A DNA stretch of 64,000 nt, from the NCBI GenBank assembly GCA_026874595.1, contig CM049310.1:42783558-42847557 (forward strand), in the 5' to 3' direction. The notes beneath the pieces were generated by a model. It saw nothing but the letters and a program-made list of their open reading frames with translations. It did no database searches and was not told the DNA's origin. Position 1 is the stretch's first letter. Each line of letters opens with the position of its first letter. Origin of the DNA: Sipunculus nudus. Lineage: Eukaryota > Annelida > Sipuncula > Golfingiida > Sipunculidae. The position numbers and the translations under genes are program-made. This document shows, piece after piece, positions 1 to 64,000 of the stretch.

Positions 1-185
1 CAAAATATTATACTTCCTGGCGAAGGTGAAATAACTATCTCAAAATGATTGTCTCCCATGGAACAAATATGTCTTTTATATTGTGAAAAAATGCAACCAA
101 GTCCTTAACAAATTGTTGTTTCCATTTCGGGTTCCATAAGACACTGGAAGGTAAATCACACAACCCCAGATGATGTCATAATGTG

Positions 186-186
<1 letters not shown>

Positions 187-232
<46 letters not shown>

Positions 233-240
233 TATATATA
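187..240. repeat. (AT)n microsatellite
   Basis: An uninterrupted TA run about 50 bases long. The flanking 1-1,290 bases are AT-rich and hold no exon or repeat that I can support. Confidence 0.95.
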
Positions 241-1291
241 CTCTATATCTTTAAATCATTATTCACAGAAACCCTTAAAAAATAAGAACTCTGAATTAAA
301 TATTGATCAAAGTTTTGACCTTCTGAGTATAATAAAGAAAGTCGTGTGCCACAGATAAGGCCATATATTACAATTCTTAATGTTTAGAGTATATTTTGAA
401 ATTGTAAACCTAACCTTTCGTCACTCGTCGTCTCAATCCTTTGCGCAGTTATTTCGGAGCTTATCCCTCATTATAGGGAAATTCGCGTCATCCTGACACA
501 GAAAGATTCTCAAGGAAACCAACCCCGGTACTAACCATATGTGACCCAAAGATATTCCCGATGTGTTCTTATCAGTCACGCGCATGTTGTTTTCACGGCC
601 CAGTATTGTCATCTTTTGTCCTTTTTTATAGTTCTGAGCTGATGTTAATCTTCTTAACCTTCACACTGATGCCCATTACAGATCAACTGTGGTTACATCA
701 CGGCTTTTGATAAAAGCTGATGAAAGATAAATGATTTTACAACCATGCACGCAGAGAGTGCATTTAAGTGCCATTTATAGCAAAAAAGAAATTTTAAGTC
801 ATTACATAGGGGTTCATAATTACAACTTTTAATACTTATTTTAATTTTGCATTAAAAATTGTATTTTAAGGGTAAATCAAATTTATATTAAAATTAGAAT
901 TAATATAATAATGAGAAAATATATAATTTATTGCCAATGAAGACTTTTACGTTTCATTTAGCGCATATAAACTAATACTGTGTAGATGAACACACGATAA
1001 TGGTGAAGAAAAATATAAATAATATACACGCAAAATGAACAAACGCACTTTACTGCACACGGATGAGTCTTTAGGCAGTTAGGTTTGCATTTGCAATTGA
1101 GGCTTACGAAAATATATATTAATTGCAGAATTATGAGGAAAGCCATCAAACTCTCTACGTCTCTGATAAAAAAAAGTTGGGCTAAATACGAATGATAGAA
1201 AAAAGCACGCATGCAGTTGATTCAGTCAACTTAGGAAAGGGTCGGGCTCTGCCATGTAATGTACAAGTTTAGTTCTGAAAAGTGAAACCGG

Positions 1292-1370
1292 CTTTTGTTG
1301 CTCAGAGGTAGAGCACAGGACTCAAAGCCGGGAGATCGTGAGTTCGAATCTCAGCCCAAGCGGATGAGAT
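1292..1370 (+). repeat. tRNA-derived SINE head
   Basis: A tRNA-like segment with a type-2 RNA polymerase III promoter: an A-box-like TTGCTCAGAGGTAGAGC and a B-box-like GAGTTCGAATC about 35 bases later. The body (AAGCGGATGAG onward) continues to about 1,560 with no CCA end and no clean acceptor stem, so this is a SINE rather than a working tRNA gene. The exact 3' end is not clear. Confidence 0.6.
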
Positions 1371-1599
1371 TTTTCATGGTTGGCCCCCACCCAGGAGGAG
1401 CGCTCTGCAGGCTTAATGTGGAGGTCGTGCCCAACGGCCGTGTTTCACTCCTAAACGAGTGCGCCTTTCGGGGGTTCCTCGGTGGTATGACCCAGTAATG
1501 GGAACGATTTCACACCCAGGCCCGCAGGTGCAGTAGTCACCGGGCCTGGTTGACACTAGGATATTATATCAAAGGAAGCATGTGATACTTCCCTGTCAA

Positions 1600-3555
1600 T
1601 TATCAATAACCTTTTAAAAGGGCCCAATCACCTGTCTGAGCTATATAAACCAAAGGTAATCCCTTTGAGCTTTTTTAAAAAAAGGGTTAGTAAACGTTGA
1701 TATCACCGCACACTTAGATACGCCATTTTTTTAGTTTTTCTGTTTTCCTCAGATATGCCTTTTAGAATTAATATTTTGGCTTTCATATTCATAGTCAACA
1801 TTTTCTGAGAGGAAGGGGAATAAAATGAGAATCAATTCAGTAAGTTCATTTTCGAGATGGCGCGCATCTTTCCTGAACATCAATTTTTTTTTCATCGCAA
1901 ATTTTACAATATAACGTGTGTGCATACATAATGTAATGTCTGCTACTAATATAACAGGAACAGCAGCTGCACCCTAAGCTCTATATTTCACAGTAAGATT
2001 GAATATGTGACTGCCAAGTGATTTTGGGTTGAAGATCGCCCCACTAAAGTTCATCTACTTTCTGCTGGCTTAAACATTATTTTCTACTTTTCCAAGATAT
2101 GTCATAAAATATTAAAATATTGGAATTCAAATTAACCTCGACAGTTCCTTAGAGGAAGGGTAATAAAATGCGCGTGAATACAGTCAAATAATTTTCATGG
2201 TCGCATCCTTACGGGAACTTAACATTTTGTCGATTGACAATTTGATTTGTTTTCATACATGAGATAATGTGTTTTACAAAATGTCACAGAAAAAGCTGAA
2301 TTCATATTCATCATATTTGACCGGAATATTGACAATGTAACTTCTGTCTGATTGTATGCCGCAGGGGGCGCTACCTGTGTCGAACCATGTTTATATTCTT
2401 CATTTTTTTTTCTTTCCAGAAATAATATTTCTGCTTTCATTTCATTATAAGAAATTATGTAGAGTAAATAAAACTGGATGCAGATAGTAAGAATTGAACT
2501 ATTTTCAAAATTTTCCCTTTATGGAAAATTAGATTCTATTTTTCATTTGATTACAAATATAATGTAATGACTGCCACCATACATATCATTAATTGCTGCA
2601 GCTGTCGATCATGTAACTGGTAAGCAGATGGTAGCAATAAATATATAGCAGAAATGGTATTTTAAGTGTATTATAAATAATAGATGTATGCAACACTTGA
2701 TGAGAGAAATAAAGTCATCAACCCCTTTAAAACAATGTTCAGGCCTATAATGTACAGTCGATTATAGAATGATAACGTTTAATGATTATAACATTTATAT
2801 ACCTGGATCGATACATGATATATATAAACGAAAAAAAAGCGATCACATTTAACCAGGAAAAAATCCAATGAGATACGTTTAACATAAATCTATAACGTTT
2901 ATTTTTATTTTGTGTGTTTCCATCATGGTCACGTTTCGTTTCTGCGTTGTTAACCGTAATTGTATCTTTTTTTATACAACGTGAGTTGTGAGTTTGATTA
3001 AGTGAAATATTACAGACCTAAAGAAGCGTAAATGCATTATAATGGAAATGTCTCAATTAAGTATAATATGGGTCCAATTGTATCATCCCACTAGTACATA
3101 TGTATTATAAAACTAAAATTTACGTACTCTACGACATACGTTATGGCTATAATAAACTGCAAAATTCGATGTAAGTACCATTTATTTTATGATCATAAGA
3201 TATTTTTATTATTATTATTATTATTTATATAATTATATATTTTCTTGAATTCATTTGTGTGTATTTTAAATCAACAAAACAAAGGGTAGGGATCTTAGTT
3301 TTATAGATTGATTACCGGCATCCTAGGTGAAATTAATCATATTTTCCTTATCAAAGGAAGTATTGAAGGTGAACTTGGAAATGTCAACGTACATCTCATA
3401 AAACAACCACATATATAGAGACTGTATATTTTTTCACATATTTGCAAATGTTGAATTTTATATGGTATTATGGTTGCAACTTCAGTTAACTTTAATTGTA
3501 AGGCACTACATATAATGTGAAGACACTCCAATACACCAGTTCATTGGTAACTGAA
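1600..3555. other. AT-rich intergenic stretch, no gene seen
   Basis: About 2 kb with frequent stops in all frames and no recognisable domain or splice-delimited exon. It holds a short (TTA)n run near 3,206-3,225. Confidence 0.6.
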
Positions 3556-3559
3556 CATT

Positions 3560-4000
3560 ATTGTGAGAAACGTTAATCATAACTTATACATGTTTATTTT
3601 CTGATTAAGTCAAGAACTCTTGATTTATCTGTAACCATCAGCGGATGAACATTGGTACTAAGAAGAGAGCACGCACACATTTTCGGTGCAGGGTTTGAGC
3701 ATAGTTTGAAAGCTGTTATGTTGACCTCTGATTAGGTAAGGGTCATGAGGTAAAGTGTATTGTAGGAGGGGATTTTTTTATGTGAAAGAACAATGTAAGC
3801 ATGCAAATGAAAACAAGCTTTGCTGCATATCTAAAATACTATAAAGGTTCCTCTAACATTATAAATCAAACAATTATTAGTGTATATCTTTACACCCAGG
3901 ATAATAGGTTCTGTGTCAAATTATGTCTGAAGGTTGACTTCATGATCATTTGAAATAACTGGGCTCTAGAGTCCTCTTTTATTAGTGATAGTGCAAGCTA
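3560..4000 (+). repeat. Dispersed ~400-bp repeat, copy 1
   Basis: Homologous to 61,995-62,415 and 63,073-63,460 in the same orientation. Shared blocks include TTTTCGGTGC, GAGCA..GTTTGAAAG, AAGGGTCAT, TGCTGCATATCTAAAAT and GGTTCCTCT..ATTATAAATCAA. No coding potential was seen. It is followed at once by a degenerate TAGCTAGAT / GAGA / GGTAGGTTGG simple repeat. Confidence 0.8.
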
Positions 4001-4180
4001 GATTAGATTATTTAGCTAGCTAGTTAGATTAGATTAGCTAGATAGCTAGCTTGATTTGCAAGAGAGAGAGAGAGAGACAGAGACAGAAACAGAGAGAGAA
4101 AGATGTATAGGTTGATAGGTTGGTAGGTAGGTTGGTTCATTGGTAGGTAAGCTGGTTGTTTGGTTGGTTGGTTGGAGGGT
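4000..4180. repeat. Degenerate tetranucleotide and GA simple repeat
   Basis: TAGCTAGATTAGA-type, then (GA)n, then GGTTGGTAGG-type repeats. The same order follows copy 3 of the ~400-bp repeat at 63.5-64 kb, so this tail is probably part of the mobile unit. Confidence 0.85.
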
Positions 4181-4291
4181 TGGTTACGGTCGGTGCGCTG
4201 TTTACGCAAGACTGAGTAAAGTTGATCGATATATGACTTTCCATCAGCTGGGTTTTTTGGGATTGATCCGAGTTCAGTCCTGTCCGGTCCT

Positions 4292-5106
4292 CTTACAGTA
4301 GAGAATCTCCGACAAGCGTGAGATTGCCTTTACATCATGTATGGCGGGCCACACGAAAAGGCTCGAGGAGGAAAGAAATTGTTTCTTCATTTTTGACAGT
4401 GCCTGATGGCCTGCAGGTACGCTGTCACTTAAAATATCCCAGACAAATCGTTAAATATCGTTTGTGTAAATTCAGACAGTACCTATCTTGTGCGAGAAAA
4501 AAACCGCTTTCACTCAGCATATTGATAAATCATCCTGCATGTTTTTTTCTATTGACCGCATGAACACAAACATGTATAGAACGGGTAACTTTACGATATC
4601 CGTGTGTGCTTCACAGAAAAAGACCTTTTCCGCCACACTAGCGACACCTTTTGACGAAGATGGACACTAACAGTTCGGGTCCGCCATATATATGAAAAGA
4701 GACTGATTGAGAGACTACAATATCCTTGTCCAATGAAGGGTGTATAGGTTTTTGAGCTTCGTTGGTAATGATACTGAATAATGTTATTTTGTTCAAGTTT
4801 GCTATGCAAGTAACTTATAATAACTTACGTTTTTGTGTATTTATACAGGTACCAGCTGTTTTGCAACCAACCTTTACCTGTAAACTGTCAACCACTATAT
4901 GGACATATTGTGCACTACTGGTATTTGAGAGAATGAAAAGTTTTTCCCGGCAGTATGGACCCCAATCTGTTTGTTGTCGACGGCATCCGGTCACACAAAA
5001 ATACCCGATCGAAATATTGTACAAAAGTACTGTATTTTTATTCCAAAACAAATACTTCGGCGATGTGTCCAGGACCGGACTTCCTGTTGTGAATTATTTG
5101 GCGTGA
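4292..5106 (+). other. Candidate upstream exons of the vWD gene, unproven
   Basis: Two exon-like stretches on the + strand: 4,302-4,416, flanked by CTTACAG and CAG|GTACGC, and an open frame from about 4,850 preceded by TTTATACAG. Neither translation shows a family I recognise, and the phases do not join cleanly to the exon at 5,807. They could be N-terminal exons or chance. The rest of 4,200-5,800 shows no other signal. Confidence 0.2.
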
Positions 5107-5806
5107 TTAATGAAGGCACCTATATGCAGCTGTCGACTTAATTCCCGGGAGCAAATCATTGACTTATTCAGGAGAGAATATTAAGACTTGGGTTTGAATG
5201 TCATTTATTTGTATATTTAGATTACATCACTTTCGTAACTTCATACATATTGATAGCGGTTATCCTCGATCAACTTACGTTTGCTTCTGTTATTCTTGTC
5301 AGACGTAAAAAGCTGGAATTCAATTGTCACTTAATATTAGAGGGACTTTCTATAAAATCCACAATATTATATTTATCTGTAACATTTCTAACAATACGAA
5401 TAGTGTGATTTCCATAGTGTCTTCTGCAAAACTTAAAAAAATTATAATCCAGCAATTATAACCAAAACGTGTTTTTTTCCTCCTTTTTATCAAACAAGCC
5501 CGTGCTAACACACGTATGAACAAGATAAGGTGAACATGCAGTTCCGCCGCTAATGGCAGTGTTTACCAATAGCTACCAATCGCAGGCTCATGTGTAGAAT
5601 GGTACCTTAGTACAAGGGTCAAGAACAATCATTAACACTACAATGACCACAACAAGATTTTCTATTACATTGATCGTGTGCAAGTCATTTTATGATACGA
5701 ACGTCATGTACTTGGCCGGAGACCAGTAACAATCACACTCTTCACTGCATTTACAATTTGTCATCAATATAGCCTTGATGTAGTTTAGACCTGATCATAT
5801 TTTCAG

Positions 5807-10449
<4,643 letters not shown>

Positions 10450-11109
10450 CGACTGATGGGAATATTAGATGTTGTGAAGTCGAACAACATTCTGTCATTC
10501 AGATGGAATGCCATTTTCGTTGCCAAGAACTGTTAAAACTGATTAAATCATATTCATTCATTAAAAATGATTCAAATATGTATTATCTAATTTCGTATGT
10601 TGTATTTAAATATAAACAGTATTTATAGCTCTCCTTTTATACCAGCCTATATTATTTCTCGTTTAACAAATTTATGGTGGATGCCTGTTACACATATACT
10701 TAAACGGTCGCTTTCCACATCGAAAATCCTGGGCAACCAAACAGGTAAAGGAAATGTATTAAAATTTATATTCTGATATGATTTTATACTGTGAACTTTA
10801 CATACTAATAGCAACAGAATGGGTTAATACAGAATTCATAATAATATCCCGCATTGTTATTTATCATTTTCTTGACTGTATCTGTGATGTTTCTATGATA
10901 TGTCTATGAGGACGTTTGCCTGAAGGAGTGACCATCTGTCTTTTAGCTTGTTTTTCAGTGTTTACATGACAACATCCAATCAGCCGCTGTCAAATATGTT
11001 TCTGTGCGTTACAAGTGAAATTGGCTACCAAACGTTTTGGTCAAATATTTTGGGGAATTTAATGTTTTTTCAAGTGTACACTACTAAAAAGAAAAGTTCA
11101 GACTAGAGC

Positions 11110-11690
11110 CCTTAATGATTCAGAGTGGACTGAGTAGCCAACCTTTAAGGGTGTCAGCTGGAATGTTAGATGCATGATTCTTTCTGGAACTAAAAGCAGG
11201 TTCTACATAGGAAACTTCAAGGTTCCATATAAGACCTCTTAGCCAAGGACTTAGTTGAGAATCTTTACCGGGTCCCACTTGGAATTTTTGCATCACTGCG
11301 CTTTTTGTATCAATCATCAAGACTGAAAGGGAATTCTGATTATCTAAAGGGTTCCCATAAAATCTATCAATCTCGAATTTTGGTATGGATAGTAATTTTA
11401 TCAGATCTGATTGGGAGATTGTCTCGGAATCATCACTAACAGTGTGCTCAACATCTTTAATTTACATGAACACCATCAAGAGGTACATTAGCTTTAACAC
11501 CAGACTGAGTCATTGGTAACCACTGCTTGGCTGCCTTTATCTTGGTCACATAGTCTTGCTGGTTACAGTCATAATGAAGCTGAACCCAACACACACAAAA
11601 ATACAGCGCTGCTACATATTTCAACTTCTTATCGGTTTCATGTTCAAGGAGCCATAGCGGTGTCAACACAATAGGGTCAGTTTATGACCC
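11110..11690 (-). pseudogene. Retrotransposon gag-like remnant
   Basis: Minus-strand reading around 11,110-11,400 gives IPKFEIDRFYGNPLDNQ and further hydrophilic sequence, resembling the KF.G.P..Y start of BEL/Pao- or Gypsy-type gag proteins. It is broken by stops. A second minus-strand frame (11,457-11,669) lies just 5' of it. The family is uncertain. Confidence 0.4.
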
Positions 11691-12539
11691 TCTCTTCTTA
11701 TAAGAATGAATTACCAACTATTCATGTGGAATAAGCTTAGCCCGGAGACAAAGGTATTAATTCAGTTAGACCATGACGGTATCGACATAGTAGAGTCAGC
11801 CCGAGACTCTCCTCGATATATTAAAAGTCCAAGTTAAAACTAATATTTAAAATGCGTGGACAGTGGTTTATGGAACAGCGTCCACAAATAGACCAATTTC
11901 CTTATTAAAGGTAGAGAAATATTAAACCAAGCACAAGGAAGTAGACGGTTCATGCTTCTCAGACAGAGGAAGTGCAGCAACATTTAATACAAATCTATTG
12001 AATTAATTCCCGTCGATATGGATCATGTATATGTATGTTTGTACATAAATATATTGCAAGAATAACGCACATCCATGGAGCATTCTCTGTTTTTCTGGAA
12101 AGAAATCACATCTACGTTGGTAAATAAATCACATCTAAAAAAAGAATGGAAAAAGAATAACTCTGCAATGAGACCAATAAATACAGTATGTCAGCACTAG
12201 AACAATATATCGATGTATCGATACATATCGAAAAACCACCTCTATACGCTTACCGATACGCTTTTAATGCTGTATCATCATATCGATGGAACGCACAGCT
12301 AACAAATATATGTAGAACCCTTACCTTAACTATAATCCTAACTGTTTATAAGATTAAACTACTTTACATTTTCAAGTTGTTAAACACGGCATACACTAAA
12401 CTAAATGTTCGACAAAAGGTGAAACTAATATTCAAAGGCTTAAAGAAAATCAAAAACAATATGTAAGGTACCTTGAATTGCTCACCAATACCGACTACAA
12501 CTAAAGAATTGTTATTTACCCTTAGTAGTGACACACATA

Positions 12540-14600
12540 CTTAATGGATGTGCTTAGGGAGAAACGTGATGGGAATGTGACTTTTTCCATCTCCATCATG
12601 TTCTGCAGAATTTTTTGCAAACAGGTGATTTTAATAGCTTCATTCTGTGTTTGGACATGCATCATATTACAACCCCTAATGTTGTATGGTGCTATTATGG
12701 TACTGCGTTTAACTTTATCAGGTTTAATAGACCATATAATTTGTAAATGATATTATTCAATTCCTTAAGATAATCTATTGTAGGACCAGGTAGTGTTGAA
12801 ATAAATATATTAATTGTGACAAACTACATTTCAGAATAGTAATTTTCCTATAGTTGTTACGCTCTTTACACAGCGCTTAACCTTTAGGCCTACTTCCTAT
12901 ATTGTAAGCGCTGTTTGTTTTGACCTCATATCCTGAATCGCTACTCCAGAGGGAAGCACTGTATTTTGGTCCAATCAGATGAGACCCTGTGCTGAAAGAC
13001 AAAACGGTTTACCAGCCAAGCAAGGAATACACAGAGCCAATGTTGTTCATTTCGTTTTGAGTGACAGCTCATCGCCCCGGTAACCCTTTCGAACAGGCCA
13101 CAGGCTAAGAGAGAATGGCACTACACGTGGTTTGCACTGGTCCTTGCATGTGCACATAGGATACCCGGCCGGTGAGTTGTAATTCAAAGGAAATGAAACA
13201 ACATAGGTCCCGTGCACACCTCGCTGGCTGGTTTCCGTTTTTCTGGCACACAGATACATGGATACGCTAACATAGTCTTAATGTCATTATCGAATCGGTC
13301 GATGATGCGAGAACGTAGATGGAGCAATTAAAATTCGACTATTTTTTACTTAGAGTAACCACTTGAGTCCACTTGAAGCGCACTTGAAGCACAGCTATAG
13401 GCGGAGCCATGGTGCATGTCGAGTGTTTTTTAACTGGCATTTGTTTGGCTGCCAGGCTACGACCTACCACCAAGTGTCTAAATATATCATAAACGGTCAA
13501 ACCAGGCAGCGGGAAAATCAGTAGCTTCTTTAGAAGCGCATGATTTTCGCTGCCTCGGGAGCGTACATAGTTGTCAGCTATCTCATTAACCAAGCGTACA
13601 AGGTTCTCCTGATTGTATTCCGTTATTCTTTATAGTTATCCTCAATTAAGTTATCTAGTGATGACCGTAATGATATACCTAAAATATTAACAGGTCCAGT
13701 TGACCACTGTAAACATAGTTCCGATAACAGTCTCTTGTTTTCCTCTATAATAATATTAGGTATATTATCTACTGAAGGTAATATGAAACTTTTATCTTTA
13801 TTCCAGTACACAATAATTCGGAAATTTTTCAAATATTTTTAATGTTTCTCTAATACTATTAATATCAGAAATTAACATTACAGTATCACCAGCATATTGA
13901 AGTATTTTATATTCATATCTATTTAATGAAACTCCTTTCAATTTATAATCGTGTCATAAATGAATATCGGGAAAGCGGACAGTCTTGCTTACGCCTCTTG
14001 TTAGTGTGAAAAAAATCTGAAATCCATCTGTTATTTATAATACAAGTACTTCAGTTAGTATATAAAATCTTAATCCATCTTATGAAATCCATCTTTCTTA
14101 AAGTCGATTATCATAATATAACCACTCATTCGCACTTTTTATAATATTAATAATCTTTTTTAGGTTTTCTCCTATGAATCTTGCCATTATAAAACCTGTT
14201 TGGTCTTGATTTATGAGTTTGGGGTTAAAATGACCATCCTATTTCCGAAGCATTTGGAAATTATTTTATAATCTGTATTAAGCAATGTAATTGGTCTCCA
14301 GTTCTGGAGTTCTGTTGACGTTTTGTTCTTTTTAGATAATAAATTATTAATTCCTTGTGTCTGGATCGAAGAGATACTGCCGTGGATTAAAGAATGTGTT
14401 AAAACATCACTGAAATATTGTATTAAGTCTTTCCAGAAGAATTTATAAAGTTTTCCTGGTACCCGATCCAAACCAGGCTCTTTATTGTTTGAAACGTTTT
14501 TTTTTTAGAACTTCTTTTCCTGTTATTACACTATCACAAATGGACCTCTCATTTTCTGAAAGTTTTATTATTATTATTATAATCTAAACAAAAAAGTCCG
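12540..14600 (-). mobile_element. Decayed minus-strand LINE (L1/Tx1-like)
   Basis: Reverse-transcriptase remnants. At 14,211-14,471, ELQNWRPITLLNTDYKIISK is the conserved fingers motif. Near 13,870-13,900, YAGDTVMLI occupies the catalytic YADD position, with the first Asp replaced by Gly. At 12,560-12,750, KPDKVKRSTIIAPYN is the C-terminal motif shared with the plus-strand LINE at 22.4 kb. Many stops make it inactive. A 709-bp DNA transposon splits it at 12,858. Confidence 0.8.
12858..13566 (+). mobile_element. Non-autonomous DNA transposon, copy A
   Basis: About 709 bp, homologous over its length to 21,302-22,001. It starts TACGCTC and ends GAGCGTAC, so the terminal inverted repeat is 7-8 bp. 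It is flanked by the direct repeat ATAGTTGT at 12,850-12,857 and 13,567-13,574. No transposase ORF. Inserted in the minus-strand LINE. Confidence 0.85.
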
Positions 14601-16860
14601 TTAACAGGACACATATCGTAACCACTGGACCTAGAAATTTCTAACTGTAAACCCATGGAAGTCCATACAAATCTCCTTGGAAATATGAAATTAGGTCAAT
14701 GTGGCCTTTATCCTTCGAGCTATGCATGGGGCTCGTAAGTACCCCCAGAATAATTAAAAATTTGATACAAAAGGTCCAATATCTGAATAATTAATGCATT
14801 GATTACCACGATTGTCCCCCTGTATATTAATCAAAAAGTGTTCTATTATTTCCTGAAGAATTCTGACTGTACATCAACGGAGATCCTTGACCAGGCTCCT
14901 TAAAAACCTGACATAAGGTCACTGAAATCTATATCATTTGAGCAATTGGGCTTGAAAGATCCCCCTAGAATAATTAAAAATTTGATACAAAATCTTCTGT
15001 ATCTGAATAACTAATGCATTGATTGCCATGATTCTTTCCTTGCTTATTGATCATGGAGTATTTCATGATTTCCTGAAGACTGGTGGTGCCACCTGTATTT
15101 TTCTAATTTTCACGCATTTTATTCACTGAAATATTGTATTAAGTCTTTCCAGAAGAGTTTATAAAGTTTTCCTGGTACCCCATCCAAACCAGGCTCTTTA
15201 TTGTTTGAAAAGTTTTTTTAGAACTTCTTTTCCTGTTATTACACTATCACAAATGGACCTCTCATTATCTGAAAGTTTTATTATTATTATTATAATCTTT
15301 ACAAAAAAGTCCGTTAACAGGACACATATCGTAACCACTGGACCTAGAAATTTCTAACTGTAAACCTATGGAAGTCCATACAAATTTCCTTGGAAATATG
15401 AAATTAGGTCAATGTGGCCTTTATCTTACGTGCTATGCATGGGGCTCGTAAGTACCCCCAGAATAATTTAAAATTTGATACAAAAGCTCCAATATCTGAA
15501 TAATTAATGCATTGATTACCACGATTGTCCCCCTGTATATTAATCAAAAAGTGTTCTATTATTTCCTGAAGAATTCTGACTGTACATCAACGGAGATCCT
15601 TGACCAGGCTCCTTGAAAACCTGACATAAGGTCACTGAAATCTATATCATTTGAGCAATGGGGCTCGAAAGATCCCCCTAGAATAATTAAAAATTTGATA
15701 CAAAATCTTCTGTATCTGAATAACTAATGCATTGATTGCCATGATTCTTTCCTTGCTTATTGATCATGGAGTATTTCATGATTTCCTGAAGACTGGTGGT
15801 GCCACCTGTATTTTTCTAATTTTCACGCATTTTATTCACTGAAATATTGTATTAAGTCTTTCCAGAAGAGTTTATAAAGTTTTCCTGGTACCCCATCCAA
15901 ACCAGGCTCTTTATTGTTTGAAAAGTTTTTTTAGAACTTCTTTTCCTGTTATAACACTATCACAAATGGACCTCTCATTATCTGAAAGTTTTATTATTAT
16001 TATTATAATCTTTACAAAAAAGTCCGTTAACAGGACACATATCGTAACCACTGGACCTAGAAATTTCTAACTGTAAACCTATGGAAGTCCATACAAATTT
16101 CCTTGGAAATATGAAATTAGGTCAATGTGGCCTTTATCTTACGTGCTATGCATGGGGCTCGTAAGTACCCCCAGAATAATTTAAAATTTGATACAAAAGC
16201 TCCAATATCTGAATAATTAATGCATTGATTACCACGATTGTCCCCCTGTATATTAATCAAAAAGTGTTCTATTATTTCCTGAAGAATTCTGACTGTACAT
16301 CAACGGAGATCCTTGACCGGGCTCCTTGAAAACCTGACATAAGGTCACTGAAATCTATATCATTTGAGCAATGGGGCTCGAAAGAACCCCCTAGAATAAT
16401 TAAAAATTTGATACAAAATCTCCTGTATCTGAATAACTAATGCATTGATTGCCATGATTCTTTCCATGCTTATTGATCATGGAGTATTTCATGATATCCT
16501 GAAGACTGGTGGTGCCACCTGTATTTTTCTAATTTTCACGCATTTTATTCACTGAAATATTGTATTAAGTCTTTCCAGAAGAATTTATAAAGTTTTCCTG
16601 GTACCCCATCCAAACCAGGCTCTTTATTGTTTGAAAAGTTTTTTTTAGAACTTCTTTTCCTGTTATTACACTATCACAAATGGACCTCTCATTATCTGAA
16701 AGTTTTATTATTATTATTATAATCTTTACAAAAATCTCCTGTATCTGAATAACTAATGCATTGATTGCCATGATTCTTTCCATGCTTATTGATCATGGAG
16801 TGTTTCATGATTTTTCTGAAGACTGGTGGTGCCACCTGTATTTTTCTAATTTTCACGCAT
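14410..16860. repeat. Tandem array of ~714-bp units, LINE-derived in part
   Basis: The block beginning CACTGAAATATTGTATTAAG recurs near 14,407, 15,124, 15,837 and 16,551 (spacing 713-717). Each unit joins a piece of the minus-strand LINE (LSDNERSICDSVITGKEVL on the - strand) to non-LINE sequence with GTCCGTTAACAGGACAC. Units 2 and 3 are nearly identical. The fourth lacks about 540 bp, jumping at about 16,733 from CTTTACAAAAA to TCTCCTGTATC. Confidence 0.9.
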
Positions 16861-16869
16861 TTTATTCTT

Positions 16870-17520
16870 TGTTTTTGAGACCTTCAGATGAAGGAGTCCG
16901 TCCGTTTTCAAGGCACAAAAAGTAACCGTCTAGACCTAGAAACTTCTAACTGTATTTCCAGGGAGGTCCTAGGCAAATCTTCTTGGAAACCTGTAATTAG
17001 GTCATGATGACCTATGTTTTGCGAACTACAGGCTCAAATCATGATTTTAACAACACATTCAGTCAGACGGGCCACAAATTGCATCTGCTAGGCCTAGAAT
17101 AATCTAACGTGACATTCAGGCAGTTCCTTGGTATATCTGCATGGAAATATAAAAATTAGGTTTTATATTCATTGTTCTATATTTTGTGAACTATGGGCCA
17201 AAAACATGATTTTAACACCCTGTAAATCAGATGGGCACAAATTTGTATGTGCCAATCCTAGAATGTCCTATTTTAATATACAGGGAAGTCTTTGGCAATC
17301 TCCATGGAAACCCGGATTTATGTAATGGTGACCTATATTTTGCGTGCTACCGGCAAAAACATCTTGTGCAATCTTCATGGAAACATGAAATAGGTCATGG
17401 TGACCTATATTTCTGGCCAAAGAGCATTTTAAACACCCAGGCAGGCAGGGTACAAAACTTTACTGTTGGACCTAGAATCTTCGGTCCTGACATCCAGGGA
17501 TGTCCTAAAAAATGTGTATG
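16870..17520. repeat. Degenerate ~170-bp repeats related to the array
   Basis: Diverged monomers sharing GACCTAGAA, TTCTAACTGTA, CTTGGAAA and GACCTATATTTTGCG, matching part of the 714-bp unit (for example 14,627-14,740). At least three copies lie head to tail. Confidence 0.7.
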
Positions 17521-17866
17521 ATCATTTTTAGCTCAGCTGAAAAAAAGGCTTTATGGGAATGGCTGGACATATTATTACGAAACTTTCTTCTGTTGGTTTT
17601 TAATGGCATTAGTGCTTCCGGTCACGTGACAAATGTAAACAGAAGGGCGAGCGTGAAGTGGGGACAAACTATCTCGCTACACACTAGAAAGCTGCTGAAT
17701 TTCAAAGTATAAACGTGCATAGTTAATTCAAGTACTGAAGGGGTCTTGAACCGTGAAAAGAAACCAAGCGAGAACGTTTGTTTAAGCGAGTAAACACAGA
17801 GAGAAATCTGAGTCGAGCGGCAATCAGCTGATCAGCCACAACGAACCATCACGTCGCATAGCAACC

Positions 17867-18616
17867 ATGGAACCGACAAACGACTCCAAGGTAACACTCG
17901 AAGCAATCATGAAAAAAACTCTCGCTTCTTGACAGGATTGAACAAAAAGTTGATAACCTTCATATAAGAGTTGAAACGCTGGAAACTAGAATAAGCGCCC
18001 TGGAAATGGACAATGACCACCATACGGGAAATATAGAATTGGCCCAAGCCGAAGTGGTCATCCTCAAGTCAGACTTGGCGAAAGTCCAAAAAGCCGGCTT
18101 CAGCAAACAGCTTGACAATAGGATTGAATATTTAGAAAAAAAGAGAGAAGCAAAAACATCAAGCTCCTCAACCTACCAGAAATACACGGGGAAACCAAAA
18201 CAAGCCTCAAAACAAGAGTGACAGAGGTTCTGAAACATGTAAACAAAGATCTGGATCAGTGCCGTGTGCACAACGCGTATCGGCTCAAACCAAAACAAAA
18301 GCCGGCACCAGGTCAAGGTCATGGCCGAAGCGACCCACATAGGGGAACGCCTGTGTTGGTCACACTTTCAGCTGAAGAGCTCGTTGACGGAATACTAAAA
18401 CATGGAAACAGAGCACTGAAATCCTACAAAACAGGTAAATACAGAGGAGTAGACGATGTCTGTAAATCTACACAGGAGAAAAGAAAATCACTCATTGAAA
18501 AAAGAGACAAACTCAGGAGAGATGGACTTGTTGCTCTGATCCCCTTTACGAAACAGGCCAAACTTATATTTAAGCAGGGTGATAAAATACTCTCAGATAT
18601 ATCTAACATTTTTTAG
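17867..18616 (+). pseudogene. LINE ORF1 remnant (coiled coil, RNA-binding type)
   Basis: ATG at 17,867 (MEPTNDSKVTLEAI), a frameshift near 17,930, then a heptad-rich coiled coil (about 17,940-18,160: HIRVETLETRISALEMDN). A second frameshift near 18,215 leads to a basic C-terminal part (18,218-18,616: KHVNKDLDQCRVHNAYRLKP and EKRKSLIEKRDKLRRDGL). The coiled coil plus basic domain is the usual layout of L1-type ORF1 proteins, which bind element RNA. Confidence 0.7.
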
Positions 18617-19099
18617 TCATCCTTGGTGGCTAGGTGATAAATGGAAAACTATATTACCCGAAAGTAGCTAAACTTATAATTCAGCAAAACGATGCAACGT
18701 AACCTCATCACGCCAGGAAATCCCTCATATGTACATCAGTATGTCATTTATGAATGGATTTTTTATCATTCTAGTGACTTGGGTATTTGTTTTCAATAAG
18801 ATATCTACTTTTAATTTAAGTTTATATTCATATTCAGATTATTCTACATTTAGATCTTCGCCAGGCCATAAGTTTTACAATACACCTATAAACTGTAAAT
18901 ATTTATATGATTTAGCCGTACATATCACATCAGCAATTATTATGCGGCCATTAAGCAAAATCATTAGAAACATATACTTGTACATCAAGGAAACTAAAAG
19001 TAAAAAAAACATATCATCTGACTTGTATACATTTTGCAGTAATTCATTGTAAATTATTAGTGATAACAATGACAATAAGCTTCAAATTTAGGAATCCCT

Positions 19100-19640
19100 T
19101 TGAAATTGAATAATGGAAGGTGACCAGTATAAATTTTCAATACTAAGTGTGTCAATGTGTGTGGCATCAGTAATTATGTAAGACGCAGGAAACCCTTAAA
19201 TTGGTTAACAGAACATGACATGGATAAAGGAGTAAGTTTAATACAAGAAACTCATTCAGTAAAAAAGAGTGAACAATCTTGGCAAAATCAGTGGCGAGGT
19301 ACATGTTTTTTCTCGCATGGAACTAGTCAAGCCAGAGGAGCCATTATATTAATTGGTCAAAAACTGCAATTCAAGTCAGTTAAATGTGTATCTGACAGAG
19401 AGGGTAGATTTGTCATTTTAAATGCCTATATTCAGGTATGTCCATTTTTATTAGTCGATGTTTATGGTCCAATCAGTGAGACAGAACAACTGCTGTGTTA
19501 CCAAAAGATATGTAAAATAATTGAAAAAGAATTTGACATAGACTTAAATACTAAAATTATCTGGGGAGGAGACCTGAGTTTCTGTTTCTCCCCCTTGGAT
19601 GCTCAAGGTGGAATCCAACATTTAAATATAAACAATTGAC
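19100..19640 (+). pseudogene. LINE endonuclease domain remnant
   Basis: Open for 160 codons. IQETHS carries the catalytic Glu of the APE-like endonuclease fold, followed by W..QWRGTCFFSHGTS, ARGAIILI, GRFVILN, VDVYGP and IIWGGDLSF (normally GGDFN). The motif order fits L1-like EN domains. Stops follow at 19,640. Confidence 0.8.
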
Positions 19641-20099
19641 TCTGTAAAAACAATACTTCAAACATATGATTTGTGTGATATATGGCGACTACGTAATCCA
19701 AATATTAAAGGATTTACTTGGAGGAGATTAAACCCACTTACACAACGTAGGTTAGACTATTTTCTTATCTGTGACTTTACAACCCTATGTCACAAACTGT
19801 GAGATTATACCTTGTGTAGGAACAGACCATTGAGCGGTACTACTTTGACCTTGTTCTTTTGAAATGCCAAAAAAGGGCCATCTTACTGGAAATTTAATAA
19901 TTCATTAGCTAAAGACACCTTATTTATAACCAAATTAAAAGAAAATATACAATTAGTGAAACATGAAGCTTTTCATACAAATATGAATGCTAAAACCAAG
20001 TGGGACTATTTAAAATATCATATAAGAAAATTTGCAATAGCATACTCAAAAGAAAAAAGCAGAGCTAACAGAATAATGAGGATAAACTTAGAAAAGTGG

Positions 20100-22520
20100 A
20101 GCAGCTAGAAAGTAATATCGGAGGGTGTAATGATAATAGTATTATTGAAAATTCAAAGTTTTAAAGCAGAAACTTGAAGAACGTTATGATCTGATAACTG
20201 AGGGCATAATTGTTAGAGCCAGAGCTCAGTGGCATGAGCAGGGTGAGCGCAGCACAAAATATTTCTTAAATCTTGAAAAGAGAAATCATGAAATGACAGT
20301 TGTAAAAAAATTAATAGTTGGGTCTGTAGAAACAATGGATCACAACAGAATAATGTCTCATATTCATCGATATTATATACAAAGGTTTTCAAGATCTTCA
20401 GATGTAACCTCTTAGGAATGTGATAAGTTCTTAGAAGGTATTTATGGGTTACCAGAACTAACTGAAGATGAGTCTTTGAAGTGCGAAGGTAACATCACTG
20501 TCACAGAGGTACTTGAATCCTTTAAAAGTATGCCAAATAATAAAACACCAGGGAATGATGGAATAACAAAAGAATTATACTTGAGTATATTTGATGAAGT
20601 AGGTTTTGAAATGACTGCTTGTTTAAATGAAGGGTATCATTCAGGAGAATTATCAGAGAGCCAAAAACAAATAGTTATTAAGCTTTTAGAAAACCTGGTA
20701 AGGACAAAAGATATATAGAATCCTGGAGACCAATAAGCTTAATTAATGTTGACTGTAAGATGTTAAGTAAAATTTTAGTTTCAAGATTGCGAAAGGTTTT
20801 GCAAAAATTGGTCCACTCAGATCAGAATGCTTTTGTTCCAGGCCGCTATATCGGAAATTCAGTTCGCTTAATCAGTGATATGATGGAATATTGTGATACA
20901 GAATAGTAAGAAGCAATTCTTTTTTGGGCTGACTTTAAAGCTGCTTTTGACTCAGTAGATCAGGTCTTCATGTTAAGTGTTCTAAAAAAACTTGGCTCTC
21001 GCCCAGTGTTCATTAACTGGATAAAAACTTTGCATAATAACATGAAAAGCTGTGTTATTAACAATGGTTTTACAACACCATACTTTTTGTTGTCTAGGGA
21101 TACTAAACAAGGGGACCCAATATCCCCATATTTGTTTATATTAGTTTTAGAAGTGTTAACACATCAAGTTCGTATAAATAAAAATATCCAAGGAGTCAAT
21201 GTTGGTGCATATGAACTAAAAATGACATGTTTTGCAGATGACATAACTTTTTTCATCAGGAACACAGCTTCATTTGAACATTTAATTAGCACCATAAATG
21301 GTACGCTCTTTACACAGCGTTTTAACTATAGGCCTAATGCCTATATGGTAAGCGCTGTTTGTTATGACCTCGTATCCTGAATTGCTACACCAGAGGGGAG
21401 CACTGTATTTTTGTCCAATCAGATGAGACCTTGTGCTGGAAGACACGGCCAAGCGAGGAATACACGGAGCCAATCATGTTCATTTCGTTTTGAGTGACAG
21501 CTCATCGTCCCGGTAACTGCCTGAATTGGCCACAGGCTCGAAGAGAATTGCCGCAGACGTGATTTGCTTAGGGCCTTGGGCACATAGGACGCCCGGCCGG
21601 TGAGCTGTAATTTAAACGAAACGTAACAGCAAAGGCTGCGTGCACACCTCGCTGGCTGGTTTCAGTTCTGTAGACAACAGATACATGGCTACGCTAACAC
21701 AGTCATACTGTCAGAATCGAATCGGTCGATGATGCGAGAATGCAGAGAGAGAGCAATTAAAATTTGACAGTTAACTGTCTTCAAACGGCGCTTGAAGCGC
21801 AGCTATTTGCGGAGCCAGGATGCCTGTCGAGTGTTTGTATTGGCCTCTGGTAGGCTGCCTGTCACATCACACGCACGTATTTTTCAGCGGACAACGAACC
21901 GCCATCTGGTGTCTAAATATATCATAAACGGTCAAAGCTGGCAGCGTGAAAATCAGTTGCTTCTTTAGAAGCGTAAGATTTCCGCTGCCTCGGGAGCGTA
22001 CATAAATGGGTTTTCAAAATTTTCTTCCCTGCATGTCAATTATAATAAATCTGAGGCAGCCTGGATAGGTGCAAGTAAGTATAGTACACTAGAACCAGTT
22101 ACATGTAAATGGGTTAACTTGACAAAAGGAGCAATTAAAACTCTCGGCATCTGGCACTCATATGATAAAGATATCAGTAGGAAACTAACTTTTGATAATG
22201 TGAGAGAACAATTGAAAAAAAAATCTTTACTGTGTGGTCAAGCAGAAATTTAACATTATCTGGAAGGGCAGAAATTTGTAGAACATTAGCTTTATCCAAA
22301 GTAATATATGTATGCAATATGCATGTACCACCTCAGTCATTCATAGATATTGTTATGTCAATGATGAAACATTTTGTATGGAGAGGAAAAAAACTCAAGG
22401 TCAGATATAGTACACTGATAGGACCATACCATAAAGGTGGTATAAACTTTGTAGACTTAGCCAGCAGATTGAAAACTCAAAGAATAATTTGGATTAAAAG
22501 GTTGATTCTGTGTAATTAGT
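20100..22520 (+). pseudogene. LINE reverse transcriptase remnant, interrupted
   Basis: Motifs in order: NNKTPGNDGITKELY (20,536), SWRPISLINVDCKM in a shifted frame (20,723), LFWADFKAAFDSVDQ in another frame (20,926), SRDTKQGDPISPYLFIL (21,096), CFADDITFFI with the catalytic FADD (21,226). After the DNA transposon come NLTLSGRAEICRTLALSKV and WRGKKLKVRYSTLIGPY (22,238-22,440). At least three frameshifts or stops. Confidence 0.88.
21302..22001 (+). mobile_element. Non-autonomous DNA transposon, copy B
   Basis: About 700 bp, the same element as 12,858-13,566. Starts TACGCTC, ends GAGCGTAC. Flanked by ATAAATGG at 21,294-21,301 and 22,002-22,009 (also readable as a 9-bp duplication, CATAAATGG). 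It lies just after the FADD box of the LINE and interrupts that frame. Confidence 0.9.
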
Positions 22521-22699
22521 GCTTACGCATGGAGAGCAGTAACAAGTTTTTATCTTGAGAAAATAGGTGGAGTTGCCAATGTGTCTTCAAATTTTGAATA
22601 CCATAGAATACCACATAAGATACCTGGCTTTTATAAACAATATTTATAAATTTTATATAATTTTTTAAAATTGATACAATTGGAGTTGCCAATGTGCAC

Positions 22700-23395
22700 T
22701 TTTTTTATGAAATTTGCTATGTTAGAGCACCGTCAAACGGTCAAAAGAAGGTCACTGGGACAAAACATGAACTCGATCTCTAACTGGTCATTATCTGCCC
22801 ACACACCAAAAAACAGGCCAATATCTGAAGGTATTGCAAAAAAAAGTCAGTACATGTGTATTTGTCATGAAAATTTATATTTTTCATGAAATTTTCTAAG
22901 TTAAGGAGCCATAAAACGGTCAAATTCGGTCAACTGGGAAGAAACGCGAACTCGATCTGTAACTGGTCATTATCTGCCAACACACCAAAAATCAGGTCAA
23001 TATCCGCAGGCATTGCGAAAAAAAGTCCGTACATGTGTATTTGTCATGAAAATTTCTATTTTTCATGAAAATTTTAAGTTAAGGAGCCGTAAAACGGTCA
23101 AAATTCGGTCAACTGGGACGAAACGCGAATTCGATCTGTAACTGGTCATTATCTGCCTACACACCAAAAATCAGGCCAATATCTGCAGGCATTGCGAAAA
23201 AAAGTCCGTACATGGTATTTGTCATGAAAATTTATATTTTTCATTAAATTTTCTAAGTTTAGGAGCCGTAAAACGGTCAAAAGTAGGTCAACCGGGACGA
23301 AAAGCGAACTCAATCTGTAACTGGTCATTATCTGCCCACACACCAAAAATCAGGCCAATATCTGCAGGCATTGCGAAAGAAAGTCCGTACAACTG
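22700..23395. repeat. Four ~180-bp tandem repeats
   Basis: AACGGTCAAA recurs near 22,736, 22,915, 23,093 and 23,272, and each unit contains ACTGGTCATTATCTGCC, CACACACCAAAAA and TGCGAAAAAAAGTCCGTAC. ORFs across it are repeat artefacts. Confidence 0.9.
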
Positions 23396-23404
23396 TTTTA
23401 TTTC

Positions 23405-23480
23405 GGAATGACGGAAGGACGGAAGGACGGACATGGGTAAAACTATATGCCCCGGCCACTTTGTGGCGGGGGCATAAAAA
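23405..23480. repeat. Short GGAC repeat and GC-rich hairpin ending the array
   Basis: GGAAGGACGGAAGGACGGAC is followed by an imperfect palindrome at 23,446-23,476 (arms TATGCCCCGGCCAC and GTGGCGGGGGCATA, loop TTT), then an A run. A tandem core with a 3' hairpin resembles Helentron/HINE or bivalve pearl-type elements. The superfamily is not proven. Confidence 0.55.
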
Positions 23481-23642
23481 AAACTTTAATAGCATTAGTT
23501 GTATGGGGTTACTGCCTACAAAATTTGGCAATCAGATGATAAAATTCCTTTGTGAATTAATGTCTTCCTAGTCAGCTGAGCGTCATGACCCATGTGTCAC
23601 TTGTTATTGCCTTTTTTCCAAATACTGCGCAATACGCTAATA

Positions 23643-23664
23643 CTATATATATATATATATATAT
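23643..23664. repeat. (AT)n microsatellite
   Basis: Short TA run. The flanking 23,480-24,560 shows no gene. Confidence 0.85.
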
Positions 23665-24559
23665 GCATACAGGCCTTAACTGTGAATCTGGTCCTCGGTG
23701 AAATGCTCCGATTTGGGCCCGGCCGCCCCCTGCGCATCTGTCTCTTTATGACCTTTACCCCGATCTTGCTGATGAATATTGTTTATGTAATTAGTAAAAA
23801 AATACATGCGCGCAAACACAAACAATCTCAAAAAGATACTTCTGTATAATTCAAGTATATATATTTTTATTATTTACCTCATTCAAAGACCTTTTTCGCA
23901 TATAAAAGTATAGACAAAGTTTGAAAAAATCGAAATTCGCACTTGTATATAAAACGATATTGCAATATCCAGATGCAAATGTATTAGGGTTTTGTGTAAG
24001 TTTTAAACTGGTAATGCTTTTATTAGATTCATACCCTTGTTAACACTTAAAACATCTCAGTATATTTTTACGTTGTTCAATATATTTTCACATCAGGCAT
24101 CTCTGTTTAGTTGCAATTTCTAAATATGAAATCAATGCCTTTTTGCGATAAAAGGTTATCAGTGCCATCTGTTGGATAAAATAGTTCGTTCCAAAATTTC
24201 ACGAACACTGTTTTGAAATGTTGCAATTTAATATGATGAAATCACAAATTCATCCGTAACTTCCATGTCCTTGGGGAAACCTGAAGAAAAATGTAAACTT
24301 TTCCATATACATCAGATATATACATATCATCAGTAATCAGTTATATTAAGTAAATTTTTATCATATTCAAGGCCTACATTGACAGTAAATCTTCCTTTTA
24401 AGGAACACTATTTTATGTCGAAAAAGGCGACAATGGCAAATATCAAGATTGACTGCCGTAGTTTATGTAAGAACGTTTTCTGACTGACATACAATGAAAT
24501 CCAATTTAATAGAACTTTGCACTGAATCATGTCAGTTCCATCGATAGTCAAATTGGTCA

Positions 24560-25395
24560 TTCAGCTTTGATCGGTATGTCGCGCCTGCTCTGGTGTCATT
24601 CCGGGGGTTATCGTGTCACCTTGGTGGTCGTGTCAAAATGGGATGGTCGTGTCATGGGTCGGACGAATCATCGGGTAGATTGTGTCATAATGTAATGGTT
24701 TTGTCATAGCAGGATGGTTGTGTCATAATAGGGTGGTCATGTCACAAAAGGATAGTCATGATATATTGGTTGGTCGTGTCATGACGTGATGACCGTGTCA
24801 TAATGGGGTGGTCAAATCATTGGGCTGGTTGCGTCATAATGGGGTTGTTGTGTCATAAAAGGATGGGATTGTCATAACAGGATGGTCCAGTCCTAATGGG
24901 GTTGTCGTATCGTAACTGGATGGTTTTCTCAGGAAAGGGTGGTAATGTCATAACGGGATGGTCGTGTCATAATGGGATGGCCATGTCATAACTGGATGGT
25001 CGTATCTTAATTGGGTGGTCGAATCACTGGGTTGGTTGTGTCATAATGGGGTGGTCTTGTCATACCAGGATGATTGTGTCATAATGGATTGGTCGTGGCC
25101 TAAACAGAATAGTCGTGTAATAAAGGGTGGTCCTGTCATAACGGGATGGCCGTGTCATAAGGGATCGAGTGGTCAATAATTGGGTCGGTTGTCTCATAAT
25201 CGGGCGGTGATATGTCATAACTGGATGGTCGTATCATAATGGGGTGGTCGAATCACTGGGTTGGTTGTGTCATAATGGGGTGGTCGTGCCATAAGGGGAC
25301 AGCTGTGTTATAATCGGATAGTTTTGACATAGCGGGATGGTCGTGCCATAATGGCGTAGTTGTGTCATAACGGGACAGTCTTGACACCAAGATTG
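24560..25395. repeat. ~20-bp minisatellite
   Basis: About forty variants of GGATGGTCGTGTCATAATGG with single-base changes and occasional length shifts. All one orientation, no coding frame kept. Confidence 0.92.
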
Positions 25396-25399
25396 GTTT

Positions 25400-26640
25400 C
25401 AGTAGGGAACTACTGAAGGTGTGATATTTTCACATCTTCGCCATGCTAATCCATGCTCTATCTAATAACGTTACTATAATTATCAAAATTTCATGTATTT
25501 GTTATTTGAAACTATTTATTACTTTCTAATTACAAAATTTACCAGACTGTTATTCCTTTACAACATCATTTGATGCAAAAATATATAGCTGGAAGGTACC
25601 CAAAACATCAGTTACATTAAAATCCAGAAAGGAAATATTCTCACCTGCGAATGACTCGGTGTAAGATAATGCTGTGTAATAGCGGCAGAGTGAATTAAGC
25701 TTCTCTGATATACGCAAAATAAATCTTACCAGAAGAGTCCGGACCATACCGTGAAGTGATACACCGTCGAAGTATCAGTTTTGAAAAAATAGTGATATAT
25801 AAATCAGGTATTTATGGAAATATTCTTATTTCTTTTCCAATGTAATGTAAATAATAAAATCCGGAAATTTCTATTAATCCGTTTCGCTTGTACAACAAAA
25901 TCAACAGATATATACTGAAATGAAATCCGTAGAACATTTTTGTTTACAAACTGTTGTCTTCCGATTGTGCCGGCGAGATCGCTCATGGTGTCAAGGGACT
26001 ACTGTCACTGAGCCCTTTTTTTTGTAGTCCGAAATGCAATTTATGTGACAGAAACCACACAAATCACTTCATCAATGGGACGAATGCAATCTAAATGATT
26101 CATTCGGTATACACCCAAGTTGCTTCTGATGTACGAGTTGATAGTCTGTGTTTCTAATATTTCATATGTAGAAAGATCCACTGAAGATCAGGTATTATTA
26201 TAAGGTTTTTTGATAAAGTTGTTCCGTTTTGCCTGTTTTGAGATTATCGTCCGCATTAAAAAGGTAGCGAAAGAAATCAGATGTGGAATCAGTATTTAAA
26301 CAAGTGTCAATGGTGATTTTTTGTTTAAATTGTATTCTTTGAAATTGGAAAAGATAACGTTCAATTTAGCTTACAAATCAGGTAAATTTGTTTTTTTTTT
26401 TATGAGAGAGACAGAGACAGAGAGAGAAATTAAGATCCTTGGAAGTAAAGTCCATCCGAAGTCTTGATGCGACTTTTATTATGGATTTTTTTTTTCTGAA
26501 AAAAAAACACTTTACGAATATAGCTTCATACATTTTATATATGCAACAGTCAGGAATCATGCGTCTTCTGATTGGAGATTTACGATACTCACAATTTGAT
26601 TATTCTTGCTATGTTAAAATTATTTGACAAAGCAGCGCCG
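25400..26640. other. No gene seen
   Basis: Short unconvincing ORFs on both strands. The minus-strand 25,550-25,747 frame has no Ig, FNIII or other pattern that would make it a missing Ig-gene exon. Simple GA and T runs lie near 26,390-26,420. Confidence 0.5.
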
Positions 26641-26811
26641 CCCCCTCTCAAACCAAAGCGGGCATATAATCGATCATGGGGCATATAATCAAACATGGGG
26701 CATCTAATTTTGTTTAAATAATTACTCAACTGTTACAAAACAAATCATCCAAAATGTCAGGATGTTCCTGTCATAGACATGCTGAATTATGGCCCACATG
26801 AAATATTAAGC

Positions 26812-26814
26812 AGT

Positions 26815-26872
<58 letters not shown>
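26812..26872. repeat. (AT)n microsatellite
   Basis: About 60 bases of TA repeat. Confidence 0.95.
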
Positions 26873-26873
<1 letters not shown>

Positions 26874-27157
26874 TGTTCATAGTATATATAAATGTTTTAT
26901 ATACAATATCATTTCTATACCATACGTTTCTATCAGTGTAAGGAATTAAATAACACTGTGAATGCTGGAGACAATATTTACATGAATTGATATTTTACCT
27001 ACAGAATAGAATATGAAAATTATGGAAATTTTTACTTTACATATAATACAAGTACACAGGTTTAACCTTTTTTACAAGTGGCAAAAAATTGATTCACCTG
27101 CATTGCCGTTCGAAATTTCATAACGCTACATATAAATAAATAAAACATAGCATTCAA

Positions 27158-27471
27158 TTATAGCATGCTGGAAGAACAAACAGCATAAAGGTTTAACATA
27201 TCCTCCGTTAGAGGTAACAAACGAATTAAAGTCCACAACGAACAAACACACGCCCAAACAACCACGAAAAGTTCAAGATTTGCCAGCCGCCCACTTGATT
27301 CGTCTCTCAGGTGACTCATGAAGACGTAGGCCATGGAACATAGCCTTAAAATGATTAAAATGGGACACGGTCCTAGAAGGTTGGCAGTAAAAATTCCAAG
27401 TTCACTGGTCTTGAAGCAAAAAAAAGAAGTTATCTCTGTCAAAATGTTGAAAAGATTTTCATGAATCTTAC
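27158..27471 (-). CDS. Read-through extension after Ig4 (hypothetical)
   Basis: Directly after the Ig4b donor the same frame remains open for about 104 codons in AT-rich DNA. It contains two hydrophobic stretches (TANLLGPCPILIILRLCSMA and LELFVVVWACVCSLW), a polar linker SHLRDESSGRLAN, and ends YAVCSSSML. An unspliced transcript would give a 4-Ig protein with a membrane-seeking tail. No poly(A) signal was identified, so this may be chance. Confidence 0.3.
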
Positions 27472-30400
27472 CCAGCACATTAAGGTAACCATCAGCCACT
27501 AGTTTACCATGGATATTCTCAACGATACACTGTACGTTCATTAGGTCGCTGCTTCCACCAGGACGAGCCTTCCTCACATTAATAATGGTCAAGGAATGGT
27601 CCCTGATCATCACGTTTGGTTTTACTTGCCTATCAGCTGCTGTAAATAGTTAAAATTTATCTACTTTATTTCAATATATAATTGTATGGGTAATTGCCTC
27701 CGCAAGGAGGATATGCATTCATCCACGTTTGTGTGTGTGTTTGCTTGTTCACAACATAAAACTAAAATGAAATCTCGTGAAATTTTGAGTACATTTCGGG
27801 AAAAGGCCAATAAAGAATCGATTAGATTTTTGTCTGGATCTGGCACAAGTCTTCAAAGAATATTCACAAATGTCCAGTCACTTATACACACATGAACCTA
27901 GAAATATGTGCCGAATAAGTGAATGCCCATATAGTCATATATTGTATCCCTTGGAATGCAGAATTCTAGTTCGCCAATATAATTAGTTTTGCACAATATA
28001 ATCAACCACCTCAGATATTCAAAGACATTGAAGTCTTCCATCGGTTAGGAATGGAATCATATTTACTAGATGAACCCGTGGAAAATCCACGGTTCCATAT
28101 GATAAATAATTTAGTAATGGGCTGGTAGGGACTGATTGTCGCATATTTTAATCCTGTTCTTTTCGCAGGGGATGCTGTTCATGATATATAGATCACTTAT
28201 GCTATTATTCTCCAAGAAACCCCCTCCTCTTAAAAGTCAACAAAGAATAAAAGTTATGCTAGTCAAGAAATAAAAAAAAGAAGTAGACGTGAGGCATATT
28301 TATAAGGTATACGAATTTTGCTTGATAATGCTTTTTTCTTCTGATACCAACATGGGCACGATGTCATCATTGCAAGAGCCTTGGCAATTTTATATATAAA
28401 CCATTTACACTGTCAAAATAATTTGAATGAATTATATGACTTTTTATAGAAAATTAAAAGTTTATGGAAGAGTATATGTATAAAATGAAGCTCATAGGCC
28501 ATAACGAAACACGATGTTTTTAGTTGTCAATTGATAGAAGTCTTGGGTATGATAACCAACACATATATATCATTGAAAGCTCTTGTATGCGTAAACGCAA
28601 CTAAAAGCTGCCAATGTGGAAAGACAGGCCGACTCATTCAGTATTAAATGCTTGTCTTTAGCTTTGTTGATCGATTATCGATTGCTCTCAGATATAAACG
28701 ACAGGTTTACATCTTTCGGTGCAAGTCCGTGGCAAAGAAATAACATCAAATTTGGTTCTTTGTTTGTCTTAAGTAAAATATACGCAAAAGGTGTATGCGG
28801 AATTTTCAAGAAAACTTGCAGATGGCTAGCGTAAAACCGCATGGACGATCCATTTAATTTTGGAGGTAATCAGAATCAACATAATTTTTTTTTCTTATAA
28901 GCCATTTTGACAATAGAAAAAATCCTTTGTCCCCATGTTGAATCCTCCCATTCGCATGCATGCAGTCTGCCATTAGCCAGGTGAAAAGGGGTCACTGAAA
29001 CGTGACAATGTTTATACATGAAAAGTATTCACTTGAACACATCGCGGATTAGGAGATACTGGTAAAGGTTTTTAGGCTCCGACTGCAGGATCTAATTTGT
29101 TAATAGAATCCCTATCCGTTTAAAAATATACCGGTAATATATATTTCATTTTTCAAAGTCCCTGGATGTCACCAGAGAGGTGACAATGCTTTGTACTTTC
29201 TTCTTCAGGGAGAGTGATGTCACCAGAGAGCGGTGACATGCTGGTTTAACGGGAATGGGTTTAATTTAGGTTCTTTTGTAGGTTGTGGGCGCGTATGTGC
29301 GCCCAGTCTAGGAAGCTGGGCGTTGATTGGCTGGGCAAGGGGCGCCACTATATAAGGCCCTAAAAGGGGCGGGATAGGGGGATATCTGCTAAAAACTACT
29401 TGCGTACAAGAGAGGTACTTGCTGTACGTGTCTTGGCGAGAACGACAGCGGGACGAAGTCGCTTCAGTGCTGTAGACTGGGAAAAGAGTCAGCCGACAGA
29501 AAACTTGGGATGAAGACTTTCGTTGCGGGTATACGTTGCTCGATTACTGCTATTAATTCGTCGGGAAAATATGAGACTATTTTCCACGTGTTCAGATATC
29601 TCAGGAGAGGGCTGGACCATAAGTAATGGACTGGCAACAGGTCAATGAGATATGACGTTGAAGAAACCCACGCTGTCAGGACCTGAAAACTACGGACTGT
29701 GTAGGACTGCATGTTAGCATCAGGACCTCCAAGTCCTGAAAGTGAGAGATCTGATTTACGGGGCCGTTCACGCGTGGTGGATGCCTGACTAATGAACGGT
29801 TGGTAGATTGGAGCCTTGTTACGTGCCCTATTGTTATAACGTCCCCTATTGTAATAACTATTACATTAGGGGTTACAAATGAGCTGTTTCTCGTAACCCC
29901 TATTGTAATAACGTGCACTATTGTTAAAATTATTACATTAGGGGTTGTATTTGCAACCCCTATTGTAATAACATTTTTATTACATTAGGGGTTGCGGTTG
30001 CAATGGTTTTGCACACCAGCTTTGGTAAAAAAAAAATGCGAATCCAGTGGAACAACGTATATATCGATACCTTTGATCGTGATAATATAAATAATTTGTT
30101 TTCAGCAAAGTATATCCGTATTTTAGTGCGATATTGTAATGGTACGTTTTTATTATTTGTTTTTAAATTATACAATATAAATGACTATTGTATTTTAAAT
30201 TGATGATCATTTATTTATAATATTGATTTTAAACGGGGTTGTGTATAAATTGCATGTATGTAGTACACATAATAGTGACTGACCCTTCATTCATTACAAG
30301 AGGCAACATTATCATAATTATTCATTAATGACTGTACTATTTTGTTCTACATTATCTAGAAATGACAATTATTAAGACACTTTTTTGTATGTCATCCGTT

Positions 30401-31618
30401 TGGAAACGTGATGAAAAGTATATGTTTACACTTAATAATCAACATAACATAATCAAATAACTGTAAGTTCCTCAATTATTATTTATTTTGTCACAATAGG
30501 CAACATTATTTCAAAAGTTTTTGGACCCAAGAAACCCCTATCGTAATAAAGTTCGTTATTGTAATGACCATTCAATAACTGAGGTCATTTACAATATAAA
30601 AAGGGTATTTCAATATTTCCTTAAATGAAACGGTTTTTAGGTGTGCTACTACCAATATGTCTATAAATCATAACTGTTCATTTAGTATCACCTATGTACT
30701 GAACAATATCCTTAATATTTTTCTGGCTTTCATCATTATTACAATAGGCAACGTTTTCACAAAAGTGGGGATCCGAGTAACCCCTATTGTAATAAAGTTC
30801 TTTCATGTAATAACCACTTTATAACCTATGTCATTTACGGTATAAAAGTTGTTTAAATATTTATTCAAATGCAACAGTAGTGTGGTTTACAAATGCTAAA
30901 ATGTCAGTAAATTATAACTGTTCATAATGTATCTCCATGTACTGCAAAAAATATCCATAAGGTTTTTCTTGCATACATTTTATTACAATAGGCAACGTTA
31001 TTACAAGAGTGGTGGGGCCCGAGTAACCCCTATTGTAATAAAGTTCCTTAATGTAATAACCACTAAATTATTCATGCTATTAACTGTAATTAAAAGGTAC
31101 TTTAAACGGTACCCGTATTGAGAAATAAAGGAGGTGATATTCCTCACGATCGTTATGTGTTGCGAATTTTTTAAGTTTCCGTATTGTACCCAAGAGTAAC
31201 ACATAGAAGAAATTGCATGCCGCCGTGCAGGTTTATAGGAAATCTCTCCATACGCCTTCCATATTTTATACATAAGGAATCCTACACGTTACTTGTCAAA
31301 GTCCGGTTTTTGGGCCCATCTCCCATGGGGGAGATTATTTTAAGTAATGGGAATAATAAAAGGAACAGAGCCATGGTAATAGTAATAGAACTCCGTAAAT
31401 GAACGGTAAGCCTGCCTGAGCAGTGAGAAATTTTTGTTCGGGCCATTTTGAATTTTTAGAAGATGACATTAAATATGTTGATGTGAATGCATATCTGTAA
31501 AAAAAGTTAAACGTATGATAAAGCAACTTTATTTGAAAAAGAAAATGTGTTTACTGTTTAATCAGCAGATACTTGCTTTCACGGTGGTCGATGGTCTTGA
31601 AGTGGAAGAGTCAGTGTA

Positions 31619-31671
<53 letters not shown>

Positions 31672-34600
31672 TACAGACATACATACATGGGAAAATTAAC
31701 CTTTTCAGACACAGACACACTACAATATAATATACATAGTGTCTGTGTCTGAAAAGGTTTATTTTTCCATGTTTTCACGTTAATCTCGAGTAATTTGACA
31801 CCATAGGACAAATTAAGCGACGGGTCTGTCGCAGCGCCATCTATCAGAAACAACACCAGGGTATCCCAGGGGGAACTCGGTCCATGGGACCTCCTGTCGA
31901 ACTCAAGCGCAACTTTCAAATTCCAAAAGGGAAAAATATTTCAATCTCAATAACCTAACAATCTGTATAGTTATCACTCAGAACAGGGGTGTAACAGTGA
32001 AATGTATGAACACCTGTTTGTTACTACCCTATAAACGACACACAACAATTGTCTGATATCGTGGTTATTACATTATTGGACGTTATTACAATTTGGGCTG
32101 CTCGGTCCAACCTGTATTGTAATATCGCTGCCTATTGTAATAACTGATCATGATACTATTGTCCACAAATAACAAAATAGTTCTTAACTGGAATAAAATG
32201 AAAATAAATAATAATTTCCAGAATAAAGCAATAATTGTCTTAAAATTATCCGTTCATATTATCCAGCTTATTTTTATTTAGATAAATTACTTATATGATA
32301 TATAACATTAATTATCGTATAATTAATATATAACATATAATATTATATTAATAATAATTTAATTGACGGGCAAATGCGGCGATTCCCTAGCCCTCTAAAC
32401 AGTATTTAACAGTTTATCACAAATAAGTGTTTGTTAAAATCACAACTAACATGTCTATAGGTATCGATTTGTGTGTGGTATCACAGTATTCACATTTGTT
32501 TTACCAAATCTGGTGTCCAAAAACCATTGCAACCGCAACCCCTAATGTAATAAAATATTATAACAATAGGGGTTGCAAATACAACCCCTATTGTAATAAT
32601 TATAACAATAGTGCACGTTATTACAATAGGGGTTGTGAGAAACAACTCATTTGTAACCCCTAATGTAATAATTATTACAATAGGGGTCGTTATTACAATA
32701 GGGGACGTAACAGAGCCTTACGCCTGTACATGTGTTTTAGGCCCGACCGAATCCACGGACTCTCGGTGTATAGAGAGGTAGTCACGGGTGCCGTACAAAA
32801 GGGACTTTAGAGTTCGTGTGTTATGTCCATGATTCATTCTGCGCGAGCGGATTCCTTAAGGGAGAACTTTGTGGTTTTGTGTGTAATGTGACTCTGCTAC
32901 AAGTGTCCTGTTTTGTTCTTGTGATGTGGAACTACTATAGAGCAGTGATGATATATATGTGGCTCTAATAATGTAAGTCTTACGTTTGGTATATATATTT
33001 TTATTAAATATATTGTTTCTGTTAAAAAGCGTTGTTTCGCTTCTTGGACGTGAGTGTGCATGATCCAGGGTTTCTTTCCGGGGTTTCCTTGCCTAAATTT
33101 ACAGTTTCAATTTGCATTGCCCTATTATCTTTTATCAACCTGGAACCACGTGGAGTACCGTGTGAGACTGAAGATTGTGTTTCTTAAAAAATGTGTGCAA
33201 CCCCCCCCCCCCCCGCCCAACTTACACACAGTGTAACAACCTTTTTTTAAAACCCACCTATAAATTGGATGAATTATTAAAACCATGGTCATAATTGAAA
33301 GTTATTTATGAATGTATGGAAATGAACGTACTTGTATACCCATACAATGTCAAACGGAGGTCTTGAAACTGGTTGTTCTGTTAACCAACCTGAAAAGCAC
33401 TCGCTCTGAAAGCGGAGTCATTTGGTCTTTATTTTGATTTAAAAGCTTTACTTCCTTTTGAGAGAAGTATTGGGATCAACGGGGATTAAAGTGGACCAGT
33501 GACCGAGAATTGCACAATACCCTCTGTGGCTAGTGAGCTCGAAATGTAGTTAACCCCAAGGCACCTCCAGGCAAACGCGACAGGCGTTGAGGAGCTTAAA
33601 GCACAACAGAAATAGAGGCATCTGTTAAAATTATTAACTATGCAGCTTAATAGGGCATACTCAAGCAAAATAAAACAAACCTGTCCTAGAAAGGCGCCTC
33701 ACAAATACGTGTGCCGAATTTCGAAGGCTAAATCAGAACGGAAGAACAACTGCGTATTATTTATATAGATGAGTTTTTTTCTATATCGATAATTTAATTT
33801 GGTCAAGAATTTTAGGTTGTTACTCTAAGTCAAATTTATATTCTGCGAAACCATCAAAAAGATACCTTTCCTGTAATTTTTTAATTTTTATTTTTAATTT
33901 GCAACTAATTTTTATTTTTATTTACTAATTTTAATTTTCCTAAAATTGACCTTTGTCGGAGTAATAATCACAGGTGACAGGTATGCAAGAGATCTGTCCC
34001 TTTTACCTTGATCTGATATTTGGAGCTGCGCGACTTTCTTTGGGATGACCTGGCGATTGTAGATCTCTAGTTATGGATTATTTTTATTATGACTGAAGGA
34101 CACAAAAGGCCATAGAAAAAAAATGAGACACGATGTGCAAAGAAGGTTGGTGTATCATTTAAAGTCCTTACCAGGCCTGGCATTGATGTACCAAGTTTTG
34201 GTCACCATGGGAACACCTTCTCCTGCACACACGAATGTAGCGTTTTCTCCCTCTGTCACGTTCAAATCCATCGGCTTGATTGAATGTCCGTGTTGTTTAA
34301 GCCATCTTGGCTTAACTGTAATAACAACGTTAAAATATGTACTGCTTAACCCTTAAAACAGTGGGTCATTACGATCAATCATTTTTCTATGGTTCACCAA
34401 AATGATTATGAAAGTAAAGTTTAAGATACTCGGACGGTAAAGCATAGTCTGATTGACATTTATGTCATTAGTATTTTAAATAATGCATTCATAACTATCG
34501 AGGAAACGCTTTTTTTATTATGATAATTTTGAAACGTAAATACCAGGGTATTTTTTTTTTAAATTTGATTTAACCTGTTTGTAAAATAGATACGAATCAC

Positions 34601-35955
34601 ATCATGAGCTTTGAATTTAGATATTTAGATTTGAACAGATATTAGGACGGAGACACTGAGTATTGGTCGTCGCCAACTGGTGTCGCAGGTTATTTGCCGT
34701 TGTAGTATAATTTTTAACCCGATAATAAAAGTTTTAATACAAAGAAAATTCCTAAAAGGATTTTGTCATTTTAGATCTAGAATTTCTAAACAGAGATTTG
34801 GCTATTGGTGTTTAAATGTTATGTAAAGTTATATGGGGCCATTTGTGAGCCCAGAGAGATATGTCTTTCCTTTTATTTTATGGCTCTGATTTTATGGTAA
34901 TTTATAATCTAAAAATTGCAATTTTTCCACTGAAAAATGATGAAGAGACCTGCATTTAGCTAAGTTCACTGCTTAGAAGTCATATAACATATATATTCGA
35001 ACATCATCAGGAATGCACCGGACAAACCAAATTACACGATGGGACAACATCCAGTCAGTGTTTTGCATGCTTATTGCACCAGAGACAGTGAGTTGATTCA
35101 GTTGTTTGCACAAGAAACTAACAGAGAAGCCAGGCAAAACTAAGATAGTTGAATGACAGTTAACATAAGAAATAATTATAAGGATGAAAATCAATTTATT
35201 ATTCTTATATCAAAGCAATTATTTATAAAATTTATATTGAAGTATGGTTCTACAAAATTAAACATGAATGACATAAATGTATGTAAAATGAGAGCCTCGT
35301 GGGATAATAAGATAGAGTCAGGGATACGTAGTTTATAATATTTAATAATGTTGTGTTTATTTTTTTTTATCATTGGTTGTGTTGATCAGCAGATAAGTTT
35401 AATATGTCACACCACGCACGAAGCCGACATATATTCCCGGACCTTTCACGCAAAAGTCCAAAATGATAACACTGTCTAGCTGTTAACAAAACACAGGTTT
35501 TTTTCCGGTAACGTCAAACCGCCATAGACTGGTTCCAATCTCACGATAGAACAGTTCTTTGGTTTTCGCAACTTGGGGCTCGTCCGGGATAGATATCGAT
35601 AAATAGCAACAGACATCCAGTGGAAATCATTCCGTTTGGACTGTGTGTCGCTTGTGTCATAGGAAGGGATATGTATACATAAAACCGGAGGTACCAGTGC
35701 CAAATGTCGGAGAATTTTTTGTCGTTGGTCCGTGAGATTTTTTGCGTTATCAACATGGCAACCGCAGTCCAGCAGTGGATTAAAAGTGGCCAGGACCTAG
35801 GTTATGAAGGGCCAGCATTGCAAGAGCTTTTCAAAGAGCAGCAGGATGCTGACAGAGAGGAATGACATCTTCACAGAGAGAAAGACCGGGGGATGGAACA
35901 AGCGGAGAGAGAACGAGATAGGGAACAAACAGGGAGAACGAGAGAGGGAACAAGC

Positions 35956-36027
<72 letters not shown>

Positions 36028-36757
36028 CGTGAGCGGGAGAAACAACACCATGAGCAGCTGATGATGGGAAAGAAACTCCAGCCGCAAGAGAGTACTGTAT
36101 ACGGCCCAGACGCCAGTGACGTCCATGGACGTATACGCTATCCTGAACAGCCCAGATTTACAGATAGGAGGGATGATCTGGACAGCTACCTGGTGTGGTT
36201 TAAGAGGTTTGCCGAACAAGCCGACGGGAAGAAAAGAGTCGTGGTCGACCTGATTATCAGCGCTTCTGACAGGCAAGACTTGTGATTGTTATTGTCGGTT
36301 GTCCAGTAGTCAGTGTTTTGACTATGATGTTATAAAACAGCTTTGTTTGCAAAATATGATCACACTGAAGATGGTTTTAAGGGTCAGGTTAAGAGAATGT
36401 ATAACCAAGGGACTCAGAGAGTCCAGGTCAGTTTATTGTTAGTCTTTAAGATTATCTGGATAGATGGATAGAGTTATCACATACACAGAGCTCATTTGAG
36501 GGACTCTGTGATCTGATAGTGAAAAGAACAATTTATTGACTTTTGTCCTGGCGACTTAGCTATCCACTTGCATTAAGGAGCCCCAGCTACAATGTCAGAT
36601 CTGGATGAGTTGGCAGATAACTTCTAGTTGCCAGAAATAGACAACTTGCAGGTAGACAACAACCTGGGAAGTAAAATGTAAACCGGTACCCACCGAGTGG
36701 CCAGACACTGTCGAATAGGCAGTTACATTGAAATTCAGTTACGATTGCAGGTCAAAG

Positions 36758-36788
<31 letters not shown>

Positions 36789-39700
36789 TCATTCAGGAAT
36801 AGAGGCCTGAGGCCCAAAGTTCCAACTGTAAACATTCATTTTGCCATAACATTAACAAAAAAATACTTACAAACATGTGCATTCTAAGTTATATCAAATA
36901 TAAATAAATACTTGTGATTCTGTTAGATAGAAAAGAACATTCCAAAGAGAGAATAAAAAAAAAAAAAAAAAATTAAAAAATTAACATAATTAAAAATTCT
37001 CCCATGTATTACAAAGTGGTACTATAAATATCAATTATCTAATATTTTTTTTTTGTCTTTTTATAAAACCAAAGTTAACAAAGGCTGCTAAATTTGAAAT
37101 TTCTAACAGATTTTCCAAATTGAAAATTCTTTTAAAATTATATTCATCAGGTTGTAGCATATCATTTCTTAAATATTTCACACGTAGATTATTATACAAA
37201 GGGCATTCTAACATAAAATGACATTCATCTTCTATGATTTTATAACCAAGATTGTAACAGTATTTGCATATTCTTTCTTCCCTGTCAATTCCTTTATGTC
37301 GACCTGATTCTACTTCTGATTTATGGTTGCTACATCTCAATTTGGCGAGTGCCTTGTAATATTTTTTATAAGGTACACATAAAAAATACTTTTCTACTGT
37401 TAACAATGATTTGAAAATTCCATAGAAATACAATTTATTACTGGAGTTAATATCATTATGTCAATCTTGTACTGCCATGTCTTTTACTCGTTGCTTAAAC
37501 TGTTCAAAAAAAATATTTATATCTCCCACATATTCTATCATCCACATATAACCAAATCCTGCCTGAAATAGTAATGTTCTAATATAAGTGGCCCAATTAA
37601 TTTTTCCATTGTTGTCCATCTTCCTTAAATACATATATAACTGCTTTGGGTATCTAATGTCTTCCATGTGAATAATTTTAAACCAGTATTTTATACAACG
37701 AACCACATATGTAACAAAAAGTGGAAATCTGCCACAATCACCTCAAGCTGCTGCATTTGAAGTGCTATCACCTACACCGAGAACATACTTACAAAACTTA
37801 TACTGTACTCTCTCTAGTATTTCAATTTTAGAATGACCCCAGATCTCACTTCCATACATTAAAATTGGTGCTACCATACTGTCAAACAAATTAAAAAGAT
37901 GTTTCACAGATACTTTCTTATATTAAAATCCCTGATAATACTTACAGCTTTATTTGCCTGCATTGCTTGCTGTTGGTGGGTCCTAGTCCATGATAATTTT
38001 GAAGTAAAAGTGATCCCCAGATATTTATAGTGGGACACTACATCCAATTTATGGTTGAACAAATACCATTTTTCATTATTCCTTAATATACCACCTCTTC
38101 TAAACACTATTATTTTTGTTTTGTCCATGTTTATATGTAATCCATATCTTATACAAAATTCCTTCAGATGATTAATTTGTTGTTGTAGTCTCCCAGGTCA
38201 AAGAACATCTGACAATAAACTGAAGGAGCAAGGGATCTGTTTCTTTAAATGTGGAAAGGTTGGTCATATAGCACGGGATTTTAGTAATTGCTATTAATTT
38301 AAGGGAGGTTCGGTCATTTAGCGCAAGATGGCAGGAATTTGTTAACACTGGATAATGAAAGCGATGATAGCCAACAAGGCAGAGAGCTAGTCAGACTAGG
38401 ATTAACTCGGGTATTGCATATTTTAGCGTAGAGAGGGAGACAGGTTCAGCTGAGACTGCAGAGGTTCAGTCAGGGGGTCCTGTAGACTAATGTATACGTA
38501 ATACTAGTGCTCGGGTTATTGCACGGTCAGAAGGTTGATTACCAGTAGCCCAGGGCAGAGTGGGCGACAGTGATGTAATTATGATGAGAGACATTGGGTG
38601 CGATGATGTCATTCTCGGGACTAGTCTGAAAGGTTACGACTAGTTGTTAGATAAGAAGATACGTGCAATTGGATTTGATTAGCACGAGAGTGAACAACGC
38701 GTTGCGATGGAAGACATAGACACAACGTACGATGTAGGCAAGGTAGAGGCCGTTTGTGTAGACTGCCCCTTGTTCGATTTGCTTGTAAAAAATATTGCGG
38801 GGGTATGTCAGTCACATGGTCCAGACCCTGAGTGGCATGTGGACTCAGGTTAAACAGTCTAAGCAAACATATTGGCAAGTTAACGTGAACTCTGGTTGAG
38901 ATTTGATAAAGCTATCCTGTACGCAATTTGTAGAGCCCACTAATACTGATAGACAGGATACGGTCCATAATCATTTTTTTTAAAGTTAGTTTTTAAGTTA
39001 GGAATATTTATAGCTAAAGAATCTGATGTAGTGGTAGGGGCTGATATGTATAGCTAAAGAATCTGATGTAGTGGTAGGGGCTGATATGTATAGCTAAAGA
39101 ATCTGATGTAGTGGTAGGGGCTAATATGTATAGCTAAAGAATCTGATGTAGTGGTAGGGGCTGATATGTATAGCTAAAGAATCTGATGTAGTGGTAGAGG
39201 CCGATATGGACCAGATCAGAAAGAAGAAATCACACCGGTTATTGAGAAGTACAATGATGTGTTCACTAATGTACCTGGTAGCACTAACTTGGTAGAATAA
39301 AGAGCCCAGTTGACATCCGAAGAGCCAGATAAATATAAACCGTACCTTGTACTATATGCTATAAGGGGATCTCTCAAGAATAATTTAAATGGCAATGTAT
39401 GTAAGATTGATAGAGTAGCCAGACTCAGTACTAGAAAGAAGAGATGAGCGTTTTGGCTTGGTTTGATATTACAGAATTGATACAATGTGAAAATCTACTT
39501 AGGGTAGTAAAAACAATGCAGCAGACTCACCAAATTGTGTCATGTAAATGATTCTTAAGCAGGTTGTGTAAACAGTAGCAGCACGTTACTCTGTATGAAT
39601 ATGGATAAGCACAACAATGCTATATTTTATATGATATGATGGCCATGTTGTGGATTTGATACATATATAGTTGCATGTTAACATGATGCCATCTCATTTC

Positions 39701-42700
39701 ATAATATGTTTAATGATGTTTAAGATATGGTGATGACGATGTTATATTGCTATACATGTATTGAACATTGACCATGGAATAACCTTCGTACTTATTCACA
39801 TGTGTAAGCCATGTAATCCTGATAATATGTATTAATGTATGTTTTACCTACTTGATGATTGCTTTGTTAATGTAGGCAGTATACATTTGTGTTTTTAATG
39901 GAAAAATATCTTTCAGAGATTTTTCTTTAGGTGGGGCGAGTGACACAGTGTATGTTAAGTGAGAGACTCATAGGACAATAAGATATAGTTAAGGAATCAT
40001 GGTTTATAATATTTGATAATGTTGTATTTATTTTTTATCATTGGTTGTCTTGATCAGTAAATCGGTTTTTTTATGTATCAAGCAAAGGGACTTACTAGGC
40101 TACAGTTTGTTATGGTTGGCTGACAGAAGATTCTGGAGGTCTAGATGCTTCTGGTAATTGCTGGTAATTGCTATGTAGAGAAGTCTACAGAACTTTCGTT
40201 GACTAGAACTTTCCCGAAGTTTCTTTGCGGCAAGTATATACAGAAGCCGGCTACAAGGCCGTCAGTGGAGAGTTGGTCTAGAAGTCTTTGCATCGAGAAG
40301 TGTTGTGAGTTGTAGATTTGTACCGGACGGAGTGTTATTTCAGGTACCGCGTTAACACAAGTATTGGTTCGAGGAGATGTTTTCTAAGCCGAGGAGGGCG
40401 AAAGTTAGAGCCAATTAGCGGCGAGCGAAAGCCAAAGACCTGTTCAAGAATTGTATTGTGAGATTGGAGCCAGTCTACGGCGGTGAAGGCCAATCGTTGG
40501 ACGTTACCTAACTAAATCTGTGTTTTGTTAACCCCTAGACATTGTGATCCTTTTTGGACTTTTGCGTGAGAGTTCTCTGGAATATATCTCCATTGCATGA
40601 GTGGTGAGACAAATAACCACAACATCCCTTTGACCTAAAACAGCTAGATGACCAGTTTTCACAGTAAATATGACCAGAATATCCAGATGGTTCCGATATA
40701 TGCTGCAGTACATGCGATTGACAACTGAACGTTCACAGCAGACCGGTAAACCCTAGACAAACCTTAGACAAACTTAGTTTTAGAGATATGTGGACAATAT
40801 TTGTGCAGAGAGGTGCCAATTTTTTCCTGAAACACCTTTCCCGGATATTGATACCTATGTGGATGATCAGCAGGTAGTGTTTAGAGGTAGATGCAGTTTT
40901 ATCAGTTTGCATCCAAACTTATCCATTCGGTTATGGCGAATAGATCTCTGCTTTGACGAAGGAACACATTACCCGTTGAAAGGAGACTTTTGAGTTACTT
41001 GTTCACATATATTTGGTCGTTATATAATACTAGCAAACTGCAATAAATAATTAAATCAAATCCTGACTATTACTTCTTCCCCATTCTTATTTCAACAAAG
41101 ACAATTAGGTTTTCAGAAAGGGGATCAGTAAAAATTCGGTTCATACAGTGTTCACACATTTTTATGTGAAAAAAAAATAACGAAATCCTATATGACTCCA
41201 ATAGGTCATTTTAATCTCTAAAATAGCTTGATCGCTTGAGAGCTAGGGTGATACCTGCTCTCTGTTACTTCCAGAATATTTGGAATTCATTGTGCAACAC
41301 GGCAATTACATGCATGTAAACCTTACCATTCAATTGGTCTTTTTATCAATTCAGATATATGCATGACTCAAGAGAAACATTGGTAAAAATATTAAAATGA
41401 GGTTTTAACATTTGATACCTTCCACTTTGAGCTCTATTCCGTGTGGTTGCGACTCCCCAGCCGAGTTGGACGCTTTGCACCCATAGAACCCTGAATCTTC
41501 TTCTTTAGGATTTTTTATCGTCAGTAAATGATGGTAGGTTACATGGTTTTGCGGCAGCTTTCCGAGCCAGAACACTGTTGGCAAAGGGCTAAAAGATCAA
41601 AGTTTATAACTAGAATACACACAGAATGCACACCTCCGATACCAGCCCCGAGAATGCCCGCGGCCGGTGGGGTTCTTCGAGGCTTATATAGTACTGGTAT
41701 ATATGTTTGATGTATAATTGTTTAGTAATTTGTGTATAACGAATCTTTCCCTCAAAGGTCTTTTTATAGATTAAAAAAATGAATTTCTTGTAATTGGGAT
41801 TTAACATTTACTTATGAGGATGATTAGAATGAAGATATTAGTTAAAACCTACTATCCGCTGAAGATGCAGCGTAGAGTGACTTCTGGTACTCCTTCCACA
41901 ATCCGGACCACGGGACCAGACTGGAACATCAGCTTTGGACGCTTATCTTTCTTTGGGCCTGGAAAAAGGATTCAGGATGTAATAATGGTCACCAATACTA
42001 AAAATTGAGTATTTATTCCTAGGTGCGTATATAGAACCACTGAAATGTACAGGTTTCAAGGTTTTAAAAGAAAATTATTTTTGCTATCTTAGACATCATT
42101 TAACAACTCATTTAGGGCTTCGTTTTATATTCATTAACCAGAGGGACAGTGTTGGGCAGAGCACCATTGCATATCACAAATTCTTGATCTGACTTTTTTC
42201 GTCTTTTGTGGAGTACCTCCTGTTGTTCAGTACCTCGTCAGAAGAGTTGGGGTGAAAGGTAATCTCCGACCTACGAGAGTCCTAACTTTTTCATTTTTTT
42301 GGTGGCGTACTTCCAGGTAAACCACAAGAGGAAACACTGTTGCACAAAACGAGTGCACCCTTTCCAAATTTGTGTCCAACACAGACGTTGCTCATCTAAA
42401 GAATCTTGCCATGTAGCATTTCACTTAAAATTTCTTTAGAAAAAAAATGAAATACCATTTGAGTGCTGTTTGCCCGAGATTCATTTTCCATTCTCTTCCA
42501 GGCTGTGTGTGTGTGTTGGGGGGGGGGGGCATTGAATGTTTCCACACTAGGAAGTCCGTATCAGGATTTGTTTTGTTCTCAATAACAAATGTACGCCGGA
42601 AGGTCAAAACTGAATGCGTGTGTAAGTATCAATGTAGCATCATAATTGGTATGATCACTTGCCTGGGATTACCGAAACTGCGGAGTAACTACCTCCTATA

Positions 42701-45700
42701 GCAAGGTCAACTAATGAATTGCGAAGGTCACACCTATAAAGTTGACTGCCACCGTCAGCTGGTTCAGTATGCACAAACAGCAAGTTACCTGCAATTAATT
42801 GTTTTTATTTTATTGGTAAAATAATTGCAATTAAAAGTTACATGTAATGAATTTACATAGGTCAAGTTGCATGTAATTGATTATACAAATAACAATTTGA
42901 TTCAGCCGTAATTATCTTATGCAAGCAGGTATTTACCTTAATTATTTTGCACAAACATGAAGTTGCTTGTAATTAATGTATATAAAGAGCAAGTTACTTA
43001 ATTAACATACCCCTACCTATCAATCATTTCCTAAGAAGGCAAGGTATTTCTTGTTGCATGTTACTTATTCTTAATCAAACAAGTCGTATATATGAAGCCA
43101 AGAGCAGAAGTATTGATTACAGAAATTTTGTTTGTTATGGCACTGTCGCTTGAATCGTTAATTGTGTTGATATTTGGCCCAAAACAAGATAAATTTTGAT
43201 GTAAACAGAGAATCCAAGAAGTCTGTTCCAAAGGTATCAGTAGGGTCAGTTTATATTGGCGGTTTTAGCTTGTTTTAGGCCAGAATAACGCCACCAATAA
43301 CGATTCAAGCGACTGTGGTCATAGGTTCCTATACACCTATCTACTTACACTCTTTGACCTGAATATTATTTCCCAAAGGAACACATCCATGACAGTTGCG
43401 ATAGAAATTGAGTGAAGGTATCCGACATATAGCTTAATGAACAAATAAGTCATTACCATTATCATCTATCGTGCGCCTCCTGTCAGGTCTAATGGGTGTA
43501 GGGTATTTGTCAGAGATGTCATTAGCTCTGCTCCAGGTGTATGTCGGTGTTGGGTTACTCGCCAGAGGTTTCACATAGACTATCAAGCTGTCCCCCTCGT
43601 TAACCTTATAGTTTCGAACAGTGGGCTTTTCCTGATAATCTTTTATGTCTGTAGCACGCAAAATTAAGATTCAGAAAGGCCAATGGAGCTCAGCCGGACA
43701 AAGTGTACCGACTTTTGCACATGATTGTTTGCGATAATAAACTAATATAACATCTATATATGACGCAAATTAAAACTTTTATGTAACATATACATGCATA
43801 TTAGCGAAACAAATGGGGCATTAAAACGAATGTTTTACAATATAAGTGTAATATAGAATTTAATGACATTTTTCCTAAGGCTTTTTAAATATTTATATAA
43901 AATTATGAGTACTTATATAAAATATTGTTTCGAGTTGCTTGCTAAATCACCGATGATGGTTTAATTTCCAAACACTATGCTGATGCATCAACATACAGTT
44001 ACTCTTTACACATTTCAAAATCAGTGTTATACATTGGATATACAACCACGTTGTGACTAATCACATTTAAATCTTTTTAGGTTCATGCAAATGGTAGGAA
44101 AGAGTTTTTTAGTTGAATCAATGTGATTAAAATCCTTTCTATGACACGTGTCATTTATATACACCACAGATGTTTGGTTTCAGGTCTGAAGCACACAATT
44201 TCAGTGATCAGAAACAAATGCTTGCTCGGTGTGTAATTTCAGGCGTTAATTTATATCTGTGATTGCTGCTTCTTTGAATGTCCATTTTCAACCCAAACCG
44301 ATTCACTCACACACTTCGCAATTCTAAGTTATGAAGAATTTACATTGCGCAAAACATTTTTTTTGTTATGGGAATAGTATACGTACATGCTCTTGTGATG
44401 GTAGCGATTGTGGACATGGCTGTTCCATGATTGTTTGTTGCGAAACACTGGTACTTTCCTTCACTTGACTTTCGTGGTCCACGTACTCTGTAACCGCCGT
44501 CTATTGGAATAACTTTATAAAGGCTGAAAAAGTAAGGCTGACCGTTTCGTTCCCATCTTACACTGTAAATAAAAAAATCATTCAACCTTAAATTATGATG
44601 ATATCAATATTCAAAAAGGCGATACGCTTAACCTTTGATAAGGAATAGGTTCATGGACTGTGTAGGTGTCAGTCTTCACCAAATGAGAATTCAGGTAACT
44701 GAGTCTCCAAAAACGATTCAGAATTTGATCGTTGTAAAAATAAATCGTTATTCCGCTCTATACTTTGCCGATACACGTTCCCCTGCCGCAAAACTCTCTG
44801 GGAAAATAGCTTCCTTCCTGGACATTGTCCTCTGAGTAATTTCCTGTCGCAACCCACGCCCTTATCGAACCATGACAGGTTCATTTCTCCCAGTTTCTTA
44901 AAACCACTGATGGAGCTGCACACTAAAACCCGGATGTCATAGGTCGCACGTCAATATTATTTGTATACCGCTAGTTCTATAAAAAAACAGAATCCTGATT
45001 TCATATTTTCTACGCCCACGCTTGTTAGGCTATTTTGCACCGCAAGTCCCTGGAACCTGTACAGATAATATATCAGGGGGATTATGAATAATCACCATGT
45101 TGTCCATTAGCAATACCTTAGGTAGCGGTTATACACTGCAGTAGTTCCAGATCTCCCTTGCTTTAAACGCTACTTTGTTTATATCAAGTTAATCCATACT
45201 TGATTCCATAACTGTTTAAATTACTATAACAGGTGGTAAAGTAAATGTTCCTTCACACGTGAAATCACCTTAAGGCAATTAAACCTTACATTTCTCCTTT
45301 CGATTTTGTTAATGGATTTAAAAAATATTCCCAAAAATCAAGGTGAAAAGGAGTAGCTTATTGGAATCGGGTTTATAGACAGTAAATATGGACCCGCCAA
45401 AAAGGCCTCCAAAGATGGACGGATAAATCCGAAAGGCGTATTTGGATGGGGCGAGCGTCCCCTTTATTCGACCTTAAAGACATTGGGAAATAGAATGATA
45501 TTCAATTATTATCGAAAATGCGTCTCGCGTGGTTTTCTTTGCTACATCAGAATCCCAGAGTCCACTCCCGGCACATTGGTTTACCTGATCCAGGGGGCTG
45601 ACATTTACCGCTTCTATAATTTTGTTTCTCCAACTGAATTCATATATACAAGATATGCTTTTCAGATAAAGTATCTCTATTTTTAGTTTAGTGCCTGAGT

Positions 45701-46626
45701 TAAGGAACATTAACCTGATGCATATTCATAATATAATGTTAAACGTTGTACTTCCGGTGCAATATAGTACTCCATTACAATCGTGACGCAATGTAAACTT
45801 GAGCTATCAGTCGAAAGACTAAATGAATTGTATAACGTGCATGATATTACTCATGCTTCTACACTATTAGATAGAATTCAGAGGAACTGAGGTACATATC
45901 AGTGTGATATTTTGTTTAATAGCTGAGAGAAAAATGTTGACTATGAAAGTGAATTTTCAACCAAGATCTCTATATGACAGAGTTTTATTTATCCTACCTT
46001 GGTGTAGGTGTCCCTGATGCCTTGCATATAAAATCCAGGTAATTATAGATTCCCGGACGAAACCTCGTGTCATTCATGTAAACGTCAATTTTAGGAGGGC
46101 GAGCCACTGAAAAAGAAATGATAAAATAAGATCAGAAAACTCATGTAAATGATATATGGCATATACAATACACCATTAAAGTATTAAAATAATCTTCATT
46201 GATCCGTCTTGGGAAAAGATCTGTTATCCATGCATCGTACATTTATTAACAACTTCGCCAGTACCAGGTTTTAACTAAGCTTAACTTTATTAACAGGAAA
46301 AGCCTGTAACAACGAGGTGGTTATTCCAGGATTTGAAAAAAGAGGAGGCGCAGCCCTAAAGTCGGGAGGGGGTTGTCTGCGACTTTCAGACATATATATA
46401 TATATACTAATAAATATTTTTTTTCAGATTATATTGATGTTCCACAAAGCCCTATTAATAGAAAGCAAGCATATTTTAACTTGTTTTAACACACTGCGTG
46501 GCTGTAAAATTGTCTCCTACTAAAAATATCAAACATTTTTAGTTCTTGCATTATTATTATGATTATTATAAGTAATTTTGTGGGGTTTCTTATTGAAGTT
46601 GTTGTTTTTATGTTAACCGTGGGGCA

Positions 46627-46680
<54 letters not shown>

Positions 46681-49600
46681 GCATTATCTGAACAACAGAA
46701 ATAAATATGCATCAATAAGCGAGGTGTTGTAAGTAATTGGAATTTTTAAGTAGAAAATAGTTAGCACACATGTCGAAGAATTAACATGGATTAATTATTA
46801 AATGTCACTGAATCTGTCAAAGGTGACTTCATCTATTTTTCATGTGAAGCTTCTGATAATGAATTCCATAATATAGTTCTTTCGTAGATAAATTATTTTT
46901 GCAGCAGTTCAAATTGAACTGGAGCCAGTTGGAGTAGAAAAAGTAATAATGATTATCTGACCTGATGTAATTAAAGTACAGTCAAGCCCGCTTATTGTCA
47001 TGTCGGTGGTGCATGCATAAATTATTATAATAACCGGAATGTGACATTATGCGGGCTTCAATATTGATGTCCTTTTGAGTCAATGAGGAAGCGTTATGTC
47101 TCAAATAATGTTTAATAAATCGTCAATTAAAAGAAAATGTGTATGAATATTTTTATTGCACAACGGCATATCAGATTACTTTGATGCGCACCTGACAATT
47201 TATTTCCTGTTAGTTTTGTGCCGCATGCCGCAATAACTGACAAAAATCCGACTTGCCAACATAAAGAGACGTAGCGTCTGGGTCATGAGGTCAAATGTCT
47301 GGAAATATGCGGCACAGTTATAACGTTATGCGTAGGTAAACTATTTTTTCTTATAATTACTTCCCCGACTATTGTGCCTTATTTTCAATATATCTTATTT
47401 ATGACTCAAACTTCCATGATCGTCTTTATGATAGGACTGTTGGGGGAGCGGGCATCGTCATGCCATTGTCATCTTTCTGAAGTTTCGCCGCGATTGAGGT
47501 TTTTGACCGGGTTTCTCCTCCAGTGCTCACAAAATCTCCAGATTTTCGTGGAGCCTTGAAGGGGTTTTTCCAGTCGTTAGCAACGTTAAGAGCTCGTGCT
47601 TCGTGTCATCCCGGCGAAACCTCACCAAGGTGTACCAGGACCTTGCAAAGGCCAGAAGTTCATTATGTATGACATGTGATCGCAAACATCGCCCTTAATT
47701 GTTAACGTACGAAGAAACGCAATGATCTGGATCACCGTGGTATCTTAAGACGTTAATTAGCTAAGTGACGGGGAGCGACCTGCATGCATCACTGCAGTTG
47801 CCTGTGGCAGACAGGTGGGAAATTTGATCGTTTGATACGCCTGACCGATTACAGGCTCTTGGCCTCGTTGATCGCCGTGTCGGGGCCTGATGTGATATTA
47901 ACTGCGATCTGGTATCACTGCCAAGGGTTCCAAGCATGACAATGAACGGGATTATGACAATATTCCATGATATTAAACGGTCAGATTTACCATTGTTTAT
48001 ATAGGAAATGGATTGGGATTTCAGATTTATGTGACAATAAACGGGATTTTCTATTAACCGATATGACACAAAGTGGGCTCGACTGTATATAAACAAATAT
48101 CAGAAGTGAAAAATACTCATCGACTTATTTACATGCCATCTTCAGGCTTGTATATTACTATTAAAAATGCAGCTTTCAAACATCAAGCCTGGCCATCAGG
48201 CTCCAGTGACAGTAGCTTGGTATAAAGAGGTGATTTTAATTACCCCGGAATCAAGTAACCGTAAGCTTCTCTATAGTCTCTTGATATATTCCAGAGTAAA
48301 TGTAAAAAAAAAAATAAGCATAACAAGCATCTAGTGAAAGTACAAATAGCATGCATGGATGGTTTAACAGTTTTTGGCCATCCACCATGATGTTACAGAA
48401 CAATCGTAGGGTTTGGGACTTCACTTCTTCACACAAACAAAATAGAAAAAAAGATATAGTAAAAAACATGACAGAAATATGTAAGTATATAATCCCTTTA
48501 CTGTTTAGATTTATTTTAGAAATTTGTCTGCCACTCTTTACATTTACATTACAGATAATATCTTGCTAAGCTTTTCTTCACAAAATTTCAACAAATACAA
48601 CAAAAATAATTTCTCTGTAGGACAATATGAACCTTTAGAACTTATAACAAATATACATCATTATATCAGATATATATATCTATATTTACATTACAGACAA
48701 TATCTTGCTAAGCTTTTGTTCTTTCTTTTCCACATGGGACTAACATTACCACACTCGTGCATAGAGAAACACGAAAATATTTATTTACTTTTACGCCATA
48801 TTTAATCTTAGTTTGTGTATACTTTAATAATCGAACAAATTAAATATGAGTTAACATACACACTTGCCAGTAGTTGACTGGCATAAGTGTAAGCGTTTAA
48901 AGGGGGCGGGGACGCCCCCCCCCCCCCCCCCTATGAATAGGCCCCTGCAACGTCATATTTTGCCAAGTGTTTAGCCTCAATAAAGAGAAGATATGCAAGT
49001 ATCACGTCATTTAAGGGGTTCCGTTTCAACCTAGATCTACAAAATTTAAACCTGGTATCCTGTCATATTTTGATGTCTTCCTTGAAACAATGTTTTAACC
49101 ACCTTAACGCTAAATTCTTCGTAGAGTTCAGCTGTGCCAGATACACATTTGGTTTGCCCATTAAATGATAAAATTGTAACTATACTGTGCATCCATTTTA
49201 ATATACGTCGCTATCAAGAATTATATATCAAGGCCAATGGTTAAAGGTAAATAAACATTTGTAATATTTTCACCATATATCATTGTTTTTAATATCCCAT
49301 AAATTACTCAGTAATAGATTATTGTACTTTTTTATCTGATATAATTTAAACCGTTAAGTTATTATAATGGAACTTCAATGTTTGTCATGTAAACCGTTTA
49401 GCACCGACAGTCCAATATATTTGCATTATTATTCTTATTATAATCATACAGTCAAAATGATGCATCTCACATCACTTCTGTAACATCTGAAACAAGATCT
49501 TAAAAAAGAGGGGCAAAGTAGACTTAATATGTACCTCTCTAAAGATAGTTATCAGAAAGAAAACGGTACGAAACGCAAAATCGTGCGCATCATATCGGTA

Positions 49601-50112
49601 TTAATTATATATTATTCTATTTCAATTTTTCGTCGTTGAGGCTGGCCCATCGGAATTGCAGGTTAAACTCTATATAACCATCCATCCTTATACATGTACA
49701 TGAATGTCAAGGACATGTGTATGAGCAAGGACTATTTAAAAACAATTTTGATTAAGCTTTATTTTTTTCCTAATAATTAATAATCCAATAATCATGAAAC
49801 TAGGAATTGGTTATAAATTAGCAACCCAGCTTATTGAGTTTTACATAAGCACTGCTCATTTATTGGAAGGATTGGTTATGGTAAGTCTTATGAAATTTGT
49901 AATTATAGTGTAACTCTAAGGTCATGCGAAAATCCAGTCGTATGCAGTTTTTAATTGATCTCTTATATATATTCTGCGCATGAAATTACCGAACACACAT
50001 TTATTTTTGTCCAAAAACCTTGATAATCATTATTTGTATTACCATTTTGTTGTTGCATTGTTAATATTCTGTTAATAAATAGGTGATTTAGGAAAAGTAA
50101 GTAATGATATAT

Positions 50113-50171
<59 letters not shown>

Positions 50172-51163
50172 CAGCAAGGAGATCATGTTAACATAAATGT
50201 ATTTAAATGTTCAAATTAAAATTAGTTGCAATGGAAATAAGGCTCTTACATATATCATCGAATTCAATCAATTTGATCTGGCAATATATGGACATGCCAG
50301 CTTTTCTAGGCTTGCCTGAGGATGTGTTGAATAAACGGGCTGTTTTACCAATTCCCGGAGATAAGGGGGGGACTTTTTTCGTGTGGGGATGTGTCATAAA
50401 AGCCTATTACTAAGTGTGTACGCTGGTTGATTAAGCCGGGGAAATTCTTATATGATATTTATAATCGTATACAAATACGCACTGGAAATTACTATGTATT
50501 TATTCATGGTAGACGGTGTGCAAACACATGTGTACTGGTATGATTCCGGGTATTTAACAGGATTAATAGATAAAGTACATAGATAATTTTAATAGGTTGG
50601 TTCATACGCAAGGCACTGCATTTCTCGTTCTTGATAATGTCGATCAAAACAATTATTCTGTATAAATAATAGATAAATATAATAATACATAAAAAATATA
50701 ATAATTATAAAGCACATAAAGGAACACTATTTTATCAGCCGGATGAATCAGATGATCTCAGTAATAGAAGAGTCGACAATATTCAACAGTATAATGGTTC
50801 AGAAGTGTAATGGATCAGGATGTGAAAGTAAAATAATAAAATCTTAAGTTTACATAATGTTTCGCCAATTTGATTTTAGTTTTATGTTTTACTATGCGTC
50901 CAGTGAAACTATAGCAGACAAGTTGAATGGACAGGAAGGACACCCAGTAATTAATTAGCTTAGGACCATAATCTGAGTTGGCATTAAAGACTCCCGTGAT
51001 ATAAATATTGTTACGGGGTGACATAAAAGCGGACCGAACTGTCTCGCATATGAAGCATGCTTTTCTAGCGAAGCAGTTGGTACGCCGGACTTGTGCGCCG
51101 ACGACATGGGCTCGAATCCAGGATCGACCCAGTATTTTTCCCCTGAGCTTTGTCTTCGTAATA

Positions 51164-51220
<57 letters not shown>

Positions 51221-51359
51221 GCACATCATAAGTGGATCAATCAGAAATTTTACATAAACATACCCTCCCGGACCATCTTGGTAAATCTAAATCATCAGTA
51301 TCATTATCCAGTGAGGGGACACCAGTCTGTCTCTGCATAATAATACATGATTTTCTATA

Positions 51360-51404
<45 letters not shown>

Positions 51405-51849
51405 AGCTAATTCTGATTCCATGTATACTAATGCTAGCCATCTGAGGTCTCGAAAGCTTGATTAATCTATAGAAAGACGTGTGCGTCATAATCATTGTCA
51501 TTCTCACTCTCTGTCTCTCTGTCTGTCTTTCTCTCTCCGCTCTCTATCTCTCTCTCTCTTTCTCTCTGTATATTATATTTATATATATGGTCTTATTAAT
51601 TATAAATTCCAATTATTACCAACCCTTTCTTGTAGAGAAGTCCTGGTTGATTCCATTACATTTTCAGTTTTTCTAATGTTAATATCTTGTTCCAGTGAAA
51701 AGCGTTTATTTACATATACTTACATGAAATGCCCCCAAAAAGCGATAGAAGGTGTGGAGAAACGGAGTAAGTCTCTGACATTTACCTCTCTGTGATGCTG
51801 TTGATGTAAGTGTAACAGGGAAGAAAAGTAGAAACCATGGGGCGACCAT
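27158..51849 (-). CDS. L1CAM/neuroglian-type immunoglobulin protein (Ig1-Ig4)
   Basis: Split minus-strand gene: 51,849-51,786 (signal peptide), 46,106-45,998 (Ig1a), 44,562-44,387 (Ig1b), 43,648-43,457 (Ig2a), about 42,233-42,139 (Ig2b, uncertain), 41,958-41,853 (Ig3a), 41,588-41,419 (Ig3b), 34,315-34,172 (Ig4a), 27,639-27,472 (Ig4b). Each Ig is coded by two exons, as in L1-family genes (family knowledge). Phases agree at all junctions except those around Ig2b. Diagnostic motifs are CKASGTPTPSVRWERNGQP and YQCFATNNHGTA (Ig1), RCIFSGYPLPTVFW and DSGFYGCKASNSAG (Ig3), and FVCAGEGVP and QCIVENIHG (Ig4). L1-type proteins are neural adhesion receptors; here the domains after Ig4 are not found in the window. 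It may be a 4-Ig derivative, or its 3' end may lie outside. Confidence 0.88.
27472..27639 (-). CDS. Ig4 exon b
   Basis: Acceptor AACTATTTACAG, donor CTGG|GTAAGA; 168 bases. Reads ADRQVKPNVMIRDHSLTIIN, then DLMNVQCIVENIHGKLVADG, YLNVL. LTI.NV, QC...N.HG and YLNV match L1-family Ig4. If the donor is not used the frame stays open to a stop at 27,158. Confidence 0.92.
27690..27880. repeat. Dispersed repeat fragment (related to 59.85-60.18 kb)
   Basis: Shares GTGAAATTTTGAGTA-type sequence with 59,880-59,900 (ATGAAATTTTAAGTA) and CCTCCGC... with the CGGAGG block near 60,150. Probably two fragments of one interspersed family; the class is unknown. Confidence 0.4.
27900..29150. other. Intronic stretch, no gene seen
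   Basis: AT-rich with no supported exon. Part of the Ig4 intron of the minus-strand gene. Confidence 0.5.
29160..29816 (+). promoter_or_regulatory. LTR-like or promoter-like sequence, left part
   Basis: GC-richer than its surroundings. It has an inverted CCAAT (GATTGGCT at about 29,325), a GC box (AAGGGGCG) and a TATA box (CTATATAAGG at 29,349), then a leader-like stretch. The sequence resumes at 32,719 after the foldback element and runs to a T/A-rich end near 33,040. A solo LTR is the simplest reading; a cellular promoter is possible. Its LTR ends were not located. Confidence 0.45.
30480..31100. repeat. Internal ~243-bp repeats of the foldback element
   Basis: AACCCCTAT.GTAATAAAGTTC recurs at about 30,533, 30,779 and 31,024, each preceded by ACAATAGGCAAC.TT and followed by TAATGACCA/TAATAACCA. 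A fainter first copy (GAGGCAACATTATCA) lies near 30,300. Confidence 0.85.
31620..31665. repeat. (AT)n microsatellite in the foldback element
   Basis: A TA run inside the element's interior. Confidence 0.95.
31688..31773. repeat. Hairpin with 21-bp perfect arms
   Basis: AACCTTTTCAGACACAGACA...TGTCTGTGTCTGAAAAGGTT, with a loop of about 18 bases and weaker pairing outside the core. No T run follows, so it is not a terminator. Confidence 0.9.
32719..33236 (+). promoter_or_regulatory. LTR-like sequence, right part
   Basis: Continuation of the 29,160-29,816 sequence after the foldback insertion. Ends in an A/T-rich stretch (TTTATTAAATATATTG), a C16 run at 33,199 and CAGTGTAACA at 33,227, which could be a 3' LTR end. 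Confidence 0.35.
33240..34170. other. Intronic stretch, no gene seen
   Basis: AT-rich, no supported exon or repeat boundary. The plus-strand ORF starting at 34,123 is the antisense of the Ig4a exon. Confidence 0.5.
34172..34315 (-). CDS. Ig4 exon a
   Basis: Acceptor TTGTTATTACAG, donor CCTG|GTAAGG; 144 bases. Reads VKPRWLKQHGHSIKPMDLNV, TEGENATFVCAGEGVP, TWYINARP. The phase joins correctly to Ig3b (KVE|V) and to Ig4b. About 7 kb upstream of Ig3b's end lies a Gypsy element that fills the intron. Confidence 0.92.
35574..35590 (+). promoter_or_regulatory. Retrotransposon primer-binding site (tRNA-Pro type)
   Basis: TGGGGCTCGTCCGGGAT matches the 3' end of animal tRNA-Pro (TGGGGGCTCGTCCGGGAT) except for one missing G. 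It sits between the LTR and gag, as expected for priming minus-strand DNA. Confidence 0.8.
35755..36285 (+). pseudogene. Gypsy gag remnant
   Basis: ATG at 35,755 reads MATAVQQWIKSGQDLGYEGP and ALQELFKEQQ up to a stop at 35,863. A long Glu/Arg-rich stretch partly made of (GA)n follows, then MMGKKLQPQE, RYPEQPRFTDRRDDLDSYL and VWFKRFAEQADG. The DDLDSYL..F..FAE motif is typical of Gypsy gag in invertebrates. Broken by at least one stop and frameshifts. Confidence 0.82.
35943..36040. repeat. (GATA)n and (GA)n simple repeat
   Basis: GATAGATAGATA then (GA)n within the gag region. The long LSLSLS frame on the opposite strand is an artefact of it. Confidence 0.95.
36759..38193 (-). mobile_element. 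5'-truncated LINE inserted in the Gypsy element
   Basis: The minus-strand frames encode the C-terminal part of a LINE pol: KTKIIVFRRGG...HYKYLGITFTSKLSW (about 38,120-37,990), then KINWATYIRTLLFQAGFGYM, then a Cys-His motif ICKYCY...DECHFMLECPLY (about 37,270-37,190). The 3' end carries (CTTA)n. The 11-bp target duplication CAGGTCAAAGA is at 36,748-36,758 and 38,194-38,204. Clade not assigned; several frameshifts. Confidence 0.88.
37035..37433 (-). pseudogene. LINE pol C-terminal zinc-finger fragment
   Basis: 132 open codons with CKYC..H....C, the Cys-His finger found at the C terminus of many LINE polymerases. Part of the 36,759-38,193 element. Confidence 0.75.
38240..39330 (+). pseudogene. 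Gypsy nucleocapsid, protease and RT-flank remnants
   Basis: KCGKVGHIARDF at about 38,254-38,290 is a zinc knuckle with the last Cys changed to Phe. VIMMRDIGCDDVIL (about 38,576) resembles the MRDTGC active region of Gypsy proteases. VIEKYNDVFTNVPG (about 39,238) resembles the stretch before reverse transcriptase. Stops are frequent and no catalytic YVDD was found. Confidence 0.6.
39009..39208 (+). repeat. Five 40-bp tandem repeats in the pol region
   Basis: TATAGCTAAAGAATCTGATG plus TAGTGGTAGGGGCTGATATG repeated five times with one or two changes. Each unit could code FIAKESDVVVGADM, but 40 is not a multiple of three, so the amplification broke the frame. Confidence 0.95.
39941..40615 (+). 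repeat. 3' LTR of the Gypsy element
   Basis: Begins TGACACAGTG directly after a purine tract. 39,955-40,075 matches 35,287-35,400 directly, while about 40,425-40,612 matches 35,402-35,568 in reverse complement. The outer end is uncertain. Confidence 0.6.
41419..41588 (-). CDS. Ig3 exon b
   Basis: Acceptor GATCTTTTAG, donor GAAG|GTATCA; 170 bases. Reads PLPTVFWLGKLPQNHVTY, HLLTIKNPKEEDSGFYGCKA, then SNSAGESQPHGIELKVE: C, E, F and G strands of Ig3 with Trp and Cys in place. Confidence 0.92.
41853..41958 (-). CDS. Ig3 exon a
   Basis: Acceptor CTTTTTCCAG, donor GGATA|GTAGGT; 106 bases. Reads PKKDKRPKLMFQSGPVVRIV then EGVPEVTLRCIFSG. Two leftover bases plus the first base of the next exon give Y, so the joined sequence is IFSGYPLPTVFW, a textbook Ig C strand. 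Confidence 0.92.
42139..42233 (-). CDS. Ig2 exon b, ambiguous
   Basis: Two readings compete. With acceptor CTGACGAG at 42,234, the frame gives GTEQQEVLHKRRKKSDQEFV then ICNGALPN, which looks like the F strand of Ig2, but it ends in phase 0 at CTG|GTTAAT and does not join Ig3a. With acceptor CAACAG at 42,220 an 81-base exon keeps phase on both sides but shows no Ig pattern. An A6 run (GACGAAAAAAGTC) may mark a frameshift or a sequencing error. Confidence 0.4.
42440..43430. other. Ig2 intron, no second exon found
   Basis: AT-rich with a G9-10 run near 42,520. Searched on the - strand for a better Ig2b exon; a frame near 43,330-43,430 (NFYRNCHGCVPLGNNIQVKE) is protein-like but has no clean acceptor. 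Confidence 0.35.
43457..43648 (-). CDS. Ig2 exon a
   Basis: Acceptor CGTGCTACAG, donor AATG|GTAATG; 192 bases. Reads YIKDYQEKPTV, VNEGDSLIVYVKPLASNP, TPTYTWSRAND, RRRTIDDNG. The layout EG..L....P....P.PTY.W fits L1-family Ig2, but the expected B-strand Cys is Val (SLIVYV). The frame stays open past the donor as NDLFVH then stop. Confidence 0.85.
44387..44562 (-). CDS. Ig1 exon b
   Basis: Acceptor TTTATTTACAG, donor GCAT|GTACGT; 176 bases. Reads VRWERNGQPYFF... then SSEGKYQCFATNNHGTAMS, containing the core Trp and second Cys of Ig1. YQCFA.N..GTA is characteristic of L1/neuroglian Ig1. Confidence 0.92.
44600..45990. other. Ig1 intron, no gene seen
   Basis: Only short chance frames on both strands, none with a recognisable pattern. 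Confidence 0.5.
45998..46106 (-). CDS. Ig1 exon a
   Basis: Acceptor TTCTTTTTCAG, donor CCAAG|GTAGGA; 109 bases. Reads ARPPKIDVY...FRPGIYNYLDFICKASGTPTP: the A-C strands of an I-set Ig domain with the first conserved Cys. The ARPPKI opening is typical of L1-family proteins after the signal peptide. Confidence 0.9.
46631..46677. repeat. (AT)n microsatellite
   Basis: A TA run between the Ig1a exon and the Tigger-like element. Confidence 0.95.
46979..48085. mobile_element. Tigger/pogo-like non-autonomous DNA transposon
   Basis: Terminal inverted repeats CAGTCAAGCCCGCTTATTGT and, from the other end, CAGTCGAGCCCACTTTGTGT, continuing as CAT.TCGGT. Flanked by TA on both sides. 1,107 bp with no transposase frame. 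The ends fit the CAGTY-starting pogo/Tigger branch of Tc1/mariner. It lies in the first coding intron of the Ig gene. Confidence 0.82.
48090..50110. other. Intronic stretch, no gene seen
   Basis: AT-rich. Contains a C19 run at about 48,914-48,931 and two imperfect copies of TTACATTACAGA.AATATCTTGCTAAGCTTTT (48,543 and 48,687). Confidence 0.5.
50118..50168. repeat. (AT)n microsatellite
   Basis: A TA run about 50 bases long. Confidence 0.95.
51070..51140 (+). repeat. tRNA-derived SINE head with AT tail
   Basis: A-box-like TAGCGAAGCAGTTGG and B-box-like GGCTCGAATCC about 33 bases apart, a tRNA-like layout. A short body and an (AT)n tract at 51,163 follow. The acceptor stem does not pair well, so it is a SINE and not a tRNA gene. 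Confidence 0.6.
51163..51220. repeat. (AT)n microsatellite
   Basis: A TA run directly after the tRNA-like SINE, probably its tail. Confidence 0.95.
51361..51402. repeat. (AT)n microsatellite
   Basis: A second TA run 140 bases downstream. A CT-rich simple repeat follows at 51,500-51,570. Confidence 0.95.
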
Positions 51850-51881
51850 ACTTCACTTGGGCAACCACGGTGTACAGCAAA
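51786..51881 (-). CDS. Signal-peptide exon of the Ig gene
   Basis: Acceptor CTCTGTTTGCAG, donor AGAG|GTAAAT. An in-frame TGA lies just before the ATG at 51,849-51,847. Translation begins MVAPWFLLFFPVTLTSTAS, a typical secretory signal, then QR. One base is left over; joined to the next exon it gives V then ARPPKID, so the phase is correct. Coding part 51,786-51,849. Confidence 0.85.
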
Positions 51882-52118
51882 CTGCAAACAGAGAAAAAAA
51901 TCATAAAAAGCAAAGAATTTTCTGGTTTTATGTGATAGTGTTGACGCATTTACTTTCCTTTCTTTCCTAGGTAGATCTATCTTTATGTGTTTTTACATTC
52001 TAGTCTGGTGCAAGCATATATACTATACCTGCAAATAGCAAACCAATTAAGACGAATATGCAAATATTAGGATTAATGGCAGGACAGTACCTTAAACCGA
52101 CTTAAACTGCCTTAAACA

Positions 52119-55100
52119 TAAGGGGCCGTATAAACAAAGGCCGACTAACGGTTAGTCTCAGTTTAATCTGCAGACCAACTTTAGACCGTTACTCAAAAAC
52201 GGACTAGAGATAAACTGAGTTTATCTCTGCATTTTAGTCCGAGATTTAAGCAAAAAGTTAGACCTGGTAGGGGGTAGTTTAAGGTCGGACTAAGTGCTAA
52301 AATTCATTGCATTTGAACCATTTTATGGGCTGTTAATAGTATTAATGTATAAAAATGTTTTCACGCCAATAATTTATTAACCCCAAATACATGTGACATT
52401 GGCCCTAACAGCAATTCTTGTTGAAGACCCGTCTGATAAAATTAAGAAAAGCAGTGTCACATGTAATATGTTTGATTTGTAGCCAAAAAAAGCAGGAATT
52501 TAACAATAAAGTTTCCCTTGCGAATTGTGTTTAAATGTTCGTTATAGCATGTATATTTATAGCTCTTAACCGTGTAATACTCGTATTATTTTTTTCACTG
52601 TTTGAGTCCATGACATTTGACACATAATGCAACTAAATAAGGTGCTGAAATTTGGCTTTATCAATTTATCATTTCAAAACCATGGACCTTATGGTGGGTC
52701 CTCTAGTAACTGAATAATATATTGCCATTAATCTTTTACCTTTTCAGTTATAAAATTTTCAGTCATTTTTTGTCGTATACTGGTCTGAAGTATAGCATCC
52801 AAAATAATTCAATAAGGACTAAAAGTCAGTAAAATCACGGCAGAAACTAATTAATGATATAATATACAAGAGTTTTTGAATATTTGCCTTACAGCCATAC
52901 CCCCTCTTGGTTATAATAATAGATTCTAATAATGTGAAAGAATATTAGATATTAGACAGGTCTGTAATTTGATGGGTTGGAGCCCTCAAGGGCAGCAATC
53001 ACCCCTATGGATTTTGGAAAAAAGATCACGCATATCCTCTTAAGATACTGCGCGATAGAAAATCACCCATTTTAATCCGGTGGCCATATTGGATTTTAAG
53101 TGGGCCTGTCACGCCAAAGATCTGGAGCCCTCATACGCCAATCATACCAATGAATCTGAGCAAGATCAAAAATATTATCTTTGAGATACTGTGCGCGAAA
53201 ATTTGCGTCACTGATGGACGAACGTAAAAACAAGGTGATCACTATAGAGCATGCATGCTTTTCAATCATGGCCTTAATAATGATGAACAGTATTTACTTC
53301 GCGATAATCCCTGATATAATCAGACTCATATATAGTGCTAACAAATATGCTTGCTGCCTGATATTTGCAAAATATCCATGAGAATGGCCTACAAAAAGGT
53401 TTAGGAGCCCTCCCCCCAGGTCATAAAGTTAAATTAAAGTAAGATCTACATAAAATACATATTTCGAAACAATCCTTGTGAACTGAAACATTCGTGCTTC
53501 TGTATTAATATTACTCAATATAGACCTTTTGCAGTGACATTTCATCAATGTTAGTCCTATTTTATTTAAAAAGTCTTTTGACTAATACTTTGTAAAATCA
53601 TTGGAAGGTTCGTTTGATAGAAATACATTATTTTTTTGTAATGGTAAAATGCAAAGTATCTGATATATAATCTATGAATGCTATTTGTCAGCCTAGCCAT
53701 CGGATCTGCAAATATACATATGTATGAAAAAAGGTAGTGCTACTAAAGCATTTTTCAGTCCATAAAGATATCCATGGGTCACATATATAGCATATTATCA
53801 TCAATTATTATTCATTAATTACTAAGATTTTGGAGGATTTTTTTTCTTTGCTTAATGGACCAGTTTTAGTGAAATATCATAAATGTTCAGAGATAAAACT
53901 CTCACATGACTCTGGGATGACAGTCTCTAAATCATAGAGAGAACCATTATCTCATTTAAAAAAAATGAAAATGAAAAAGGGATTCCGTGCATTAATTTTA
54001 TTTAGAGGTTGCAGCTGGATTTTGGATTTTCACCCAAAATTGACTGATTAGAGTGATGCCTCATTTCTGTTATTCACATTGTTCAAGAATTATATTTGGC
54101 CTATGTTTTTGTAAATATCTCCATACTAAAAAGGGATTACAGGTCTGACAGAGAGACTCATTCTTAATTTAAGACAAGTCACATGTAAGAGTGCAGAGTT
54201 TACTGTTACATAAAAGTCAGGTGTCAGTCTGAGTACCAATTATATGAATTTCCATGTAAACCATTCAACATTTAGATGGCACCAATATTCAAATACAGTA
54301 GGTCGAGCTATAAAAATGAATAAGCGCAGTAAATTTCTTTATTTTATTGTTTTGTTTTATCATTTGGTACTCCAAATTGACTGATTTTTGTGAAACATAA
54401 AACCTGTGAGGTGACCTTCATGAGGAGCTGTTTGTGGCAATGTTGTCCAAAATCTGCAAGCAGGGTGGTACACGTGTGAAGTATATACATTATTTTAATT
54501 TCTTGAGCTATTATTATAAATTTTGTTCAACAGCCTTAAACATTCAGAAAATGTAACTGTCAAGGTGTTCACGGAGCTAATACCAAGTTTGCCAGGTGAT
54601 TTCTGCAGGACCTGTCATGATGTTTACCAAGATCTCTCTGGGTCAGTATCGTGTGTCCTGTTAATGGCTTGACCGAAAGATACTGAACTAAGTTCGATCC
54701 AGAGAGGGTTTTAGGGGTTTGGGTACCCCTTCCCTGCTCTCGGCAAAAAACTTTTTTTATCCGACTTTTGAATTATGCACAATATTGCTCCGAATCCCCT
54801 AAAATGCATTATTTACCATATATTTACATAATATTTAATTTTAGGTATTTTAAATCTGGCCTCGGTTTTTTTTTCGAGGCTCATTACATTGCGTGCCTAC
54901 TTGGGGGGGGGGGGGGGGGCTCCAGATATCACACGAGACCTTGGCCATATAACATAAAATATATGCATATAATGTATTTATATTAAATGTGTATTTGTTA
55001 TATAATTCACTTATTATATATAAAGTATGTGCCTTGACATCTTCCTTGACACAGCCCTTTGGAAAAATATTAAAAATCCGGGCTTGGAATGATCAAAGAC

Positions 55101-55512
55101 CTATCACAATAGCTCAGCATGGCTGAAAGTTTGAACTAAAGAGGCTCATTTTACGTTTTAACTGACCTATCAGTTGTAGGAGGTTTTATAGGATTGGTTA
55201 CACAAATATTACACAGTCACTAGCCCTTACATACACTGTACAGCAAAAGACAGCAGTAAAATTGCTCTTAACTGTTGTTTTCTGTGGGGAATCCCCATAG
55301 TGACCCTGCTGACCTGCTTCATTAATATTCATATATTGGGTTCAGTACCAAGTTTAAGGAGTTAGTACTTGGTCTGGCTAAACCTTCTTTCATCCTCCTT
55401 TGTGCATACCGTTTAGACTACACTGATAATCCCGTTTTAGCCAGTCCGAGACTAAGCAAATCCATGGACTATATAAGGTTTAATTAGTCAGCTTTTGAGC
55501 ATACGGGCCTTA
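52119..55512. mobile_element. Possible Harbinger-like DNA element
   Basis: The left end TAAGGGGCCGTATAAACAAA and the reverse complement of the right end, TAAGGCCCGTATGCTCAAAA, agree at about 15 of 20 positions, followed by GCCGACTAA / GCTGACTAA. GGGCCGTAT ends are known in PIF/Harbinger elements. About 3.4 kb with no transposase frame. A clear target duplication was not seen. Confidence 0.4.
54902..54919. repeat. G homopolymer run
   Basis: About 18 G, a probable weak spot for sequencing accuracy. Confidence 0.9.
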
Positions 55513-56900
55513 GTGTCCTAATTTTAGTACCAGCACATTGCTTTCGTGGAAGTGTGGTCCAATAATTTTGGGATGGCTAGGTAAAATTAAATTTAGATAT
55601 AGATCTGGATCGCACAAAAAGATTTCCCCTTTATTGCTTGCAATCTTGTTTGTATCTCCATGCAACGTCTCCAGGTACGGTATCTCGGTTTGCCTTGGTC
55701 TTCCTTGGCTAACGAACTCACTAAATTCTTTTTACAACTTTTAGGGATTTTGGACATGTAAGAAACCTTTTATTTCAAAGGGCTACTGTAACAGATGTCT
55801 CCGTGATGTAAGTCGTCATCACAGAAGTTGGTAGAAATATAAAATAAATGACAATGATTTTTTATTAAATTCTCGCGTTCTTGACAATCTGATGTTTGGC
55901 GGCCGGCTGGAACTGCATCCTGGGAGTGCCTCGACGCCCCGACCCAATCCTGTCTAAGCCTTGCTGGCGGTTGGCTTGGCTTCTCTTCACCTAGCCTCGC
56001 TGAGTTTAAACTTCCTACTTTGATTCATTTGTGGGCAACCAGAACCCGACTCCATAACGTCGCAGTTTGGGAACTCGTATAATTCATCATCGGTCAGTCA
56101 GAGTTTGAAAACAAGAGCCAGCTGACCTCTTCATTAGTTTTTTGCAACGCCCGTTTTCAGTGACTCCCAGGTGTTTTTTAAATATATGTTTATGTTTAAT
56201 ATCACCCGATGTTTTCAAGTGAAATAATATGAAATGTTGGGACATGAGTTGATTCCTTTTTTTAGGCAGACCTGGATGCGAGTACAGGTGTGGTCGCGGA
56301 TGTATGCGCTCTGTGAATACATTCTAGTTGAGTGCTTAACAATAATATCATCCATTCAGATGTCCGAAATTACATAAATACGTCACTAATGCAAATGAAA
56401 ATGTGACTATGATATGAGCTTACAACAACACATTAATTTAAGAACTAAGGGGCCAGGTACATCCTAAAGATCGGCTTGTGCAGAGAAATCTATATTCCTT
56501 CTTTTTAAATAACGAGTTACACCAGGCGTAAAATGTATTTGAAACTAAACACAAAAAAAAGAAGAAACGAAAAAGCAAAATGAGGGCTGAAAAATCACAA
56601 ATGGCAATCTCATTCAAACATCACAAAGTATTATGCTACACATATTCAATATATAGATGACAAATATTTAAAAGATAACTCAGCATTTAACAAAATACAA
56701 CCTTGTATAGTGAAGACATAAATTCCTGTCCACAAGTCAAAATAAGTTCTCAGATGATTGCTTTATTGACTTAAAAAAAGGCAGATCTTCTACGATGAAA
56801 CTAAGCCCGTACGCAGAAATGAATAACATAGGAATACTATCATCTTTACTTAGAAGATATTTTGCTATTGAAATGTTAATCGGAAAGGTCTAGAACTCAC

Positions 56901-57000
56901 CTGTGTGAGAAACCACTTTTTGTCCGGCGCTACATCTCAATTATGTTCTGCTTGGCAGAAACTGTTGGAAATGCATGAACTGAACATGCATCCAGGCTAG
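56901..57000 (-). other. Probable 5' UTR exon of the Ig gene
   Basis: On the - strand an exon-like segment ends at CACACAG|GTGAGTTC, a near-consensus donor, about 5 kb upstream of the signal-peptide exon. It has no long open frame (an ATG is followed directly by TAG), as expected for a leader exon. The 5' end is not defined. Confidence 0.4.
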
Positions 57001-59060
57001 TCTATTTTATCATAAGATTTATGTTATCAGTAATGACCAGGAAGATGAAGAGGTAATCATGAAACAGATTAACCTCACGTGACCACGATATACTCTTACT
57101 GTCGATGTGTTTGTTTGCCACGGAATTCTGCCTAATTATCTATTATCTCTTTTCCTAAAACTGTCCCGATCTTTGGTATAATTAAAATCTTAATAAGGTC
57201 GTTTTCTGTGGGCACGCAATCAACTGTGTTTACCTCTCTGTCACCTTTACACGAATATTCACACCATCTACATCAGAATCTCATTAACATCAGGAAGTCG
57301 TGTAAAAAGATACATTACATCTATAGGGAACAATTTTGTCAGCGTTCACAAACAGAGTAGCATTTATGATATATGCTATACTCTGTGCCGTATAAATGTA
57401 TAATATTTGCATTAAATTACAGAGATGTTTATGAGACTAGCAAACAAGTTACAACTGCCAGTTTTGCGTAATAACCGTACCTGGCCAATTATGCGGCAAC
57501 GGTGAGACACAATTAAAGTTGGTTAATGTAGAGCTTTGTGTTCTGAACGTTCAGGTCAATTTGTGGTAAGGTGGATCATATATAGGCGTTGTGTATTAAG
57601 CATGTAGAAAGAGAGCAGTTAGGAAGAGCTTAAGAAGAAACTTGTCTCATTTTTAGTGCGATAAATTGAAAGTCCAACTGGAGAGACATCTTTAAACACA
57701 TGCTTGTGGTACCCATACTATGACACTGAAGCACATAATATTAACAATGATATTAACATTGTTCAATTATAAAAAGACGTAGGTTGGGGATTCGCGTTTT
57801 GCCGTCTATAGGAGGGTCAATCAAGCGTATCTTTGTGTATTATCCGAATAAGATCTGTAATTTGTTTACTGCAGTACACTGGTGCCTTTCCCTGCAATTT
57901 CCAAAATTGCATTTTTTTATTAGCCCCCCCCCTAAAAAATAAAAGGGAGGATTTCCAAAATGGTCAACGACCGTCTGTCAAATTAATTTAAGTTCTGTGT
58001 ACTCATGTTGACTGGAAATCTTATGAAAGGTGGCACGCTCTATGGAACAAGCCTCTCTTTCTTAATACTGATAAAGAAAAATGTATGCATTTGGTTTTCG
58101 GCTTTCTCCGTCATTATTCGGAGAGAATTTGTAATGCAACTTGTACCGGAAGCTGTGAGAAGGGAGAAGAGGCCTGCCATTATTACCATTATACAATTAC
58201 TTGCGTGCTGGGATCGGACACAGCCACACAATCGAAGGTGACTGGCTCACCAAGCATGAGGTAAACGTTCATCGGTGGTGTCAGGATACGGGTCCTCTCT
58301 ACAAGGACCGTTTATAAACCAATATACCTTCATTATACTGTGCATTCCCAGGGCAACCCTGCTCTTACATTCTTAAAAACGAGATGTTGTCGGAAACACA
58401 TAATCCCTGCCAGGATTATCCACAAGCAACCCAATAATACCCACCAATAGCTTTTTCATAATAAAATAACTATACCACTAGGATAGAATACTTTGAATTA
58501 ATTTTTGTGGTGATCAAAACTATCTCCAACAAATAATGGATTGTACCTTTGGTAATTTCCTAATGGTCTTTCAATAAAATCTGTTCCGAACTGTTTGCAT
58601 ATTTTGCTGACTGACAAACAGAGGGTGAAATATTTTACCTCTCACCGCCTGGCGCAGGTATAAATACATAAATATTACGCTACTACTTTGTTCCTGCCCC
58701 ATTTGCTATGAAACGGGAACATAGTAGTGCATGATATGTCCTATCGTTGAAAAAAAAAACGTGTGACCATATTTCGTTGTTTTCTGGCGTTTACCGATTC
58801 ATATGCCACAATAAATAATAGTGTGTTCTTTATGCAAGCAATTACCTTTCTCGCATTCTTTTTCGCTACTTTCTATAACCATACTATCCCAGACGCTCAG
58901 GTCAGGGGAATGCAGTTAGATAAGTTGATATCATTACCAGGATATATATTTCGTCCTAGATCGTGTTCTATCAGGGGTTATTAAAATGGTGACTGACTAG
59001 AAGGTGTAGGTACGAATTTGATGTACGGAGAATAAAATTATTTTAAAGGTTTAATTACCT
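57000..59060. other. No gene seen upstream of the Ig gene
   Basis: AT-rich with only chance frames. If the 56.9 kb leader exon is real, the promoter of the minus-strand gene should lie here; no TATA box could be chosen with confidence. Confidence 0.4.
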
Positions 59061-59065
59061 AACAC

Positions 59066-59219
59066 ATTCAGGTAGGCCCTACCGACCAGTTTACAATGGG
59101 TGTTCTCCAAGAAACACTGCACATTCATCAGGTCGCTACTCATGCCGAGACTTGCTGACATTGGTAACACTAAAGTATTCTCCACTGATCACCAAGTTAG
59201 GCTTGATTTCCTTAGAAGC
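59066..59219 (-). pseudogene. Decayed Ig4 exon b copy
   Basis: Acceptor-like ATGATTTACAG, then IKPNLVISGEYFSVTNVSKS. Compared with the exon at 27,472-27,639, five bases are missing after CGGCATG, which shifts the frame to a stop (RHE*). In the shifted frame the remainder reads DLMNVQCFLENTHCKLVGR and AYLNVLG, with the usual Gly of HG changed to Cys. The donor (TTAG|GTAATT) is still present. Confidence 0.8.
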
Positions 59220-59682
59220 TGTAAATCATGAATTTTATTTTATATATGCATGTATGGGAATATGAATTATCGCTACAAAATGACTTGGAGATATAAAAAT
59301 ATGTATACCTAACAGAAGCTCAGCGCTACATTATGATATGAGCCAGAAGGATATGCCTTGCAGCTAAGAAACATCGATTTACATGATATTTTATTCTAAT
59401 TGGCATTAGGACCACCTTTGGTTCACATGTATCACTGGTGTCAACATGTATCGCTACGGACCGGTTCAGAAAAAAATACCTTTTCATTTTGATTTCCAGC
59501 ATAATGTTAATGTGAAAAACAAGAAAAACTATCGATCTATTTTCTATGTGCCAAAATATTCAAGTATTATCGAGTGACGGAAATACAAGTTGTTAGGAAA
59601 AGAATGATAAATCAGTCTTTATATTGTTTCTCGGAGCACATGACAAAATGTTGTATTTAAAGTCCCTACCAGGCCAGGCATT

Positions 59683-59814
59683 GATATACCATCTCATGGT
59701 CACCATGGGAACACCTTCACCTTCACACACGAATGTAGCGTTCTCTCCCTCCAACACATTCAAATCAATCGGCTTGACCTGATTTCCTTGTTGTTTAACC
59801 CACCTTGACTTCAA
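59683..59814 (-). pseudogene. Decayed Ig4 exon a copy
   Basis: Open frame RWVKQQGNQVKPIDLNV, LEGENATFVCEGEGVP, RWYINAWPG, close to the exon at 34,172-34,315. At the aligned acceptor position CAG has become CAT (TTGTTGCAT), so the splice site appears lost. The donor (CCTG|GTAGGG) remains. Confidence 0.8.
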
Positions 59815-59849
59815 TGCAACAATAATCATCGTCCTGGATCGCGGGGGAA

Positions 59850-60190
59850 ATCCATAACGGAGAGAGTTTTAAATGGATTTTCATGAAATTTTAAGTACTA
59901 TTGGGCGACGATACACGAAACAAATGATTAAAATTTCGGGGTGATCCAGATCACCATTTAAATCCAAGAATTTTTAAAATAGAATGCTGCATTTCTGACG
60001 TCATATGGTAGTAATAAGCTACCATGTTCACTTTATTGGCACTAGATGTCAGTAGCGCTCAGTGCTAGTATGCTATAACGTTCAGTGATTGTCCAGCTGT
60101 GTTTATCTCACATTTCTGACAATGCCATATGGGTGTAGTGAGCCACCTTGGCGGAGGTCTGCACCCTGCACTCTCTGAATGCCAATTTTT
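59850..60190. repeat. Dispersed repeat fragment
   Basis: Contains GATTTTCATGAAATTTTAAG, GGGTGATCCAGATCACC and CACCTTGGCGGAGGTCTGC, with weak similarity to 27,690-27,880. Non-coding. Confidence 0.45.
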
Positions 60191-60776
60191 GTTCATACAG
60201 GCATTGCGCAAACTTAATTCCTGCATAAATTTCACTATTGTGGTGTGATAAAAAATGTATTAGATCATTATTAAAACATTTTGCATGTAACTTGAAAGTT
60301 CAAGGCAAGGAATATTGTAGGTGTTATTGATACAAAATAAGTATCCTCTTGGTGACGGTAAGGGCAAATGTTTGTTGTTTTCAGATTTTACGGGACATGA
60401 AAATAACCCTAAATGGCAAAATATATTCATAAAATGAATAAAGACCAACCAGGGAAAACAGAACTATTCAGACAGTTCCCCCTTGAGACATTATTATGTA
60501 GACTGGTATTTCTAGGGATTTGTTTCGTCATTAAAATAAAATTTTTTTATGTTTGGGCTAATTACTGGCCGTGGAAACCACTACTGTGCTTCACTCTGTA
60601 GTAGAACGCAACAAATTTAGTTGCCGAGACGAAGCCATTGTTTGGTGCATTATATTAAAAAAAGTTGACGTGTTTTTGCGCCCTTCTATATTTCAGTTTT
60701 AAAGGAACAAATATAGAAGAATTCAAAAACGTACAAGACTTAAGATTATTTGTTAGATTTTTGCTTTTGATCATAC

Positions 60777-60945
60777 ATTCCACTTTTAACTCTATGCTGA
60801 ATTGGTGTAACTGTCCAGAACTGTTGGATGCTCGACAGTTGTAGGTTCCTGAATGTTGTACTTTGGGTTCGGTCCACTTATGTTCGCAATGTTCTCGAAA
60901 ACTGCGTTGCGTACGATAATGCGCGATTCCTCATTTTAAAGGTTA
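60777..60945 (-). pseudogene. Decayed Ig3 exon b copy
   Basis: The minus-strand frame ...WTEPKVQHSGTYNCRASNSS, GQLHQFSIELKVE aligns with the end of the exon at 41,419-41,588 (IKNPKEEDSGFYGCKASNSA), with the same donor phase (GAAT|GTATGA). The upstream half (C to E strands) no longer aligns in one frame and lacks the Trp motif. Confidence 0.65.
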
Positions 60946-60987
60946 TTGTTCCCACAGTGTCCTCGCCAATATGAGAAAAAATGTTTT

Positions 60988-61389
60988 TTAATGTACACAT
61001 CCTTTTGTGTGATTTTTGCATTTTTTATGGTCTGCATGGAAGTTCCCCTTCGGCAAAGACTGGATTGCCTGTGCGGTCCAATTCAGCACAGGATTAAGGA
61101 CTATATTTTGCAAATGAATAACCCAAGCTTTCAGTGAGGGATTTAAGCATATTTGGCCTGACATTTGTCCCAGGCTCTGACCCACGTGCGTGTTCAGTAA
61201 ATATGATAAACACATAACTCTCGCTTTATGAAAAGGAGGCTTTATGAAAATGAGGGGTTCAGCCCAGGGGGATAAATGACAAGACCTAATACAAGGTCCC
61301 CATTTCCGGAAAAGGGGTGGGAGTGGGATGAGGACGGGGTGACCAGGACTCAAAATGGTCTGATACGATAAAAACCGTTCCGACTTCAC
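60988..61389 (-). other. Unassigned 133-codon frame
   Basis: A Pro- and Cys-containing frame with no family I recognise and no splice context. It overlaps a stretch with short direct repeats (TTTATGAAAA). Could be chance or part of an unknown repeat. Confidence 0.2.
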
Positions 61390-61994
61390 TTCGGTTCGCT
61401 TCTGCTACTAACGAGGTATGCACATTTCCGTATCTTTCTTCAGGAATTTCCATGCCTTAAAACGTACATTAAATTCATCGATCATATCTTCCTCGCAACA
61501 ACCTATAATTTATACGTCCAACAATAGTAACCAGTCAAAGATTATCGAAAACCTGAATGCCCTCGGGTCCCAGTCCGGTTCGCAAATGTAAACGTCATCA
61601 CTCACCAGGCCTTCACGGTAAACATACCGGTATATGAATTTCTTGTCGTGACCGCAGCACCACAATTTAAATGTAAAAGAAATATTTGTACACATCTTAT
61701 TATGACAGTATCTCGCTGAAAATTAATATTTTCTTTTACATTTAAGAATAAAAACCTGAGCCAACATTCTTCATATTAGTTAATTCATCTCCCCAACCCA
61801 ACGTCTTTAAAACCTACTTGTATAGAGATTAAATATTTCATTTATCCATGTATTTGCAGATATAAACCTTTACACATTATAGGAATCATGGTTGAAAATT
61901 CAGTAAAAGTTTTGGCACTCAACCTGGGGCTCTTAAATACCAATACACTCGCAAACATCACATTCGTTGCTGTGTTGTTATTGTGTTGTTATTG

Positions 61995-62415
61995 TGATAA
62001 ACGTTAATCATAGCAGAATATGTTTACCTTCCGATTCAGAAAAGTACTCTTGTTTTATCTTTAATCACAAACGGGTTTTCAATGGGGCTTAATAGAGAGC
62101 ACAGACATGTTTTCGGTGCCGCTGTTGAGCACGGTTTGAAAGCTGTTGCGATGACCTTTGTCGAACAAGGGTCATTAGGATAAGTGCAGTGTTATAGGGG
62201 AGTGTTATTTTATGTGAGCAAGCATTGTTTGCAAGAAAATAAAACAAGGCTTGCTGCATATCTAAAATAACTGAATGGTTCCTCTATCATTATAAATCAA
62301 ACAATCATCGATGCATATCATTTCGCACAAGAAAATTAGTTCTTTGTTACCCCTGAAGGTTGACCAAATAATCATTTGGCAAACCGGGATCTTGAGTCCT
62401 ATTTAATTAGTAGTT
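61995..62415 (+). repeat. Dispersed ~400-bp repeat, copy 2
   Basis: Homologous to 3,560-4,000 from GATAAACGTTAATCATA onward. Followed by a short GGTAGGGTAGATCAGG tail. Confidence 0.8.
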
Positions 62416-62863
62416 GTCAAAATATGTTTTCTTGAATGTGCGATAGGTAAATAGGGTAGGGTAGATCAGGTCAGATCAGGTAGCTTGCCAGGCTTAAGTC
62501 AATTGAAATCAATTAGCAGTCCATATTTCCGAAAATCTGAGTGATCGCTTCGTTTCCATGCATTTTACTGACATGAATTCTGAGGTGTTGAAACCCGAGT
62601 ATTTCCCCGTAGCTCATAGGATATACTAGTGGGTAACAGTGACTTTAAGGTTTTTATAGCGAAACAACCGGGTTTCCATGGAGATTACGGATGTTTCAGC
62701 TAAAAAGGAGTCATCATGCTTCATCTGCAAGTTAGCGCCATTTCGGCCCTCTGACGGAAAAGGGTAAGAATGACGTGTAATCACAGGCGCTTGAATTGCC
62801 ATTAGTGTAGATTTCGTTTACATTTGTTACTTTTCTGGGTCATTTCCTTATAACTATTACTTA

Positions 62864-63077
62864 TCTGACATTTTCCTTGCGGTTTTCACACTACATGGTC
62901 CATCTCTGTATCGTGGTTCAGCCAGTCACGCATGTACTTCAAATTTAGCCTGAAACCGATGTGCCATGGCCGTCGGGCCTAACAACGGGGGCTTCTTGCC
63001 TCCCTATCTCAATTATTTAGTAAATAATATAGAGATGGGCCATATAGTGCGAAAAACGCTTGGAAAATGTCAGATAT
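62864..63077. mobile_element. Small palindromic element (MITE-like)
   Basis: 62,864-62,913 (TATCTGACATTTTCC...CCATCTCTGTAT) and 63,028-63,077 are reverse complements with about 80% identity over 50 bases, giving a 214-bp inverted-repeat unit. It abuts the start of repeat copy 3. Confidence 0.7.
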
Positions 63078-63460
63078 GTTTTATCTTTAATCACCAGCAG
63101 ATTTCCGATGGGGTTTAACAGAAAGCACATACATTTTTTCGGTGCCGCTGTTGAGCACGATTTGAAAGTTGTTGTGTTAACATTTGCCGGGTAAGGGTCA
63201 TGAGAAAAAGTGCATTGTCAGAGTGGATTAATTTTTTTTATGTGAAAGAGCAATTTTGGCATGAAAATGAAAACAAGCCTTGCTCCATATCTGAAATACT
63301 ATAATGGTTCCTCTTACATTATAAATCAAGCATTTATTGGTGTATGTGTTTACGCAAAGGATATTTGGTTCCGTGTCAAATTACGTCTCAAGGTTGACTA
63401 CATGATCATTTGACATAACCAAGATCTTGACTCGTCTTTAATTGTTAGTAGTTAATTATG
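63073..63460 (+). repeat. Dispersed ~400-bp repeat, copy 3
   Basis: Homologous to copies 1 and 2 from TGTTTTATCTTTAATCAC onward; its first part has been replaced by the palindromic element. Confidence 0.8.
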
Positions 63461-63519
63461 TTTTCTCATATTTATTTTAAAACGAAATAGCTAGAATGCT
63501 AGACAGCTAGCCTTATAGC

Positions 63520-64000
63520 AAATTTAGATTGGTTAGCCAGCTAGCTAGATTAGATAAGCTAGTTAGCTAGTTAGATAAGCGAGAAGGAGAGAGAGATTGG
63601 TAGTTAGGTTTGTAGTTGGTAGGTAGGTTTGTAGGATCATAGGTAGGTTTGTAGGTAGGTTTGTTGGTTGGTTAAAAGGTAGGCTGGTAGGTTGTTAGCT
63701 AGGTTTGTAGGTAAGATGGTAGGTGGTTTGTATATCTGTAGGTAGGTTGGTAGGTAGGTTGGTTGGTAAGTTGAAAGGTAGGTTGGTAGGAAGGTTTGGT
63801 AGGTTTGTAGGTAGGTTGTTAGTTTGGAAGGTATGTTTGGTTTGTAGGTAGGTTGGTAGGTTGGTAGATAGGTTTGTAGTTAAATTGGTAGGTAGGTTGG
63901 TAGTTTGGTAGGTTTGTAGGCTGATTGGTAGGTAGGCGATTTGTAGTCAGGTTGGTAGGAAGGTTTGTAGCTAGGTTTGTGAGAAAGTTTGTAGGTTGGT
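63520..64000. repeat. TAGCTAGAT and GGTAGGTTTGT simple-repeat tail
   Basis: The same order of simple repeats as after copy 1 (TAGCTAGAT, GAGA, GGTAGGTT-type), here extended to the window edge. Confidence 0.9.

Follow-up and report, generated by a model that had tools for sequence, protein, structure and literature searches.

Does a neuroglian-type gene of Sipunculus nudus end after its fourth immunoglobulin (Ig) domain, as the insect immune protein hemolin does, or does it run on beyond the DNA at hand? The window analysed here, the whole stretch of 64,000 nucleotides, probably holds, judging by sequence, a minus-strand tandem pair of L1-family (neuroglian-type) paralogues, one with its front part intact (copy B) and the other a broken remnant (copy A). 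The original prediction had recognised a signal-peptide exon and the exon pairs of Ig1, Ig3 and Ig4, and had proposed an independent four-Ig, hemolin-like derivative. Our analysis adds to those exons the Ig2 pair of copy B and the broken sister copy A.

Copy B consists of nine minus-strand exons (51849-27472), and its front part, signal peptide plus all four Ig exon pairs, is intact. The start codon and signal-peptide exon lie at 51786..51849, with an in-frame stop directly upstream, and are followed on the same strand by the first and second exons of Ig1 (45998..46106 and 44387..44562), Ig2 (43457..43648 and 42663..42788), Ig3 (41853..41958 and 41419..41588) and Ig4 (34172..34315 and 27472..27639, the last one referred to as Ig4b). 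The signal-peptide exon and the Ig1, Ig3 and Ig4 pairs are where they had originally been positioned, both Ig2 exons being absent from that earlier list, and the phases (0>1, 1>2, 2>1, 1>1, 1>1, 1>2, 2>1, 1>1, 1>1) agree at 8 of 8 junctions. All splice sites are AG/GT except for one GC donor (GCAAGT) after the second Ig2 exon, and Ig4b is followed by a GTAAGA donor in phase 1. The longest introns, of 7103 and 6532 bases, are the two that precede Ig4b. The joined product of 419 aa contains four Ig_3 stretches (E = 1.7e-35) and would be secreted. In the first exon of Ig2 the first conserved Ig cysteine is missing, its position being occupied by Val in a gap-free alignment to contactin-2 and -5.

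The best reading of copy B by best-match kinship is that of an L1-family (neuroglian-type) gene, in agreement with the original assignment. Over Ig3-Ig4, neurofascin, an L1-family protein and here the best solved relative, is the top match with 105.8 bits, compared with 72.4 for the contactins and 47.1 for hemolin; Robo2 comes second with 86.0 bits, ahead of the 84.5 bits of the four-Ig neurofascin chain, and Robo1 ranks first when Ig4 is taken alone. Residues 47-418 of the product match neurofascin chain 3p3y (E = 3.1e-31), and among four-Ig chains compared with the whole product neurofascin scores 112.2 bits versus 81 bits for hemolin, but over this length contactin-2, -5 and -4 outscore the four-Ig neurofascin. 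Contactins are the higher match over the whole product and the lower one over Ig3-Ig4; they share with copy B the Ig1-Ig4 arrangement, whereas their GPI anchor and FNIII domains were not seen for copy B in the window. L1CAM, neurofascin and neuroglian have in common with copy B the signal peptide and Ig1-Ig4 in this order, but they keep the first Ig2 cysteine and continue into Ig5, Ig6, FNIII domains, a membrane helix and an ankyrin tail, none of which was recognised for copy B inside the window. Ig1-Ig4 of L1, neurofascin and contactin fold into a horseshoe and serve as an adhesive head, whose partners on other cells are heads of the same or a related kind. By analogy with these proteins, Ig1-Ig4 of copy B may form a head of this type, and the product may have an adhesive function. 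A scan of viral contigs with Ig3-Ig4 of copy B gave no match.

In the 27.4 kb past Ig4 of copy B, domain, profile and tblastn searches recognised no Ig5, Ig6, FNIII or ankyrin-tail sequence, which bears out the earlier observation that exons for Ig5, Ig6 and FNIII were missing left of about 27.4 kb. An Ig profile from which the window's own proteins were left out, and which was scored on reading-frame segments of at least 22 aa only, gave a best score of 3.4 bits in positions 1-27460 on both strands, while ten block-shuffled windows peaked at 4.4-7.1 bits; with this profile, 7 of 12 known Ig exons exceeded the top background of the window (7.4 bits). The corresponding Pfam control recovered 4 of 7 exons, the Ig4b frame lying outside that scan. 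FNIII domains 1-2 of Drosophila neuroglian, compared with the window by tblastn, reached a best E of 0.64, which is noise, and motifs of the L1-family tail occur in none of the six reading frames of the window. Neither Rfam, at gathering thresholds, nor ARAGORN found a match in the window. Repeats and remains of reverse transcriptases are abundant in the region left of Ig4b, which also contains, on the strand opposite to copy B, the end of a von Willebrand factor type D (VWD) domain (5835..5957, plus strand), possibly an exon of a neighbouring gene. Directly past the Ig4b donor the frame stays open for about 103 codons up to a stop (27158..27471, minus strand), and this could be an alternative end of copy B; equally long openness is found at 0.5% of minus-strand start points, and AGTAAA alone, out of four poly(A)-signal variants, was found near this tail. 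The only match of the tail, a weak one to Pex2_Pex12 (13.7 bits, with a cut-off of 25.1), was taken as chance.

Copy A lies just upstream of copy B, at 60.9-58.1 kb on the minus strand, and retains Ig3 and Ig4 in part, together with an Ig6-like exon. It comprises a remnant of the second Ig3 exon (60778..60867, detected by tblastx), the first Ig4 exon (59670..59813), whose acceptor AG is lost, the second Ig4 exon (59059..59218), which carries a frameshift, and the Ig6-like exon (58101..58298, ends approximate), which shows a change of frame. The tblastx matches to the second Ig3 exon and both Ig4 exons of copy B are in the same order and on the same strand, and the first Ig4 exons of the two copies are 83% identical in DNA. 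The Ig6-like exon scores 14.0 bits with our Ig profile and 19.5 bits with Ig_3, below the cut-off of 30; it matches residues 487-525 of contactin-1, with Robo1 ranking above contactin-1, so that these matches hint only weakly at Ig6. In the 6.3 kb that separate copy A from the beginning of copy B, no FNIII exon was recognised. We rejected a reading of A and B as alternative exons of a single gene, since copy A is frameshifted and lies upstream of the start codon of copy B; the frameshifts could be assembly errors. Over 105 codons, dN between the copies is 0.22 and dS 0.73 (dN/dS about 0.31), with dS varying widely among the three stretches compared (0.33, 2.28 and 0.89). These values suggest that A and B diverged long ago and were, on average, under purifying selection before copy A decayed. 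The Ig6-like exon of copy A makes it probable that the shared ancestor of both copies extended past Ig4.

Where does copy B end? We give close to an even chance to a longer copy B, perhaps a full-length L1-family gene, whose exons for Ig5, Ig6, FNIII, the membrane helix and the ankyrin tail would lie to the left of the window, behind an intron exceeding 27 kb. The good phase 1 donor directly after Ig4b, the length of the two introns preceding it, the abundance of repeats and reverse-transcriptase remains on the left and the Ig6-like exon of copy A all favour this reading, which would add one more duplicated neuroglian-type gene; however, it needs an intron roughly four times as long as the longest of copy B, and one that spans the opposite-strand VWD exon. 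That same VWD exon, together with the 27.4 kb devoid of recognisable Ig or FNIII exons, the lack of recognisable FNIII exons between the two copies and the open frame past the Ig4b donor, argues for a functional short gene ending after Ig4, that is, a secreted or tail-anchored Ig-only protein of hemolin-like architecture and independent origin. We regard such a gene as rather unlikely, as no terminal exon was identified for it within the window, AGTAAA is the one poly(A)-signal variant near the open tail, the donor after Ig4b looks functional, and the Ig6-like exon of copy A points to a longer ancestor.

It is unlikely, too, that copy B is a duplicate in decay, deprived of its 3' part and making no useful protein. 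The Val in place of the first conserved Ig2 cysteine, the GC donor, the broken state of its sister and the lack of any 3' exon in sight within the window are consistent with decay, but none of the nine exons is interrupted, the splice sites are workable and the phases consistent, a state that a long-dead copy would not have preserved, and the pairwise dN/dS of the two copies also speaks against it. Jointly, an end beyond the window and a decaying duplicate are likelier than a hemolin-like stop. If copy B does end after Ig4, a later shortening is more likely than an old four-Ig state, because the ancestor probably ran past Ig4. The originally proposed independent four-Ig derivative, which is favoured by the 27.4 kb in which no further Ig or FNIII exon was recognised, by the VWD exon and by the lack of recognisable FNIII exons in copy A, could hold as a shortened gene; as an old state it is disfavoured by the Ig6-like exon of copy A.

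The parallel with hemolin appears to be confined to architecture. As far as the window shows, copy B is like hemolin in having four L1-type Ig domains after a signal peptide, but hemolin is not its closest sequence match; since hemolin scores below neurofascin in both the Ig3-Ig4 and the whole-product comparison, no special link between the two is indicated, and copy B differs further in having a sister with an Ig6-like exon. A fuller scenario, which we consider doubtful, is that an L1-family gene was duplicated in tandem and that both copies were stripped of the FNIII, membrane and ankyrin parts, giving an Ig-only and probably secreted protein, after which one copy died and the survivor lost the Ig2 disulfide, in parallel with insect hemolin and by a separate route. 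A copy B ending after Ig4 would be a further, separate case of a neural adhesion gene cut down to its Ig head, raising the question of whether this head has been recruited repeatedly for soluble binding, and broken copy A would provide an internal reference to date any shortening. The molluscan defence molecule (MDM) is reportedly the subject of a paper by Hoek et al. from 1996. MDM is a hemolin-related, Ig-only defence protein already known from a mollusc, described in PMC8625317 as a protein of Lymnaea stagnalis with five Ig-like domains. Its sequence accession is given in a published table as AAC47132. By description, MDM has five Ig-like domains versus the four seen for copy B.

Nine minus-strand exons of copy B, the neuroglian-type gene whose front part is intact, join into an open product of 419 residues. 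They comprise a signal peptide exon (51849-51786) and exon pairs, whose members we call a and b, for Ig1 (46106-45998 and 44562-44387), Ig2 (43648-43457 and 42788-42663), Ig3 (41958-41853 and 41588-41419) and Ig4 (34315-34172 and 27639-27472). The frame is maintained across all eight junctions; every acceptor is AG, and GT serves as donor everywhere except after Ig2b, where the donor is GC (GCAAGT). Pfam recognises four Ig_3 stretches in the product (E = 1.7e-35). These exons are real and well-formed, and the gene model is now more complete than the original prediction, which had correctly placed the signal peptide and the Ig1, Ig3 and Ig4 pairs and overlooked the Ig2 pair. Since Val occupies the position of the first Ig cysteine in Ig2 (43457-43648, minus strand; gap-free alignment with contactin-2 and contactin-5), this domain appears to lack the standard disulfide; the second cysteine is retained, so it would be left unpaired.

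The absence of recognisable Ig5, Ig6 and FNIII exons left of Ig4b, on which the proposal of a four-Ig, hemolin-like gene had been built, held in every scan of the 27.4 kb available on that side within the window. With E values up to 1 considered, Pfam matched neither Ig nor FNIII in any of the three minus-strand frames; the same kind of scan recovered four of the seven covered known Ig exons of copy B (Ig1b, Ig2a and Ig3b, three of six, in one scan, and Ig4a in another, which used E up to 0.1 and two frames other than that of Ig4b). Our Ig profile, built from eight sequences, none of them from the window, had a best background score of 7.4 bits, exceeded by 7 of 12 known Ig exons (4/8 of copy B, 3/4 of its broken sister, copy A). 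In 1-27460 it reached at most 3.4 bits, with maxima of 4.4-7.1 in 10 block-shuffled windows. The FNIII profile, not calibrated on a known exon, reached 3.6 bits there versus 3.9-8.3 in shuffles, and Drosophila neuroglian FNIII 1-2 as query found no match. A complete Ig5-FNIII set would hardly be missed by these scans combined; one lone exon could be.

Copy A lies upstream on the same strand and retains an Ig3b remnant (60867-60778) together with Ig4a (about 59813-59670) and Ig4b (about 59218-59059), followed, from about 58298, by an Ig6-like exon. Only Ig4a aligns to copy B as DNA at E 1e-5 (83% identity, 171 bases); by tblastx Ig3b and Ig4b match too. The acceptor AG of Ig4a is gone, Ig4b carries a frameshift, and the Ig6-like exon likewise shows a change of frame. 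Because dN is 0.22 and dS 0.73 over 105 codons, a rough estimate given dS of 0.33, 2.28 and 0.89 in the three stretches, the comparison suggests that the copies were under long constraint before copy A decayed. The label "Ig6-like" rests on 14.0 bits with an in-house profile, which itself includes a neuroglian Ig6 sequence, on a match to contactin-1 residues 487-525, with Robo1 ranking higher, and on a Pfam Ig_3 score below cut-off. Neither profile nor Pfam recognised an Ig5 in the ~760 bases between Ig4b and this exon, or any Ig or FNIII domain from there to the start codon of copy B.

Does copy B end right after Ig4? The 27.4 kb devoid of recognised Ig or FNIII exons argues for it, as do the lack of recognised FNIII in copy A and a VWD (von Willebrand factor type D) exon in the path, belonging to a neighbouring gene or fragment. 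This plus-strand exon, opposite to the Ig gene, encodes a domain end (5835-5957, in open frame 5784-6236; 24.7 bits, cut-off 22.9, and 20.0, below cut-off, inside a longer stretch) and matches an Fc-fragment-binding protein (E = 1.7e-5); Pfam found no additional exons of this neighbour on the plus strand of 1-17000. Continuation further left is favoured by the good donor directly after Ig4b, by the length of the two preceding introns (7103 and 6532 bases, from exon coordinates) and by the repeat-rich region beyond. The broken tandem sister weakens the reading of an old four-Ig state. A stop after four Ig domains is possible but less likely than not. The frame also stays open for ~103 codons past the Ig4b donor (27158-27471, minus strand), with two hydrophobic runs judged by eye; an equally long run follows 0.5% of minus-strand start points, and AGTAAA alone, among four poly(A) signal variants sought, occurs nearby. 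This tail hints faintly at an alternative end.

Membership of the L1 family is the best reading of copy B, a preferred assignment drawn from scores against solved structures and strengthened because the Ig4 end is neurofascin-like. With Ig3-Ig4 as query, a six-Ig neurofascin chain ranked top (105.8 bits), followed by Robo2 (86.0), four-Ig neurofascin (84.5), contactin-2 (72.4) and hemolin (47.1). With the entire product, contactins (contactin-2, 144.1 bits; a 384-residue contactin-5 chain, 129.1) outscored neurofascin (six-Ig chain, 129; four-Ig chain, 112.2), and hemolin, at 81, again fell below it. Ig4 alone placed Robo1 on top (57.5 bits, summed across several weak domains), with neurofascin at 32.0. 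The hemolin parallel in molluscs is not new, since hemolin, characterised chiefly in insects, or hemolin-like proteins are also named from crustaceans and molluscs, and the Lymnaea molluscan defence molecule is hemolin-related (PMC8625317, PMC9163686). That molecule is described with five Ig-like domains, versus four in the known part of copy B. Among the matches listed (titles and abstract openings, with subscription journals thinly covered), no four-Ig L1-family gene was recognised in a mollusc; another source reports high expression of neuroglian-like genes, in the plural, in a single neuron type from an octopus brain (PMC9795677).

The window also holds a strong reverse-transcriptase match of a retroelement (20697-21308, plus strand; E = 5.2e-26) and two others below the Pfam cut-off (14061-14327 and 38006-38191, both minus). 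Tandem arrays occupy 14407-16867 (unit ~713 bases, successive copies 97-98% alike) and 22701-23391 (unit 179 bases, 3.9 copies), and a dispersed repeat of ~370-430 bases occurs in three copies, 74-78% alike, at 3558-3986, 61989-62432 and 63077-63466.
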